Assembly: GCF_014174405.1 (NCBI RefSeq)
Contig: NZ_JACEGA010000001.1
Coordinates: forward strand, 2,633,001-2,697,000
Source: Variimorphobacter saccharofermentans
GTDB taxonomy: Bacteria > Bacillota > Clostridia > Lachnospirales > Lachnospiraceae
Direction: 5' to 3'
DNA length: 64,000 bases
The notes below the pieces were generated by a model. That model saw only the letters and a list, made by a program, of their open reading frames with translations, did no database searches and was not told where the DNA came from. Shown here piece by piece: positions 1 to 64,000 of the stretch (position 1 is its first letter; each line of letters opens with the position of its first letter). A program made the translations under genes and the position numbers.

Positions 1-932
1 CAATCGAAATCTGGTAGCCTTGCTGATGGATATCCTCTTTTATTCGATTCACCCTTTTCTCCACTTCCTTTTCATCAACATCTTTTGCAAAAGCTACAAA
101 TTCATCTCCGCCAATTCTGAAGGTATCCTCAGATCCAAAGTTATCCTTTATTACCTCGGCAATTGATCGTAGCATTTTGTCCCCGGCAGCATGTCCAAGA
201 TAATCATTCAGTTCGTGCAATCCGTTCGCATCAATATAGATACAAGAAATTGACTTCTTGCAGGCATTCATGTATGCAGGAAGATTTGTTTCATAACTAT
301 TCCTATTAAGCAACCCTGTAAGACTATCGTATACACTCATATGTATGATTTGAATTTGATTTCTGAGGTTTTCTATACTGTTTTTCGTAACTGTATACAT
401 AATAGCCCCATATGCGGATAGAATTAATAGCTGAGGCAAAATCATATAAAGAACCATCTCACCTAAATCATGTCCGAGATCGGGCGACTCTATAGGAGTG
501 ACTCTAATCAATACAGAACATAAGATTTCAATATATCCGGTTAAAAACTTTAAGTTCCAAGCCCCTAAAAAATAAGCCAATATCGGAGAGATGATGCAAC
601 AAAAAACAGAGCTACAGAAAGCCATCCAATAAATTCGATACGATCGATATTGGGAAGCAAGCAACATCGGAAGGATATATAGAAGTGTGGCATGGGTATT
701 TAATACAACTGTAGTAATCAAGGTCAAGAGCATGATCAGTACCATGATTACAAACTTGCTTGCAGGATGCGACAACATTTTTTCCTTACGAATAATAACC
801 TGTGGAATACTAATAAGAAGAATTGAAATCAGAAAACAGATCCTCATCGTGGTCTTATCCACTTCAAAAATATTCATTTCATTGAGAATATAAGCTAGTA
901 TAAGGGCTGCACCCATAACTAGCATCGCTGAT
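1..932 (-). pseudogene. Membrane-anchored GGDEF diguanylate cyclase, split by an IS and cut by the window edge
   Basis: Reading right to left, the frame starts with several hydrophobic segments, about 190 residues of membrane domain, then MSVYDSLTGLLNR and the active-site motif RIGGDEFVAF. That motif defines diguanylate cyclases, which make cyclic di-GMP at the inner face of the membrane. The C-terminus lies beyond base 1. The N-terminal end is cut at 932/933 by the IS1182-type element. Across the element, bases 2823-2848 on the minus strand give a start codon and nine codons (MLITEKEVK) that join in frame to SAMLVMGAAL. The gene was therefore probably intact before insertion. It is now likely inactive unless an internal start is used. 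Confidence 0.85.
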
Positions 933-2822
933 GGGGCTGTCGCACTAAGTAATTAGTGCGTAGCTCCTTTTTCAAATAAAATAAATCCCAAACTTCGAAA
1001 AGTAAGGGATTTATGGTAAAATATTAGTATGCTAATACAAAATAATTTACATAAAAATTATACTTCATTTCAGAGTGGATATCAATTAAAACTTCCACTA
1101 AATCTCGAATGTATAATCTCAGAAAATGATTCCGTTCGATTACTAAGTCAGTTTGTGGAGGAAATGGATTTGACTGACTTATATTCTACTTACGAAAGAG
1201 TAAGAGAAAATTCTGTATCGCCTAGAACACTTCTAAAGATTGTACTTTATTCTTACATGAATGGTGATTACTCTTCACGCTCCATGGAGCTTAATTGTAA
1301 GAGGGATATTAATTTCATGTTTCTATTAGAAGGTGCAAATGCTCCTGACCATGCAACTTTTGCAAGATTTCGAAGTATTCATTTTGCACCCTGTTCAAAG
1401 CGTATCTTTGCTGAAATGTCTAACCGCCTTTATAATCTAGGTGAAATATCAGGTGAGACTATTTTTATCGATGGTACAAAGATAGAAGCAAGTTCCAATA
1501 AATATACATTTGTATGGAAAAAAGCTGTTTCAAAAAATCAGGCAAAGCTACTTCTAAAACTGGCGGATTTGATAGCTGATTGCGAGCAACTGTATGATAT
1601 AAAAATAGTTTATGGAAATACTGTAAAAATGAAGCACGTTAAGAAGCTGCGCAAGAATCTTTACACATTAAAAGAACGTGAGAACCTTGTCTTTGTTCAT
1701 GGAATCGGCAAGAGAAAGTCCCCGCTTCAAAAAAGCATTGAAGCATTGGAGGAGTATCTGGCAAAGTTAAAAGAATACAATCAAAAGATATATATTTGTG
1801 GTGAAAGAAATAGTTATTCTAAGACAGACCATGATGCTACCTTTATGAGAATGAAAGAAGATGCTATGAGAAATGGACAATTAAAACCTGCGTACAATCT
1901 GCAGCATGGAGTTGATTCTGAATATATCACTTGGCTTACCATTGGGCCACAGCCAACAGATACAACAACTCTTATTCCATTTTTAAAAGAGGCTGAGGAA
2001 TACTTGAAATTTAAATATAAAAAAATCATAGCAGATGCTGGATATGAAAGTGAAGAAAACTACTTATTTATTGAAAGTAATGGACAAACTTCATTTATAA
2101 AACCTGCTAATTATGAAATATCCAAAACACGAAAGTATCAACAAGATATAGGAAGAATCGAAAATATGGATTATGATAAAGAAGAGGATGCTTATATTTG
2201 TCGTAATGGAAAAAAATTAAACGTTGAATATATCAAACACTCCAAATCAAAAACAGGATATATGAGCGAAAAAACAATTTATAAAAGTAGTGATTGTAGT
2301 GGATGTTCCTACAAAAACGATTGTATCAAAGGAAATAATTGCAAAACACCTTTTGAAGAACGAAATAAAGTTCTTCAAGTAGCAAAAAAGTTTATAAAAC
2401 AAAGGCAAGAAGGTCTTGAGCGAATACTTTCAGAGGAAGGGATACTGCTAAGAATGAATCGTAGTATACAAGCAGAAGGTTCCTTTGGAGATTTAAAGCA
2501 AGACATGCAATTCAGACGTTATCTAAGTAAAGGCACATCAAATGTTCTGGCAGAAAGTGTGCTTCTTGCTATGGCGAGAAACATAAACAAACTACATAAT
2601 AAGATTCAAAATGGAAAAACTGGAATGCATTTATTCCCAATTAAAAGTGCATAGATTTTAAAATGTCTAAATAAAATTTCAAGGCCTATTATTAGGTCTA
2701 TTAAATTACATCATTTTTAAGAAACATAGATGGAACTAAGATGAAACAGATAATAAAAGGCTATTTTCAGGAAAAAGGAAGCTGTCGCTTCACGATTATT
2801 TAATCGTTAAAGCGACAGCCCC
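933..2822 (+). mobile_element. IS1182-family insertion sequence
   Basis: The ends are inverted: GGGGCTGTCGC at 933 and GCGACAGCCCC ending at 2822, enclosing a single transposase gene. The bases outside (TGAT on the left, TTAA on the right) do not form a duplication, yet the disrupted GGDEF reading frame rejoins perfectly across the element. The insertion therefore looks clean but without a visible target duplication. Confidence 0.85.
1029..2654 (+). CDS. IS1182-family DDE transposase
   Basis: A full-length 541-residue transposase. The N-terminal DUF772-type region (about residues 20-130) precedes a DDE catalytic core with FIDGTKIEAS, IADAGYESEENY and an acidic residue in IQAEGSFGDLKQD. A Cys cluster (CSGCSYKNDCIKG) between the last two matches the DDE_Tnp_1_6 C-terminal domain. 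It catalyses movement of its own element, is the only gene inside it and appears intact. Confidence 0.93.
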   Translation: MLIQNNLHKNYTSFQSGYQLKLPLNLECIISENDSVRLLSQFVEEMDLTDLYSTYERVRENSVSPRTLLKIVLYSYMNGDYSSRSMELNCKRDINFMFLLEGANAPDHATFARFRSIHFAPCSKRIFAEMSNRLYNLGEISGETIFIDGTKIEASSNKYTFVWKKAVSKNQAKLLLKLADLIADCEQLYDIKIVYGNTVKMKHVKKLRKNLYTLKERENLVFVHGIGKRKSPLQKSIEALEEYLAKLKEYNQKIYICGERNSYSKTDHDATFMRMKEDAMRNGQLKPAYNLQHGVDSEYITWLTIGPQPTDTTTLIPFLKEAEEYLKFKYKKIIADAGYESEENYLFIESNGQTSFIKPANYEISKTRKYQQDIGRIENMDYDKEEDAYICRNGKKLNVEYIKHSKSKTGYMSEKTIYKSSDCSGCSYKNDCIKGNNCKTPFEERNKVLQVAKKFIKQRQEGLERILSEEGILLRMNRSIQAEGSFGDLKQDMQFRRYLSKGTSNVLAESVLLAMARNINKLHNKIQNGKTGMHLFPIKSA

Positions 2823-2848
2823 TTAACTTCCTTTTCTGTTATCAGCAT

Positions 2849-3647
2849 TTTTTTCTCTCTATTCAACATGCCATAGCACCTTTCTTTACATTTATTCACG
2901 TGTTTTTTGATATATAACTTAAGCTTTAAACGTTTCTTCGTAAAATAAGATACTCGGTCATTTATCACCTCAAACGATAGGAATTTTAAACATCGATAAA
3001 CATAATTTGAATACGTTATAAACGAACCTAGGTGCTGTTCATGATATAAAAATATGCTTTATAGCAAAAAAAATCGCCATTTGACAGCGATTTAGTACCA
3101 TTTATATAGTGCAACTGGCTATCATTTTACAGACCCTATAGTTTTGCGTCCTTACTTTTCAGTAAGTTTGCCCAATATTTATTTATAGATATTATATACT
3201 ATATATAGTTAATATTCAACTTGTATTATTCTAGAGCAGCTCTGAAAGGTAAACTTCTTTAAGTATGTCTAAATTCACCTAAAACAGTAATTGTGGATAT
3301 CTATCCTCTGTTTTATGAACTCTCAGGTAAGTTATCCACATCGTATACTTAGACTTATTTTCTAATCTCATATATCTGTGGATTTATTTTCTGCTGACTT
3401 GAAAAAGTAAATTCCAGTGCAGTACTAAATTCCACTGCACCTCTAAAAACGTTGAAAACTTCATATTTATTCGGGTATATATAGCTGATTTCTGTTATAA
3501 TGTATACAACCACTTGCAAAAAATCTGAATTTACGGCATGGCAAACAGACCAGTGAAAATTCGGTGTGCGAGACTGAATTCCACTAGTCACATTGTAAAA
3601 ATGTGAAAAGTTTATTTCCAGTCTGACAGCAGATTCGTGTGTAATGG
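2849..3647. other. Non-coding stretch with IS-end-like sequence
   Basis: No convincing gene. A 78-codon open frame at 3355-3591 on the minus strand has no family resemblance and no good ribosome site. The stretch contains a 38-bp sequence repeated in inverted form near 17.6 kb, plus several variants of the word GTAAATTCC that also occur just outside the neighbouring IS30 gene (5037-5051). It is probably debris of IS ends. Confidence 0.5.
3393..3430 (+). repeat. 38-bp repeat, left copy of a distant inverted pair
   Basis: This stretch, starting GCTGACTTGAAAAAG, is the exact reverse complement of 17600-17637. Both flanks diverge immediately, so the match is sharply bounded. It probably represents a conserved IS end or protein-binding site. 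Confidence 0.75.
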
Positions 3648-4961
3648 TTAACGGTTAAACTTAATCAGCTTAGGTGTCAGATTGACTTCGTCAGGAGCAA
3701 TCGGCCTAAGCTGAAGTGCTTTTAGAACACTTTCACCAAAGGTTTCCAGAGCCACTTCGTAAGGTGTCCTGCCACCTAGGCTTTCCCTTGGGGTGGAGTT
3801 GATATGATCGACAATCAGATTCATATCCCACTGGGTAAGAAATTCAAAGCTTGTTCCCTTGGGAAGTATCATACGTAGCATGGTATGTACATTTTCCACC
3901 CCGCCTTTTTGGCCACTTCTCATAGGATCGCAATAATAGATACTTGTGCGCTCGATATCATCGATCCCGGTCTCAAGAGATTGTGGATCGCCAAACTCTG
4001 ACCCTCTGTCTGTGACAAGAGTATGAAACAGGGATAGGAACTCATATGTACCGAGTTTCTTCTCCAAACGGTCAAATACCATGCGGACAGTTCCCTTGGT
4101 GCACCGGTTCATGAGAAATGCAAGGAACAGCTTCTCACGCTTCAAAAAGAAGGTAAGAATGACCTTCTTGGATTCCCTTGAAGAATGCACTGTGTCCATT
4201 TCCGTCCAGCTTTCTAAACCCAGAGCCTTAAAATCAGCATAGGTTCTGCCGATGAAAACCGTGCGATCCGTGATCTGGGTTTTATGACATTTACGGAGCT
4301 TGAACTTAGGTTTGCGCTTGAGGTCGATATTTCTTGCCGTGAATAGTCCTTGGTCCAGATAGGTGTATACTGTACGGACAGACAGATTCAGCTCCGGATG
4401 GTTCGTAACGATCTGATAGGGTGACTGCCCCTGAGTAATCAGAGGAGTGACGATTTTATCCTTCCTATGTAGTTCCTGTTTCGTCATGTTGATACCAGCC
4501 CGGGAAGAACTAAGAGATTCACGATATTTTCTGTCAGCGAAACGAGCGTCATAACGATACTTATGGGCAATCGTACAGTGATTAATTCTTTTTTCACAGC
4601 CATTGCAGACATAGGGAGCTTTGTCCAGCCGGTTGCAGCGTTCCTTTACAAAATCCTTGCAGGTCTGATTACAGGTCGGGCAAGAGGTACATTTAATACC
4701 ACAGAGAAGGATTTTGTTACAGACATTGGTTTTACGACAGTGATAGCGATGAATGCAAAAGTTATGGGCATTATAGAACGTTCCCTTATGATACCAGTCA
4801 CTCAATCGATGTAACTTAACTTCCTTTGAAATGGTTGTCGGATCCTTGCACAGATAACGGGCGATATCCTTAAAGCTTCGTCCTTCATTTAATGACTTTT
4901 CAATGAACAAGCGGTCATTAAGTCTCAAGTGTTTTTGGTTACCAGGTATTAGATTACTCAT
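3648..4961 (-). CDS. IS30-family transposase
   Basis: About 437 residues. An N-terminal helix-turn-helix (RSFKDIARYLCKDPTTISKEV) is followed by a Cys/His-rich segment and an rve-type DDE core: WTEMDTVHSS, VTDRGSEFGDP and KGGVENVHTMLR. The order and spacing are those of IS30 transposases. The start at 4961 is chosen over 4997 because AGAAGGAG lies just upstream of MSNLIPGNQ. The gene looks intact. The element ends could not be fixed from the sequence. Confidence 0.92.
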   Translation of the reverse strand: MSNLIPGNQKHLRLNDRLFIEKSLNEGRSFKDIARYLCKDPTTISKEVKLHRLSDWYHKGTFYNAHNFCIHRYHCRKTNVCNKILLCGIKCTSCPTCNQTCKDFVKERCNRLDKAPYVCNGCEKRINHCTIAHKYRYDARFADRKYRESLSSSRAGINMTKQELHRKDKIVTPLITQGQSPYQIVTNHPELNLSVRTVYTYLDQGLFTARNIDLKRKPKFKLRKCHKTQITDRTVFIGRTYADFKALGLESWTEMDTVHSSRESKKVILTFFLKREKLFLAFLMNRCTKGTVRMVFDRLEKKLGTYEFLSLFHTLVTDRGSEFGDPQSLETGIDDIERTSIYYCDPMRSGQKGGVENVHTMLRMILPKGTSFEFLTQWDMNLIVDHINSTPRESLGGRTPYEVALETFGESVLKALQLRPIAPDEVNLTPKLIKFNR

Positions 4962-5153
4962 AAAATCTCCTTCTACTGCCGTCAGAAGGTATGACAATCA
5001 TATCACCTAGGTATGAAAGAGTAAACGCTACTTATGCGAAAGTAAACTCCATCGTTCATAAGAGGAGTAGAATTAAACTTTTCATTTTTCAGGATTTATT
5101 TTCTTTTAAATTTACTCTTTTCAGATATCACTTCCTTTGGTATACTGTTCCTA

Positions 5154-6344
5154 TCAAGAAATGCTTAGTGATGTGCGTTTCTCTGTATAGGATATATCTT
5201 CTCTTGTTAGTTGCCGACCAAAGCTTGCTAGCAAATCGGAAGATATATTTTTTATTGTTCTTTTTATTTCTCTTAATCCTTTTATTCCATTTTCATAAAG
5301 CTGTAACAGTACATCTGCTATCTGTGTCAGCAAATAATGGTTCTTCATAGCATTATAATTAAGGCTGTTTGCATGCTCTATATCATAACGATGGTTTTTC
5401 TGGATGTTAAATCCCTCATTTTCAATCTTCCAGCGTTTCCTTCCGGTCTGTGCAAACTCCCAGGCTGTCTTTCCTCTGATTGGCAACCCGGTGATCCATT
5501 GAAAGCTTCCTTCCGGTTCACCATCTTTCTCTATCTTTAGTTCCATTACTGTGAGATTATGACCCTCATAGTAAAGCTCTGATACCCATTTCATCTCATG
5601 CTTAACACTCTCGCGAGCTTTCCTTTTATGTGTTTTCTCTTCTTTTATAATCTTTTCTTCATTTTCACCCATTCCAACGATGGTTTGATACTCTTTTGCA
5701 AGAGAAGGGATGCTTCCATCTTTAAATCGGAGAAGATATCCCCATCTATTATCTTTACAGATTTGAAATACCGGTTCACAAGCATACAGACTGTCACCAA
5801 GTATGCAAATCGGTAATCTTGGGTAGTCTTTCTTCAGCCTTTTTGCCAGTCTTTTAAAGGCTTTTCTTTCACAATCCTGTTTTTCAACATCTTCATTTTC
5901 ATTTTCAATAAACTCTGTAGCAATGCTGATAATCAGGTTGTCTCCTAATACAATCTTAGCTTCTAATACATTATGATAATAGTAGGTTTTTTCATCTTTG
6001 GTTCCTTTATTAATAGTTTTTCTTAAACAGTGTTCATCTATTTTTTCATTAAAACAGAACAACTGTGTTGCATCGACTATTACCATCCAATATTCACCCA
6101 GAAATCTTGCGTGCTCAAAACTCCTCTTTCTAAGTAACTTTTTAATTATGTGCTTTCTGAATTTCTGTAGTTCTTCTGGATCAAGCTTCTCCAGACATTC
6201 ATTGATAGTCACATAATGAGGAAGATATTCTTTTTCCTCTTTTCCAAGGATCAGACAAAGATTATGCGCACATTCCTCGGTATTAAACTTATCAGTCATA
6301 TCCTGCATAGAAGATATGGTACATACATTTTTCATGATAACGGT
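5154..6344 (-). pseudogene. DDE transposase (IS4-like fold), 5'-truncated
   Basis: The remaining frame (about 395 residues) carries MVIVDATQLF, CILGDSLYACEPVF and RWKIENEGFNIQKN, consistent with the DDE triad of an IS4-type RNase-H-fold transposase. It ends with its own stop at 5154. At its 5' end it runs directly into the terminal repeat of the adjoining IS66 element, whose target duplication (ATAACGGT) lies at 6337-6344. The N-terminus was therefore probably removed by that insertion. The missing part is not on the far side, because a later IS3/IS110 junction replaced it. The exact family is uncertain. Confidence 0.75.
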
Positions 6345-6427
6345 GGTAAGTGATTCAAAACATGGCGTCGTGAATTATTAAGCTGATTATGATAAACTTT
6401 CTGAAAAACAAATTCAGGAGGTTGGTT

Positions 6428-6751
6428 ATGTTCAATCAGGAAAGTTATAGACTATGGAAACAGAGAATACAGGAACAAAAAATCAGCGGGGTGACAATAC
6501 CGGAATGGTGCGAGAAAAATCAGTTATCTCCTCATGCATACTATTACTGGAGAAAGATCATTCGTACACATAAGGAAGACCCGACCGTTTCTCAATCGAC
6601 ATCATTTGCTGAAATTAATCAAACTGAGAAGATCTCCGTTTCATCGTGTGGAGTGTCGCTAACCTGGAAAGACGTCAGTATCCAGATTTCATCGAAGCAA
6701 GAAGCCCTCTTAGCAGCAGAGGTAATTCGAGCGCTGCAATCCTCATGTTGA
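6428..6751 (+). CDS. tnpA: IS66 TnpA (IS66 Orf1-like accessory protein)
   Basis: A 107-residue protein with the IS66 Orf1 signature: YRLWKQRIQEQKISG, PEWCEKNQLSPHAYYYWRK. It is a small helix-turn-helix accessory factor of transposition. The start at 6428 is preferred to 6389 because AGGAGG stands six bases before it. Its stop overlaps the start of tnpB (ATGTTGA), so the two are probably translationally coupled. Confidence 0.88.
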   Translation: MFNQESYRLWKQRIQEQKISGVTIPEWCEKNQLSPHAYYYWRKIIRTHKEDPTVSQSTSFAEINQTEKISVSSCGVSLTWKDVSIQISSKQEALLAAEVIRALQSSC

Positions 6752-7119
6752 GCTCTTTCATTTCAGGGGCGGAACATATTTATCTTGCATGTGGGGCGAC
6801 TGATTTTCGAAAACAGGCTGAATCACTGGTAGCAATGGTTACCATGAAATTCAAGCTCGATCCGTATTCCCCTGTATGTGTATTCCTTTTCTGCAATAAA
6901 AATAAAACTGCGATTAAAGTACTCCGCTACGATAAGAACGGATTTATTCTAGCTAGCAAAAAACTTCTGGAAGGGATGAAATTTCAATGGCCAAAAACCG
7001 AAGAAGAGGTAAAGGATATTTCATTCCGTCAGGTTGAATGGCTGTTGGAAGGGCTTTCGATTGAGCAGCAAAAAGCTCACCGAGATATTATGTTAGAACT
7101 GAAAAACACCTGCTACTGA
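6745..7119 (+). CDS. tnpB: IS66 TnpB (IS66 Orf2-like)
   Basis: A 124-residue accessory protein with the diagnostic TnpB pattern: IYLACGATDFRKQAESL, a FLFCNKNKT strand where most relatives have LFLFCGR, and FQWPKTEEEV near the C-terminus. The start overlaps the tnpA stop. Earlier in-frame ATGs lie inside tnpA. The K-N-K-N variant at the usual CGRR(T/K) position makes this a divergent member compared with the other TnpB copies here. Confidence 0.88.
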   Translation: MLSSFISGAEHIYLACGATDFRKQAESLVAMVTMKFKLDPYSPVCVFLFCNKNKTAIKVLRYDKNGFILASKKLLEGMKFQWPKTEEEVKDISFRQVEWLLEGLSIEQQKAHRDIMLELKNTCY

Positions 7120-7136
7120 CACCGTCAAAACCACGA

Positions 7137-7182
7137 AAAAAAGCCCGCAAATGCCGATGAATTCAGCATTTTACGGGCTTTT
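7137..7182 (+). terminator. Hairpin between tnpB and tnpC
   Basis: AAAAAGCCCG and CGGGCTTTT form a strong stem with an inner AATGC/GCATT pairing, followed by a short T-run. It may attenuate tnpC transcription relative to tnpA and tnpB. Confidence 0.6.
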
Positions 7183-7254
7183 ATAAACTGGAAAAATAAC
7201 TCGAAAAATGGTATAATAGTTAGAGATAAACCTGATAAGAAAGTCGGTGAGGGA

Positions 7255-8877
7255 ATGACGAAACAGGAAGAACTGCTTATGCTGAGAGCCTTGGTTGCAA
7301 AGCAAAAAGAAGAATTGGAACAGAAGGACAAAACGATTGAAAAACAGAATATCCGTATTGAAAACATGATCCAAGCGCTGCTTCATGCAAGACAAAAGCT
7401 GTTCGGAAAATCAACCGAAGTTACCGAGCATATCCCCGGACAGATGAATTTATTCTCTACCACGCAGGATTTGGCAAAAGAACTTTTTCATGAGCAGAAA
7501 AAGATAACGGTACCGGCACATCAACGGAAGACAAGACAACCTGGAGTCCGCGCTGAGATGCTTGCCTCGCTTCCCAAGGATATCGATGAATATATCATCA
7601 ATCCAGAAGAGGTATGTTCCACTTGTGGCGGTAAGTTGAAAGTAATCGGAAAAAGGCTGATCCGCACAGAGGTAGAGTTTATCCCTGCAAGACTTAAGGT
7701 GGTACAGATCGTACAACAAATCGCCAAGTGTACCGAATGCGGTACCGGGAAAAATGATAATCCCAAGGATCATTTTCAAAAAGCAGCAATTCCTAGCTCT
7801 GTATTACCTCATTCCATTGCAACCGCTTCTCTTGTAGCTCAGGTCATGTATCAGAAATTCATGATGGGGATACCATTGAGTCGCCAAGAAAAGGAATGGT
7901 ACCGACTTGGATTGGTACTCCCGCGAAATAACATGGCGCACTGGGTAATCCGATGCAGCGAGGAATGGTTAACTCCTATCTATAATAGGATACATTCTGA
8001 ATTAATGAAATGTGACTGCCTGCATATGGATGAAACCAGAATCCAGTGCAACAAGGAGGAAGGAAGAAAAGCCAGCACAGATTCCTTCATGTGGGTTATC
8101 CGGAGTGGTGCATCGGAGGGTATCACGGCTTCCTACTTTCATTATTCGCCATCCCGAAGCGGTAAGGTTGCTCAGAACTTACTGACAGAATTTAAAGGCT
8201 ATCTGACCACCGATGCATATATAGCTTATGAAAAGGTAGATAATATCAAAAGAAACCTTTGTTGGGCTCATGTTCGTAGGTATATGATAGAGAGCATTCC
8301 TTTGGATAGCCGTGGAAAGGAGATCCCCGGATCGAAGGGTGCTGAAGGTCGAGATCTCATCGATCTTCTATTCAAACTAGAAGATGAAATGAAGGATCTT
8401 TCGCCTGAAATTAGAAAAGAGAAGCGTCAAGTGGCATCGCGTGCCATTCTTGATGCCTTTTGGTCATGGGTTGAAAATACATCAGCTCTTACTACAACGA
8501 ATGAGAAGCTGACTAAGGCACTTGCCTATGCAGCCAACCACAAAAATTACCTTGAAACGTTCTTAGAGGATGGACGGCTACCGATTTCGAATAATCTCTG
8601 CGAGGCTAATATCAAACCTTATGCGACGGCTCGAAGAGCCTGGCTGTTTGCTGACACTCCAAAGGGTGCAACTGCAAATGCAGTTTTATATACTATCGTT
8701 GAATCCGCTAAGGCAAATGATCTGGATGTATATGAATACATTCATCATCTGCTCCGTATAATGCCGGACATAGATTTTAATAATCATCCAGAAATGATTG
8801 ATGCATACCTACCATGGTCAAAAGATTTGCCCCAAGAGTGCAGGTTGAATAAGAGAATACATAAAGAATTCCGCTAG
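7255..8877 (+). CDS. tnpC: IS66-family transposase TnpC, zinc-finger type
   Basis: 540 residues: an N-terminal coiled coil (about 1-60), a CSTCGGKL...CTECGTGK zinc finger (about 118-170), then a DDE core. Catalytic candidates lie in CLHMDETRIQ, YLTTDAYIAYE and ISNNLCEANIKPYA. A short C-terminal IS66 domain (MPDIDFNNHPEMIDAYLPW) closes it. It appears intact and is the catalytic protein of the element. Confidence 0.93.
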   Translation: MTKQEELLMLRALVAKQKEELEQKDKTIEKQNIRIENMIQALLHARQKLFGKSTEVTEHIPGQMNLFSTTQDLAKELFHEQKKITVPAHQRKTRQPGVRAEMLASLPKDIDEYIINPEEVCSTCGGKLKVIGKRLIRTEVEFIPARLKVVQIVQQIAKCTECGTGKNDNPKDHFQKAAIPSSVLPHSIATASLVAQVMYQKFMMGIPLSRQEKEWYRLGLVLPRNNMAHWVIRCSEEWLTPIYNRIHSELMKCDCLHMDETRIQCNKEEGRKASTDSFMWVIRSGASEGITASYFHYSPSRSGKVAQNLLTEFKGYLTTDAYIAYEKVDNIKRNLCWAHVRRYMIESIPLDSRGKEIPGSKGAEGRDLIDLLFKLEDEMKDLSPEIRKEKRQVASRAILDAFWSWVENTSALTTTNEKLTKALAYAANHKNYLETFLEDGRLPISNNLCEANIKPYATARRAWLFADTPKGATANAVLYTIVESAKANDLDVYEYIHHLLRIMPDIDFNNHPEMIDAYLPWSKDLPQECRLNKRIHKEFR

Positions 8878-9024
8878 TGCTAATTGTAGCATACCGGAAT
8901 TCTTTTTTACATACGCCATGTTTTGCATCACTTACATAACGGTGGTGCTAGAATATAAATGGTACAAGTTAGACATGGAAATTCCTTAACATAGAAGTAT
9001 AATAGAATAAATGGAGGAATGAAC

Positions 9025-9312
9025 ATGGCTATACAGTACACAGAGGAATTCAAAATCAATGCAGTAAAATACTGGAATGATCATCAGGATTTAGGCATCG
9101 GAAAGTGCGCAAAGAACTTAGGAATCAGTAAAAGTGCTCTTTCTAATTGGGGGAAAGCCTATACAATTAATGACGGCACGATCCCTACAAGAGGGCGTGG
9201 TAATTTCGAAAGCGACGATGCTAAGGAAATAGCTAGACTACGTAAAGAGTTACGTGATACTCAAGATGCACTTGATATATTAAAAAAAGCAATCGGAATA
9301 CTGGGAAAATGA
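9025..9312 (+). CDS. IS3-family OrfA (InsE/HTH protein)
   Basis: A 95-residue DNA-binding protein: an N-terminal helix-turn-helix (EFKINAVKYW...GKCAKNLGISKSALSNWGKAY) and a C-terminal leucine-zipper-like helix (EIARLRKELRDTQDALDILKKAIGILGK). The start at 9025 is preferred over 9019 because GGAGG (9013-9017) is correctly spaced only for 9025. The A-rich run near the end, just before orfB, is a plausible slippage site for making the OrfAB fusion transposase. Confidence 0.9.
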   Translation: MAIQYTEEFKINAVKYWNDHQDLGIGKCAKNLGISKSALSNWGKAYTINDGTIPTRGRGNFESDDAKEIARLRKELRDTQDALDILKKAIGILGK

Positions 9313-10241
9313 CCGAAGCTCTGTTTCTGGAAGCTGCTATAAAAGAAGAGCAGCTTCTAGAGCAGGGAAAACGCCGGCTGAATGTCTCTGGTGTGCTGAA
9401 AATATTAGGCGTTTCAAGAAGCGGATATCTGAGCTGGAAAAAACGGCTTCCATCTAAAAGAGAGAAAAGAAAACGTATCATTAAAGAGCGGATTATCGAT
9501 ATCTATAAGGACTCCCATCAAAATTATGGTGCGCCAAAGATAACCGAATGTTTAAGGAAAGAAGGAGAAATCATTGCTGAAAAAACCGTAGGTAATTACA
9601 TGCGTGAGCTTGGAATAAAAGCGCAGTACGTAAAACCTTATACAGTGACAACAATAAATTCAGATTTCAGCAATGAGTTAAAAAATATACTAGAGGAGCA
9701 ATTTAATCCCCAAAAACCGGATGCTGTTTGGTGTTCAGATATTACATATATTTGGACATATGAAGGCTTTGTATATCTTACTAGTATCATGGATCTATAT
9801 TCTCGAAAAATAATTGCTTGGACCTTGAGCAATACACTGGAAGCCAGATGGGTAATTGAGACAGTAAATAAGGCTAAAAAAGCGAGAAATGTAAGTGCCC
9901 CGTTAATCTTACATAGTGATCGAGGTATACAGTATGTAAGCACCGAATATATAAAAGCAACAATAGGCATATGCCGAAGTTACTCTAAAAAGGCATATCC
10001 GTGGGATAATGCGTGCATAGAAGCCTTTCATGCATTAATAAAAAGAGAATGGTTGAATCGATTTAAGATATACGATTATAACCAAGCATATCGTCTGGTA
10101 TTCCAGTATATTGATACCTTTTACAATACAATTAGAATACACAGCCATTGTGGATATCTTTCACCTAATGAATACGAATCCAGTTACTGGGATAAACTGA
10201 ATAAAATGGAACGAAAGGAAGCAAGATATGAAGCATGTTAA
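9309..10241 (+). CDS. IS3-family OrfB transposase (rve integrase core)
   Basis: 310 residues in a different frame from orfA and overlapping its stop. A HTH_21 segment (SHQNYGAPKITECL) precedes an rve catalytic domain with Asp near 144 (WCSDITYIW), Asp near 204 (LHSDRGIQY) and Glu near 238 (DNACIEAFHALIKREW). In this family OrfB is mostly produced as a frameshift fusion with OrfA. Confidence 0.93.
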   Translation: MTEALFLEAAIKEEQLLEQGKRRLNVSGVLKILGVSRSGYLSWKKRLPSKREKRKRIIKERIIDIYKDSHQNYGAPKITECLRKEGEIIAEKTVGNYMRELGIKAQYVKPYTVTTINSDFSNELKNILEEQFNPQKPDAVWCSDITYIWTYEGFVYLTSIMDLYSRKIIAWTLSNTLEARWVIETVNKAKKARNVSAPLILHSDRGIQYVSTEYIKATIGICRSYSKKAYPWDNACIEAFHALIKREWLNRFKIYDYNQAYRLVFQYIDTFYNTIRIHSHCGYLSPNEYESSYWDKLNKMERKEARYEAC

Positions 10242-10287
10242 TAGAAAAGTTCACGTTTAACTTGTACTTTTTCTTGACATAGTACCA

Positions 10288-11367
10288 TTTGCCTTTTCAA
10301 ATGACCATAGTGGATTTCAAAAACTACTGAAACATTTAGATTCCTATTCTAAAGAAGAGCTTTATATTGGTATGGAATCTACTGCCCATTATGCAGAAAA
10401 TCTTACCAGCTTCCTTTTCACAAGGGGATTTCAGGTTTGTATAATCAATCCTATTCAAACTTCCTCTCTTAGGAAATCAAATATCCGTAAAACCAAGACG
10501 GACTCGGTGGATACTTATCTCATTATCAAAGCTTTAACTTTAAACCACTATCATTTATATTCGGAACGCGATTACAATTCCTTGCAATTAAAAAACCTAT
10601 GTCGCTTCCGTCAAAAACTTATGAAGGCTAGGACAAAGGTTAAAATTCAACTTGTGACTTATGTGGATTTGTTATTCCCGGAACTCCAGTATTTCTTTAA
10701 ATCTGGTATTCACGGAAAAGCTTGTTATACTCTATTAAAAGAGCAACCAAATCCCGACAGAATTGCGAAAATGCATCTCACAAGGTTAACTAACCTTTTA
10801 TCAAAGTCCTCTCGCGGACACTTTAAACAGTCTAAAGCTGTACATTTAAAAGAGCTTGCATCGCAATCTGTCGGTATTAAAAATGATACCCTATCTTTGC
10901 AGATTTTGCAATCGATAAAACAGATTGAAATGTACACAGAACAGCTTGCCGAAGTAGATCAATCCATTCATGAAATCATGGATAAGATGGATTCTGTTAT
11001 TAAGACTATCCCTGGTGTTGGAGCAATAAACGGTGCCATGATTATTGGAGAAATCGGTGATATATCACGTTTTGATAAACCATGCCAACTGCTCGCCTAT
11101 GCAGGGCTAGATCCATCGGTATATCAATCAGGAAATTTCACTGCCGCTAGAACACGAATGTCCAAACGAGGTTCCAAACTACTTCGATATGCACTAATAA
11201 ATGCAGCATGGCAAACCACCTTGGTAAATAAAACTTTCAAGGAATATTATGATTTAAAAGTCTCTCAAGGTCGTCGTCACTACAATGCTCTTGGCCATGT
11301 AGCTCATAAATTAGTCCGTGTTATACATAAGATGATGAGCTCTAACGTTGAATTCAATTTAGCTTAG
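10288..11367 (+). pseudogene. IS110-family transposase lacking its N-terminus
   Basis: The frame is open from the IS3 end and carries the DEDD domain parts GMESTAHYAENL and KTDSVDTYLIIKAL, then the transposase_20 domain with IPGVGAINGAMIIGEIGD and the C-terminal serine region AYAGLDPSVYQSGNF. The first 40 or so residues, which hold the first catalytic Asp in IS110 proteins, are missing. The break coincides exactly with base 10287, the end of the IS150-like element. It should be inactive. Confidence 0.88.
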
Positions 11368-11450
11368 CCTTACCTATCAACTATATTTAATTTTCAGAAA
11401 GCACCTTTATGATGCTTTATTTGTTATGCACTTTATTATAATAAATAAGC

Positions 11451-12119
11451 TTAAGAAAATTTCTCTTTTACTATTGACTTTTCATAGTTGGTCTCCTTAA
11501 TTCTTGAAAGGTTACCGCTGCACAGTACCTCAAGGTTATCAAATATTTTACGTGCTGGCCAATCCCACCATTTTAATTTCAGCAGATAGTCTATAAGGTC
11601 ATCGTCGAATCTTTTTTTAGTAATTCTGACGGGGTTTCCGCCTGCAATATGATAAGCCGGTATGTCCTTTGTAACTACTGAATTGGCAGCTACAATTGCT
11701 CCATCACCAATATGCACGCCAGGCATTACAGTGACATTTTGACCTATCCACACATCATTTCCTACAACAGTATCTCCTTTGAAAGGTAAATCCCCAAGTG
11801 TCGGAGTTGCCTTTTCCCAACCATGCCCCATGATGTTAAAAGGATAAGTAGTGACGCTGCACATTCTATGATTCGCACCGTTCATTACAAATTCGATACC
11901 TTTTGCTATAGCGCAGAATTTCCCGATGATGAGCTTATCACCTATAAATTCATAGTGATGTGTAACGTGCTCTTCAAATCGTTCCGCACCATTGATATCA
12001 TCATAGTAGGTGTAATCGCCTACTATAATGTTTGGACGTGTGATTAAATTTTTAATGTAGCATATGCTTTTGATGTTTTCATTTGGATAAATGGAACTTG
12101 GATCTGGTCCATATTGCAT
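11451..12119 (-). CDS. Vat-like xenobiotic O-acetyltransferase
   Basis: 222 residues of the left-handed beta-helix (hexapeptide) acetyltransferase fold. MNGANHR, GDTVVGNDVWIGQNV, MPGVHIGDGAIVAANSVVTKDI and GGNPVRITKKRF are hallmarks of the Vat/CatB group, which acetylates streptogramin A or chloramphenicol using acetyl-CoA. The probable catalytic His is in GANHR. The start at 12119 is chosen because GAGGAGG lies six bases upstream of MQYGPDPSS; the longer reading frame lacks such a site. It is the last gene of a three-gene minus-strand run. Substrate is inferred from family only. Confidence 0.87.
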   Translation of the reverse strand: MQYGPDPSSIYPNENIKSICYIKNLITRPNIIVGDYTYYDDINGAERFEEHVTHHYEFIGDKLIIGKFCAIAKGIEFVMNGANHRMCSVTTYPFNIMGHGWEKATPTLGDLPFKGDTVVGNDVWIGQNVTVMPGVHIGDGAIVAANSVVTKDIPAYHIAGGNPVRITKKRFDDDLIDYLLKLKWWDWPARKIFDNLEVLCSGNLSRIKETNYEKSIVKEKFS

Positions 12120-12177
12120 ATTAAACCTCCTCGCGCGTTGGCTTTCCGCTATCAACGCTTTCCCAACTCAGATGCTA

Positions 12178-12909
12178 TCAAGCTTGTTTCACAGACTTAA
12201 TTAGCAGCATCATTGGGCGGCGCATTTCATCTGACATGCCCGGAATGTCCATCATATCGGCGCTTGGCATTGCTTCCTCAACAACGTCCAGCCGAAATCC
12301 GGCTTTTATAAGCCCCATTAGAATTTGCGTTAATGTATGATGTTGTTTCGTGACATCCAGTCCTAGGAAATGGGCAACTCGCTCTCCGGGATAAAAATAA
12401 TCATCAACAGGCCAGTGCTGTGATCTGCCATTCGAATCATAAATCCAGTCCTGGTTTACACCCGCTGTAAAAACAGGATGTTCAATGTTAAGAAGGAAAA
12501 CGCCATCAGCCTTTAGCGTCAAGTATATTTTCCTGAAAATCGTATCAATATCTGCAATATAATGAAGCACCAGATTAGAAACCACGCAATCATATGAATT
12601 GGCGGGATAATCATATTCCTCCAGCCCGCAAACCCGATAGGTAATTTTCGAGTCTGCGTTTTTTGCTTTTGCTTCATGTATCATTTTTTCACTCAGGTCA
12701 ATACCCAATACCTGCTTTGCACCGCACTCAACCGCATATTTGCAATGCCAGCCATAACCGCATCCAAGATCGAGTACGCTTTTGTAGCTTAATTCAGGAA
12801 ACAAGGCCTTGAACTGATGCCATTCACCTGCTCCGGATAAGCCTTGTTGACTGCGTGACATCTTCGAATACTGGTCAAAAAATTGTCTATTATCATAAAT
12901 GTTGTTCAT
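12178..12909 (-). CDS. Class I SAM-dependent methyltransferase
   Basis: 243 residues. Motif I is VLDLGCGYGWHCKYA (about 44-58), followed by the acidic loop GIDLSEKMI and the post-motif VVSNLVLHYIAD. This is a Methyltransf_11/25 type Rossmann domain. The substrate cannot be told. It lies 47 bp after the nucleotidyltransferase gene and 58 bp before the Vat-like gene on the same strand. With those neighbours, a role in drug or small-molecule modification is possible but unproven. Confidence 0.85.
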   Translation of the reverse strand: MNNIYDNRQFFDQYSKMSRSQQGLSGAGEWHQFKALFPELSYKSVLDLGCGYGWHCKYAVECGAKQVLGIDLSEKMIHEAKAKNADSKITYRVCGLEEYDYPANSYDCVVSNLVLHYIADIDTIFRKIYLTLKADGVFLLNIEHPVFTAGVNQDWIYDSNGRSQHWPVDDYFYPGERVAHFLGLDVTKQHHTLTQILMGLIKAGFRLDVVEEAMPSADMMDIPGMSDEMRRPMMLLIKSVKQA

Positions 12910-12956
12910 ATTCTCACCTTCTTTGTGTAGTTAGAATCTTTCACCGGATATGTTCA

Positions 12957-13787
12957 TCAGTCATTCAGAAAAATACCTTTCGCTTCGTTAATCAATTGCT
13001 TTAGCTGCACACAGGCATTTGCTCCATCTGTTCCGGCTGCCGCAAAAATTGAATTTATTTTATCTTTGTATCCAAGCGGGTGAATGTTAAAATGCTCTAT
13101 CATGCCGACTGCCTTTTTTTCGTTCAGGCAGTACTCTTCATTTACTGCAAATAACACCTGGTTCAGCGCTGAAATCGCCCGTACAATATGAGCAGTAACA
13201 TAATAAACATCGTTTTTCCTGGCATTGTTTTCCGCGAACATTAAAGAAAACTCTGCTTCAAACGTAAAGAAACCAATAATAGCTCTTTTCAATTTCGGCG
13301 GGTATTTTTTCGCGACTTGCTTCAAAGCTGAAATATTACCCTGTTTATCCCACAATACCTTGCATACTGCTAATTCTCCCATATACATCACATTCATGTA
13401 GGCATGGGGATGTCCAGTTTGATAATGTGCGGAAATAATCCCTTCCTGACATTCTGAAATTACATTTTCCACACGTTCTATATCCCGTAGTATAAAGTCA
13501 ACATGGTATCCATCCATCATAAGCCAGCCACCGCCATTAACCCATTCTCCCCATGCACCAGGAGGAACGACCAAATTATCCCTGTGTTCATCATCCACAA
13601 GTTTGGCTGCCTTGTTCAAGGACACAAGGTCAAGTGTCTCCGTATTGTAATAAATACCGATATCAATATCTGAGTCAGGGGAATGCGTGCCCCTTGCGCG
13701 AGAGCCGCCAAGCACAACTGCTTGGATGCCTGACACATCTGCCAATGCTGATACAACTTCATCTAATACTGTTTTAATTTCATTCAT
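12957..13787 (-). CDS. Nucleotidyltransferase (MNT/aminoglycoside-type), paralogue 1
   Basis: 276 residues. The polymerase-beta-like motif GGSRARGTHSPDSDIDIGIYY (about 28-48) supplies the Gly-Ser and two metal-binding Asp residues; a helical C-terminal domain follows. Proteins of this build adenylylate small molecules such as aminoglycosides or, in toxin-antitoxin systems, proteins. A close paralogue lies at 53426-54247, and both share the upstream leader. It is the first gene of the run with the methyltransferase and Vat-like genes, which suggests a resistance-like module (inference). Confidence 0.87.
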   Translation of the reverse strand: MNEIKTVLDEVVSALADVSGIQAVVLGGSRARGTHSPDSDIDIGIYYNTETLDLVSLNKAAKLVDDEHRDNLVVPPGAWGEWVNGGGWLMMDGYHVDFILRDIERVENVISECQEGIISAHYQTGHPHAYMNVMYMGELAVCKVLWDKQGNISALKQVAKKYPPKLKRAIIGFFTFEAEFSLMFAENNARKNDVYYVTAHIVRAISALNQVLFAVNEEYCLNEKKAVGMIEHFNIHPLGYKDKINSIFAAAGTDGANACVQLKQLINEAKGIFLND

Positions 13788-13837
13788 GTATGCTCACCTC
13801 ATTAAAGCGATCTTTTTAAAATAGCTTGTTAATGCCC

Positions 13838-13954
13838 ACATCCAATCTGACCACACAACCTCAAAAACTTCTGAAAAAACATCTAACCTGACCACTCGCG
13901 AACGCTGACATCTAACCCGACCACTCACCGAGCTATGACATCTAACCTGACCAC
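13838..13954 (-). repeat. Four 17-bp repeats in the leader of the nucleotidyltransferase gene (array 1)
   Basis: Units of the form ACATCTAACCTGACCAC start at 13838, 13879, 13908 and 13938, so spacing is 41, 29 and 30 bp, close to whole helical turns. They end about 51 bp upstream of the gene start. The same four-unit array with the same spacing recurs at 55019-55135, and a decayed half occurs at 54297-54351. Such phased repeats are typical of transposase-binding ends of IS21-type elements or of operator arrays; which applies is open. Confidence 0.8.
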
Positions 13955-14094
13955 TTAACTATCAAAAACCGCTCTTATGGACTTATTCCCTCGAAGCGAT
14001 ATTTTCATGATTTTACTCAATGGGTTTTACACCCATATGTGCTGAAAGCCCTGATATATAAGGGTTTTTTACGCTCTCACTCTTTCACCCTTGT
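13955..14094. other. Conserved non-coding segment between repeat array and att-like site A
   Basis: About 140 bp that recur at 55136-55276 with few changes, including GAAGCGATATTTTCATG and TGATATATAAGGG. The similarity stops abruptly at the end of the att-like site in both places. No gene is evident. Confidence 0.6.
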
Positions 14095-14118
14095 TATCAA
14101 TACAACCGTCTCAACATG
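14095..14118 (-). repeat. att-like site A (HVETVV motif)
   Basis: Minus-strand reading: HVETVVLITRVKE followed by a stop. One of five same-orientation 24-bp copies. It resembles the C-terminal codons of RumA/RlmD-type 23S rRNA m5U methyltransferase genes, a known integration target. The rest of such a gene is absent. Confidence 0.7.
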
Positions 14119-14451
14119 GAACGATAGGCTCACCTCGATGTCTGGTCTGTATTTTTCGTTTTATTCGTTCGCGGGAATAGGTCGAGCATGGTTATTATGG
14201 GTATTATCTGTTCGGGGAACAGGTCAACTGTTTTCGTGTGTTCGTGGGAATAAGTCGATATATGGGTCTTGATTCCTGTCATCTCAGGTGTGTTTCCTAC
14301 GATACTTTGATACCAATGCACCATTTTCTGTTGTCGGCGGGCTTTCGTTAACGAGCAGGGTATCGTTAACGAGCAATATATTAATCTTTCTTCGACGTGC
14401 GGTTTTGCCTTTATACATAGACTCCTCGATCCGGCATCCCATCATATTATA
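14119..14451. other. Non-coding region with two repeat families
   Basis: Three copies of a GTTCGNGGGAANARGTC-like unit begin near 14167, 14209 and 14240. Two copies of TCGTTAACGAGCA, each with the palindrome TCGTTAACGA, lie at 14345-14357 and 14363-14375. No coding frame is convincing. The triple unit resembles the multiple binding sites at IS21-type ends. Confidence 0.55.
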
Positions 14452-14973
14452 TTATTCGTGCCAAAGTACTGTGCCGCAACAGTCGCATACGGCACTTGCC
14501 GCACCGTCAAATTCGTTTCTGGTTGTGGTTGCCGAGACATAGCTGTTGCATTTTGGGCAAAACGGTGCGCTGCCGCAGGGAATACAATCGCTTCGATATG
14601 CCGTTCCATAATTCGGGTCATTGGGGTAGTTGCATATCACCGCCAGATGGGGTGTTTTTTTACCGCAGCGACTGCAATGCTCCAAGCGAAGCTCCGTGCG
14701 CTTTCCTAAAGAATATCCTACAACCTTTCCCTGCCCACAGTAGATGCAGAAGCCGTCATCGCCGAATGTGTGTTTTGTAGCTCCACAGACCTTGCATTTA
14801 CAGCCATCCCAAACATGGGGTTCTGATTTACGACAGTTGGTACAGTAATGGAGTTTATCGTCACCAGCACGCCAGTGATGCCCTTCGTCGCGCACCTCGC
14901 CGCAACGGACGCATTTACAGCCATTCCAGTTATGGCCTTGCTTTTTGCATTTGAGCTTTCCGAATAAATTCAT
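14452..14973 (-). CDS. Zinc-ribbon repeat protein, unknown function (a)
   Basis: 173 residues with at least four Cys pairs. HNWNGCKCVRCGE and HVWDGCKCKVCGA are clear repeats of an HxWxGCxCxxCG unit; CIYCGQG, HCSRCGKKTPH, FCPKC and CDCCG follow. Each can bind zinc; no catalytic motif is seen. The start at 14973 follows GGAGGG, 17 bp after the previous gene. It is the last gene of a six-gene operon. The DNA here is noticeably richer in G+C than the surroundings (60% over 14881-14940), suggesting separate acquisition. Confidence 0.75.
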   Translation of the reverse strand: MNLFGKLKCKKQGHNWNGCKCVRCGEVRDEGHHWRAGDDKLHYCTNCRKSEPHVWDGCKCKVCGATKHTFGDDGFCIYCGQGKVVGYSLGKRTELRLEHCSRCGKKTPHLAVICNYPNDPNYGTAYRSDCIPCGSAPFCPKCNSYVSATTTRNEFDGAASAVCDCCGTVLWHE

Positions 14974-14990
14974 AGCGCCCTCCAAACTTC

Positions 14991-15614
14991 TTATTTGTCG
15001 CCACGGACACCTCCGTGGAAAATGCCTTCGTCGGCATTAGCGTCGTATTCCTGCCGCCGTATTTCTTCTTGAGTAAGTGAAGCTGTTTCTTTCAATTCGT
15101 TAACCCTTGTACGTTCCTCCGCAATCACATTCCGTTGGATGTTTTGTGCATCAAGAGCATCAAAAATCTTTATAACTATGTCTGGAAATCTATTCGCGTA
15201 CCCGGCTATCTTGCGAATTAGGTAAGCGTCGTTAAACACTTGTGGCAGCAGTTCGCCATGCAGTGTAATGAGGCTTGCATACGCTTCAATCGCCATTTCA
15301 TCAGTACGGGCGCGTCCATAGGGGCTTAAATAGTATTTTCCGCATGAATTGCATCGCTGGAGATCGGTAACTTCTCCATCAACATATTCATATTGATGCT
15401 CGACTTTGCCGCATCGGGAGCATTCACATCCTATAAAGTTGTGTTGAATATCCCGCGTCTTTCCGCAGTTCAGGCATTTCTCCCGGCACTGACCCTCTAT
15501 TTGCCGCCATTGATGCTCGATTGTTACCGTAGCTCCGCAAACGCGACAGCGCCGGGCGCATTCATTAGGCAGACGCTCCCATTTATGCCCGAAAACTTTA
15601 CAGAGAAATCCCAT
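14991..15614 (-). CDS. Zinc-ribbon protein with helical C-terminus, unknown function (b)
   Basis: 207 residues. The N-terminal third repeats Cys pairs (CRVCGA, CLNCGK, HNFIGCECSRCGK, CNSCGKYY), related to the neighbour at 14452. The rest (about 105-207) is helical and charged without Cys. A GGAGG site precedes the start. The shared HxWxGCxC unit suggests the two proteins arose from a common repeat or act together. No function is recognised. Confidence 0.72.
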   Translation of the reverse strand: MGFLCKVFGHKWERLPNECARRCRVCGATVTIEHQWRQIEGQCREKCLNCGKTRDIQHNFIGCECSRCGKVEHQYEYVDGEVTDLQRCNSCGKYYLSPYGRARTDEMAIEAYASLITLHGELLPQVFNDAYLIRKIAGYANRFPDIVIKIFDALDAQNIQRNVIAEERTRVNELKETASLTQEEIRRQEYDANADEGIFHGGVRGDK

Positions 15615-15717
15615 ATTGTTACCTCCAACGATTCTTAGTTTCTGCCTATGCGTCTCGCAAAATGCACGACACGCTTTCTAAACCCTCAAATATGCTTGGC
15701 TCCATACGATTTGATTG

Positions 15718-16134
15718 TCAGTATCCTTGCTTCATGTCGTAATCATGCCAGATTTGCTTCATATCAACGTCTGCGGAGTCATCATCAGAGGCGGCAGGCA
15801 ATTGAGGACTGAAATAGTCCCGCACGGTTTGAGATACCGCTTTTGTCGGCAGTAGATCGCGATATGGTATGCCGCACATCATAAATACTTTTTTTGCATC
15901 TGCCAAAAGCCAGAGATCATTCTCCGTGATGTTCCCTATCAGAAGATACTGGAGAAGAGTTTCAGCTTGCATATATTTCATGATAATGTGCTTTGTGTAT
16001 TGGCAGGGAGTAACATCAAGAATATGAAATTTTTCATCTTGCTGCAATTGCCCTTCCGAAAGCATATACCGCAACTTTTTTTCAGCGCTTTTACTTAACT
16101 CGTTTCTTAACCAGACTGGTTTGCTGAAAAACAC
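15718..16134 (-). CDS. Hypothetical protein in zinc-ribbon/LRR operon
   Basis: 138 residues, soluble, mainly helical, ending in an acidic stretch (DDDSADVDMK). Not recognised. Translation probably begins at a GTG at 16134, seven bases after AAGGGGGA. It lies between the 4-TM protein and the zinc-ribbon genes on the same strand, with short gaps. Confidence 0.6.
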   Translation of the reverse strand: MFFSKPVWLRNELSKSAEKKLRYMLSEGQLQQDEKFHILDVTPCQYTKHIIMKYMQAETLLQYLLIGNITENDLWLLADAKKVFMMCGIPYRDLLPTKAVSQTVRDYFSPQLPAASDDDSADVDMKQIWHDYDMKQGY

Positions 16135-16159
16135 TTCTTTTCCCCCTTCCGAAATTCTA

Positions 16160-16555
16160 TCAATCTTTAACCCCTATAAAAGCAAACACGCCGGATGCGA
16201 TGCCGATAAAGATGAGATACCCGAGAGCAACCCAACCGTCGCCGTAAGCGTCGTTCCAGATGTTAATTGCAAACACTACAGACACCGCACCACCTGTGAG
16301 TATCGCACAGAGGACAGCAAGCACTGTGTTACCATTCACGTCGCTCCATTGCGCTATCTTGTTCTCAACCCACGTCACAGCGATATAGGCGGCGATAAAA
16401 GCGGCGTAGAAAAGCAAAATCAACGGACCCGCATTTTGTGTCCATTTCTCGATTCTGAATGATAACGGCGGCGCATATCGGAAAAGTACAAAGCCGAGTG
16501 CGGCGCTGATGAGCAGTAAGGCAACCCACCCGATAATCTTCCTCAAATAACACAT
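16160..16555 (-). CDS. Small four-helix membrane protein
   Basis: 131 residues with four hydrophobic segments (about 10-28, 43-61, 78-99 and 106-128). No conserved enzymatic motif. A GAGAGG ribosome site lies just upstream. Likely an inner-membrane component of whatever the operon encodes (inference). Confidence 0.65.
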   Translation of the reverse strand: MCYLRKIIGWVALLLISAALGFVLFRYAPPLSFRIEKWTQNAGPLILLFYAAFIAAYIAVTWVENKIAQWSDVNGNTVLAVLCAILTGGAVSVVFAINIWNDAYGDGWVALGYLIFIGIASGVFAFIGVKD

Positions 16556-16585
16556 TTTTGTTTTCCTCTCGTAATTGGTAGCATT

Positions 16586-16831
16586 CTACACTTCCTCAAT
16601 CCAGTATGTGATGGATATTGTATTAAGCTCGGTATTGCTCATTTTCATTCGTTCATCTTGCAGCATCTCTTTTGCTTTTTCTTCCGCCTCGGTATAGGTG
16701 CCTGAAAAAAGCTGTTTTATTTGCAGATAGCTGTAATAGTCCGAGTCATCCGAGACATAGTCGGGCGCATCGCACGCGCTTCCTATCGTGATACTATACG
16801 TCTTGCGCGGTTCCGTTGTTTTAGCTGTCAT
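16586..16831 (-). CDS. Hypothetical small protein (81 residues)
   Basis: A short soluble protein, Tyr- and Asp-rich in its first half (SDDSDYYSYLQIKQLF), with a clear AGGAGG site upstream. It is not recognised. Its place 17 bp after the LRR gene and 30 bp before the membrane gene supports it being real. Confidence 0.6.
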   Translation of the reverse strand: MTAKTTEPRKTYSITIGSACDAPDYVSDDSDYYSYLQIKQLFSGTYTEAEEKAKEMLQDERMKMSNTELNTISITYWIEEV

Positions 16832-16848
16832 TTGCCTTTCCTCCTAAA

Positions 16849-17307
16849 TTACCATCCGTGTGTATATGTACTTGCCGAGCCGAATACAATCTTTGCATTT
16901 GGGCAGTTAGAAAACGGCTCGTTTCCGATGATTGGGCGCATAAATTGATAGCTGATGTATACCTTCTCCAAAAGCGGGCAGTTGCAAAATGCGCCGTCCT
17001 CAACAACGATGCCGCCGGAGAAGGAACGAATCTCGATTGTCTTCAGATTTGCACAGTTATCAAAAGCTCCGGCGTGAATCGTCACCGTTTCACGATCTTC
17101 ACAGCCGTACAACAAATTCTCAAGCCTTTGGCAGCCGGTGAAGCAGCCCTTGAGGAAATGCGGCATGTAATTCAAAGTAAGTCCGCGATATTCTTCGTCA
17201 GCATAACGTACCGGCGCTCTTTTGTTTCCCGTAGCGATAAAGCCGTGTTTTAGAAGTCGCTCAATATCAATTTTTTCAAGCCCAGGCTTCTTTGAAAACA
17301 ATCCCAT
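16849..17307 (-). CDS. BspA-type leucine-rich-repeat (LRR_5) protein, cytoplasmic
   Basis: 152 residues. Two or more LRR_5 units are visible: HAGAFDNCANLKTIEIR and EDGAFCNCPLLEKVYIS, with a degenerate copy FLKGCFTGCQRLENLLY before them. It lacks a signal peptide, so it probably acts inside the cell as a binding scaffold. It is the first gene of the operon, with AGGAGG six bases before the start. Confidence 0.75.
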   Translation of the reverse strand: MGLFSKKPGLEKIDIERLLKHGFIATGNKRAPVRYADEEYRGLTLNYMPHFLKGCFTGCQRLENLLYGCEDRETVTIHAGAFDNCANLKTIEIRSFSGGIVVEDGAFCNCPLLEKVYISYQFMRPIIGNEPFSNCPNAKIVFGSASTYTHGW

Positions 17308-17599
17308 GATAACCTCCTATTGCTTGTTCCAATCAATTTCTGGTAGCCGCCTCTTAACATGGTCGGTCATGGCTGGCTGACCTTTCTTTGTAAACCCTCC
17401 GAAATCTTTTTGTCCAACTCGCCTTCTTCCGATATGAGATGGGTGTTCCATCCTCATGCTGTCATTTGTTCCTCATATGTGTTATCCTTTGTCTCTGAAT
17501 AGAAATATGTAATAATTATATCATGTTCTCGCTCTTGAAGCCACCTGTTCATTATACAAATTCTATAATTGAAAATTGAAAAGTTAAATTCCACCCCCC

Positions 17600-17637
17600 A
17601 TTTAGTACTGCACTGGAATTTACTTTTTCAAGTCAGC
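17600..17637 (-). repeat. 38-bp repeat, right copy of a distant inverted pair
   Basis: Exact reverse complement of 3393-3430, 14.2 kb away. The flanks do not match. Confidence 0.75.
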
Positions 17638-18190
17638 TAGTTAAGCCAATTTGCTCATTGGCAGTACTAAATTCCTTCCCCATACTATATTCTCCTATAC
17701 GCAAAAAACCGGACCCTTAGGTAACCGGAGTATGATCACAAAATAATATGCTCTATCTTATTTAAAGTATACACCATATTACGATTTTGTCATCCCCAAT
17801 TATCTTCTCCATAAAAATCACTGATTAACAATTAATGCCTTATGCTTGCTTATCAACCGAATTAAGTTGTGACCGCCCTTGACTCATTTCAATCAATCAA
17901 ATAATTGCAAAGACAGTTCCTCCTCTTAAGTAGTTAATAAATCTATTATATCATAATATTATTCCAAATAGTACCATATTCTTTGTTAAATATCATTATA
18001 TACTAAAAATCGCAAAAAACCTGAGATTGAATTTTATCTACTTGTCTATAATAACAGGGTAGCGATTACTCTATCATCTGCTTAGATTCATTACAGCAGC
18101 CATCGGTCAAATTAATATTCATGATACATTTCTATTAAATAGGATCAAATTGATAGAAAAATACTAAATGAAACAGTCCAACATTAACAA

Positions 18191-18270
18191 CAGTTCTATA
18201 GTCTCAACCTATCCCCAAAAAAGTAGTTTCATAGTCTCGCAAGACTAAAAGCAGTTCTGTAGTCTCAACC
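18191..18270. repeat. Three spaced repeats of a TAGTCTC-containing unit
   Basis: CAGTTCTATAGTCTCAACC (18191), TAGTTTCATAGTCTCGC (18224) and CAGTTCTGTAGTCTCAACC (18252) are spaced 33 and 28 bp. The middle unit forms a small palindrome (AGTCTCGCAAGACT). They lie just downstream of the intron-split gene. Confidence 0.65.
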
Positions 18271-18294
18271 CTAACCCTCTTTTCACTTCATTAG

Positions 18295-20470
<2,176 letters not shown>

Positions 20471-20506
20471 TTTTCACATTCCTTTCCAACTTGTTGTATA
20501 TAATTG

Positions 20507-21348
20507 TTAATTGCTATTCTTCAGCAAATTCATATATCTGTCTTTTGCATCAGAAATCGCTTTTTTACCATTACCTTTTAGTACAAAGGTTAATTTATAT
20601 GGATCTACTGAGCCATCCTCATTAACATCGCCTACAATTACTTTTTCAACAATACTTTCAAATACTACTCGGTCAAAAGTATCAAGTACATCTACTTCCG
20701 TCAGTCTCTGTCGCAATTCTTTCATACGTTTCCCAACATTGTGCTGGGTATTCGCATTTACAAGGAAATAATCTCTTTCTTCCTTTGCTCTAGAAATTTT
20801 AGTAGTGAATTCATCGTATTTTTCATCATACGCGTCTTTAGAAATTTTATCATCCAATAACATATCGGTCAATTTCTTTCTCTTATACTCCAGGTTACTA
20901 ATGCTTGTTTCAATGCGCTTAACTTTTATCGCATCTTCATTATTTGAAATAGTGGATTCTACTGTTTCAAGAACAGAATCCAGAACATCATCAAAATTGT
21001 CTGCTAGAAGCCTGAATGCTTCCAAAAATGCGTTCTCAATGATTACTTCATCTATCGCCTTACTATTAGGACAGTTTGCAATTCCATTCTTTGTTGCATT
21101 AGTACACTTCCATACTGGTTTCTTATGTTGTGTATCCTGATGATGAGAACGTCTCGAAAAAAATGTTCCGCAAAAACCACACTCACACATACTGCTAAAT
21201 GCAAATTTTCTTGAATACTTTTCGCGAGTCCCTTCTATGATAAGCGAATTCTTTTTATATCTACCCTTTCGTATTTCCTGTGCCTTGTCCCACATTTCAG
21301 GTGATATGATTGGCTCATGGTGACTTTTAATATAGAATTGATCTTTGG
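20507..21348 (-). pseudogene. Large serine recombinase, C-terminal fragment
   Basis: About 280 residues: the end of a recombinase domain (IISPEMWDKAQEIRKGR), a zinc beta-ribbon with two Cys pairs (CECGFCGTFF...CTNATKNGIANCPN), then a coiled coil and the terminal domain. This is the C-terminal half of a large serine integrase as found in Tn4451/ICE-type elements. The N-terminal catalytic resolvase domain is missing, cut at 21348/21349 by an IS150-like element. It cannot catalyse integration as it stands. Confidence 0.88.
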
Positions 21349-21435
21349 TGGTAGACTAAAAATGGTACAAGTTGAAAGTGGACTAGATCCTAAATAGTAG
21401 TTATAATAAATACTATAAGAGATGGAGGAGTTATC

Positions 21436-21723
21436 ATGAGTAAACAGTTTGACAAAAAATTTAAAGAGGATGCCGTCCGATATTACTTTGATCATAAAGA
21501 TTTAGGTCTCAAAGGATGTTCAGATAAGTTGGGGGTTAGCCGTACAGCACTTAGCGTATGGGTTAAAGAAGCAAAAGAAAACAATGGTGAAGTACCAACT
21601 AGGGGTTCAGGCAATTATGAAAGCGATGAAGCCAAGGAAAACGCGAGGCTACGCAGAGAGTTAAGAGATACACAGGATGCATTAGAAATATTAAAAAAAG
21701 CGATCGGCATCCTGGGAAACTGA
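21436..21723 (+). CDS. IS3-family OrfA
   Basis: 95 residues; helix-turn-helix (CSDKLGVSRTALSVWVKEAK) and a zipper-like C-terminal helix (ENARLRRELRDTQDALEILKKAIGILGN). GGAGGAG stands seven bases before the ATG. A run of A residues before the end is a plausible frameshift site into orfB. Confidence 0.88.
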   Translation: MSKQFDKKFKEDAVRYYFDHKDLGLKGCSDKLGVSRTALSVWVKEAKENNGEVPTRGSGNYESDEAKENARLRRELRDTQDALEILKKAIGILGN

Positions 21724-21752
21724 CAGAAGCTCTCTTCATTGCAACATCCGAA

Positions 21753-22637
21753 ATGGAAGATAAATTGAACGATGAAGGCGAACGCCGGCTGAATGTCAGC
21801 GGGGTGCTTAGAGTATTAGGCGTTTCAAGAAATGGCTACTATTCATATAGAAAAAGACTTCCTTCTGATAGACAAAAACGCAAGGAAGCGATTATGGAAA
21901 AAATAATGGCAATATACAACGAATCTCATCAGAATTATGGAGCTCCAAAAATCACAAAGGTACTGCAAAGTGAGGGAGAAAAAATCAGTGAGAAGACAGT
22001 CGGAAACTATATGCATGAGCTAGGAATTAGAGCTCAATATGTTAAACCGTATACTGTTACAACGATAGATTCAGACTTTAGCTTAGAACTAAAAAATATA
22101 TTGGATGAGGAATTTAACCCAAGTGAGCCAAATGCTGTTTGGTGTTCAGATATAACTTACATTTGGACCTATGAAGGATTTGTATATTTAACAAGTATTA
22201 TGGACTTGTTTTCCCGTAAAATCATAGCATGGGAGCTTAGTACAACCCTAGAAGCTAAATGGGTTGTAGAAACGATTAATAGAGCGAAGAAAGCAAGAAG
22301 AATAGATAAGCCATTGGTCATGCACAGTGACAGGGGCATACAATATACCTGTAGTGCATATAAGGAGGCAACAGAAGGACTTATAAACAGTTATTCAAAG
22401 AAAGCTTTTCCATGGGACAATGCATGTATAGAATCATTCCATGCATTAATTAAGAGGGAGTGGATAAACAGATTTAAAATATTAGATTATAATCACGCAT
22501 ATCGCCTTGTATTTGAATACATAGAGGCATTTTATAACACTGTCAGGATTCATAGTCATTGTGGATATTTATCACCAAATCAATATGAGGTAAATTACGC
22601 AAAGCAACTGGTAAAATTATACAGGAAGGTAAGCTAA
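21753..22637 (+). CDS. IS3-family OrfB transposase
   Basis: The rve core is complete: WCSDITYIW, MHSDRGIQY and DNACIESFHALIKREW. The in-frame sequence is open upstream to about 21719 without an ATG (LTEALFIATSE), which supports production as an OrfAB frameshift fusion rather than from the ATG at 21753. Confidence 0.9.
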   Translation: MEDKLNDEGERRLNVSGVLRVLGVSRNGYYSYRKRLPSDRQKRKEAIMEKIMAIYNESHQNYGAPKITKVLQSEGEKISEKTVGNYMHELGIRAQYVKPYTVTTIDSDFSLELKNILDEEFNPSEPNAVWCSDITYIWTYEGFVYLTSIMDLFSRKIIAWELSTTLEAKWVVETINRAKKARRIDKPLVMHSDRGIQYTCSAYKEATEGLINSYSKKAFPWDNACIESFHALIKREWINRFKILDYNHAYRLVFEYIEAFYNTVRIHSHCGYLSPNQYEVNYAKQLVKLYRKVS

Positions 22638-22689
22638 ATAATAATAAATTTTCCCGATTTAACTTGTACTTTTTCTTGACATAGTACCA

Positions 22690-22812
22690 ATGCCTATTTT
22701 CTGGATCACCACCAACCGCTACTGGTTTTCCCCGAAGTTCGGGGCGATGCAGCAATTCTACACTGGCATAAAATGCATTCGCATCTGAATGTAGTATAAT
22801 TCTATCTTTCAT
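22690..22812 (-). pseudogene. dinB: DinB/UmuC-type Y-family DNA polymerase, N-terminal stub
   Basis: Forty-one codons: MKDRIILHSDANAFYASVE...RGKPVAVGGDPENRH. The DANAFYASVE element with its metal-binding Asp is the signature start of Pol IV/ImuB-type translesion polymerases. The gene breaks off at the IS150-like element. It is divergent from the LexA-like regulator, the usual arrangement of these two genes. Confidence 0.85.
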
Positions 22813-22959
22813 ATAATTATTTATGGCAGTAACATATAAATTCCCTAAATATGTTACTAGCAGACTTCCTCCTTTCTCATCATCTGATTTATCTATTATT
22901 ATAATACTCATATTATGATATGTAAAGTGAATAATTTATCATTTTATGATATTTTATTC

Positions 22960-22988
22960 TTGATAATTGTATCAGACTGATGTACAAT
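22960..22988 (+). promoter_or_regulatory. Sigma-A-type promoter for the LexA-like gene
   Basis: TTGATA (22960-22965), a 17-bp spacer, and TACAAT (22983-22988), about 80 bp upstream of the start codon. The AT-rich inverted words around 22935-22960 could be an operator. Confidence 0.6.
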
Positions 22989-23068
22989 ATAGACCAAAGG
23001 TGGTAGTGTACAACTAACCCGTGGCATTTTTTACCCAACAAAATAAGTGCCAAACTGAAAGGAGCATC

Positions 23069-23785
23069 ATGAAGCAAATAGGTAAGAAATTATCAGAAAT
23101 TAGAATAGAAAAAGGACTTTCACAACCTGAACTTGCAGATTGTCTAACATCAATTGGTATAACTACAACTGGACAAAAAATAAGCAAATGGGAAACTGAC
23201 TATTCTGTACCCAATGCCTATCAGTTTTTAGGACTTTGCAATGTATTGGATATTAGAGACGTACTTGAAACGTTTGAAATAAAAGATAACCCACTCTCAC
23301 AGCTTGATAAAGCCGGAAAGCAAAAGGTAGAAGAATATGTTGACCTGCTTATTCTGAGCGGAAAATATAACAAAAAATCTGCCACTGTGATTCCATTCAC
23401 ACGACAGATAAAACTCTTTGATATTCCAGTATCTGCCGGAACTGGTCAGTTCCTTGACTCCGATGCGTATGAACTTATTGATATTGGAAGTGAAGTCCCT
23501 GATTCTGCTGATTTTGGACTTCGTATCTCTGGTAATAGTATGGAGCCTGAATATATAGATGGTCAGATTGTATGGGTTCATCAGCAGGATGTACTAAATG
23601 ATGGTGAGATTGGAATCTTTGGATATGATAATAATGCCTACTGTAAGAAGCTTTCGCTTACTACAGCAGGCACCAAATTAATTTCATTAAATTCAGAATA
23701 TTCTCCGATTGAGGTTCAGAAGAATGGAGTATTACATGTATTTGGGAAAGTCGTAGGAAAGAAAGGAGTTTACGAAAATGCCTAA
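23069..23785 (+). CDS. LexA-like repressor (XRE HTH plus S24 autopeptidase)
   Basis: 238 residues. An N-terminal HTH_3 domain (about 5-62; KGLSQPELADCL...KISKWE) is followed by a peptidase S24 domain. The Ala-Gly cleavage bond lies in PVSAGTGQF, the catalytic Ser in ISGNSMEPEY and the Lys in AYCKKLSL. Such proteins repress translesion-polymerase genes and cleave themselves upon RecA activation. The start at 23069 is preferred over 23021 because GAAAGGAG lies directly upstream. Its divergent partner dinB is now a stub, so the regulator has lost its neighbouring target here. Confidence 0.9.
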   Translation: MKQIGKKLSEIRIEKGLSQPELADCLTSIGITTTGQKISKWETDYSVPNAYQFLGLCNVLDIRDVLETFEIKDNPLSQLDKAGKQKVEEYVDLLILSGKYNKKSATVIPFTRQIKLFDIPVSAGTGQFLDSDAYELIDIGSEVPDSADFGLRISGNSMEPEYIDGQIVWVHQQDVLNDGEIGIFGYDNNAYCKKLSLTTAGTKLISLNSEYSPIEVQKNGVLHVFGKVVGKKGVYENA

Positions 23786-23873
23786 ATTTGAAGATTATGA
23801 AACAGAACAGTACTATTATCAAAGATTACGCGAGCATGGAATCCAGCATATTAACTGGGGAATGTCAGCTTAA
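23778..23873 (+). CDS. Small ORF coupled to the LexA-like gene (possibly frameshifted)
   Basis: Thirty-one codons: MPKFEDYETEQYYYQRLREHG... The start overlaps the end of the regulator gene and GAAAGGAG lies upstream. In the next frame, 23872-23946 reads KILTKEEIDEALEDL...PGLKR and stop, protein-like, so a one-base indel may have split a longer gene. Function unknown. Confidence 0.45.
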   Translation: MPKFEDYETEQYYYQRLREHGIQHINWGMSA

Positions 23874-23946
23874 AATTCTTACAAAAGAAGAAATTGACGA
23901 AGCGCTTGAAGACCTTTCTTGTTCAATACCTGGGCTTAAACGGTAA

Positions 23947-24190
23947 CCGTCAAACAACTCCGTGTATATAAAAATCGCCAACCTTCTGATATTCTAGACA
24001 GTTGGAGATACTATTAACGACAAATCTTTTGAATGGTTGGATCCCATGGCATATAGTCTTCCAAGAATTCTGGATGCTCTAGAAATGCGCTGTCTGGGAT
24101 GTCACTCAAAATATATTAAATGTATTTGTTTGGGTTATGTCTATTTGCTTTTGCTGTTTCAATTAAGGTATAAATACCAGCACTTGCCTC
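23947..24190. other. Short non-coding stretch before IS66-A
   Basis: No gene recognised. It ends at the IS66-A terminal repeat GTAAGCGTC at 24191. Confidence 0.5.
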
Positions 24191-24238
24191 GTAAGCGTCA
24201 AATCATACGCCTGACGATAAATTTAACGCCACCTTTTA

Positions 24239-25864
24239 TCAGTGGCGTGGTTTCCTGCATTCGTCCGGAAGACTCTCTGACCATGGCATCAAGTAATCCA
24301 GATCTGTAGGATCTATATTTCCTTGTTCATCACAGAGCTTTGGCAGCTCAGTGAGTATATATTTAAAGTAGTAATAAGGACGCAGGTTATTAAGCTTTGC
24401 TGTCTCTGATATACTGTAAACCATTGCACTGGCACCGGCTCCTCTGGCTGTGTTGTGAAACATCCAGTTTTTCTTACCTAGACAGAAGGTCCGAATAGCT
24501 CTCTCTGAGGCCGAGTTATCTATCGGTACATCACCATCTGTCAGGAATACTTTTAGATATTTTTCCTGATTAAGGCAGAACTGCAAGCCCCGGCCGGTCT
24601 TGCTCTGGGGCGGAACAGCACAATCAGCCACCTGCTGTTTTACCCACGTAAAGAATTCCTCAACTAACGGCTTGATTACTTCCAGCCGTTTTTGAAGTCG
24701 TTCCTCTGATGAGAGTCCTTTCAGCTCTGTGTCAGCACTATAGAATTCAGCAATCCTCTGCAACGCCTGATATGCAACGGATTGTTTTAGCACCTTTGGA
24801 TTATCTTTGTCCGCAGCCTTTAACGCATCGGCGAAATCACGCCTCGCATGTGCCCAGCAGTTTGCATTTGTTACATTTGGTAGCTTTTTATCTACCAAAT
24901 GGTACTGCTGAAGGCTGTCTGTTACAAGGACTCCTTTGTAATCCTTGTAGAACTCCAGAGGTATCTGGTGGTCACGCCCTTTCTGATACTCATATATCAC
25001 GATGGGCTTGTCCCTATACAGTTCTCCGGAGCGGTGGACCCACATGTAGCACCGGCTGTTAGGGTGGTCGCTGTCCTTTATTACCTGAGTCGGTGTCTCA
25101 TCTGACTGGGTTACATGAAGCTTTAACAATTCCTGTTTCATGCGTTCCACAAAAGGAGCGAAATACTTATTGGAACTCTTTATTATCCAGTTAGACATGG
25201 TCTGCCTGGATATGTTTACGCCATTACGTTCAAACTCCTGCTCTATACGGTGAAGGGCTGAGGAGTTGACATACTTTACATTCAGGATAGATGCCAGCAG
25301 TGACGGTGTAACTATACTGTTTCTTAAAAGGTCCTTGGGTCTGTCACCACGAATAAACTCATCCTGATGATCACCGTCGGTACCTACATATACCTCGATA
25401 GTATGTATCTCAACCGTCCATGATTCAGGCTCATGACGAAGCCTTTTATAGCTCTCATCCGGCATGCGTCTCCAGTTGCCTTCGCCATAAAAGGCATCAA
25501 GCTGTTCCTTGGGTACACTGTAAGGAGGGATAATCTCCTCCGCAAAGTCCTTAAGATCAAGATTACGCTGACCCTTCTTCTTTTTACCTCTCCTTGAAGG
25601 AAGGACCTCCTCAGGATCCGGTTCCGGAGCTGATTCGTCACAGGCCATTTCAGCCTCATCAAAGAATGAGTACTGACCTTCTATGGAGCTTAAGGTTTCG
25701 GTATGCCTGCCGAATCTGTAGCTGTTAGCGATACGCACCTGCTCAATAAGCTTTTCGATGTTTGAATTTAAAGCGTCGAGCTGACCCTGCATCATCAGTA
25801 CAAGGGTAATCAGTTCTTCACGGCTACAGTTATTTAGTTCCTCAAGGGTATGCTTGTTTGCCAT
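24239..25864 (-). CDS. tnpC: IS66-family transposase TnpC (element A)
   Basis: 541 residues with an N-terminal coiled coil, a nuclear-localisation-like basic run (RRGKKKKGQRN), DDE-core candidates in HVTQSDETPTQV, VLVTDSLQQYH and IDNSASERAIRTF, and the short IS66 C-terminal domain (MPWSESLPDECR). The Cys-pair zinc finger of classical TnpC is absent and replaced by a FYGEGNWRRMPDESYKRL segment. The gene looks intact although its element is broken. Confidence 0.92.
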   Translation of the reverse strand: MANKHTLEELNNCSREELITLVLMMQGQLDALNSNIEKLIEQVRIANSYRFGRHTETLSSIEGQYSFFDEAEMACDESAPEPDPEEVLPSRRGKKKKGQRNLDLKDFAEEIIPPYSVPKEQLDAFYGEGNWRRMPDESYKRLRHEPESWTVEIHTIEVYVGTDGDHQDEFIRGDRPKDLLRNSIVTPSLLASILNVKYVNSSALHRIEQEFERNGVNISRQTMSNWIIKSSNKYFAPFVERMKQELLKLHVTQSDETPTQVIKDSDHPNSRCYMWVHRSGELYRDKPIVIYEYQKGRDHQIPLEFYKDYKGVLVTDSLQQYHLVDKKLPNVTNANCWAHARRDFADALKAADKDNPKVLKQSVAYQALQRIAEFYSADTELKGLSSEERLQKRLEVIKPLVEEFFTWVKQQVADCAVPPQSKTGRGLQFCLNQEKYLKVFLTDGDVPIDNSASERAIRTFCLGKKNWMFHNTARGAGASAMVYSISETAKLNNLRPYYYFKYILTELPKLCDEQGNIDPTDLDYLMPWSESLPDECRKPRH

Positions 25865-26134
25865 TTATTCGTTCCTCCATCTTCATCTATTATAGCAGAA
25901 GATGGCTGAAATAGCGAATTTATGTGCAGCCTTGATTCGTCATTATGCCTATTGGTGTGAGATTGTATAAGGCTCATACGCATAAGGAAATATAGAGTTT
26001 TCAAGGTTCAGAAATATATTTATATAACCATCATAAGCGACTGTGATCGCTATATATATGGATATAAAACAGGGTTATAATAGAACCTTAGGAGGCCGGA
26101 AGACCGCTGAAAAAATCTCTGTTTTGCACAAATA

Positions 26135-26491
26135 TCAGCAAACCTTCCTGGGTGTAACCTCCTTAATTTTGGGGTCCAAGGGGTTAAGACCGAGCATCAG
26201 ATAATTGAACTGATCCTCAGTAAGCACTGCAGCCTCATGAATGGTTCGAGGCCAGGAAAGTGCCCCATCCTCAAACCTTTTATATAGGAGCAGGAATCCG
26301 TTTCCCATCCATAGAAGCCCCTTTATACGGTCTGACTTCCTTCCGCAAAACAGGAACAGGGTTCCCTTTTCAAACGGGTTCTGATTATATTTATCTCCGA
26401 TAATCATCGCCAGACCGTCGATTCCTTTTCTCAGGTCGACAGCACCACAGGCCAGCACTACACGCCGAATCCTGGCCGCATCTTCAAGCAT
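26135..26491 (-). CDS. tnpB: IS66 TnpB (element A)
   Basis: 118 residues: VVLACGAVDLRKGIDGLA, LFLFCGRKSDRIKGLLW and LSWPRTIHEA are the TnpB signature. The start ATG overlaps the tnpA stop (CATGCTTGA), the usual coupling in this family. Confidence 0.9.
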   Translation of the reverse strand: MLEDAARIRRVVLACGAVDLRKGIDGLAMIIGDKYNQNPFEKGTLFLFCGRKSDRIKGLLWMGNGFLLLYKRFEDGALSWPRTIHEAAVLTEDQFNYLMLGLNPLDPKIKEVTPRKVC

Positions 26492-26625
26492 GTGACACCT
26501 CGTAAACGGTAAATCTCTTGTACATTAAAAAATAAAATCACATATGGGATAATACTCTAAGTTGAATAAGTTGAAAAAGTTGACAACATTTTAAACTTTT
26601 CAAACAATCTTAGGAGGTTATCTTC

Positions 26626-26982
26626 ATGAATGCAAAAAATATGAAAAAGGAATATAACTTAAAGCAATGGCATCTTATAATTCAAGACTGCCGTAACAGT
26701 GGCATGAAAGTAGACGACTGGTGTAAACAAAACGATGTTAATCGTAATTCATACTATTATTGGTATAAAAAGATTCGTGAAGCTGCATGTGAAGTTTTAA
26801 CCGAAAGCAATGTAGCCGTATCACCTTCCTTTGCATCTGTTCCTATGAATGTAATTGAACCTATCAATAATGGAAATCAAGGGTCACTAAACATATCTAT
26901 TGGTAAAGTTAAAATAGAAGTTACAGAGAACACTTCACCTGATATACTACGTATGGTGCTGGAGGTACTTTCTAATGCTTAA
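26626..26982 (+). CDS. tnpA: IS66 TnpA (copy 1)
   Basis: 118 residues: YNLKQWHLIIQDCRNSG, VDDWCKQNDVNRNSYYYWYKK and an IGKVKIEVTENTS segment typical of IS66 Orf1. AGGAGG lies upstream. Its stop overlaps the start of tnpB. It is identical to the protein of copy 2 at 40677-41033. Confidence 0.9.
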   Translation: MNAKNMKKEYNLKQWHLIIQDCRNSGMKVDDWCKQNDVNRNSYYYWYKKIREAACEVLTESNVAVSPSFASVPMNVIEPINNGNQGSLNISIGKVKIEVTENTSPDILRMVLEVLSNA

Positions 26983-27334
26983 TGATGCTACAGGTTTTAA
27001 GGCTGTATATATCGCCTGTGGTTATACCGACCTGCGGCGTGGTATAGATGGTTTATCTGTTATTATTGATAAAACCTTTCATCTAAATCCTTTTGAGTCT
27101 GGTACCTTATTTCTCTTTTGCGGAAGGAGAACTGATCGTATCAAGGGACTTTTATGGGAGGGAGATGGTTTTCTATTGCTCTACAAACGCCTTGAAAATG
27201 GCAAGTTCCAATGGCCAAGAAATGAAGATGAAGTGCGTCAAATGACATCACAACAATTTCGTTGGTTGATGGAAGGACTATCAGTAGAGCCAAAAAAAGT
27301 TGTCCACACAGTCAAACCAAAACGGACTGCATAG
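26975..27334 (+). CDS. tnpB: IS66 TnpB (copy 1)
   Basis: 119 residues with VYIACGYTDLRRGIDGL, LFLFCGRRTDRIKGLLW and FQWPRNEDEV. It is the accessory transposition protein and is identical to the copy at 40325-40684. Confidence 0.92.
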   Translation: MLNDATGFKAVYIACGYTDLRRGIDGLSVIIDKTFHLNPFESGTLFLFCGRRTDRIKGLLWEGDGFLLLYKRLENGKFQWPRNEDEVRQMTSQQFRWLMEGLSVEPKKVVHTVKPKRTA

Positions 27335-28766
27335 GGCTATAATTAGTGGATAAAGTTTCTCCATAAAGCCCTGATTTTACTCGGTTTCGCTATGTTTTCC
27401 ACAACTTTTAAAAGTTGTTTCAAATCTCTTTACATGCAGTTTTTATTATGCTATGTTTGACACATGATGATAGAAAACTATAGTGTAAACCAATTAACTA
27501 AATATACTAAGAAAGAGATCATAGATCTTTTTCTAAATCAGCAAGAGAGCCTAAAACTCCTTCGTGGGGAAATGGAGCTGCTAAACAAAAACATGAATCT
27601 ATTATTAGAGCAGCTAAAGGTCTCCAATCAAGCAAGGTTTGGAAGTTCCTCTGAAAAGATTGATATAGAGATTTCAGAACAACTTCAATTATGTTTTAAC
27701 GAAGCAGAGGTTACCATTGCTACTGCAGGAGAGATTGCAGAGCCAACAATAGAGCAAGTAGTGTCTGGGCATACACGTCGTGTAAAACCCCAAGGGAAAC
27801 GAGATGCGGATTTGGAGGGGTTACCTATTCGTGTGGAGGAACACTTTCTTTCAGAGGAGAAGCTACAGGAACTTTTCGGTGGTAGCTATCGTAGGCTACC
27901 TGATGAAGTTTATAAAAAACTTGATTTTCATCCTGCAACCTTTGAAGTTGTAGAACATCACGTAGCCGTGTATTGCGGTAATAAAAATCAGACAATCGTA
28001 CGGGCAGATCGTCCTTCAGAGCTATTGAAAAATAGCATTGTTACACCTTCGCTTCTTGCTGCAGTATTAAATGCTAAATATATAAACTCCCTACCTTTGT
28101 ATCGTCTTGAGCAGGAATTTAAAAGGTATGATGTAAATATCTCAAGACAGGTAATGTCTAACTGGGTCATTACTGGAAGTGAACGATATTTATCGCTTCT
28201 TTATGACCGGATGCATGATGAGCTTTATAAAAGTCATGTGCTTCATGCAGATGAAACCCCATTTAAGGTAACAAAGGATGGACGTGATACCATGACCAAT
28301 AGTTACATGTGGGTATATCGCTCTGGTAAGGATGGTGGAGGGCCCCCAGCAATCCTATATGAGTATCAGAAAACTCGTAAATCAGATCATCCTGCACAGT
28401 TCTTAAAGGAGTTCCAGGGCGTAGTGGTTTGTGATGGTTATCAAAGCTATCATAAGATAGCCAATGAGCGGCCTGATGAACTGAAAGTGGCAGGATGCTG
28501 GACTCATGCGAGAAGACGCTTCGCCCAGCTATGCAAAGCCCTTGGCAAAGAGAAAGCCAAAGGAACTCTAGCAGAAGCTGCAGTTGGTCAGATAGCAGCT
28601 ATCTACCATGTGGATAATAGCCTATCAGATCTTAAACAAGATGAAAAACTACGTGAACGACAACTTCATGTCAAGCCTTTAGTAGAGGCCTTCTTTACGT
28701 GGGTAAAAGCCAATAGGCATACAGTTCCTGAAAAATCTGAAACAGGAAAAGCTTTTACTTATTGCA

Positions 28767-28774
28767 TAAATCAA
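28767..28774 (+). repeat. Target duplication of IS66-B
   Basis: TAAATCAA, repeated at 31584-31591 on the other side of the element. Confidence 0.92.
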
Positions 28775-28893
28775 GTAAACGGTAAACCATACGTATATTA
28801 CTGATAAGTCCTTTTCATGAGATAATATCGTAAAAAGTGTAAAAAGTTGTACAAGTTTTTACACTTAACACGCAACTCACGAAGGAGGATCTC

Positions 28894-29235
28894 ATGAATA
28901 CACAATTAGTAGCAAAAGAAGTTAAGTTCGCCCAATGGAACGCTTTGGTGCAGGAATGTATGGCAAGCGGCTTGAAAGTCAAAGACTGGTGCCAACAGAA
29001 CAACATAAGTAAAGATGCTTATTACTACTGGCTTCGGAAATTACGCGAGGCCGCATGTGATTCTGTTGATACGAACTTTGTCCGTGTTCCGGATCAATGC
29101 ATACCCTCATCTTTTCATTCTTCATTTTCGACAGAGCTTACGATAACAATGGGTTCTATAACAATCAACGTTAACTCCTCGACGCCACAGTGTCTCATAG
29201 AATCGACCATCCGGGCGGTGACAAATGCTGAATGA
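28894..29235 (+). CDS. tnpA: IS66 TnpA (IS66-B)
   Basis: 113 residues with FAQWNALVQECMASGLKV and DWCQQNNISKDAYYYWLRKLRE. GAAGGAGG precedes the ATG. It overlaps tnpB by 11 bases. Confidence 0.9.
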   Translation: MNTQLVAKEVKFAQWNALVQECMASGLKVKDWCQQNNISKDAYYYWLRKLREAACDSVDTNFVRVPDQCIPSSFHSSFSTELTITMGSITINVNSSTPQCLIESTIRAVTNAE

Positions 29236-29584
29236 TGCATCCGGCTTTTCACAAGTGTTTATTGCCTGTGGATATACGGATATGCGGCTTGGCATTGATG
29301 GTCTGGCATCAATGGTTCAAAGCAGCTTCCAGCTGGATCCCTTTCATACAGGAATACTGTTTCTCTTCTGTGGCAGGAGAACAGACCGGATTAAGGGACT
29401 TGTGTTCGAAGGTGATGGCTTTCTGCTCCTTTATAAACGTCTTGAAAAAGGCCGGTTTCAGTGGCCCAGAAGCGAAACAGAAATGAAAACTCTGACACCA
29501 CAGCAGTATAAATGGCTGATGGAGGGTCTTGCGATTGAACAGAAAAAAGCTATACAAAAAATCTCATCTGTAGCAATCCTGTAA
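29225..29584 (+). CDS. tnpB: IS66 TnpB (IS66-B)
   Basis: 119 residues with VFIACGYTDMRLGIDGL, LFLFCGRRTDRIKGLVF and FQWPRSETEM. Intact; translation is probably coupled to tnpA. Confidence 0.92.
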   Translation: MLNDASGFSQVFIACGYTDMRLGIDGLASMVQSSFQLDPFHTGILFLFCGRRTDRIKGLVFEGDGFLLLYKRLEKGRFQWPRSETEMKTLTPQQYKWLMEGLAIEQKKAIQKISSVAIL

Positions 29585-29642
29585 TTCATTGTGCAAAACA
29601 GAGAAATTTATTTTTCTCATAGAGCACCAATCTCTGGTTTAA

Positions 29643-29729
29643 AGACAGTTATCCACACTTCCTATATCGTGGTGAGACGTTATACGTGATATCGTTTCAC
29701 CATGTTTTTCTGTCGGTGGATAACTGTCT
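29643..29729. repeat. Long inverted repeat between tnpB and tnpC of IS66-B
   Basis: AGACAGTTATCCAC (29643-29656) and GTGGATAACTGTCT (29716-29729) are perfectly complementary, with further pairing inside (TGGTGA with TTTCACCA). The transcript could fold into an extended hairpin controlling tnpC. Confidence 0.65.
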
Positions 29730-29877
29730 GAAAAACTCTTCTAAGTCCTTCTTTTTCCTAGTTTTTCAGGCACTTATCCACCGTCATAATGACGAAACCG
29801 TTCCATGCATCCATTCGCTTTTTTAACCAAAATCGGTTATACTAGAAGCATCAAAATAACAAAGGATGTATCTGGGA

Positions 29878-31518
29878 ATGGACAAAAAATACTCTGAAGC
29901 TGAACTGAATAGTTTTAATAAAGCAGCGCTGATTAGTCTGTTCTTGTCCGTGCAAACCATGGCAGGTGAACTTTCTAACACCGTTACTGCCCAGAAAGAA
30001 CAGCTGAACCAGATGAACCAGAAGCTTGATCTTCTGTTGGAGCAGCTTAATATCTCGAAGCAGCACCAGTTCGGCCGTTCCTCCGAAAAGATGGATATCG
30101 CAGGCCAGCTCAGTCTTGACGAATGCTTTAATGAAGCCGAGGGCATTATGACTAACAAGTATGTCCTGGAACCAGAACTGGAGCAGATATGTCCCAGTCC
30201 CTATACACGCAAAAAAGCAAAGGGAAAACGTGAACAGGATCTGAAGGATCTTCCGGTTAAAGTGATCTCACATGAACTATCTGAAGAGGAACTGCTTTCC
30301 CGTTTAGGGACCAAGTGGAAGCGTCTCCCAGATGAAGTATACAAAAGATTGGCATTCCACCCTGCTACTTTTGAAGTAGAGGAACACCATGTAGCTGTTT
30401 ATGCGGGCATGGATGGTCAGACCATCATACGAGGCAACCGTCCAGTGGATCTACTTCGCAATAGCATTGCCACGCCATCCCTAGAAGCTGCTATCATGAA
30501 CAGCAAGTATGTCAATGCCATTCCGCTGTACCGTCTAGAGCAGGAATTCGCACGAAATGATGTAAACCTTTCCAGACAGGTCATGGCAAACTGGACAATC
30601 CAGTGTGGTGAACGTTATTTGTCACTTTTGTACGATCGTCTCCATCAGGAAATATATAAATGCAAGGTACTCCAGGCTGATGAAACACCTGTATTAGTAA
30701 GTAAGGACGGTAGGGCAGCCGGTTCTAAGAGTTATATGTGGGTCTACCGTACCGGGAAGATGTATCATTCTGAACCCATTGTACTGTATGAATATCAACG
30801 GACTCGGAATACAAGCCATCCGAGGGAATTCCTTAAGGATTACAGCGGCACGGTAGTAACGGATGGATATCAGGTGTACCACACACTTGAAAAAGAGCGG
30901 GAGGACCTTAAGATTGCAGGTTGTTGGAGCCACGCTCGCCGACACTTTTCAAATGTAACCAAGACACTTGGCAAGGAAAAGTCGAAAGGGACGCTGGCAA
31001 ATGATGCCTTGAAGCAGATCGCCGCCATCTATAAAATCGAAGGTATGCTGAAAAACCTGACAGCAGAAGAAAGGAAACAACAGCGACAACTGATGGTTAA
31101 ACCACTTGTCGATGCTTTCTTCGCATGGATTGAAGAACATCAGTCTACAGTACTTCCGAAATCAGAGACCGGAAAAGGATTCACCTACTGCCTTAATCAG
31201 GAGAAATACCTAAGAGTATTCCTTGATGATGGTAACGTTCCTGCTGATAATAACGCAGCCGAAGGTGCTATCCGAGGTTTCTGTATAGGTAAAGCGAACT
31301 GGCATCTGATAGATACCATTGACGGAGCGAAAGCCAGTGCAATCATCTATAGTATTGCGGAAACTGCAAAGGCAAATCACCTGAAACCTTATAATTATTT
31401 CGAGCATCTCTTGACCGAGATTCCGAAACATATGGATGACAAAAGTTTGGACTTTCTTAACAATCTACTTCCATGGTCAGAAGCACTACCAGAATCCTGT
31501 AAAAAGCAAAAACAATAG
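29878..31518 (+). CDS. tnpC: IS66-family transposase TnpC (IS66-B)
   Basis: 546 residues without the Cys-pair zinc finger. Catalytic candidates are in VLQADETPVLV, TVVTDGYQVYH and DNNAAEGAIRGFCIG. The start at 29878 (MDKKYSEAEL) fits the ribosome site AAAGGA better than the ATG at 29866 and aligns with the sister proteins. Confidence 0.92.
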   Translation: MDKKYSEAELNSFNKAALISLFLSVQTMAGELSNTVTAQKEQLNQMNQKLDLLLEQLNISKQHQFGRSSEKMDIAGQLSLDECFNEAEGIMTNKYVLEPELEQICPSPYTRKKAKGKREQDLKDLPVKVISHELSEEELLSRLGTKWKRLPDEVYKRLAFHPATFEVEEHHVAVYAGMDGQTIIRGNRPVDLLRNSIATPSLEAAIMNSKYVNAIPLYRLEQEFARNDVNLSRQVMANWTIQCGERYLSLLYDRLHQEIYKCKVLQADETPVLVSKDGRAAGSKSYMWVYRTGKMYHSEPIVLYEYQRTRNTSHPREFLKDYSGTVVTDGYQVYHTLEKEREDLKIAGCWSHARRHFSNVTKTLGKEKSKGTLANDALKQIAAIYKIEGMLKNLTAEERKQQRQLMVKPLVDAFFAWIEEHQSTVLPKSETGKGFTYCLNQEKYLRVFLDDGNVPADNNAAEGAIRGFCIGKANWHLIDTIDGAKASAIIYSIAETAKANHLKPYNYFEHLLTEIPKHMDDKSLDFLNNLLPWSEALPESCKKQKQ

Positions 31519-31670
31519 ATTCCATGCCGCCAGATGATGGCGGCTTTCCTTATACCTATCGGTACTCATGGTTTACCGTTTACTAAATCAAGAACAGTAC
31601 CTACGTACTTTTCTAGAGGATCCAACAGTGCCCCTGGATAATAATTCTGCTGAAATAGCAATTCGCAGTT

Positions 31671-31675
31671 TTTGC
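31671..31675 (+). repeat. Target duplication of the IS21-family element
   Basis: TTTGC, repeated at 38402-38406. Removing the 6.7-kb block plus one copy rejoins tnpC of IS66 copy 1 exactly (...RSFC VGKHNW...). Confidence 0.85.
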
Positions 31676-31763
31676 TGAATATTCTTGTGCGATGAAATCG
31701 CAGTTCCGGCGAAGTGGAAATCACAAGACCGGAACTGGAAATCATCCTATAACATATGCGAGT

Positions 31764-32031
31764 TTACTCGCTTAACGACTTATCTAAACCATATACCTCT
31801 CGCATTGAGATATCTTTAGTTGGATCAATACTTTCAATATTAATTCTGTATGCATCATGAACGATACGGTCAAGAATAGCATCAGACAGTGGACTTGCTT
31901 CTCCTCCCAACTGCTCATACCAGCCATCGCTCTGGTACTGAGAGCAGAATACTGTAGATGATTTCTTGCGTCTCCTGTGAAGCAGTTCAAATATATCTTT
32001 CTGCTCCTTATCATTTGGCTTAAGTAGGAGC
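31764..32031 (-). pseudogene. istB: IstB, C-terminal piece
   Basis: It reads LLLKPNDKEQKDIFELLHRR, then SSTVFCSQYQSDGWYEQLG and SPLSDAILDRIVHDAYRI, the sensor/C-terminal part of the IS21 ATPase helper, and stops at 31764. It completes the N-terminal piece at 36176-36687 once the IS150-like element and one AGC triplet are removed. Confidence 0.88.
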
Positions 32032-32113
32032 TGGTGCTAGAATATAAATGGTACAAGTTAGACATGGAAATTCCTTAACATAGAAGTATAATAGAATAAA
32101 TGGAGGAATGAAC

Positions 32114-32401
32114 ATGGCTATACAGTACACAGAGGAATTCAAAATCAATGCAGTAAAATACTGGAATGATCATCAGGATTTAGGCATCGGAAAGTGCGCA
32201 AAGAACTTAGGAATCAGTAAAAGTGCTCTTTCTAATTGGGGGAAAGCCTATACAATTAATGACGGCACGATCCCTACAAGAGGGCGTGGTAATTTCGAAA
32301 GCGACGATGCTAAGGAAATAGCTAGACTACGTAAAGAGTTACGTGATACTCAAGATGCACTTGATATATTAAAAAAAGCAATCGGCATACTGGGAAAATG
32401 A
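32114..32401 (+). CDS. IS3-family OrfA (copy 3)
   Basis: Same 95-residue protein as at 9025-9312. The start at 32114 is properly spaced from GGAGG; the ATG at 32108 is too close. Confidence 0.9.
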   Translation: MAIQYTEEFKINAVKYWNDHQDLGIGKCAKNLGISKSALSNWGKAYTINDGTIPTRGRGNFESDDAKEIARLRKELRDTQDALDILKKAIGILGK

Positions 32402-32865
32402 CCGAAGCTCTGTTTCTGGAAGCTGCTATAAAAGAAGAGCAGCTTCTAGAGCAGGGAAAACGCCGGCTGAATGTCTCTGGTGTGCTGAAAATATTAGGCG
32501 TTTCAAGAAGCGGATATCTGAGCTGGAAAAAACGGCTTCCATCTAAAAGAGAGAAAAGAAAACGTATCATTAAAGAGCGGATTATCGATATCTATAAGGA
32601 CTCCCATCAAAATTATGGTGCGCCAAAGATAACCGAATGTTTAAGGAAAGAAGGAGAAATCATTGCTGAAAAAACCGTAGGTAATTACATGCGTGAGCTT
32701 GGAATAAAAGCGCAGTACGTAAAACCTTATACAGTGACAACAATAAATTCAGATTTCAGCAATGAGTTAAAAAATATACTAGAGGAGCAATTTAATCCCC
32801 AAAAACCGGATGCTGTTTGGTGTTCAGATATTACATATATTTGGACATATGAAGGCTTTGTATAT

Positions 32866-32873
32866 CTTACTAG
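32866..32873 (+). repeat. Target duplication of IS66-C
   Basis: CTTACTAG, repeated at 35665-35672. Confidence 0.93.
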
Positions 32874-32998
32874 GTAAGCGGTAGATAATGGGTACTCTAG
32901 ACCGCTGTATAGATTTTTGAGAAAATAGACTTATTATTTAACCGGGTCAAAAAAGTTCAGTGCTCAACTTTTTTGACTCCTTACAAGGAGGTAAGTCT

Positions 32999-33367
32999 AT
33001 GAGCTCAACAACAAGTATGATTGCCACACGCTATCGATTGCAGGAATGGGCTGAGCAGGTTCGTGCCTGTCAGAATCGACCTGATGGAATGAAAGTCATC
33101 GATTGGTGTGCACAAAACAACATAACCAAAGCGGATTATTACTATAGACTTCGCAAGGTTCGGGAAGCCTGTCTCGAAAGCATGCCAAAGGACATGGTTT
33201 CAACATCAATTGTGCCGGTACCGGCTGAAGTCATGAATCCTAAATCTGCTCCGAGCACAAGTACAGGTCTGGATATCTCTGTGAACGGCTTTTCTATTCA
33301 TGTGACAGAAGCTACATCATTAGATCTACTGTCTACAATACTACAGGTGATCTCTCATGCTCAATGA
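32999..33367 (+). CDS. tnpA: IS66 TnpA (IS66-C)
   Basis: 122 residues, starting MSSTTSMIATRYRLQEWAEQV; the DWCAQNNITKADYYYRLRKVRE segment is the IS66 Orf1 signature. The start at 32999 is fixed by AAGGAGG a few bases upstream; the longer frame from 32960 lacks one. It overlaps tnpB. Confidence 0.9.
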   Translation: MSSTTSMIATRYRLQEWAEQVRACQNRPDGMKVIDWCAQNNITKADYYYRLRKVREACLESMPKDMVSTSIVPVPAEVMNPKSAPSTSTGLDISVNGFSIHVTEATSLDLLSTILQVISHAQ

Positions 33368-33716
33368 TGCCACATGTTTTAAGCAAATCTACCTAGTGAC
33401 TGGATATACAGATCTTCGTTCCGGTATTGACCGTCTGGCTGGTATCATAGAAACGCAAACCGGTATAGATCCTTTTTCGCCTGATACACTTTATCTTTTT
33501 TGTGGAAGAAAAGCGGATCGTATAAAGGGGTTAGTCTGGGAAAAGGATGGCTATCTCCTGCTATATAAGCGCCTCGCAGCTGGTCAATATCAATGGCCTC
33601 GTAATGCTGCAGAAGTTAGAGTTCTAACCCCACAGCAATTCCGTTGGCTAATGGAAGGGCTTACCATAACCCCGAAGAAGTCTGTAAAGCCGGTATCACC
33701 GGAGTATGTTACATAA
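33357..33716 (+). CDS. tnpB: IS66 TnpB (IS66-C)
   Basis: 119 residues with IYLVTGYTDLRSGIDRLA (the usual ACG is VTG here), LYLFCGRKADRIKGLVW and YQWPRNAAEV. Intact. Confidence 0.9.
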   Translation: MLNDATCFKQIYLVTGYTDLRSGIDRLAGIIETQTGIDPFSPDTLYLFCGRKADRIKGLVWEKDGYLLLYKRLAAGQYQWPRNAAEVRVLTPQQFRWLMEGLTITPKKSVKPVSPEYVT

Positions 33717-33996
33717 GCTTTGTGCAAAACAGAGAAAATATATCTTGTTTTTACACGTTTAAAAAACGTAGAATCATCTATAAATGATTGCCTTCTACAT
33801 ACCTTCAGGCAGCGATATATAAGCGATATTTATCAAAAAATAAAATTTGACATTTCGAAAGGCATTTAATTACCACTCCATTACGGGATTCACAAAGCCT
33901 TACAACCATAGGCATTATGACGAAGCTGTCAGAAAATGAAATTCGCCAAATAAAGCATAATACGCTATAATAGACTTAATGAAAGGATGGTCTGTT
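33717..33996. other. Intergenic spacer of IS66-C
   Basis: Non-coding DNA between tnpB and tnpC, a conserved feature of this IS66 subgroup; no gene seen. Confidence 0.6.
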
Positions 33997-35598
33997 ATGG
34001 CAATAAAATATACCGAAGAACAACTGAATAGCTTCGATAAGGTCGTATTGGTTCAGTTGCTTCTAGCCAATCAGGAACAGCTTGCGTCCATTGACCAAAA
34101 ACTTCAATTGGTGCTTGAACAGCTTGCCACAGCAAACCATAAACGCTATGGCAGGTCTTCTGAAAAGCTAGATATCGATCAGCAGATCGCCTTTAAAGAA
34201 GTAGACGATCAGATTGTGTTTTTCAATGAGGCAGAGGCAGTTGCCAACCTAGGCGAGATCGATGTCGAAGATGAAGATACCGTAAAATCAAAACCAACGA
34301 AACGCAAAGGCAAACGAGAAGAAGATTTAAAGGGACTTCCTATCGTTAAGATTGAGCATACCATGTCTGAAGAAGAACTCAGAAAGGAATTTGGCGGATC
34401 AGCATGGAAACAGCTTCCGGATGAAGTGTACAAACGATATAAATTCACCCCGTCTAAAGTAGAGGTGGAAGAACATCACGTAGCTGTTTATGCCAGTAAA
34501 AAGGATGATCACATAATAAAAGCAAAGCATCCGGGCTATCTTCTTAGAAATAGCCTGGTATCTCCATCGTTGGAAGCTGCTATCATAAACGGAAAATATG
34601 TCAATGCTGTTCCTCTTTACCGTTTGGAAAAAGAGTTTGAACGATATAATCTTAACATCTCCCGTCAGGATATGGCAAACTGGACCATCCAATGTGCAGA
34701 CCGATATCTGGCAATCCTATATGATTATCTACATGAACGGATTTATGATTATCATGTACTTCAGGCAGATGAGACACCAGTCCTTGTTAATAAGGACGGG
34801 CGTACTGCCGGATCTAAGAGTTATATGTGGGTCTACCGTACGGGTAGGATGTATCAGGACAAGCAAATCGTCCTATACGATTACCAACAGACCAGAAACA
34901 CAAGCCACCCAAGAGAATTCCTTAAGAATTTCAAGGGAGTCTGTGTTACCGATGGTTATCAGGTATATCACACCTTAGATAAAGAACGTGACGATCTGAC
35001 CATCGCCGGTTGTTGGGCGCATGCCCGACGTAGATATGATGAAGCGGTCAAGGCTCTTCCTGAGAAAGATCAAAAGAGCAGCCTTGCATATCTGGCATTA
35101 AAGCAGATACAGGCAATCTACCGGGAAGAAAAGCGATTAAGCGAGCTCTCACCGGAAGAAAGACTGAAACTTCGCCAGGTCAGTGTGAAACCATTGGTAG
35201 AGGCTTACTTTGTATGGGTAAAAGAACACATCGGCAAAGTTCTTTCAAAAAGCAAAACATGGAGTGGATTTAACTATTCCATCAATCAGGAAAAATATCT
35301 AAAAGCATTCCTGGATGATGGTGAAGTGCCAATGGACAATAATGCTGCTGAACAATCAATCCGTGGTTTTTGTATCGGTAAGAAAAACTGGGTAATGATC
35401 GATACCATCAATGGGGCTAAATCCAGTGCCATTATTTACAGTATTGCCGAAACGGCGAAAGTAAACAATTTGAAACCTTATAATTACTTCGAATATCTTC
35501 TGACAGAAATCCCGAAGCATCTGGATGAAACAGACCGGAGTTTCTGTGAAGACCTGCTTCCGTGGTCGCCAAAGCTGCCTGCGGAATGCAGAAAATAG
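33997..35598 (+). CDS. tnpC: IS66-family transposase TnpC (IS66-C)
   Basis: 533 residues, beginning MAIKYTEEQLNSFDK. It has a coiled-coil N-terminus, no Cys-pair zinc finger, and DDE candidates in VLQADETPVLV, VCVTDGYQVYH and DNNAAEQSIRGFCIG. The start at 33997 has AAGGA upstream; 33979 does not. Confidence 0.92.
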   Translation: MAIKYTEEQLNSFDKVVLVQLLLANQEQLASIDQKLQLVLEQLATANHKRYGRSSEKLDIDQQIAFKEVDDQIVFFNEAEAVANLGEIDVEDEDTVKSKPTKRKGKREEDLKGLPIVKIEHTMSEEELRKEFGGSAWKQLPDEVYKRYKFTPSKVEVEEHHVAVYASKKDDHIIKAKHPGYLLRNSLVSPSLEAAIINGKYVNAVPLYRLEKEFERYNLNISRQDMANWTIQCADRYLAILYDYLHERIYDYHVLQADETPVLVNKDGRTAGSKSYMWVYRTGRMYQDKQIVLYDYQQTRNTSHPREFLKNFKGVCVTDGYQVYHTLDKERDDLTIAGCWAHARRRYDEAVKALPEKDQKSSLAYLALKQIQAIYREEKRLSELSPEERLKLRQVSVKPLVEAYFVWVKEHIGKVLSKSKTWSGFNYSINQEKYLKAFLDDGEVPMDNNAAEQSIRGFCIGKKNWVMIDTINGAKSSAIIYSIAETAKVNNLKPYNYFEYLLTEIPKHLDETDRSFCEDLLPWSPKLPAECRK

Positions 35599-36175
35599 GT
35601 AAATATCTTCGTCACTCATCAGAGTGGCGAATTTTTATAGGGGTACTCACTATCTACCGTTTACCTTACTAGTATCATGGATCTATATTCTCGAAAAATA
35701 ATTGCTTGGACCTTGAGCAATACACTGGAAGCCAGATGGGTAATTGAGACAGTAAATAAGGCTAAAAAAGCGAGAAATGTAAGTGCCCCGTTAATCTTAC
35801 ATAGTGATCGAGGTATACAGTATGTAAGCACCGAATATATAAAAGCAACAATAGGCATATGCCGAAGTTACTCTAAAAAGGCATATCCGTGGGATAATGC
35901 GTGCATAGAAGCCTTTCATGCATTAATAAAAAGAGAATGGTTGAATCGATTTAAGATATACGATTATAACCAAGCATATCGTCTGGTATTCCAGTATATT
36001 GATACCTTTTACAATACAATTAGAATACACAGCCATTGTGGATATCTTTCACCTAATGAATACGAATCCAGTTACTGGGATAAACTGAATAAAATGGAAC
36101 GAAAGGAAGCAAGATATGAAGCATGTTAATAGAAAAGTTCACGTTTAACTTGTACTTTTTCTTGACATAGTACCA

Positions 36176-36687
36176 AGCCATTCATCAATGATGAGAAGGA
36201 CTGGATTTGCATACTTAGCCATGACTTTCTTATATGTACCCTCGTTCCGCGACATTTCAAGATCGATGAGAAGGTCAGGAAGGCGAACATATTTTGTATT
36301 GAAATGCTGCTTACAGGCTTCCATACCAAAGGCACAAGCCATGTAAGTCTTTCCACTACCTGTTGCACCGGTAATAAATAGGTTTCGGTGTTCAGATATA
36401 TATTCACAGGTTGCCAATCTTTGTATAAGGGCTTTGTTTAACTTACGTCCTGAAGTGTAATTGATATCATAGATGTGTGCATCCGGTTGATCGAATTCTG
36501 CATTCCGAATAAGCCTTTTAAGACGATTACTTTTGCGGCTGCTAAATTCAATATCTACCATCATTCCGAAGCGATCCTCAAAGGAAACATCCTTCATCTT
36601 TGAATCGTTCATCTGGGAACGGAATGCATCAGCCATTGTTGTCAGGCGCATTTCGATTAATTTATCAATCGTACTTTGGTTTGTCAT
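36176..36687 (-). pseudogene. istB: IstB ATPase, N-terminal piece
   Basis: About 170 residues: an IstB N-terminal helical region, then Walker A (FITGATGSGKTYMAC) and Walker B (PVLLIIDEWL). IstB is the DnaC-like ATP-dependent helper of IS21 transposition. It is cut by the IS150-like element just after Walker B; the remainder is at 31764-32031. Confidence 0.92.
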
Positions 36688-36693
36688 ATGTAA

Positions 36694-38232
36694 TTACCTC
36701 CCGTAATAGCCGGCACCTCTGGTGATGCCGTATTTATTCTGTGTGGATTCTATGGGTTGTTCTTCTGATAAAGACTTTTCTTGACCAGCCGTGAGTATAT
36801 TTTTTATACTCTTATAACTTGGTGTCGCTGTGTAGCTCAGTGCCTTTTCGCAGGCAGCTTCTAATCGTTTGACTGAATATTTATCAGCCAGTTTTAGAAG
36901 CCCCATACAGCCTTTATAAGTCTGTTGTTCCACACGTTTGGAGGTAAGGATTGCATCCACTACCTTGTATGTATTGTTACCAATCCGCTTCGCCCATTCG
37001 CGGAAACGATCGCCATTCCATTCTAGATATTTCTGGTGGTCTTCCGGCATATGTTCCACGATGGTGTCATACTGCCCCTTTCGGCCATTTAGCTTTCGAT
37101 GGGACGCGATGCGATTATGATTGTAGAAGATTTCAATAGTTTTATCTGTTACCCTAACATCGACTTTGCGTTTTATATATTCATAGGGAACTGAGTATAG
37201 CATTCCGTCGATAGATATGTGATAATTGAACTGAACGGTGGCTTGTTTCCATTCCGCCAGTTCGTAAGAGGTAGCAGGTAGGGGGGCCAGTAATGGCAGT
37301 TCTTCGTCGCGGAAGAGATCCAATCGGCTACCTTCTTTCTTTTGAAAGAGCCTTTTGTTGAACTCGTCCAGCTTTTCCTTTATAGCCCGATTTAGCTCGG
37401 GAAGAGAAAAGAACTGTTCATTCCTTAGTGCAGCTATTATCCATGTAGATATGTTTCCTACGCTTCCCTCCGCATTAGGCTTGTCTTTTGGTTTACGAAC
37501 CCTTGCCGGAATTATAGCGGTTCCATAGTGTTCTGCCATTTCATGATAGACAGTGTTTAATTGCTGATTATACCATCCACCGTTATGAATAACGGCGGTT
37601 TTACAGTTATCTGGTACAAGTATCTTTGCAACGCCACCGAAGTATTCATACATATGAACATGCGCAGCAATCCAAGCCCGTTGTTTCTCATTAATGAATG
37701 CTTCGGCATATGTAAACTGACTATAAGTCATGACACCAATGAATACGTAGGCATTGATAATTTCACCAGTATCAGGATCAATGATATGTGCCGGATCACC
37801 AGCCCAATCAACTTCAACCTGTTCGCCAGGCTTCCGATTGATATGCATGGTAGCGCGACGTTTCTGTTCATCCTGCTGGATGTAATAGCAGAATTGAGAA
37901 TACATGAGCGGTTCTTCGTTATTAAGGCGACACTCCTCCATATATTCTGTCCACAGGAGCTTTTTACTGACTCCGTTGCGGAGTAATTCCTTGCGGATGT
38001 GAGCAAAATCGGGCATTCGCTTATTGCTAACTTCCTTGTTGTTTTTAGGAAACATCAGTTTCTCTAGAGCTGCATCTGTCAGTGATTCATCTAATGGCCA
38101 TGAGAGATTAAGCTCCTTGGCACGGTGTTGAACCTTGACGACGGTTTTCTGGGCAACATCACAGCTTTGCATGATGTTACGTTGAGTGAATCCAAGACCT
38201 GTAAGCCTTATGATTTCACGATACTTGGTCAT
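36694..38232 (-). CDS. istA: IS21-family transposase IstA
   Basis: 512 residues: N-terminal helix-turn-helix (GFTQRNIMQSCDVAQKTVVK), rve catalytic core with QVEVDWAGDPAHI, ILVPDNCKTAVI and PNAEGSVGNIS, and a C-terminal beta domain. Start at 38232 (MTKYREIIRL) behind AAGGAGG. It is immediately followed by istB, the standard pair. Confidence 0.93.
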   Translation of the reverse strand: MTKYREIIRLTGLGFTQRNIMQSCDVAQKTVVKVQHRAKELNLSWPLDESLTDAALEKLMFPKNNKEVSNKRMPDFAHIRKELLRNGVSKKLLWTEYMEECRLNNEEPLMYSQFCYYIQQDEQKRRATMHINRKPGEQVEVDWAGDPAHIIDPDTGEIINAYVFIGVMTYSQFTYAEAFINEKQRAWIAAHVHMYEYFGGVAKILVPDNCKTAVIHNGGWYNQQLNTVYHEMAEHYGTAIIPARVRKPKDKPNAEGSVGNISTWIIAALRNEQFFSLPELNRAIKEKLDEFNKRLFQKKEGSRLDLFRDEELPLLAPLPATSYELAEWKQATVQFNYHISIDGMLYSVPYEYIKRKVDVRVTDKTIEIFYNHNRIASHRKLNGRKGQYDTIVEHMPEDHQKYLEWNGDRFREWAKRIGNNTYKVVDAILTSKRVEQQTYKGCMGLLKLADKYSVKRLEAACEKALSYTATPSYKSIKNILTAGQEKSLSEEQPIESTQNKYGITRGAGYYGR

Positions 38233-38566
38233 AATTATGACCTCCTTATAATGGATTTGCATCTATCGATGCATTAGACCATTATAAGTTATATTTATAT
38301 ATAGGGAAATGATTTCCACCTAACGGAAACATGATTTCTTTTAAACGGAATGTTGATTTCCAACGACCGGACAGGTGATGTATTTTAGCCCGGATTATTC
38401 ATTTGCGTTGGTAAACATAATTGGCACCTGATAGATACTATAAATGGAGCAAAGGCAAGCGCAATTGTGTACAGTATTGCAGAAACCGCAAAGGCAAACA
38501 ACTTAAAAGTAAACGGTAAACCACTTGTCTATCATGAAATTCTAGCCACCTTGTGGTGGCTAGTTA

Positions 38567-40195
38567 TTAATTACTTTGTTTTTTGCATTCATCTGGAAGA
38601 TTTGGAGACCATGGAAGTAGGTCTTCTAGGAACTTTGTATCCTTTCCATCTACATACTTAGGAATCTCTTCTAAGATAAATTTAAAATAATTATAAGGTT
38701 TTAAGTTGTTTGCCTTTGCGGTTTCTGCAATACTGTACACAATTGCGCTTGCCTTTGCTCCATTTATAGTATCTATCAGGTGCCAATTATGTTTACCAAC
38801 GCAAAAACTGCGAATTGCTATTTCAGCAGAATTATTATCCAGGGGCACTGTTGGATCCTCTAGAAAAGTACGTAGGTACTGTTCTTGATTTATGCAATAA
38901 GTAAAAGCTTTTCCTGTTTCAGATTTTTCAGGAACTGTATGCCTATTGGCTTTTACCCACGTAAAGAAGGCCTCTACTAAAGGCTTGACATGAAGTTGTC
39001 GTTCACGTAGTTTTTCATCTTGTTTAAGATCTGATAGGCTATTATCCACATGGTAGATAGCTGCTATCTGACCAACTGCAGCTTCTGCTAGAGTTCCTTT
39101 GGCTTTCTCTTTGCCAAGGGCTTTGCATAGCTGGGCGAAGCGTCTTCTCGCATGAGTCCAGCATCCTGCCACTTTCAGTTCATCAGGCCGCTCATTGGCT
39201 ATCTTATGATAGCTTTGATAACCATCACAAACCACTACGCCCTGGAACTCCTTTAAGAACTGTGCAGGATGATCTGATTTACGAGTTTTCTGATACTCAT
39301 ATAGGATTGCTGGGGGCCCTCCACCATCCTTACCAGAGCGATATACCCACATGTAACTATTGGTCATGGTATCACGTCCATCCTTTGTTACCTTAAATGG
39401 GGTTTCATCTGCATGAAGCACATGACTTTTATAAAGCTCATCATGCATCCGGTCATAAAGAAGCGATAAATATCGTTCACTTCCAGTAATGACCCAGTTA
39501 GACATTACCTGTCTTGAGATATTTACATCATACCTTTTAAATTCCTGCTCAAGACGATACAAAGGTAGGGAGTTTATATATTTAGCATTTAATACTGCAG
39601 CAAGAAGCGAAGGTGTAACAATGCTATTTTTCAATAGCTCTGAAGGACGATCTGCCCGTACGATTGTCTGATTTTTATTACCGCAATACACGGCTACGTG
39701 ATGTTCTACAACTTCAAAGGTTGCAGGATGAAAATCAAGTTTTTTATAAACTTCATCAGGTAGCCTACGATAGCTACCACCGAAAAGTTCCTGTAGCTTC
39801 TCCTCTGAAAGAAAGTGTTCCTCCACACGAATAGGTAACCCCTCCAAATCCGCATCTCGTTTCCCTTGGGGTTTTACACGACGTGTATGCCCAGACACTA
39901 CTTGCTCTATTGTTGGCTCTGCAATCTCTCCTGCAGTAGCAATGGTAACCTCTGCTTCGTTAAAACATAATTGAAGTTGTTCTGAAATCTCTATATCAAT
40001 CTTTTCAGAGGAACTTCCAAACCTTGCTTGATTGGAGACCTTTAGCTGCTCTAATAATAGATTCATGTTTTTGTTTAGCAGCTCCATTTCCCCACGAAGG
40101 AGTTTTAGGCTCTCTTGCTGATTTAGAAAAAGATCTATGATCTCTTTCTTAGTATATTTAGTTAATTGGTTTACACTATAGTTTTCTATCATCAT
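38567..40195 (-). CDS. tnpC: IS66-family transposase TnpC (copy 2)
   Basis: 542 residues, intact. N-terminal coiled coil (residues 15-60), no Cys-pair zinc finger (LFGGSYRRLPDEVYKKL in its place), DDE candidates in VLHADETPFKV, VVVCDGYQSYH and DNNSAEIAIRSFCVG, C-terminal LPWSPNLPDECKK. It serves as the reference for rebuilding the broken copy 1. Confidence 0.93.
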   Translation of the reverse strand: MMIENYSVNQLTKYTKKEIIDLFLNQQESLKLLRGEMELLNKNMNLLLEQLKVSNQARFGSSSEKIDIEISEQLQLCFNEAEVTIATAGEIAEPTIEQVVSGHTRRVKPQGKRDADLEGLPIRVEEHFLSEEKLQELFGGSYRRLPDEVYKKLDFHPATFEVVEHHVAVYCGNKNQTIVRADRPSELLKNSIVTPSLLAAVLNAKYINSLPLYRLEQEFKRYDVNISRQVMSNWVITGSERYLSLLYDRMHDELYKSHVLHADETPFKVTKDGRDTMTNSYMWVYRSGKDGGGPPAILYEYQKTRKSDHPAQFLKEFQGVVVCDGYQSYHKIANERPDELKVAGCWTHARRRFAQLCKALGKEKAKGTLAEAAVGQIAAIYHVDNSLSDLKQDEKLRERQLHVKPLVEAFFTWVKANRHTVPEKSETGKAFTYCINQEQYLRTFLEDPTVPLDNNSAEIAIRSFCVGKHNWHLIDTINGAKASAIVYSIAETAKANNLKPYNYFKFILEEIPKYVDGKDTKFLEDLLPWSPNLPDECKKQSN

Positions 40196-40324
40196 GTGTC
40201 AAACATAGCATAATAAAAACTGCATGTAAAGAGATTTGAAACAACTTTTAAAAGTTGTGGAAAACATAGCGAAACCGAGTAAAATCAGGGCTTTATGGAG
40301 AAACTTTATCCACTAATTATAGCC

Positions 40325-40684
40325 CTATGCAGTCCGTTTTGGTTTGACTGTGTGGACAACTTTTTTTGGCTCTACTGATAGTCCTTCCATCAACCAACGA
40401 AATTGTTGTGATGTCATTTGACGCACTTCATCTTCATTTCTTGGCCATTGGAACTTGCCATTTTCAAGGCGTTTGTAGAGCAATAGAAAACCATCTCCCT
40501 CCCATAAAAGTCCCTTGATACGATCAGTTCTCCTTCCGCAAAAGAGAAATAAGGTACCAGACTCAAAAGGATTTAGATGAAAGGTTTTATCAATAATAAC
40601 AGATAAACCATCTATACCACGCCGCAGGTCGGTATAACCACAGGCGATATATACAGCCTTAAAACCTGTAGCATCATTAAGCAT
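40325..40684 (-). CDS. tnpB: IS66 TnpB (copy 2)
   Basis: 119 residues identical to 26975-27334; signature ACGYTDLRRGIDGL and LFLFCGRRTDRIKG. Confidence 0.93.
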   Translation of the reverse strand: MLNDATGFKAVYIACGYTDLRRGIDGLSVIIDKTFHLNPFESGTLFLFCGRRTDRIKGLLWEGDGFLLLYKRLENGKFQWPRNEDEVRQMTSQQFRWLMEGLSVEPKKVVHTVKPKRTA

Positions 40685-41033
40685 TAGAAAGTACCTCCAG
40701 CACCATACGTAGTATATCAGGTGAAGTGTTCTCTGTAACTTCTATTTTAACTTTACCAATAGATATGTTTAGTGACCCTTGATTTCCATTATTGATAGGT
40801 TCAATTACATTCATAGGAACAGATGCAAAGGAAGGTGATACGGCTACATTGCTTTCGGTTAAAACTTCACATGCAGCTTCACGAATCTTTTTATACCAAT
40901 AATAGTATGAATTACGATTAACATCGTTTTGTTTACACCAGTCGTCTACTTTCATGCCACTGTTACGGCAGTCTTGAATTATAAGATGCCATTGCTTTAA
41001 GTTATATTCCTTTTTCATATTTTTTGCATTCAT
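40677..41033 (-). CDS. tnpA: IS66 TnpA (copy 2)
   Basis: 118 residues identical to 26626-26982; AGGAGG upstream; its stop overlaps the tnpB start. Confidence 0.92.
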   Translation of the reverse strand: MNAKNMKKEYNLKQWHLIIQDCRNSGMKVDDWCKQNDVNRNSYYYWYKKIREAACEVLTESNVAVSPSFASVPMNVIEPINNGNQGSLNISIGKVKIEVTENTSPDILRMVLEVLSNA

Positions 41034-41157
41034 GAAGATAACCTCCTAAGATTGTTTGAAAAGTTTAAAATGTTGTCAACTTTTTCAACTTATTCAACTT
41101 AGAGTATTATCCCATATGTGATTTTATTTTTTAATGTACAAGAGATTTACCGTTTAC

Positions 41158-41504
41158 TCAATTACTTTTTTGTATAAATCCATCCTTATATGTAATTTAA
41201 GTTTTTCACTTTGAGTTAGGAAAAAATATTGACCAAATAAATCTTCTAAAATTACTTTTAAAAAGATGAATAGTAGAATACATATAATAAAGATAATTAT
41301 GTTACGAAAAGGTTTATCATATTGAATACAATCTGTAATATATTTCAGTGAATATACGGTTTCAATAAATGTTGCTAATGCTGAAACAATACCTATCATA
41401 CAAATATATACAACAAACATAGGTGTATATTTAACCATGTAACGTAAAAAAAATGTATAGTCACTGGATTTTAGATTCCATTTCCTGATACTAGTTTTAT
41501 TCAT
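41158..41504 (-). pseudogene. ABC half-transporter, N-terminal membrane fragment
   Basis: About 115 residues with two or three hydrophobic segments (YTPMFVVYICMIGIVSALA; NIIIFIICILLFIFLKVIL) and the start of an ABC-exporter membrane domain (SEKLKLHIRMDLYKKVIE). IS66 copy 2 cuts it at 41157/41158. It begins 14 bp after the complete ABC gene, so the pair was probably a heterodimeric exporter. Confidence 0.8.
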
Positions 41505-41517
41505 AGTAGTTCCTCCA

Positions 41518-43323
41518 TTACTCCTGATAGCTTTTCGCCTGGTTCATATACATTTTAGCGTATTTGCCATCTAACTTTATAAGTTCGTCGTGACATCCTG
41601 ATTCAATAATCTCGCCATTTTCCATCATATAGATTTTATCAACATCAATAACACTCGATAGTCTATGAGAAACTAAGATAAGCATTTTATCGCTACAGGT
41701 ATCCATAATACTTTTATAAACTTGACTTTCAGCAATCGGATCTAAGGCGCTACTAGGCTCATCAAATATACCAATAGAAAAATCATTCGCATATGCTCTT
41801 GCTATTGCTAGCTTTTGATTCTGCCCTCCTGATAAAACTTCACCATCTTCAGCAAACTCTCTGGTGAGCACACTATCATATTTCTTTTTCAATGTTTGGG
41901 TATACTCATTCATTCCACTCTTACAAAGTGCTTTTTCAACTTTAGTATAATCATCTTGATTTTTTATTTCTCGGTTAAGAATATTTTCAGCTATTGTTAA
42001 AGAAAATACTTGAAAATCTTGAAATGCAGTCGTAAAGAGCTTCCTATATTCATTAATTTTATAGGATTTAATATTTTTATTGTTATACAAAATTTCTCCC
42101 TCTTGTGCATCATATAATCTTAATATTAACTTAATCAAAGTACTTTTCCCGGAACCGTTTTCTCCAACAATTGCAATTTTTTCATTTTTATTGATTTCCA
42201 TATTAATATTTTTAAGAACGGGTTCATCTGCATTCTTATATGTAAAAAACAGATTTTTTATTCTAATCGTATCTGATTCTTTTTCAGGTGATACACTGTA
42301 TTCGTTATTAACAACTTTATTTTCATATTCAAAGAAATGCTTTAAGTTATTTCCACATAAAGCATTATCGCTCATCTTACCAATAAAATTTAACGTATCA
42401 ACTATTATCCAAGCTAAACTTCCAATCGCGTTTGCCAAAACAATAAAATTATAAAAAGATATTGTTTTTGTTATAGATGTACAATAAGCATTATATAACA
42501 GTATTCCATTGCTAAAAAAAACAAACACTAACATGCACTGTGTTACATTTAACGATATAACCTTCAATGCACAATCTTTTGCAACTTTTTTTATTCCTTT
42601 ATATGCTTCTGTATATTTTGCTTGCATTACTTCAAAAATATTTGTAAGTTTTACTTCTTTCGAATAATTTTCAAGTGACATAATTCGGTTCACATAATCA
42701 ATGACACGATAAAAAGGTAGACTATTTACATATCTAAGGTAATACATTTTATTGACTTTCTTTGCAACAAAAACGAGTCCTACAACGGGACACAACAGAA
42801 ATAATACATTCGTTCTATTAATTGTAAAAATATAAATTATTACAAATATTGATGCAAGCATAGAGGTGTAGAGTTTAATAATATTTTGCATGGCTGAAGT
42901 TACTTTTTCGTTTGCCTGTTCACTTGATAACATAATTGTATTGTAAAAATTAGTATCCTCATAACACTCTAAATCAACTTCTGCTGATTTTTTAAAAATT
43001 TTAAGATTTAATTTTCCACTAATTTCGTTATTTGAAATTGGAGTATACCAGATATCAAACCACTTATTAAATAATGTAACTACTGCTAATATCCCCATTG
43101 CTATAAGATCAATACCTATTATTTCAGAGAAACCTGCTTTTTTTTCTATTAAGAAAAATATAATTTTAAAAAAGTAAATACCGTATACTATTCTTTCTCC
43201 ATAATCCAATAAACTCCTTAGGAATTCTAACACAACTCGTTTTTTATTCAATGTCCAACAGAGCATCATAATATAAGATGCTCCATGGACATTATTGAAA
43301 AATCTATTATTCATACTTTTCAT
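41518..43323 (-). CDS. ABC exporter, fused membrane and ATPase domains
   Basis: 601 residues. The N-terminal half has several membrane helices (about 30-320); the C-terminal ATPase has Walker A (IVGENGSGKSTLIK), signature VLSGGQNQKLAIA, Walker B SIGIFDEPSSALDP and the switch SHRLSSV. It resembles the half-transporters found in peptide or bacteriocin export loci. It is followed by the truncated second half-transporter and preceded by glycan-related genes. Substrate unknown. Confidence 0.88.
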   Translation of the reverse strand: MKSMNNRFFNNVHGASYIMMLCWTLNKKRVVLEFLRSLLDYGERIVYGIYFFKIIFFLIEKKAGFSEIIGIDLIAMGILAVVTLFNKWFDIWYTPISNNEISGKLNLKIFKKSAEVDLECYEDTNFYNTIMLSSEQANEKVTSAMQNIIKLYTSMLASIFVIIYIFTINRTNVLFLLCPVVGLVFVAKKVNKMYYLRYVNSLPFYRVIDYVNRIMSLENYSKEVKLTNIFEVMQAKYTEAYKGIKKVAKDCALKVISLNVTQCMLVFVFFSNGILLYNAYCTSITKTISFYNFIVLANAIGSLAWIIVDTLNFIGKMSDNALCGNNLKHFFEYENKVVNNEYSVSPEKESDTIRIKNLFFTYKNADEPVLKNINMEINKNEKIAIVGENGSGKSTLIKLILRLYDAQEGEILYNNKNIKSYKINEYRKLFTTAFQDFQVFSLTIAENILNREIKNQDDYTKVEKALCKSGMNEYTQTLKKKYDSVLTREFAEDGEVLSGGQNQKLAIARAYANDFSIGIFDEPSSALDPIAESQVYKSIMDTCSDKMLILVSHRLSSVIDVDKIYMMENGEIIESGCHDELIKLDGKYAKMYMNQAKSYQE

Positions 43324-43353
43324 AATATATAGTGCTTCCCCCGTTATACATTT

Positions 43354-44310
43354 TTATTTTGAATACCATTCTCTAATTATTTTCTCTGCTTTTTTTCCAT
43401 AAGGAGAATAACTAATATCATTTTTTGCTTCCTCTAATGGATATAATTTAATTGGCCAATCCCACCAGAAAAATCCACCAAACCAATCTTCATTCCATAA
43501 AGACTCAAATGCTGCACTATAATACAAAGCTTGTTCATCCTCATTGATTGGAGCCGTATTGATTAAATCATACTTCCAAGGCTCTTTTGAACATCCAGTA
43601 CCGCTAATACAACCAATTTCCATAAATATAATTGGCTTATGATATGTATCATATAACTTTTTCATTTCTTCTTTATATGAAATCCAGCTATCACGCATAA
43701 TATCTAAATCTGTGGTTGATTTCATTTCTATATAAGCGCTTACACTTATGATATCAAGATACTCCCACCATTTAACGGATTTATAAGAGTCATGATTCAC
43801 ATTGTAAGTAAGCCTTCCCTTGTATACTTTTCTTACTTGTTCAATTAAATGCACCCACTCTTCTGTTCTTCTTTCTGTCATTGCCATTTCACAACCAATA
43901 CAAAACATCTCGCAATGATATTGTTCTGCAATTTCTGCATAATGTAGCATTGCGCTATTGTATGATTGATACCATTCACACCAATATTCATAGACCTCTG
44001 AAAAAGAAATAAAACCTCTCCAAACACCATCAAGCGGATTTACAACTGGCTTTAGGCATATCTTTAATCCCATTTTGTGAGCGTTCTCTATTGCATAAAT
44101 AATTTCAGAATCTGTTAAAGACTTTTCGTAATCGAAATAAATTTTTGTTGATAAAAACTTGTCTTGAATAAGCGAAAAGGATATTGCAATCCAATCACTG
44201 TTTGTTTCTTTTAATGTTTTCATTGAGTCAATTCCATACTCACTTTTATAATCTCCTCTGGAAGAATTCCAGCCATATGTTATTCCTTTTACAAATAATT
44301 CTGTATTCAT
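43354..44310 (-). CDS. GH113-like glycoside hydrolase
   Basis: 318 residues, without signal peptide. A TIM-barrel layout with GITYGWNSSRGDY near the start, LKICLKPVVNPLDGVWRG, MFCIGCEMAMTERR (likely acid/base Glu) and PIIFMEIGCISGTG (likely nucleophile Glu), as in family GH113 beta-mannanase-type enzymes. It lies 27 bp after the GT4 gene and 30 bp before the ABC gene. A cytoplasmic hydrolase beside a glycosyltransferase and exporter suggests trimming of a glycan or glycosylated product (inference). Confidence 0.8.
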   Translation of the reverse strand: MNTELFVKGITYGWNSSRGDYKSEYGIDSMKTLKETNSDWIAISFSLIQDKFLSTKIYFDYEKSLTDSEIIYAIENAHKMGLKICLKPVVNPLDGVWRGFISFSEVYEYWCEWYQSYNSAMLHYAEIAEQYHCEMFCIGCEMAMTERRTEEWVHLIEQVRKVYKGRLTYNVNHDSYKSVKWWEYLDIISVSAYIEMKSTTDLDIMRDSWISYKEEMKKLYDTYHKPIIFMEIGCISGTGCSKEPWKYDLINTAPINEDEQALYYSAAFESLWNEDWFGGFFWWDWPIKLYPLEEAKNDISYSPYGKKAEKIIREWYSK

Positions 44311-44337
44311 ATTTTATTTATATCCCTCTTTTTTCTA

Positions 44338-45414
44338 TCAAATATTCTTAAACTTGTTATCATCTAGTATATTATATATACGTTGTGCTACCGCATCCCA
44401 AGAATATGTTTCAACATAATTCTTGTGCTCCTTCTTTACATTTTCATGTATTTCTTTATTTTTTAGTAAATCGTACATTTTTTCTGCTAATATATCTGGA
44501 GAATCCTGATTTAGCAAATATCCTGAATAGGAATCCTTGATCAATTCACTCATTGCAAAATCATTTCGTCCAATACAAGGCAATCCATAAATTAATGCTT
44601 CTGCAAATACTATTCCATAAGCTTCAAATATTGAAGGCATACAGAACACATCACATAAATTGTAATAATCAGGTAGTTTATCATATGGCAATTCACCTAT
44701 AAAATGTATTCCATTAACTTCTCCAATAAATGGTTTATTTACTGGGCCAACTATAAATAATTCAGCCTCTGGCATTCGTTCCTTTAGCAACATGAATGCT
44801 TCGATTGTTAGAACTCCCCCTTTTCTTTCAAAATCTCTGCCAATAAATAAAATTTTATTGCCTACTTTATGACTATAATTCACCTTACTAACGTCAATAT
44901 TAACTCCTGCTCCTACCACATGTATTTTCTTTGGTGGTAGTTTTGTATAATGAATTAAGTTTTCAGCTAGCCATTCGCTCATTGTAAAAACAAAATCAAC
45001 TTTATCCAAAAATTGTTTTTGCCATTTATTACGGTTCTCTAGCAACTCTTCATCAACTTCTTCAAAATTACTATGTAAAAATATATCCCTTTTATATTTA
45101 GAATGGTAAAGTATGCTATCAATACTTAAATCTTGATAAATACAGTTAATTTTATCTTCCATAATAACATAGTCATCTATTTGGAATACTATATTGGCAT
45201 CACTTTCTTTTAATATTTTTTTAGCTTTTCTAGAAAGGATTGCACGTCCCAATGAACTATTGTGATTCACAATAGTTCCATTGGGATAATCCATTTGAAT
45301 ATCATAATTTGTTAAATCAAAATATTTTTCCATTGCTTTCATTAAATAAAAGGTTGTCCCCGACCACGTCAACTCTTTTATCTTATTCCAAGTACAAACA
45401 TATGATAATTTCAT
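44338..45414 (-). CDS. GT4-family glycosyltransferase
   Basis: 358 residues, GT-B fold. C-terminal Glycos_transf_1 domain with KILFIGRDFERKGGVLTIEAF, LPDYYNLCDVFCMPSIFEAYGIVFAEA (the E-x7-E motif) and GLPCIGR. The donor is a nucleotide-sugar; the acceptor is unknown. It starts 11 bp after the methyltransferase gene. Confidence 0.9.
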   Translation of the reverse strand: MKLSYVCTWNKIKELTWSGTTFYLMKAMEKYFDLTNYDIQMDYPNGTIVNHNSSLGRAILSRKAKKILKESDANIVFQIDDYVIMEDKINCIYQDLSIDSILYHSKYKRDIFLHSNFEEVDEELLENRNKWQKQFLDKVDFVFTMSEWLAENLIHYTKLPPKKIHVVGAGVNIDVSKVNYSHKVGNKILFIGRDFERKGGVLTIEAFMLLKERMPEAELFIVGPVNKPFIGEVNGIHFIGELPYDKLPDYYNLCDVFCMPSIFEAYGIVFAEALIYGLPCIGRNDFAMSELIKDSYSGYLLNQDSPDILAEKMYDLLKNKEIHENVKKEHKNYVETYSWDAVAQRIYNILDDNKFKNI

Positions 45415-45425
45415 TTGCTCTCCTT

Positions 45426-46436
45426 TTATTCCATAATTCTATAGACATTTGGCAGCAGACCATGTAAGCTAATGGTCATTAATTTTTCTATCTTAAAACC
45501 TACCTCTTCTGCTGCATCTACAATCTCCTCTCTGTCAGTTAATAAAACCATACGTCCCTTAGAAGACAGTACTCTTTTTGCCTCTTTTAAAAATGAAATG
45601 TATAGCTCATACACATTTTCTACCTCTATTTGTTTTCCCCAAGGAATATTGGATACGATAACATCGATGCTATTATCTTGTACTTTTAAACGACGTGCAT
45701 CACAACAAAATATCTTTACTTTACTCGGAACATTAATTCTAGCACTTTCAATTACCTTTGGATTAATATCACTTGCAAGGATTCTTTTCGCATCATAAAA
45801 TGCTCTCTCTCTTGAAATTGTACCAGAACCACAAAAAGGATCATAAAATACATCTTCCGCAGTTGGCATACTTAACTTCACTAGAGCATTTGCTATTGTA
45901 GGCCTAATTCCTCCTGGTTGAAACTCATAAGCGCTTCCTCTAAATTTAAAATCAGCTTTTGTTAATTGCACTGATATCATGCACTCTGTATTATTTAAAT
46001 CGAAACGAATAGCTAAATTATGCTCTAGACTATCTCCAATCTTATAGCCATTATTTTTAGAAATAGCCATTGTTGCTTTATCTGACAAATCAAATCTTGA
46101 ATAGGTCTGTTTTCCCTTTTTGCTTGCACTTACAATAATGATAGGTTTCTTACTCAAATTTAAAAATTCTATAGCCTTTTGAAAACTTATCTTTGCAATA
46201 TCTTGCTCAAATTTCTCTAGATCTTTTTTATGAGGACCAACATTAATTTTAGCTATATAATAATAAATATTATCGACACATCTCAATTGACAAAGCTCGT
46301 TCAAACTGAAACATCCATTAATTAAGACTTTTCCTCTCAGAACCTCTACCACTTTTGCTGTTGTTAAGGTGCTGTTAATCTCATCTACTACTATTTTCTC
46401 AAATCCTGGCACCATGGTGAACATTATAGTCTGCAT
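45426..46436 (-). CDS. THUMP-domain RNA methyltransferase (Trm14/RlmL-like)
   Basis: 336 residues. The N-terminal THUMP-type RNA-binding region (about 40-165) is followed by a Rossmann methyltransferase: VFYDPFCGSGTISRERA (SAM binding), LASDINPKVIESA and the catalytic-loop motif IVSNIPWGKQ, an N-x-P-(W/F) form typical of tRNA/rRNA guanine-N2 methyltransferases. Its presence inside a glycan/export operon is unexpected and may mean a modified non-RNA substrate or simple co-transcription. Confidence 0.85.
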   Translation of the reverse strand: MQTIMFTMVPGFEKIVVDEINSTLTTAKVVEVLRGKVLINGCFSLNELCQLRCVDNIYYYIAKINVGPHKKDLEKFEQDIAKISFQKAIEFLNLSKKPIIIVSASKKGKQTYSRFDLSDKATMAISKNNGYKIGDSLEHNLAIRFDLNNTECMISVQLTKADFKFRGSAYEFQPGGIRPTIANALVKLSMPTAEDVFYDPFCGSGTISRERAFYDAKRILASDINPKVIESARINVPSKVKIFCCDARRLKVQDNSIDVIVSNIPWGKQIEVENVYELYISFLKEAKRVLSSKGRMVLLTDREEIVDAAEEVGFKIEKLMTISLHGLLPNVYRIME

Positions 46437-46487
46437 TTAAATCTCCTTAAAAAATAATACATAAGTAAGTTTCCTATGTATTTTATA

Positions 46488-48053
46488 TTATTTCTTCAAT
46501 CCAAAATAATTTACGGACTTTTTGATTACGGATAATGTATTTTGGTAATTAAACAGATGTCCTTCACCTACTATTTCACATGAAATAGAGTCTGATTGAA
46601 CACAGTAAACATCTTCTTGAAATAAAGGGTCTTTTAATCCATAAAATATTTTGATTGGTTTATTAATTTCATTCAAATTTTCATATAACTCATTCTTTTT
46701 TTGATCTGAAAAGTATTCCAAACCAAGATAATAAGCCTGAGTTGGCAGAACAATTCCCCTTTTCTTATTCTTAATAAATCTTGGTATTATAACATTTTGG
46801 GCATCCCCATCTTTTAATCCTTGATAATTAATAAACCCATTAATTAAAACTGGACTCCACATAACAACTGCCTTTACGTCATCACAAAATCGACATGCCC
46901 ATACTGCTACTTTTGCTCCTTCACTATAGGATAATATTCCAAAACTTTTTACCGGAAAATTATTTTTTATGAATTCTAATATATTAACTAGCCTTTCATA
47001 CTTATCTCCCCAACGGTACTTATAAAAATCTCCTTCTGATACTCCACAACCTGCATAATCATATCGAAAGAAAAAATATTCATTTTCTACAAATTCACGT
47101 GCTGCTAATACACCAGTTCTCATATGGTCTACTCGTTCTCCTCCAAGTCCTGGTTCATATATGATACATTCATATGTTTTCGTATTATCATAATTTACTG
47201 GATAACTTAATACTCCTTGCATTCCTTCCACTTCAAAGTATACTTCCTTTTCCTCATATGAATATGAAAATTCAGTATTATTATCCTCTAAGTTTTTTCG
47301 AGTATCCGTCACTTTCTCTAATTTTATTTCTTTTAGTATCCATTTTACGACATATTCATTTATCTTATCCCACGCATCTGCAAAAGCTCTTTCATCATTC
47401 CATTTTTTATATTCAAGTGAATTTAAAAAAGCTCCAAACTCAGCTAGTGTTTGATTATCCATTAGGCATACAGGCTTATTACATATTTTATAATTGTATA
47501 ATATATCAGGCTTATATTTAAAAGTCCTTACTGAAATAGGATCCCCATTGCAACAAGGTGTTAATCCCACAAAATTTCTTATTAGTCGTCCCTCTTTTGT
47601 ATTACTGATAGAACCTTCAATATATTCAACATGCTCTGGTATGTCAAATTTCTCAAATGTATCTGCATTGTAGTCAATCAGACATAGCATTTTTATATTT
47701 GGATCTATGCACAACTCATTGCACACTAGATTTCCAATTCCAAAACCAACCAAAATAATATTTCTATATCCTTTACTATATGCGTACTCTAAAATATTTT
47801 TAGTAGATTGAACAACCGTTTCGTAGGACATTGAATAAAAATCACCTTCACTATCACCTTGACCAAAATAATCAAATAGAATAGTATCTACTTTCTCTTT
47901 ATATAAATTTCGTGCGATATTGGCAAGCAAAAAATATGGTCCTACTTTAGAAAATCCTAAACCTGGACACATAATAGTGACATAATCTGATTTTCTTTCA
48001 CAGCAATACAGTATGACGAATTCCCCAGACAAGAGCTTCTTTTGAATAATCAT
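46488..48053 (-). CDS. Tandem alpha/beta-hydrolase, first domain apparently inactive
   Basis: 521 residues made of two similar domains. Domain 1 (about 1-215) has DYFGQGDSEGDFYSMSYE but its nucleophile elbow reads VGFGIGN, lacking the serine. Domain 2 (about 265-521) has DYAGCGVSEGDFYKYRW, an elbow ILSYSEGAKVA with serine, and GLKDPLF...GEGHLF, which supply candidate Asp and His. So one domain probably hydrolyses or transfers an acyl group while the other is structural. First large gene of the operon; 51 bp before the methyltransferase. Confidence 0.8.
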   Translation of the reverse strand: MIIQKKLLSGEFVILYCCERKSDYVTIMCPGLGFSKVGPYFLLANIARNLYKEKVDTILFDYFGQGDSEGDFYSMSYETVVQSTKNILEYAYSKGYRNIILVGFGIGNLVCNELCIDPNIKMLCLIDYNADTFEKFDIPEHVEYIEGSISNTKEGRLIRNFVGLTPCCNGDPISVRTFKYKPDILYNYKICNKPVCLMDNQTLAEFGAFLNSLEYKKWNDERAFADAWDKINEYVVKWILKEIKLEKVTDTRKNLEDNNTEFSYSYEEKEVYFEVEGMQGVLSYPVNYDNTKTYECIIYEPGLGGERVDHMRTGVLAAREFVENEYFFFRYDYAGCGVSEGDFYKYRWGDKYERLVNILEFIKNNFPVKSFGILSYSEGAKVAVWACRFCDDVKAVVMWSPVLINGFINYQGLKDGDAQNVIIPRFIKNKKRGIVLPTQAYYLGLEYFSDQKKNELYENLNEINKPIKIFYGLKDPLFQEDVYCVQSDSISCEIVGEGHLFNYQNTLSVIKKSVNYFGLKK

Positions 48054-48199
48054 ATTTACCCCCTTAGTAACATAGGATATCCCCTTATTATAACATCACT
48101 TATCGATATAAGACATTTTAAAATACAATATTTATTTATAATACACCAAATTAATACCAATTTCAAGTTTTTTTCCATATTTTTGTAAATATATTGGAA

Positions 48200-48343
48200 T
48201 TAAATACCTTTACCATTCATCTGAGAATAATCAACCACTTCACTATCAGTGAAATCTTTTCTTGGCTCAAGTGTACCGATATCTGAAATATAAACTGAAA
48301 AAAATTCGGTTATCAGTTTTGGCTTTCTCGTATTCTTTCATAC
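48200..48343 (-). pseudogene. Possible gene remnant
   Basis: An open stretch with protein-like composition (KPKLITEFFSVYISDIG, EPRKDFTDSEVVDYSQMN) but no start codon. Not recognised; perhaps the tail of a lost gene. Confidence 0.25.
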
Positions 48344-48395
48344 ATTCTCAAATACCTTATTTAACTTTCCTTCAGGATTATGAGGTTCTCCCCTG

Positions 48396-48503
48396 TCAAT
48401 CATCTAGCACACTTGTAACTATTGCAATTTCAGCCCCATGTTCAATTGTGTCAATGTGCCCATCATTGTTAAAATCAAATAATCCTCCAAATAAATCAAA
48501 CAT
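48396..48503 (-). CDS. 35-residue EF-hand microprotein
   Basis: Reads MFDLFGGLFDFNNDGHIDTI...; residues 10-21 (DFNNDGHIDTIE) match a canonical calcium-binding EF-hand loop with D at 1, N at 3, D at 5, G at 6, I at 8 and E at 12. GGAGGCGAG lies four to six bases before the ATG. It stands 342 bp upstream of the hydrolase operon on the same strand. It could be a free EF-hand peptide, a precursor peptide or a decayed gene. Confidence 0.5.
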   Translation of the reverse strand: MFDLFGGLFDFNNDGHIDTIEHGAEIAIVTSVLDD

Positions 48504-48722
48504 AATTCTCGCCTCCTCTATTTTCCATTTCGGAATAATTTTGAATTATTTATAATCCCCAAAATTTAATTGTATCTATAAATCCTCGTAGTTTTCTGTT
48601 CCATTATAGTTACATTATGGCAGGCGTCGTGTCACATTAATGTGACTTGAGTTAAGTTTATTTATTTTTATTCGAAAAATTGGTTTTAACCTTTCGAAAA
48701 CAATTCAGCTAACAAAAAAAAA
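48504..48722. other. Non-coding stretch left of IS66-D
   Basis: No gene visible. It ends in an A-run directly against the IS66-D terminus. Confidence 0.5.
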
Positions 48723-48845
48723 GTAAGCGCTCGACAATAGAGTGCCTATTCTATTTTAGAGATCCATGTGATAATAACTCTAAATATTGAGTTAAAGTTT
48801 TTCAAGTTTTTCAACTTGAAAAACTTTAGAAAGGAGTTGTGAAAC

Positions 48846-49205
48846 ATGGATGAAGTTACCTATGTAAAAACAAAGTTCCGTCAAGAACAATGGGAAAAAC
48901 TAATTGAGGACTGTCAAAACAGTGGGCTTAAGGTTGACGACTGGTGCCAGAAAAATCATATCAGCCGTCACGCTTATTACTATTGGCTTCGTAAGATACG
49001 TAAAAAAGCATGTGAAGCTATTCTACCCGCAATACCTAAGCAAGATTCACAAGTTGAGTTTGCCAAGTTTGAAATAGAAGCACAGCAAACCAATCTTATG
49101 GCATCAGTCATTATCCATCTTCCATCTGCTACACTTGAAGTACATAATGGAGCAAGCGGGCAGACTATTGAAGCAGTGCTTCTAGCACTGAAAAATATAT
49201 GCTAG
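48846..49205 (+). CDS. tnpA: IS66 TnpA (IS66-D)
   Basis: 119 residues: FRQEQWEKLIEDCQNSG and DDWCQKNHISRHAYYYWLRKIRK. AAAGGAG upstream; overlaps tnpB by 7 bases. Confidence 0.9.
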   Translation: MDEVTYVKTKFRQEQWEKLIEDCQNSGLKVDDWCQKNHISRHAYYYWLRKIRKKACEAILPAIPKQDSQVEFAKFEIEAQQTNLMASVIIHLPSATLEVHNGASGQTIEAVLLALKNIC

Positions 49206-49555
49206 GCGATATTACTGTAGCTAAGAACATCTACATTGCCTGTGGCTACACAGATATGCGTAAATCAATTGATGGACTAGCTGCAGTGGTACAAGAACAG
49301 TTCCATCTAGATCCTTTTTCAAAGAGTCTCTTTCTTTTCTGCGGTAAACGCCGGGATAGGCTCAAGGCACTCCTTTGGGAAGGAGATGGATTTGTTCTTC
49401 TTTATAAAAGATTAGAGAGCGGAAATTTCAAATGGCCTCGTAGTCAAGATGAGGTAAAACTCCTTACCTGGCAGGAATTTCGCTGGTTAATGGAGGGACT
49501 TTCTATCGACCAACCAAAGGCTATTAAGACTGTCAAACAGGGTGCTTTTTGTTAA
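49199..49555 (+). CDS. tnpB: IS66 TnpB (IS66-D)
   Basis: 118 residues with IYIACGYTDMRKSIDGLA, LFLFCGKRRDRLKALLW and FKWPRSQDEV. Intact. Confidence 0.92.
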   Translation: MLGDITVAKNIYIACGYTDMRKSIDGLAAVVQEQFHLDPFSKSLFLFCGKRRDRLKALLWEGDGFVLLYKRLESGNFKWPRSQDEVKLLTWQEFRWLMEGLSIDQPKAIKTVKQGAFC

Positions 49556-49657
49556 GTGGAAAGTGACTGAAAGTATTGATTTTACTAGCCTTTTAGCTGT
49601 TTTTATGGTATAATAAACCTATCAAGTTTAGAATATATGGTAGGAGAAAAACCACTG

Positions 49658-51196
49658 ATGAATAATAAAGATGCTTACATTGAACAGCTCGAAAATACAA
49701 TAAAAAAGTTACAACTACAAGTAGATAATCTTACGGAGATGATACTAATACTTCGGAAGGAAAAGTTCGGTTCATCCAGTGAAAAAACTCCTAAGGATGA
49801 TATTGAAGGACAACTACATTTGTTCAATGAGGCAGAAGCTTATTCTGATTCTCCTGATCCAGAACCTATAACCAAAGAAGTAAAGGGTTACACCCGGACT
49901 CATACAAAGACAAAGAGAGTAGAAATTATAAAAGATCTTCCTGTCCGTGAAATCCTGTGTGAGATTCCTATAGAGGATCAGTACTGTATTCAGTGTGGGA
50001 ATAATCTAAAACCAATCGGTAAGGAAACGGTTCGTGAGGAGCTGGAGTACATACCTGCTAAACTACGTATTGTTCGTTATGTCCGAATGGCTTATGAATG
50101 TCCTAAGTGTAAACATACCGACAAACCCTATATAGAAAAGGCACCTACACCGACATCTTTAATGAACCATTCACTTGCATCACCAAGTTCTGTAGCCAAC
50201 GTAATGTATCAGAAATACGTGAATAGCATGCCACTTTATCGCCAGGAAAAGGACTGGGAGAATCTCGGTATTGCCTTAAAACGTAGCACTATGGCTAACT
50301 GGATTATACGTTGCTCCCAAGATTATTTCTATCCTGTAATCCAGTACTTAAGGAAGAAGCTACTAGAAAGGGATATCATTCATTGCGATGAAACACCTAT
50401 CCAAGTACTGAAGGAGGATGGTAAAAAACCTCAGACGAAGTCCTACATGTGGCTTTATCGCTCTGGTAATGACGGGAAAGCTCCCATCATCTTGTATGAT
50501 TACAGACCAACAAGAAACGGTGATAATCCAGTCGAATACCTAAAGGGGTTCAGAGGATATCTTCATACCGATGGATACGGTGGATATAACAAGCTTGAAG
50601 TTATCCGGTGCGGTTGTTGGGCTCACCTTCGAAGGAAGTTCATAGAGGCTATTCCTGGAAAGAAGGCAAAGAATGCCCCACCTACCAATGCAGAAATCGG
50701 AAGGGACTACTGCAATAAGCTCTTCCTTATAGAGGAAAGTCTTAAGGAACTGTCCCCTGAAGTTAGATATACTAAGCGTCTTGAACTGGAACGCCCAGTC
50801 CTTGATGCCTTTTGGTGCTGGCTTGAAAACCTTACGGTATTAAATGGCTCTGCTCTAGGTAAAGCTGTAACGTATGCAAAGAATCAGAAGCCATATATGG
50901 AGAATTATCTTCTTGATGGAAGATGCTCCATTTCAAACAATACAGCAGAAAACAGCATACGTCCATTCTGTATTGGCCGTAAAAACTGGCTATTTTCAGA
51001 TACACCGAAAGGAGCTGAAGCAAGTGCTGCAGTATATAGCATAGTCGAAACAGCAAAAGCAAACGGACTTAATGTATATACATATCTAGAATACTTATTA
51101 TTGTATATGCCTGATACGGATTATCATAATCACCCAGAAGATCTGAAATTTTTGATGCCTTGGTCAGAGGCAGTACAAGCAGAGTGTGGTAAGTGA
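49658..51196 (+). CDS. tnpC: IS66-family transposase TnpC (IS66-D), zinc-finger type
   Basis: 512 residues: coiled coil (about 5-35), zinc finger CIQCGNNL...CPKCKHTDK (about 111-160), DDE candidates IIHCDETPIQV, YLHTDGYGGYN and SNNTAENSIRPFCIG, and C-terminal MPDTDYHNHPEDLKFLMPW. It belongs with the TnpC at 7255, not with the finger-less copies in the nest. Start at 49658 behind TAGGAG. Confidence 0.93.
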   Translation: MNNKDAYIEQLENTIKKLQLQVDNLTEMILILRKEKFGSSSEKTPKDDIEGQLHLFNEAEAYSDSPDPEPITKEVKGYTRTHTKTKRVEIIKDLPVREILCEIPIEDQYCIQCGNNLKPIGKETVREELEYIPAKLRIVRYVRMAYECPKCKHTDKPYIEKAPTPTSLMNHSLASPSSVANVMYQKYVNSMPLYRQEKDWENLGIALKRSTMANWIIRCSQDYFYPVIQYLRKKLLERDIIHCDETPIQVLKEDGKKPQTKSYMWLYRSGNDGKAPIILYDYRPTRNGDNPVEYLKGFRGYLHTDGYGGYNKLEVIRCGCWAHLRRKFIEAIPGKKAKNAPPTNAEIGRDYCNKLFLIEESLKELSPEVRYTKRLELERPVLDAFWCWLENLTVLNGSALGKAVTYAKNQKPYMENYLLDGRCSISNNTAENSIRPFCIGRKNWLFSDTPKGAEASAAVYSIVETAKANGLNVYTYLEYLLLYMPDTDYHNHPEDLKFLMPWSEAVQAECGK

Positions 51197-51330
51197 TTAT
51201 TTGAGACTGACTAATTATCATAGTCGGTCTCTTTCTTATTTACAAGGCACCCTGTTGTTAACCGCTTACAATAGAATAGGCACTCTATTGTCGAGCGCTT
51301 ACGTTGATGTGGAGGAATAAGGTTCAAAAC

Positions 51331-51373
51331 AATCCAGGCACCCTACGAAATCAAAACGCAGGGTGCCTGGATT
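51331..51373. terminator. Strong hairpin between IS66-D and the membrane-protein gene
   Basis: AATCCAGGCACCCT and AGGGTGCCTGGATT pair perfectly over 14 bp around a 15-base loop. It lies just downstream of the 51412 gene, so it probably ends that operon's transcript; there is no clear T-run. Confidence 0.6.
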
Positions 51374-51411
51374 TAGTAATTAATAGTTTTCTATAATAAA
51401 TGAACAGTTCG

Positions 51412-51813
51412 TCATCTATCTTTTTTGAGTAGATATATCATAGGAATCAGAGCAAATATAAACTCTGTGCTAAAGGCAACAACTAACCATAGCTGTAAAC
51501 TTGACGGCCATGGCCATACGATTTGAACAATAACCCTTGATAACCATACTAAAACAAAGAACACATAGAACACATTCAACTCTTTCATACCTGAAAACAG
51601 TTGCTTTTGCATCAGCAATAATATAAGGCTAAGCCCGGCTAATAAAAGTGAAAAGCAGAAATTTACATAATTGATGGATTGAATAATTTCAATTGGTGCA
51701 TCTGGTATATAGGAATACCAACCAAACGAATACGGCGCAAAAAAATGCAGAACACCAACTATACTACTGATAATACAACCAATATTAAATAGCACCCTTG
51801 TAATTACCTTCAT
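51412..51813 (-). CDS. Small membrane protein (about four helices)
   Basis: 133 residues with four hydrophobic segments (about 5-24, 45-66, 79-97 and 105-127). No recognised family. GGAGGG lies upstream of MKVITRVLF at 51813; an earlier ATG at 51828 is less well placed. It follows the CPBP gene by 41 bp on the same strand. Confidence 0.65.
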   Translation of the reverse strand: MKVITRVLFNIGCIISSIVGVLHFFAPYSFGWYSYIPDAPIEIIQSINYVNFCFSLLLAGLSLILLLMQKQLFSGMKELNVFYVFFVLVWLSRVIVQIVWPWPSSLQLWLVVAFSTEFIFALIPMIYLLKKDR

Positions 51814-51854
51814 TCCCATACCCTCCATATCTATAGGATCCTCTCGTAGTTCAT

Positions 51855-52517
51855 TTAATTTACCTTTGCTATTAATATGAATAAAAGGACTTCAAATATA
51901 TTAGCAGCAAAATGTGATATTGTGCTAATCCATGCATTCTTTGCCTTATGGAATATGACTCCATATAAAACACTGTTAATGAAAGTAAAGACAAGCCCGA
52001 ATAAAACTATAGTCATATCCCCTTGCTTATAGTGACCAAGGGTAAATAAGAAAGAAGTTACAAGTACCGCTGGGATAATCGGCAGTACCTTGCTGAGCCT
52101 GTTTTGGAAGAATGCCCTCCACGCAATTTCCTCACCCAAGGCAAAAACCAAAAACATAAGGAAAGACTTAGCGCTGATTTCTATCTCCACAAACGATCCA
52201 GCCCTCAATGTTTCATATTCTATATATTCGGGCAAAAACAATACCGACAGTAAAACGCATACAGCGTCCATGACGATTGGCAGGATAATCCAAATCCATA
52301 TTTTTTTATCCTTCAAGCCCTCGCCGATTGCTTTAAAATCAAGGCCGCTTCCTTGCATTGGCTGCCTTTCAACCGCTTGGCAAATAAAGAAAAAAGCAAC
52401 ACCAAGAATAATTGCTGCAGACGATAAGTTTGCCCCAAATAGATTTGTAAAAGAGACGATTGCCATGGCAGCCAAAACGATTATACCCACCACAGATTGT
52501 TTTTTTGTGTATTCCAT
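51855..52517 (-). CDS. CPBP-family intramembrane metalloprotease
   Basis: 220 residues, six or so membrane helices. The motifs ALGEEIAWRAFFQNR (EExxxR), FTLGHYKQGD and ISHFAANIFEV supply the Glu/His/His site of the CPBP (Abi/Rce1-like) peptidases. Members mature bacteriocins or confer immunity; the role here is not known. Confidence 0.87.
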   Translation of the reverse strand: MEYTKKQSVVGIIVLAAMAIVSFTNLFGANLSSAAIILGVAFFFICQAVERQPMQGSGLDFKAIGEGLKDKKIWIWIILPIVMDAVCVLLSVLFLPEYIEYETLRAGSFVEIEISAKSFLMFLVFALGEEIAWRAFFQNRLSKVLPIIPAVLVTSFLFTLGHYKQGDMTIVLFGLVFTFINSVLYGVIFHKAKNAWISTISHFAANIFEVLLFILIAKVN

Positions 52518-52602
52518 TTTATCCTCCGAAAATTTTATTATACCGATTCTAATATTGTACGATGCTGAATTTTAACTCTTACCCGATCCATAACTTCCTG
52601 TA

Positions 52603-53367
52603 CTATTGATGCACAAAGCTCCTATTTTTCTTTGCAATATAGAAAACATAGCTGTAATAATCCTTAAATCTGTTGTACATATCCGCTTCTATTTTACCTT
52701 GCTCAAGAAAATCTTTTACCTCATCTGCATAATTATATTTCTTAAGGAACTCTTCGGAATTATCTATAAGCGGCTGATAATAATTATCTATCCAGCATTT
52801 ATCATCCAATGCAAAATGGGAAACAATCTCATATCCGCATTTCTCAATTACTGCAAGTTTGTTTTCGACTGTATCGATTTCCGAATATAAATTCACCCAA
52901 TACTGTTCGATTTCCTCCGGCCTCGTACCGGTCAGCCATGAGATTTCAGAAACAGCGATATAACCGTCTTCCTTCAAATATTTTCTCCAAAGGGACAGTC
53001 CTTTTTCAAAACCTATGTTGTAGACAGCTCCCTCCGACCATATTACATCAAAAGAGTGTTCCTTAAAGGTTAAGCTTTCCATGAGCATTTCTTCAGCTAC
53101 AATACGGTCTGTAAGATTATTCTCTTTAGCATTTTTCATAAGCATTTCTAAAAACTGTGGAAACATATCGACCGCTGTGATTTGTGCAGCTGTGTTTTTT
53201 GCTAGTGTTATTGTCTGACCGCCGGTTCCACAGCCGATGTCGAGTATTCTAGATTTTTCATTCAAACAAGGAATGTAGCTTAGTGCTTTTAATGTCGCTT
53301 CTTCACTGCCCGGCCCCTGACGTTGGTTACCCTTGTGGTACTCTAAAATTAATTCTAATAAATCCAC
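52603..53367 (-). CDS. Class I SAM-dependent methyltransferase
   Basis: 254 residues. Motif I RILDIGCGTGGQTITLA, acidic AVDMFPQFLEML, then FDVIWSEGAVYNIGFEKGL. Translation most likely begins at GTG 53367 (MDLLELILEYHKGNQRQGPGS), because AAGGAG stands directly before it; the ATG at 53424 would add a poorly conserved tail. It follows the second nucleotidyltransferase, as a different methyltransferase follows the first. Substrate unknown. Confidence 0.85.
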   Translation of the reverse strand: MDLLELILEYHKGNQRQGPGSEEATLKALSYIPCLNEKSRILDIGCGTGGQTITLAKNTAAQITAVDMFPQFLEMLMKNAKENNLTDRIVAEEMLMESLTFKEHSFDVIWSEGAVYNIGFEKGLSLWRKYLKEDGYIAVSEISWLTGTRPEEIEQYWVNLYSEIDTVENKLAVIEKCGYEIVSHFALDDKCWIDNYYQPLIDNSEEFLKKYNYADEVKDFLEQGKIEADMYNRFKDYYSYVFYIAKKNRSFVHQ

Positions 53368-53425
53368 TTTAATTCTCCTTGTGAAATATATGTTTAATCT
53401 ATCTAACAAAATTCGGGTTTGCATT

Positions 53426-54247
53426 CTAAAGAATCCCCTTCACTTCGTCAATCAACTGCTTTAGCTGTACACAGGCTTCTGCGGCTTCTGTTCCGGCTGC
53501 CGCAAAAATTGAATTTACTTTATCTTTGTATCTGGGCGGGTGTGTGCTAAAACTATCTATCATGCTAACTGCCTTTTTTTCGTTCAGGCAGTATTCTTCA
53601 TTTACTGCAAACAGCACTTGATTCAGCGCTGAGACCGCCCGTACAATATGAGCAGCAACATAATAAGCATCATTTTTCTCTGCATTACTTTCTGCAAACA
53701 TTAAAGAAAATTCTGCTTCAAACATAAAGAAACTAATAATCGCTGTTTTTAATTTCAGTGGGTATTGTTCCGCAACCTGCTTTAAAGCTGAAATATTACC
53801 CTGTTTATCCCACAACATCTTGCATACTGCTAATTCTCCCATATACATAACATTTATATAAGCATGGGGATGTCCTGTTTGATAATGTGCGGTAACTTTT
53901 CCTTCCCGGCATTCTGAAATTACATTTTCCACACGATCTATATCCCTTAGAATAAAATCAACATGGTATCCATCAATAATAAGCCAGCCACCGCCATTAA
54001 CCCATTGACCCCATTCCCCGGGAGGAACTATCAAATTGTCTCTGTGTTCATCATCCACAATTTTCGCCGCTTTGTTCAAGGACACAAGATCAAGAGTTTC
54101 TTTATCGTAATAGATACCAATATCAATATCCGATTCAGAGGAATGAGTACCCCTTGCACGGGATCCTCCAAGCACGACAGCCTGAATACCTGAAACATCC
54201 GCCAATACAGATACAACTTTGTCTAATATTATTTTAATATCATTCAT
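53426..54247 (-). CDS. Nucleotidyltransferase (MNT/aminoglycoside-type), paralogue 2
   Basis: 273 residues, closely similar along its whole length to 12957-13787. The catalytic motif GGSRARGTHSSESDIDIGIYY keeps Gly-Ser and both Asp. The downstream neighbour is again a methyltransferase and the upstream 90 bp are also shared with paralogue 1, so the whole unit was duplicated or acquired twice. Confidence 0.87.
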   Translation of the reverse strand: MNDIKIILDKVVSVLADVSGIQAVVLGGSRARGTHSSESDIDIGIYYDKETLDLVSLNKAAKIVDDEHRDNLIVPPGEWGQWVNGGGWLIIDGYHVDFILRDIDRVENVISECREGKVTAHYQTGHPHAYINVMYMGELAVCKMLWDKQGNISALKQVAEQYPLKLKTAIISFFMFEAEFSLMFAESNAEKNDAYYVAAHIVRAVSALNQVLFAVNEEYCLNEKKAVSMIDSFSTHPPRYKDKVNSIFAAAGTEAAEACVQLKQLIDEVKGIL

Positions 54248-54296
54248 GCATACTCACCTCATTAAATCGATCTTTATAAAAAGCTTGTTAATTCCT

Positions 54297-54351
54297 ACAT
54301 CCAACCTGTTCACACAACCTTAAAAAAATCCGAAAAAACATCTAAATCGCT
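54297..54351 (-). repeat. Decayed half of the 17-bp repeat array
   Basis: ACATCCAACCTGTTCAC at 54297 and the start of a second unit (ACATCTAA at 54339) match the first two units of the arrays at 13838 and 55019. The rest is replaced by unrelated sequence before the kinase-like gene. Confidence 0.65.
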
Positions 54352-54459
54352 CTGGCATGATCTAAATCATGCCTTCACGCTTGTTCCCATGTAGTAATGT
54401 TTGTTCGATTTTAGTAGATGGTCTCGTTTGCTTTAATTAGTATACAGACAAATTGAAAT

Positions 54460-54957
54460 TTAACAGTTCCTAATAATAAAATCAGCAACTTGCTCTGGAC
54501 TGATTTTCGATACATCAACTTTATACGTATTCAATTCTTCGTAAAGAGGTATTCGCTCTATACTTCTACCAATCACATCTTCTGTACGAATACCAGCATC
54601 AACATCCTTTCTCAAGCGCGCTTGCAATGTTTGTTCACTGCATACCAAAGATATGGAATGAACCTTACAGTTTTCTGTGTTAAGTCGTGAAACAATATGG
54701 TCAATAATAGTCTGTTCGTGCATAACCCAGCAAAACACGATGTTTTCATAAGCAGAGCACTTAATAAAGTTATTTAAAAGGAAGCAGATATTCTCTAATA
54801 CCATTTGCTTTGTTTCCTCTGTCACTTGAAAAGGGTGCATATCCCAACACCAATCTCCGTCGAGGAAAACGCTGTTGTTTAATTTGTTTTTTATAATCTG
54901 GCAAGTAGTTGTTTTTCCTACTCCCATTGTTCCGCCAATTAAATAAATGTTTTTCAT
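54460..54957 (-). CDS. P-loop kinase-like protein (AAA_33 type)
   Basis: 165 residues. Walker A IGGTMGVGKTTTCQ (about 7-20), VFLDGDWCWDMHP as the substrate/metal segment, and a LRKDVDAGIR lid region. The size and layout fit small-molecule kinases such as chloramphenicol or shikimate kinase-like proteins. Start at 54957 behind AGGAG. It has the four-unit repeat leader 62 bp upstream, like the nucleotidyltransferase genes. Substrate unknown. Confidence 0.8.
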   Translation of the reverse strand: MKNIYLIGGTMGVGKTTTCQIIKNKLNNSVFLDGDWCWDMHPFQVTEETKQMVLENICFLLNNFIKCSAYENIVFCWVMHEQTIIDHIVSRLNTENCKVHSISLVCSEQTLQARLRKDVDAGIRTEDVIGRSIERIPLYEELNTYKVDVSKISPEQVADFIIRNC

Positions 54958-55018
54958 GCTCAAACTCCTGTAAATTCCGATTTATCGATTTCTTTAATCA
55001 CTACACATAGTTATACTA

Positions 55019-55135
55019 ACATCCAACCCGACCACACAACCTCAAAAAACTCCGAAAAAACATCTAACCCGACCACTCGCGACTCCTGACATCTAACCCG
55101 GCCACTCGCCGGGCTATGACATCTAACTTGACCAC
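55019..55135 (-). repeat. Four 17-bp repeats in the leader of the kinase gene (array 2)
   Basis: Units at 55019, 55060, 55089 and 55119 of the form ACATCTAACCCGACCAC. Spacing (41, 29 and 30 bp) is the same as array 1, followed by the same 140-bp segment and an att-like site. Confidence 0.8.
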
Positions 55136-55276
55136 TTGACTATCAAATACTGCCTTTATGGACTTGTTTCCACGAAGCGATATTTTCATGTTTTTCGTTC
55201 AATGGCTTTTACACCCATGTGTGCTAAAAGCATTGATATATAAGGGTTTTCAGCTCTCTCAATCTTTTACCCTTGT

Positions 55277-55300
55277 CATCAATACTACCGTCTCAACGTG
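55277..55300 (-). repeat. att-like site C (HVETVV motif)
   Basis: Minus strand reads HVETVVLMTRVKD and stop. To its right, GATACTTAGGCTATTT and the next 80 bp resemble the right flank of site D. Confidence 0.7.
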
Positions 55301-55454
55301 TGATACTTAGGCTATTTTGGGATCAAATCCAAAAACGATGAAATTCGTTGATTTTTCAGGCTTTTTCTCATTACTGGAAGAATGATGACATATAATCTAT
55401 TGTCTCGCATAAGTAGGCTATTTGCTATTTTAGCACGTAGCAAACTAGAATTTA

Positions 55455-56315
55455 TCAGGATTTCGGTTGCAACTTTACAATCACAATTTCAGGACGATTA
55501 TTCAGCCTAACCGGAATGATACTGTTTCCAATTCCTCTGCTAACTACCATAGTCGTACCTCTTTCACCAAAAACTCCAGCATCATATTCTGGGAACAGGC
55601 CTTGATTTGGGGCCACTATACCTCCAATAAACGGCATCCTGAACTGTCCTCCATGTGCATGCCCGCTGAGTACTAAATCCACATTCGTTGAAACATAGGA
55701 ATGAAATGTCTCAGGTCGATGCGATAAAAGAAGTTTAAATCCATCTTGTAGTTTGAGGTTTTTAAGTTTGGAATCCAACATACTATCTTGCACCACGGCA
55801 TCCCTGTCAGCAAAATCCGGGTCATCCAGTCCTATGAGTTGGATGCTCTCTCCATCCTTATATATCGGCATCACCTCATCATGAAGGATTCTGACCCCCA
55901 CATCTATCATTTTTTTCTCTAATTGTTGATAGTCTTCACCAATCCATGCTTCGTGATTACCAGTTACATAATAACATGGAGCAATTTGGACAGCCTGCTG
56001 CATAAACTGTACTGCGATATCAATATCGGTTCGATTTGAATCAATCAAATCTCCGGTGATTGCAATCATGTCCGGTTTTTCCTCATGCAAGATTTCAATG
56101 ATTCTCGCATTATTTTCTCCAAACTTTGCATTATGTAAATCAGATATCTGTGCGATTTTATATCCTTCAAACGAGCTCGGTAAATTTTTAAAAGCAATCT
56201 CGTAATGTGTTGTGCCTATCGTTAGGTTTCCCCAGACCATCCAACCGACGACTAATGCCAAAAGAGCGAGAATTATCACTATTATTATTTGTTTTCTCTT
56301 AAATCTTGACTTCAT
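55455..56315 (-). CDS. Membrane-anchored metallophosphoesterase (YkuE/YaeI-like)
   Basis: 286 residues. An N-terminal anchor helix (about 8-28) precedes the calcineurin-like site: QISDLHNAKFG, ITGDLID, YVTGNHEAW, LLLSHRPE and LSGHAHGGQFR, all metal ligands present. Relatives act outside the membrane on lipids or phosphomonoesters such as UDP-diacylglucosamine-type or teichoic-acid substrates. It is the passenger gene of the module between sites C and D. Confidence 0.88.
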   Translation of the reverse strand: MKSRFKRKQIIIVIILALLALVVGWMVWGNLTIGTTHYEIAFKNLPSSFEGYKIAQISDLHNAKFGENNARIIEILHEEKPDMIAITGDLIDSNRTDIDIAVQFMQQAVQIAPCYYVTGNHEAWIGEDYQQLEKKMIDVGVRILHDEVMPIYKDGESIQLIGLDDPDFADRDAVVQDSMLDSKLKNLKLQDGFKLLLSHRPETFHSYVSTNVDLVLSGHAHGGQFRMPFIGGIVAPNQGLFPEYDAGVFGERGTTMVVSRGIGNSIIPVRLNNRPEIVIVKLQPKS

Positions 56316-56329
56316 AATTTTCCACCAGC

Positions 56330-57253
56330 TTATGATTTCTTCTTTGAACTGTATTTCTTACTACTACGATGCGTACCATCACCATCCTCAACAACGTTAC
56401 TTCTTTTGAGTCTTTCTTCCTGTACCGCCCTGAACTCGCTCTCCGTAATGATCGGCGGATGACATTCTTTCATTTGGAACTCATATTGCTGTGTAGCAGA
56501 ATCCAAAAGAGTTACCGTGCCTGTGTACTTCTCATTTTCAAGAATCTTCTCTACAGAACGCTTGCTCCACGTTTCTTTACCGGTAGGGGAAGGAATACCT
56601 GCGTCTGATAGTTTCTTTATGATACCAAGCACGCTGGCGCCATCCAGATACCATCTGAAAATGTCCCGCACGACCTTAGCCTGTTCATTGTCAATTACAA
56701 GGTCCCCATCCTTATTCTTAGAGTAGCCGTACAGCTTTCGTTTGTAGAGTCCAGAAGTTCCGTTTGCTGCTCTCATAGCAAGTCCCATGCGGATATTTTC
56801 GCTTCGGCTCTCATTTTCAGCCTGGGCAAAGGATTCCATCACCGAAATCATAAGATTGCTGTCAATTTCATCGGTATCCAGGTTTTCTTCTTCAAATATT
56901 ATTCTGACACCGGCTGCCTTCAACCGATTGATTGCTGATAAGGTTTCAACCGTATCTCTGCCAAATCTGCTAATACTTTTTGTGAGGACAACGGAGATAT
57001 TGTGAGCTTCACATTCTCGAAGCAGTCGTTCAAATTCCCGACGAGGTATTTCTCCCTTCGCTGAAGCGATATCGATAAAAACATCTGCCAGTCTCCACTG
57101 ACTAACATTCGCAACCGCTCTTGTCAAAGCGGAAATCTGTGCTGCAAGGCTATAAAGCTGTTCTCTTTCGTTTGTACTGACCCTGCAGTAAATTCCGACT
57201 TTCTTTTCTAAACGGTCATTCTTTACCGGGATATACCAGATTTTTGAATCCAC
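56330..57253 (-). CDS. Serine recombinase (resolvase plus recombinase domain)
   Basis: 307 residues. Catalytic Ser near residue 26 (IYCRVSTNEREQ), ISRFGRDTVETLSAINRL, then a Recombinase domain (RKLYGYSKNKDGDLVID...WSKRSVEKILENEKYTG). It ends in a basic tail (THRSSKKYSSKKKS) and lacks the zinc ribbon and coiled coil of large integrases, so it is short for the family. It begins 140 bp left of site D and lies 14 bp before the phosphoesterase gene. It probably moves the module, alone or with a partner (inference). Confidence 0.88.
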   Translation of the reverse strand: MDSKIWYIPVKNDRLEKKVGIYCRVSTNEREQLYSLAAQISALTRAVANVSQWRLADVFIDIASAKGEIPRREFERLLRECEAHNISVVLTKSISRFGRDTVETLSAINRLKAAGVRIIFEEENLDTDEIDSNLMISVMESFAQAENESRSENIRMGLAMRAANGTSGLYKRKLYGYSKNKDGDLVIDNEQAKVVRDIFRWYLDGASVLGIIKKLSDAGIPSPTGKETWSKRSVEKILENEKYTGTVTLLDSATQQYEFQMKECHPPIITESEFRAVQEERLKRSNVVEDGDGTHRSSKKYSSKKKS

Positions 57254-57392
57254 AAGCTCACCTCCTGTTTTAATATAGCCTAATTATATCACGTTTTATC
57301 GCCAATGATAAGTAGGCAATTATTGCTCTTTAAATGCGTGAAATCACAACATATTGTGTTCGCGCAATCTCTTTCAGCTACATATTGCGCGT

Positions 57393-57416
57393 TATCAACA
57401 CCACCGTCTCCACATG
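57393..57416 (-). repeat. att-like site D (HVETVV motif)
   Basis: Minus strand reads HVETVVLITRNM and stop. Right flank TGATACTTAGGCTATTT is shared with site C. Confidence 0.7.
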
Positions 57417-57505
57417 TGATACTTAGGCTATTTAAGAAAACATATCCAAAGTTAACGAAAGCTTGATTTCAAAGGCTTTTTCATTAAAGGAAAGAGTAGT
57501 CGAAT

Positions 57506-58048
57506 TTACTTGTTTGCTAGCCACTGCTCCTTTGTCATATAGTTTGTATGGCCTATTCTGGTCTCTCCCATAAGCGGCACTGCTACTTCTTTGCATGTAT
57601 GATGGTAAACAAATCCGACTTTCTCTTGTACTCTTTTTGATTTTGTGTTGCCTTCATAATATCCGCACCATATTACATTCATATTTAAATCTTCAAATCC
57701 ATGACGAATGAGCTCTCTTGCTGCTTCAGGAATAAGTTCCTGTCCCCAAAACTCCTTTCCTATCCAGTAACCCAATTCACATTCATCATCTCTTTTGGTC
57801 ATATCTGTACTTCCATTAAGTTTCAGTTCAATACAGCCAATCGCTATATTATCAGTTCTTAAACATACAGCATAGCACTCTGGTCCACAAAAAACGTTTT
57901 TTATAACCTCACGGCTTTCATCTATACTCTTATGAGGAGGCCAGCCAGCAATAGGCCCAACAGCAGGGTCTTTTGCATATTTAAATAAACTCTCTGCATC
58001 CGTTTCTTTCCACGGACGTAATATTAGTCTTTCAGTTATGAATTCCAT
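57506..58048 (-). CDS. GNAT-family N-acetyltransferase (RimJ/RimL type)
   Basis: 180 residues: ITERLILRPWKETDAESLF at the start, CELGYWIGKEFWGQ and EAARELIRHGFEDLNMNVIW as the acetyl-CoA-binding region, and KRVQEKVGF near the end. These are typical of protein- or drug-acetylating GNATs. Start at 58048 follows AGGAGG by nine bases. It is the passenger of the module between sites D and E. Confidence 0.88.
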   Translation of the reverse strand: MEFITERLILRPWKETDAESLFKYAKDPAVGPIAGWPPHKSIDESREVIKNVFCGPECYAVCLRTDNIAIGCIELKLNGSTDMTKRDDECELGYWIGKEFWGQELIPEAARELIRHGFEDLNMNVIWCGYYEGNTKSKRVQEKVGFVYHHTCKEVAVPLMGETRIGHTNYMTKEQWLANK

Positions 58049-58088
58049 AATCACAATTCCTCCTGTCATATTCTAATAAAATTACAAT

Positions 58089-58199
58089 TTATAATTTCTT
58101 CTTCGAACTATATTTCCTACTGCTGCGATGTTTACCTTCATCATCCGTAACAATATTACTTCGCTTTTTCTTTTCTTGCTTTACGGCTCTAAACAGACT
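58089..58199 (-). pseudogene. Serine recombinase, 3'-terminal remnant
   Basis: Thirty-six codons reading SLFRAVKQEKKKRSNIV...HRSSRKYSSKKKL, matching the tail of the recombinase at 56330 (FRAVQEERLKRSNVV...HRSSKKYSSKKKS). All upstream domains are gone, replaced by the DUF1835/DUF3658 gene, whose stop is immediately adjacent. Confidence 0.85.
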
Positions 58200-59083
58200 T
58201 ATACTTTTCTTACAACTTTTCCATATGGATGTGAAGGATCCTTTTCTTCAACAACAATTAGTTTGTTTTCTTTAATCATTTTTTCAATACGTAAAGCATA
58301 CCAACTATCGCTAATGCCCAGCCTATATTCTCCTAAGAGCTTTCCGATAAGTCTAGCCATAATGAAATCACTATCAGGCAGATTATTCATGATAATGAAA
58401 TCATAAAAATTTTCCGGTACGGAAGTTAACTTTCCATTTATAATTGCGCGCAATGGTGCATTTTCTACCATTAAGTCGTGCCAGCGGTCACCAATAATTC
58501 TCTTTTCTATCTTAGTTAATTGTTTTTCAAGAGATAAAAATTGATAAAACTTACCTGCAGCGACTTCCCCCCAGTGATTATACTCGGCTATTTCATTCTC
58601 AGATATTGGTTTATATTCAGGTAAAGAAACAACTCTTATATCGCAGTCAATATTTTTTAATAAATGGCATACGAAGTGAAATCCGCAAGCAGAATAAGGA
58701 GTGTTGCTTTTCCATATTCGTATTGGTATACCATCTTTTGCGGCAGACAACAGCTTCTCCATATCCTTGCGTTGATTTCGGAAGAACCGTTCTTGTTCCT
58801 TATTATCAACCTCAAATCGTCCCCACAATTTTCGGAAAATATTTTGCCGCTCATGTCCATCAATTTCACCCGAAATATCTCCAATGTCAAGCGAAAAACC
58901 TATATTAACAACATCTTGAGAATTCCCTCCAATTGCTTGGCCTTCAAAATGTTTCCCTAATTCAGCTTTGGTTGGCTTTTTTCCAATATAACCGATCGCT
59001 CCACCAAGCATAGTTTTTGCATTATAATTTTTTGCTACTTTCATAGAACCTTTTTCACTATCACTAAATACAACTTCGAGCAT
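58199..59083 (-). CDS. DUF1835/DUF3658-type protein
   Basis: 294 residues. The N-terminus (MLEVVFSDSEKGSMKVA) and C-terminal VPENFYDFIIMNNLPDSDFIMARLIGKLLG plus WYALRIEKMIKENKL match the DUF1835-DUF3658 pair seen in uncharacterised Firmicute proteins. Start at 59083, behind GAAGGTGA, because the family begins there. No function is known. Its 3' end abuts a recombinase remnant, suggesting it replaced that gene. Confidence 0.75.
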   Translation of the reverse strand: MLEVVFSDSEKGSMKVAKNYNAKTMLGGAIGYIGKKPTKAELGKHFEGQAIGGNSQDVVNIGFSLDIGDISGEIDGHERQNIFRKLWGRFEVDNKEQERFFRNQRKDMEKLLSAAKDGIPIRIWKSNTPYSACGFHFVCHLLKNIDCDIRVVSLPEYKPISENEIAEYNHWGEVAAGKFYQFLSLEKQLTKIEKRIIGDRWHDLMVENAPLRAIINGKLTSVPENFYDFIIMNNLPDSDFIMARLIGKLLGEYRLGISDSWYALRIEKMIKENKLIVVEEKDPSHPYGKVVRKV

Positions 59084-59150
59084 TGCTTCACCTTCTATTA
59101 AAAATATATACATCCATTCTATCTCCACAACCCTACTGATGTTATCTTAT

Positions 59151-59312
59151 CTATCCACTCAACTCCACATCATTTTTCAGTTCTTTTTCTATCCATCGAT
59201 ATGTTTCCATGTACACATTTTGCCCCTTTAGATTGAGTGGTCGATTTAGTTGAGCTTCCACAAACTCAGTAAAATCTAGACTTACACCCTCGACATTAAT
59301 ACTACCGTCTCA
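59151..59312 (-). pseudogene. C-terminal gene fragment next to site E
   Basis: Open frame without a start, reading GVSLDFTEFVEAQLNRPLNL and then YMETYRWIEKELKNDVE, ending at 59151. Protein-like, but not recognised. It runs through site E in a frame other than the HVETVV one. Confidence 0.35.
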
Positions 59313-59317
59313 ACATG
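59294..59317 (-). repeat. att-like site E (HVETVV motif)
   Basis: Minus strand reads HVETVVLMSRV and stop. Its right flank differs from C and D, so it borders a different element. Confidence 0.7.
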
Positions 59318-59478
59318 CGTCGAGATTTAGAAATTATACTACATAGCGAACAATTATATATAGAAGATACGGTTACAGCCTTTTGCATATTTAGTGTTTT
59401 TCAAAATCCGTACTCATAACTACACAGAATTTTTAACACCCTTTTGGCGTACGTTGCTTCATATAAGTCAATTATCAT

Positions 59479-59550
59479 TTAAATCAAACTCACTTCATCC
59501 ATTTGCTTTAGCTTTTTTCTTAAAGAAGCTTCTGATTGTTTTTTAGCCAT
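59479..59550 (-). CDS. 23-codon ORF coupled to the UPF0158 gene
   Basis: MAKKQSEASLRKKLKQMDEV...; its ATG overlaps the upstream stop (TAATG). Basic and helical; perhaps the head of a truncated gene. Confidence 0.35.
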   Translation of the reverse strand: MAKKQSEASLRKKLKQMDEVSLI

Positions 59551-60005
59551 TATATGTTCAGCCCTTCTGTTCTTATCTCATATGGAACTTCATTTTCCTC
59601 ACACCAATTTTTTGCTTTTTTACAAAGTGTAATCAGTCTCCAAGCGTAATAAGTTTCTGAAATTCCCAAACAATTAATTTCATCCTTGAAATTACGATAT
59701 GGTTTACGTCCACGCAGCACATGTAAAAGCTTTTCCTGATATCTTTGGTTCGGAGTAGCATATGCAAACTCTTCCATTATCTCATATTCATGAATATCAT
59801 ACTGATTGGGAAGTCTTACATATTTGTCTGTTGTATCAATTTCTTCAGCTAAAACCTCATCATCTTCATCCCTATCGCTCCAAGTTCCGTCAGATAAAGA
59901 TACGATTTCTCCAGTTTCCAAATTCAGAAATTGCTCCCAACCATCCATTGTCGCTTCCATAGCATCAGCAATATATTCGATACTAATAGTTACTTTTTTC
60001 ATCAT
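59550..60005 (-). CDS. UPF0158 family protein
   Basis: 151 residues: IADAMEATMDGWEQFLNLETGEIVSL, RYQEKLLHVLRGRKPYRNFKDEI and YYAWRLITLCKKAKNWCEENEV are the family hallmarks. Function is not established. Start at 60005 follows AGGAG by six bases. Confidence 0.82.
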   Translation of the reverse strand: MMKKVTISIEYIADAMEATMDGWEQFLNLETGEIVSLSDGTWSDRDEDDEVLAEEIDTTDKYVRLPNQYDIHEYEIMEEFAYATPNQRYQEKLLHVLRGRKPYRNFKDEINCLGISETYYAWRLITLCKKAKNWCEENEVPYEIRTEGLNI

Positions 60006-60031
60006 AATCCTCTCCTCTGACGTTAAATTCA

Positions 60032-60451
60032 TTAGTAGAAATTATTAAATGCCGCACAATCATCTTGCCATTCATCCATATTCTCTTTGATTGTAGTGCA
60101 GAGATAATTATATTCTTCTTTTGATACGTATCCATGTTCATTCATACACTTGTAGAATTTCTTGATACTTGCCGCCGTTGTTTTTATTGTTCCTGGAGTT
60201 GACCACATACACTTATGTATGAAGAAATAGCCTAAAAATATATCAATCTTACTACCACAACCTTCCTGCATCTCGAGAGGAGCTTCTCTTAGAAGATAAT
60301 CATTAATGTAAAACTCTACATTATCAACATGATTACTTATCGTTTTGTGTGTAAGACCAGCTTCCATCAAATCTCTTTCAAATATTTCAAGGTAGCTATT
60401 ACTTTTTTCTTGTTGCTGCTTGCATTGCATTTCGTATTCTTCGTAGTTCAT
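60032..60451 (-). CDS. Small protein with recombinase-like core-binding (SAM-like) fold
   Basis: 139 residues. The segment YLEIFERDLMEAGLTHKTISNHVDNVEFYINDYLL looks like the N-terminal core-binding domain of phage integrases, but no catalytic domain follows. It lies between UPF0158 and another small gene on the same strand. Start at 60451 (MNYEEYEM) behind AAAGGG. Confidence 0.6.
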   Translation of the reverse strand: MNYEEYEMQCKQQQEKSNSYLEIFERDLMEAGLTHKTISNHVDNVEFYINDYLLREAPLEMQEGCGSKIDIFLGYFFIHKCMWSTPGTIKTTAASIKKFYKCMNEHGYVSKEEYNYLCTTIKENMDEWQDDCAAFNNFY

Positions 60452-60480
60452 TGAAATACCCTTTCTTCTATCACACAAAC

Positions 60481-60741
60481 TCAATCAAATGGTAACTCTT
60501 CTACTTTCTTTTTAGGCTTTAAACTTTTGTTGTCTAATATGACCCCTGTTTTACCAAATCTATCTTCATACATATCTCTAACCCATATTTTCACAGGAAG
60601 CTTCCACTGCTCATTTTTATTTGGTATATTTTTTATTAGGCTCTTGGGATTAAGTCCCATTTCTTTTGCCATTTGTATTTCTTCATCATTAAGCTTACAT
60701 CTTTTCTTAGCTTCAAACCATAATTCCGTACTATATGCCAT
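60481..60741 (-). CDS. Hypothetical protein (86 residues)
   Basis: MAYSTELWFEAKKRCKLNDEEIQMAKEMG...; short, basic C-terminus. It overlaps the region upstream of the 60032 gene and is probably co-transcribed. No assignment, but similar small proteins commonly accompany transposition-associated loci in Firmicutes. Confidence 0.55.
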   Translation of the reverse strand: MAYSTELWFEAKKRCKLNDEEIQMAKEMGLNPKSLIKNIPNKNEQWKLPVKIWVRDMYEDRFGKTGVILDNKSLKPKKKVEELPFD

Positions 60742-60791
60742 AAATGTCATATCCTTTTCATATCAATGATTTATATCATATCAAAACCAAT

Positions 60792-60811
60792 GTAAATGGT
60801 AAACCACTCGT
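60792..60811 (+). repeat. Solo IS66-like terminal repeat
   Basis: GTAAATGGTAAACCACTCGT differs by only two bases from the right terminus of IS66 copy 2 (38509). No IS66 gene is attached, so it is a scar of a lost or recombined element. Confidence 0.55.
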
Positions 60812-60875
60812 TTGGAGATCTTCAATGCATTACTATCTGAGATATAATCTGCTGAGTTCATCCATCATAGCGGGT

Positions 60876-61430
60876 CTAATCTCTTACCGAACATTTTTTC
60901 CTATTAACAGTAACAAAGCAATCATAGCTCCTAGCATCGTGTCCTGTAAATATAAACCTATTATCCGAATGTAAAAAATCCATTAACTGGTCTTCATCAA
61001 ATGCCAGATAGCCCTCCATGTATAATTCCAGATAAAGATCATAAACCGTTCTTGGCTTTCTTTTTGTTCGCAAAAAATTATAACAATAATCTAAAATTTC
61101 CCCGCTGAGTCTCAAAACTGTAGGCCTAATAATCCAATCTATTACTGTTTCATCTTTTCCAATAGCAAATAGTGCATCTAACAAGCTGTATTGTATATTT
61201 TGATCATTCGCATATTTTTGATGTAATGCAGATAAAAAACTGATTGCTTTCTCATATTCCTTATTCAGCACATAAGCCTCTCCTAATTTAAATTGATCAT
61301 ACTGATCATTAGGGTTAATTTCAGCTTTCCTGCGCCTGTATATAACCAGTCCCTTCCAATCTTTCTCATCAAGAAAATGGCTGTCCGCTTCCCATTCTTC
61401 GAAATTGTCATACTCGTCTTCCTTTTTCAT
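60876..61430 (-). CDS. TPR-like helical protein
   Basis: 184 residues. QFKLGEAYVLNKEYEKAISFLSALHQKY reads as a TPR unit; the rest is helical. The function is unknown. Start at 61430 (MKKEDEYDN) is an estimate; a coupled ATG at 61442 overlapping the previous stop is possible. Confidence 0.62.
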   Translation of the reverse strand: MKKEDEYDNFEEWEADSHFLDEKDWKGLVIYRRRKAEINPNDQYDQFKLGEAYVLNKEYEKAISFLSALHQKYANDQNIQYSLLDALFAIGKDETVIDWIIRPTVLRLSGEILDYCYNFLRTKRKPRTVYDLYLELYMEGYLAFDEDQLMDFLHSDNRFIFTGHDARSYDCFVTVNRKKCSVRD

Positions 61431-61441
61431 CCCTAGCCCCA

Positions 61442-62611
61442 TTACTCCCAATCACAATCATACTGTTCCGGTGCTTCACCTTTAATCGTACTAATCTGGC
61501 ATTCCTCTATATGTCCAGTCACTATTTTTTCTACCGTAATTTGAAAATGCCACTGATCCCCAAAATCAAATAGATATTCGAATTGCATTCCTTCATACAG
61601 CATAAGTTCAGCTAAAACCGTATCTGCTTGCCATATTTCATCCTCACACTCCGGTATAAAGTACCTTCTTCGGAGAGTTCCAGAACCAATTTGAAAATAA
61701 TACATATGATCATTGTCAAAATTAACGCTTTTTTGTATCAGAAAATGCAAATCCTCCAGAGTATACTGATCCCCCATTAGTATTTTCCTGACACAGGAAC
61801 CAACTGTTATTTTAAAATCAATTGTATGACCCCCTATTTCCTCACTATATACAAGAAAACTCGTCAACTTCTCTTTGATGTCAACGGATTTATTTTTAAC
61901 GATTTTCCTTATGACCGGAAGAACAGTGCTCACATTCAGAGTGTACCAAAATTCTCTGCCCTGCTTCTTCAATAGTTCCTTCCATGCATATCCTTCAGCC
62001 GTCTGATAAAGTTCTTTAACCCGAAACTTATTATCTTTATCTTCTTCTGTTTCTTCCATCCAGTCAATGCGAAGCAATTGGAATAATGCAAAAATCCGAA
62101 CCTCATGAAAATAATTCAGTTTACAGAATGCCACTATCCCTCTCCCATATGAATTCGACAGTGCTCCCTCTCCTCTTATCTCTGTCATTGTCTCAAATAT
62201 CCTGCCTCCCACATACGCCGAATAGGAATTGCCTAAGGCTTCATGATATTCTCCCAGCCATACCGTCATCATAAGAATATATTGTTCCATAGCCTCCATT
62301 TGAGAAAACCATTGGTATCTTTGACCTTTTTGAAGAGTCATGCCCTTTCCCTTCATACTCCTAATTTGCAAAATACCAGTACGCACCGAAAAGTAGTAAA
62401 AGAAATCAATCACTGTATAATACTCCTGCGTTCTTCCGCAGGAATGATATCTCTCTCTCACTATATCAAACTGGCTGTTCAATGCAAAACAGTCCTTTTT
62501 CCCAATATGTCCAGTACGCTTCGACAGCTGTACGTCATTTATCTCCAAGTAATCCAAGAAACATTGATACTCTCTTCTTAATCTTTCTGCTGCATTTTGA
62601 AATAATTCCAT
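61442..62611 (-). CDS. Plasmid pRiA4b ORF-3-like protein
   Basis: 389 residues. The C-terminal 140 residues carry the PRiA4_ORF3 pattern: YTLEDLHFLIQKSVNFDNDHMYYF, AELMLYEGMQFEYLFDFGDQWHFQITVEKI. The long N-terminal region is not recognised. Proteins of this type travel on plasmids and transposons; the fold is SH3-like with no known catalysis. It is followed immediately by the TPR-like gene. Confidence 0.8.
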   Translation of the reverse strand: MELFQNAAERLRREYQCFLDYLEINDVQLSKRTGHIGKKDCFALNSQFDIVRERYHSCGRTQEYYTVIDFFYYFSVRTGILQIRSMKGKGMTLQKGQRYQWFSQMEAMEQYILMMTVWLGEYHEALGNSYSAYVGGRIFETMTEIRGEGALSNSYGRGIVAFCKLNYFHEVRIFALFQLLRIDWMEETEEDKDNKFRVKELYQTAEGYAWKELLKKQGREFWYTLNVSTVLPVIRKIVKNKSVDIKEKLTSFLVYSEEIGGHTIDFKITVGSCVRKILMGDQYTLEDLHFLIQKSVNFDNDHMYYFQIGSGTLRRRYFIPECEDEIWQADTVLAELMLYEGMQFEYLFDFGDQWHFQITVEKIVTGHIEECQISTIKGEAPEQYDCDWE

Positions 62612-62682
62612 ATAATCTCCTTATTCACTTGTATCAAGTGTGTATAGTTTACTTTCTTATCGTATTCACTGTTTTGAGCTTA

Positions 62683-64000
62683 CTAATTCACAGTTTCTCT
62701 CCATGCTATCTCCAGTAATTCTGCCGCAACCTGATGACTTTTGATACGCATAAGATTGTCCCAAGCGTCTTCTTTTCCAAGTAAATTCATACCACCATGC
62801 CATACAAGTTCATCATCAATTACCGCAAAATGTTCTTCTACTACTTCTTTTAACTTCACTATAATTCCTGCTAGTTTCAGTTGTTCTACTAATTCATTGC
62901 AAACATCTGGGCTACCATAGGAGACATTTTCAGGGGCCGTTGTTATTACAACAACGCAGGCACCAGCTTCCTGTCTGCTCTTCACAAGAAATATTAACCG
63001 ATCAATCTTATCAAGCATAATTTCAGGACTTGAGATTACAATCTTCTTTTCGGCTTCAACAAGATCCTGTTCAAATACTTCAACGTAGTTACCGGAGTCA
63101 TATATTGCATTTACTATTTGCTTTGTAGCCTCTTCACCAGTCCATAATGTAAATCCAGTCTTTTTGTAGGTTCGTAAACGCTTTGCATACATATTATCAA
63201 AATATCTAATGTGAGAATCTATATAATCATAGACATATACTGCCTCTTTTCCCTCATAATCTCGATTCAATCGTCCCACATATTGTTCTAAACGTCCTTC
63301 AAAAGAAACTGGCGCAGCTAACATCAGTACGTCAAGTCTTGGAAAATCAAAACCTTCTCCAATTTTCTGTCCTGTTGCAACCAGAATAAGGCTTTCATCT
63401 TTTGGAACTGCTTTTAAAGACATTCTGATTTCAGCATTTTCTTTATCCGTATTGTCTCCATACAAAATAAATACGTGATTAGCACTACCTTGCAGTTCGT
63501 CATATAAAAGTTTCGCATGCTCTTTATATTTTGTAAGAATAACTGGAGTATGTCCCGCTGTGATACATTCCCTTACATCGCTAGTAATCATTTCATTTCT
63601 AACATTGCTTGAACTAATCAAACCATACGCACGATTTATATCATCTTTACTGTCTTCCGTATCCACCACTCTGGTATACCTTGGAACAAAATAATGCCCA
63701 ATGCCCTGTTCTTCAGCTCTTTCAAGTGCAGTGAACTTATGACGCAGTGGTCCAAGCATCATATATATGATTTTGTCCAGACTATCACCTCTTTTAGGCG
63801 TAGCTGATACACCATATACATATTTTGCATCAACCTTCTGCAATAACTCCATAGATGTAGTTGATGCTGCATGATGACATTCGTCCATTATTACCATTCC
63901 ATAAGAATTGATTAATTCATTGAATTTACCCTTACTATACATAGAACCAACCATAGCAACATCAACAATTCCTGTTAATGTATTTTTACTTCCATGTAAA
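62683..64000 (-). CDS. TOTE-type SF2 helicase with C-terminal PLD-like domain (partial)
   Basis: The frame is open to base 64000, about 438 residues. VIMDECHHAAS (motif II), GVSATPKRGDSLDKI (III), IGEGFDFPRLDVLM and EQYVGRLNRDYEGK (VI) define a superfamily 2 helicase. The tail (ISSPEIMLDKIDRL...HFAVIDDELVWHGGMNLL) is PLD-like. This matches the C-terminal half of the AEP-primase/helicase protein of TOTE conflict systems. The N-terminal primase domain, if present, lies beyond the window. Confidence 0.85.
   Translation of the reverse strand, partial: LHGSKNTLTGIVDVAMVGSMYSKGKFNELINSYGMVIMDECHHAASTTSMELLQKVDAKYVYGVSATPKRGDSLDKIIYMMLGPLRHKFTALERAEEQGIGHYFVPRYTRVVDTEDSKDDINRAYGLISSSNVRNEMITSDVRECITAGHTPVILTKYKEHAKLLYDELQGSANHVFILYGDNTDKENAEIRMSLKAVPKDESLILVATGQKIGEGFDFPRLDVLMLAAPVSFEGRLEQYVGRLNRDYEGKEAVYVYDYIDSHIRYFDNMYAKRLRTYKKTGFTLWTGEEATKQIVNAIYDSGNYVEVFEQDLVEAEKKIVISSPEIMLDKIDRLIFLVKSRQEAGACVVVITTAPENVSYGSPDVCNELVEQLKLAGIIVKLKEVVEEHFAVIDDELVWHGGMNLLGKEDAWDNLMRIKSHQVAAELLEIAWRETVN

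Follow-up and report, generated by a model that had tools for sequence, protein, structure and literature searches.

Same-strand rlmD-like cores in Variimorphobacter saccharofermentans as probable attachment sites of serine-recombinase elements, among them a family of mini-elements

Why should what look like the last codons of an rRNA methyltransferase gene recur five times on one strand, outside any gene, within 64,000 nucleotides of the Variimorphobacter saccharofermentans genome (the whole stretch analysed, hereafter the window)? A preliminary description had read these HVETVVL(M/I) copies as attachment sites of integrative modules driven by serine recombinases. All five cores (A to E, Table 1) were found on the minus strand with 0 mismatches to the degenerate pattern, and the differences between them were indeed mostly synonymous and coding-like. 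At a tolerance of up to 3 mismatches, the chance expectation for the window was 0.28 copies, and none of 100 shuffles attained 5. The whole genome contained 7 exact copies, every one on the minus strand, compared to 0 for a reversed control pattern; with up to 2 mismatches, 10 cores were detected, again all on the minus strand, versus 2 for the control. When 34 genomes of the genus were searched with the fourth codon left free, the summed per-genome figures were 54 core copies versus 4 for the control. Chance repetition of the core was ruled out by the window shuffles together with the reversed-pattern controls in genome and genus.

The proposed resemblance to a rumA/RlmD 3′ end was borne out by rlmD-1 of this genome, which terminates in STHVETVVLMSK followed by a stop codon. 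Short in-frame tails with a stop, described earlier for four of the copies, follow cores A, C, D and E, whereas core B instead enters a group II intron. The body of the gene had been reported as absent, which holds within the window but not genome-wide, because three RlmD-family genes are present, each with same-strand cores downstream. Upstream of all five window cores the frame is closed by stop codons within about 50 codons, with no rlmD body joined. The nearest rlmD lies 72 kb upstream of the array on the same strand and is a candidate for its anchor; the 72 kb in between are of mixed content, one of nine proteins tested from this region was TraG-like, and the relaxed pattern detected no core between core E and rlmD-3.

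Table 1. Positions of the cores and associated features in the window.
Feature	Position	Strand	Remarks
Core E	59294..59317	-	HVETVVLM, tail SRV and stop; exact match
Block E to D	57417..59317	-	Fused remnant
DUF1835/DUF3658 gene in block E to D	58199-59128		Pfam
Recombinase 3′ remnant in block E to D	58092-58247		
GNAT acetyltransferase in block E to D	57506-58069		Pfam
Core D	57393..57416	-	HVETVVLI, tail TRNM and stop; exact match
Intact mini-element D to C	55301..57416	-	2116 bp core to core
Short serine recombinase	56330..57253	-	307 aa, ends KKYSSKKKS and stop; Pfam
Cargo, calcineurin-like phosphoesterase	55455..56315	-	286 aa; Pfam; same cargo in L116
Right end of mini-element D to C	55301..55422	-	AATAGCCTA at 55414 and again at 55308, where it abuts core C
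Core C	55277..55300	-	HVETVVLM, tail TRVKD and stop; exact match
Core C and left arm	55019..55300	-	Common to core A
Full-size serine integrase relic beside core B	20507..21295	-	C-terminal part with zinc ribbon; PF13408
Core B	20308..20331	-	Exact match; interrupted after MS by group II intron
Group II intron	18406..20306	-	1901 nt; RF02003 and RF00029 above gathering score
Intron reverse transcriptase gene	18502-19806		RVT_1 and GIIM
Core A	14095..14118	-	HVETVVLI, tail TRVKE and stop; exact match
Core A and left arm	13838..14118	-	Common to core C

As far as sequence can indicate, the earlier reading, in which the five sites mark where integrative elements begin and end, is supported; a serine recombinase gene adjoins the core in several of these elements. 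The modules proposed earlier were recognized overall, but only block D to C is a clean cassette. It consists of a left end, a short recombinase, a single cargo gene (a phosphoesterase) and a right end, with no more than these two genes detected by Pfam. That blocks between sites behave as units was upheld for this one by a comparison across species, not strains: in another species (locus L116) the whole block, from one core to the next, was found at a real rlmD, with 88.8% identity over 2166 aligned bases and flanks that diverge within the core. The L116 relative sits at rlmD itself, and the window copy follows the end of another mini-element. Block D to C is a member of a mini-element family, reported here as new.

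Members of this family measure 1.2-2.6 kb. Their serine recombinase, of about 306 aa and devoid of zinc ribbon and coiled coil, starts about 164 bp past the core; as a rule a single cargo gene accompanies it, and the right end recurs from member to member. A core precedes the short recombinase by 163-170 bp in 20 of the 21 loci, the exception being L120, where none lies upstream, and in 11 of these 20 it is fused in frame to rlmD; the upstream flanks of two others (L114 and L118) were unclassified. Four loci (L120, L121, L123 and L124) look broken. The cultured strain Fundicoccus ignavus DSM 109652 is among the carriers (locus L113). Near-identical elements were observed in different hosts, with 99.83% identity over 5219 bp between the elements of genomes G006 and G022 and 98.8% over 1719 bp between those of loci L110 and L122, the flanks diverging within the core in both pairs. 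The left and right junctions disagree on a single crossover position within the core, and one idea is that different recombinases might cross at different points of it. The cargo changes abruptly at the stop codon of the recombinase. Stacking in tandem was observed at rlmD in L151, where three units of a related subtype follow one another. The units of L153 and L155 have the recombinase although they leave hardly any space for cargo, or none; conversely, it is mostly lost from block E to D of the window and from G020:C23, which keep the cargo and both cores.

The short recombinase has a patchy distribution: at E ≤ 1e-80 it was detected in 9 of 391 genomes of the class, a count that takes in the own genome and the second subtype, and at more than 50% identity in 2 of the 34 genus genomes. 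A unit of the related subtype is present in phage records, where it is bracketed by direct repeats of 225 bp whose start is at the core, and full-size integrases also lie beside cores in such records. A search of phage records for a relative with an empty site did not find one and gave four near-identical Streptococcus records and one partial match, and a plasmid search gave a single distant match (44%).

The short recombinase of the window contains a Resolvase domain (PF00239, 7.5e-31) followed by a Recombinase domain (PF07508, 1.9e-22) and no others, the zinc ribbon PF13408 being absent by Pfam. Its alignment to YokA (545 aa) covers residues 59-292 of the latter, and the protein ends near the point at which the zinc ribbon begins in larger serine integrases. 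Among its relatives, the best 120 of 4328 were 305-309 aa long and also lacked the zinc ribbon. A frameshifted large integrase was rejected as a general reading because the length and the KKYSSKK-type end recur at independent loci. The protein may work like an LSR, not the canonical full-size one but a form without the zinc-ribbon/coiled-coil C-terminal part. PMC4701971 mentions 10 streptococcal serine integrases that likewise lack PF13408. Among the matches listed from open-licence PMC papers, none was noticed that dealt with short serine recombinases with such cassettes.

The remaining blocks are less regular. In block E to D, the right end of a mini-element precedes core D without the inner repeat, and the similarity reported between the right flanks of C and D was confirmed, AAATAGCCTAAGTATCA standing immediately before the core in both. 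The left flanks of A and C are also alike, as had been noted, with 86.2% identity over 282 bp from the core, and the elements at these two cores have the left arm and a nucleotidyltransferase in common. The relic beside core B matches an integrase of G022 whose end falls at a core. The 35-kb and 6-kb blocks contain larger, decayed elements plus an intron. The window is also rich in IS66-type genes. As for the intron, the genus search gave 11 cases of its lineage; 11 of 11 lie inside the core, one of them in a core variant outside the 54 counted, and the lineage uses the core as its home. A candidate EBS1 of the intron would pair with bases of the core.

Taken together, the five sites are, with good probability, attachment cores used by elements whose serine recombinases insert them into the 3′ end of rlmD/rumA, the mini-elements being the distinctive kind. 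The final codons and a short tail would come from the left end of the incoming element, keeping rlmD in frame, and the core would persist at its right end as a same-strand target, allowing elements to stack. Codons supplied and left by the elements would explain why the cores look coding and differ mostly at synonymous positions while lying outside any gene. Present in the window are mini-elements (one intact, one a fused remnant), a full-size integrase relic at B and two elements at A and C. In a mini-element, the recombinase of about 306 aa begins some 164 bp in from the left end, and at most one small, exchangeable cargo gene goes with it; such a docked element of about 2 kb, with a shortened serine recombinase and a single interchangeable gene, looks like a self-moving gene cassette. 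The short recombinase itself presumably inserts and excises the unit, without the C-terminal domains it would be less unidirectional than a phage integrase, and larger elements and phages bearing the core may move the mini-elements between cells.

The copies could also be imagined as a chance repeat, or as fragments of duplicated rlmD genes that IS activity or ordinary duplication has scattered, given the mostly synonymous differences and the abundance of IS66-type genes. This is extremely improbable, as all five copies are closed by upstream stops without an rlmD body, recurring element ends flank the core, near-identical elements change host flank there, and a chance repeat is excluded by the window shuffles and the genus control. 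A similarly negligible probability is given to the cores being target scars of the group II intron instead of attachment sites. Although every intron found in the genus lies in a core, four of the five window cores have no intron, the genus holds 54 cores versus 11 introns, and the element ends are marked by recombinase genes, not introns; elements that end at the core and are intron-free at the compared ends contradict it as well. Sites that are intron scars only were rejected because most cores are without an intron.

A more serious alternative, unlikely as it appears, is that the mini-elements are non-autonomous, either passengers or CIME-like decay products that depend for their movement entirely on full-size integrases (of ICEs, phages or other elements sharing the core) or on homologous recombination from one core to another. 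Full-size integrases do adjoin cores in several genomes and in phage records, the two units deprived of most of the recombinase still have cargo and both cores, and the short protein lacks the zinc ribbon typical of most known serine integrases. However, the length and C-terminal end of the recombinase are kept across many hosts, as is its catalytic domain, and it is present even where little or no room is left for cargo; such conservation would be surprising in a passenger.

Self-moving mini-elements could extend to a broader picture, to which we would give somewhat less than an even chance: an integron-like cassette economy of Firmicutes without integrons, in which cassettes of 1.2-2.6 kb that move by themselves, each equipped with a reduced serine recombinase of its own and a single swappable gene, line up at the rlmD 3′ end and ride phages or larger elements with the same core. 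Loss of the C-terminal part would make recombination two-way and helper-free, cargo would be exchanged at fixed joints (the recombinase stop codon and the right-end repeat), and an intron lineage would have evolved to home into the docking site. If the short recombinase works alone, it would be a natural serine integrase reduced to catalytic and recombinase domains, offering a direct test of the role of the missing domains in directionality and possibly a compact tool. Gene-cassette capture would extend beyond integrons, and single genes would gain a route among distant Firmicutes via one conserved docking site, with the core codons preserving some record of insertion history.

Streptococcal ICEs in rumA have a single serine integrase, whose 3′ end holds the attachment site (PMC4701971), and IMEs in rumA are also described, with mean sizes of 41 kb for ICEs and 10 kb for IMEs (PMC5357655). 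The elements studied here share with those accounts the target gene and a serine integrase, and the G022 integrase frame overlapping the core and the relic at core B repeat the layout of these ICEs. Unlike the full-size rumA elements so described, the mini-elements span 1.2-2.6 kb, have a recombinase of about 306 aa and, between their cores, showed no larger set of genes.

SCC elements form composite arrays. In SCC and in the 32-kb ECC of PMC6222049, serine recombinases insert variable genes at the 3′ end of rlmH, an rRNA-methyltransferase gene, with direct-repeat att sites. The elements at rlmD are alike in all these respects as given there except the target, and SCC/ECC use two full-size recombinases (CcrA and CcrB); having rlmD as their target, the present elements do not belong to SCC/ECC, which insert at rlmH with ccrAB. 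In tandem accretion of ICEs, IMEs and CIMEs, elements stack at one target via attL/attR and decayed members persist, with tandems described at rpsI, rpmG, rplL, fda and tRNA-Lys genes (PMC5357655, PMC7563491), all the non-decayed ones in PMC5357655 having tyrosine integrases. The recombinases found here are serine recombinases, and none of the tandems so described is made up of short-recombinase serine units as small as about 2 kb. Stacking at one target and the persistence of decayed members are nonetheless common to both.

Integron gene cassettes are short, usually one-gene units in one orientation, separated by recombination sites. The mini-elements resemble them in being short, usually one-gene, of one orientation and set apart by recombination sites, an analogy for how they might work, but each intact mini-element bears its own serine recombinase. 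Among the matches listed from open-licence PMC papers, none was noticed that linked group II introns with rumA. Group II introns in attC sites of integrons are described in PMC7923331, and the intron lineage found here would likewise have a recombination site as its home, the home in this case being an attachment core made of rlmD codons.

The five sites that the preliminary description had placed in one orientation are all exact and on one strand, and the suggested likeness to RumA/RlmD C-terminal codons was borne out, each 24-bp core being a copy of the final rlmD/rumA codons. When the genome (4.16 Mb) was searched for such a gene and for further motif copies, as had been proposed, three RlmD-family genes were found, on the minus strand as are the cores, with same-strand cores downstream of each. 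RlmD-1 ends in ...STHVETVVLMSK and a stop, rlmD-2 in ...EHIECVTLM followed directly by a group II intron, and rlmD-3 in ...TVHVETVCLLSKKA and a stop. The cores lie 3.3 kb downstream of rlmD-1 and 12.4 kb downstream of rlmD-2, and the nearest core of the window array lies 72 kb downstream of rlmD-3, its presumed anchor. These 72 kb hold five serine recombinases, full-size or partial; of nine proteins tested from the stretch, one is a TraG-like ATPase and the others include a subtilase and an SLH-domain protein. Across the genus, 54 cores were counted in 22 of 34 genomes, against four in the reversed control, and the mostly synonymous differences between cores would fit descent from working rlmD ends. 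Some contigs (G041:C74, G041:C77, G016:C105, G043:C248 and G020:C45) stop within about 100 bases of a core, as if assemblies had broken at repeated junctions.

Features of the window
Feature	Position	Strand	Remark
c-di-GMP-I riboswitch	3107-3182	minus	61 bits
Nucleotidyltransferase-domain gene	12957-13787		past core A
Left arm	13838-14118
Core A	14095	minus
Group II intron	18406-20306	minus	in core B
Core B	20308	minus
35-kb block	20.3-55.3 kb
Nucleotidyltransferase-domain gene	53426-54247		past core C
Left arm	55019-55300
Core C	55277	minus
Intact mini-element	55301-57416	minus
Phosphoesterase (cargo)	55455-56315		calcineurin-like
Recombinase	56330-57253	minus	307 aa
Core D	57393	minus
Core E	59294	minus

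The cores are taken as attachment cores because near-identical elements bounded by them recur at differing flanks. A single element common to genomes G006 and G022 (99.83% identity over 5219 bp) matches up to core position 9; the rest of the core has four mismatches, after which the two copies separate, with an intron past the core in one and an rlmD-like tail in the other. Loci L110 and L122 share an element (98.8% over 1719 aligned bases) with distinct rlmD genes upstream and unlike sequence downstream. The inter-site blocks had been expected to behave as units, and the intact mini-element of the window, a short unit of a serine recombinase and usually one cargo gene, does recur from one core to the next at a true rlmD gene in Candidatus Dorea intestinavium (L116; 88.8% over 2166 aligned bases). 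Left junctions look host-derived through core position 12 or beyond and right junctions from about core positions 3-6, patterns that cannot be reconciled with one crossover point; use of one core by different recombinases, or replacement of neighbours by later insertions, could account for the mismatch.

The window subtype of mini-element comprised 21 loci: the window, 15 from genome contigs, two from viral contigs and three from a class search (L153, L154 and L155); G282 was left out, since its contig equals that of L111 in length and sequence and is apparently the same one. A core lies 163-170 bp upstream of the recombinase in 20 loci and is absent upstream of it in L120. Upstream, 11 of the 20 cores are in frame with rlmD, five follow a 'GACAT...' element end, two follow another mini-element and two are unclassified. 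Units having both cores (15) measure 1200-2561 bp. The 22 right ends, from this and a related subtype, were selected by an outer repeat, which is therefore present by construction and did not catch those of L111 and L112; an inner AGCCTA-type repeat occurs in 21 of them.

Between the window and locus L113 the cargo has been exchanged at a fixed joint: identity extends from the core through the recombinase stop (92.1% over 1082 bp), was not found in the cargo and resumes at the right end (85% over 75 bp). In the window subtype the cargo is a phosphoesterase (window, L116), a lipoprotein-like ORF of 139 aa (L110, L122), DUF6487 (L111, L112), a glycosyltransferase (L117), a helix-turn-helix protein (L125), GNAT (L126), an ORF with a putative P-loop-like stretch (L115) or ORFs of 347, 75 and 235 aa (L113, L119 and L121, respectively); L114 appears decayed, and L153 and L155 have hardly any or zero space for cargo. 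Pfam matches were obtained for four of seven cargo proteins of this subtype and three of three of the related one, one of them scoring under the curated cut-off.

Recombinases of the related subtype are 53-59% identical to that of the window (eight places), and the cargo is often upstream of the recombinase. Accretion at rlmD is seen most clearly in L151, where this gene is followed by a tandem of three such units, one of which carries a phosphoesterase resembling that of the window. Another has a WapI-like immunity protein as cargo (L151, 9722-10258). At two further loci, L158 and L152, the reading frame of a full-size serine integrase reaches or overlaps a core, with a related-subtype unit directly after.

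The window recombinase has only Resolvase and Recombinase domains (Pfam), as do the best 120 of its 4328 database relatives, all of 305-309 aa, and it covers residues 59-292 of YokA, the SPbeta integrase of solved structure (545 residues). Coiled-coil loss in a serine integrase loosens directionality, which may also apply to this recombinase. The distribution of the recombinase is patchy, with nine of 391 genomes of the class at E <= 1e-80, counting its own genome and the related subtype, and two of 34 in the genus at >50% identity. Recombinases 51-52% identical to it lie downstream of full-size integrase genes in Streptococcus phage Javan105 and Gardnerella phage vB_Gva_AB1, and three further records are identical or nearly so to Javan105 across this stretch. 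The Javan105 integrase frame ends in ...QVECVVLM and a stop, a core variant at which begins a 225-bp direct repeat (90.2%) bracketing the mini-element; the Gardnerella phage repeat is 135 bp (87.4%). Mini-elements can thus occupy a phage's apparent attachment site, and we infer that they travel with phage.

Group II introns start with GUGYG and recognize exons by EBS/IBS pairing. A start-pattern search of the 34 genomes found 11 introns in four genomes, all directly after a core; one of these 11 cores contains an in-frame stop. The intron at core B (1901 nt, beginning GTGCG) has a 3' exon that continues an rlmD-like tail. Intron positions 223-229 (ACATCAA), in a predicted hairpin loop, can pair with the exon end over 7 nt by Watson-Crick pairs throughout, as an EBS1 should; two alternative pairings of 7 nt require G-U pairs. 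Less certain is a 10-nt EBS2 candidate (165-174), a stretch that is paired elsewhere in the minimum-energy fold.

Elsewhere in the window, the two nucleotidyltransferase-domain genes are 83% identical, and each is the first or nearly first larger gene past its core, with a methyltransferase gene next; a single type of element is probably present here twice. The left arms share a repeated motif like GTGGTC.GGTTAGATGTC, and comparable arms follow cores at genome position 3819482 and in G006. The 35-kb block holds many IS66-type genes, IS21-type and Mu-type transposase genes, and GH113, glycosyltransferase, methyltransferase and ABC-transporter genes.

Among the papers listed by searches of the open-licence PMC literature, none was noticed that describes a mini-element with a shortened recombinase and exchangeable single cargo, or a lineage of introns associated with the rlmD core. 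Published work describes serine-integrase ICEs/IMEs in rumA of streptococci (PMC4701971, PMC5357655) and tandem accretion of integrative elements (PMC5357655, PMC7563491), and SCC/ECC at rlmH (PMC6222049) is a close analogue.
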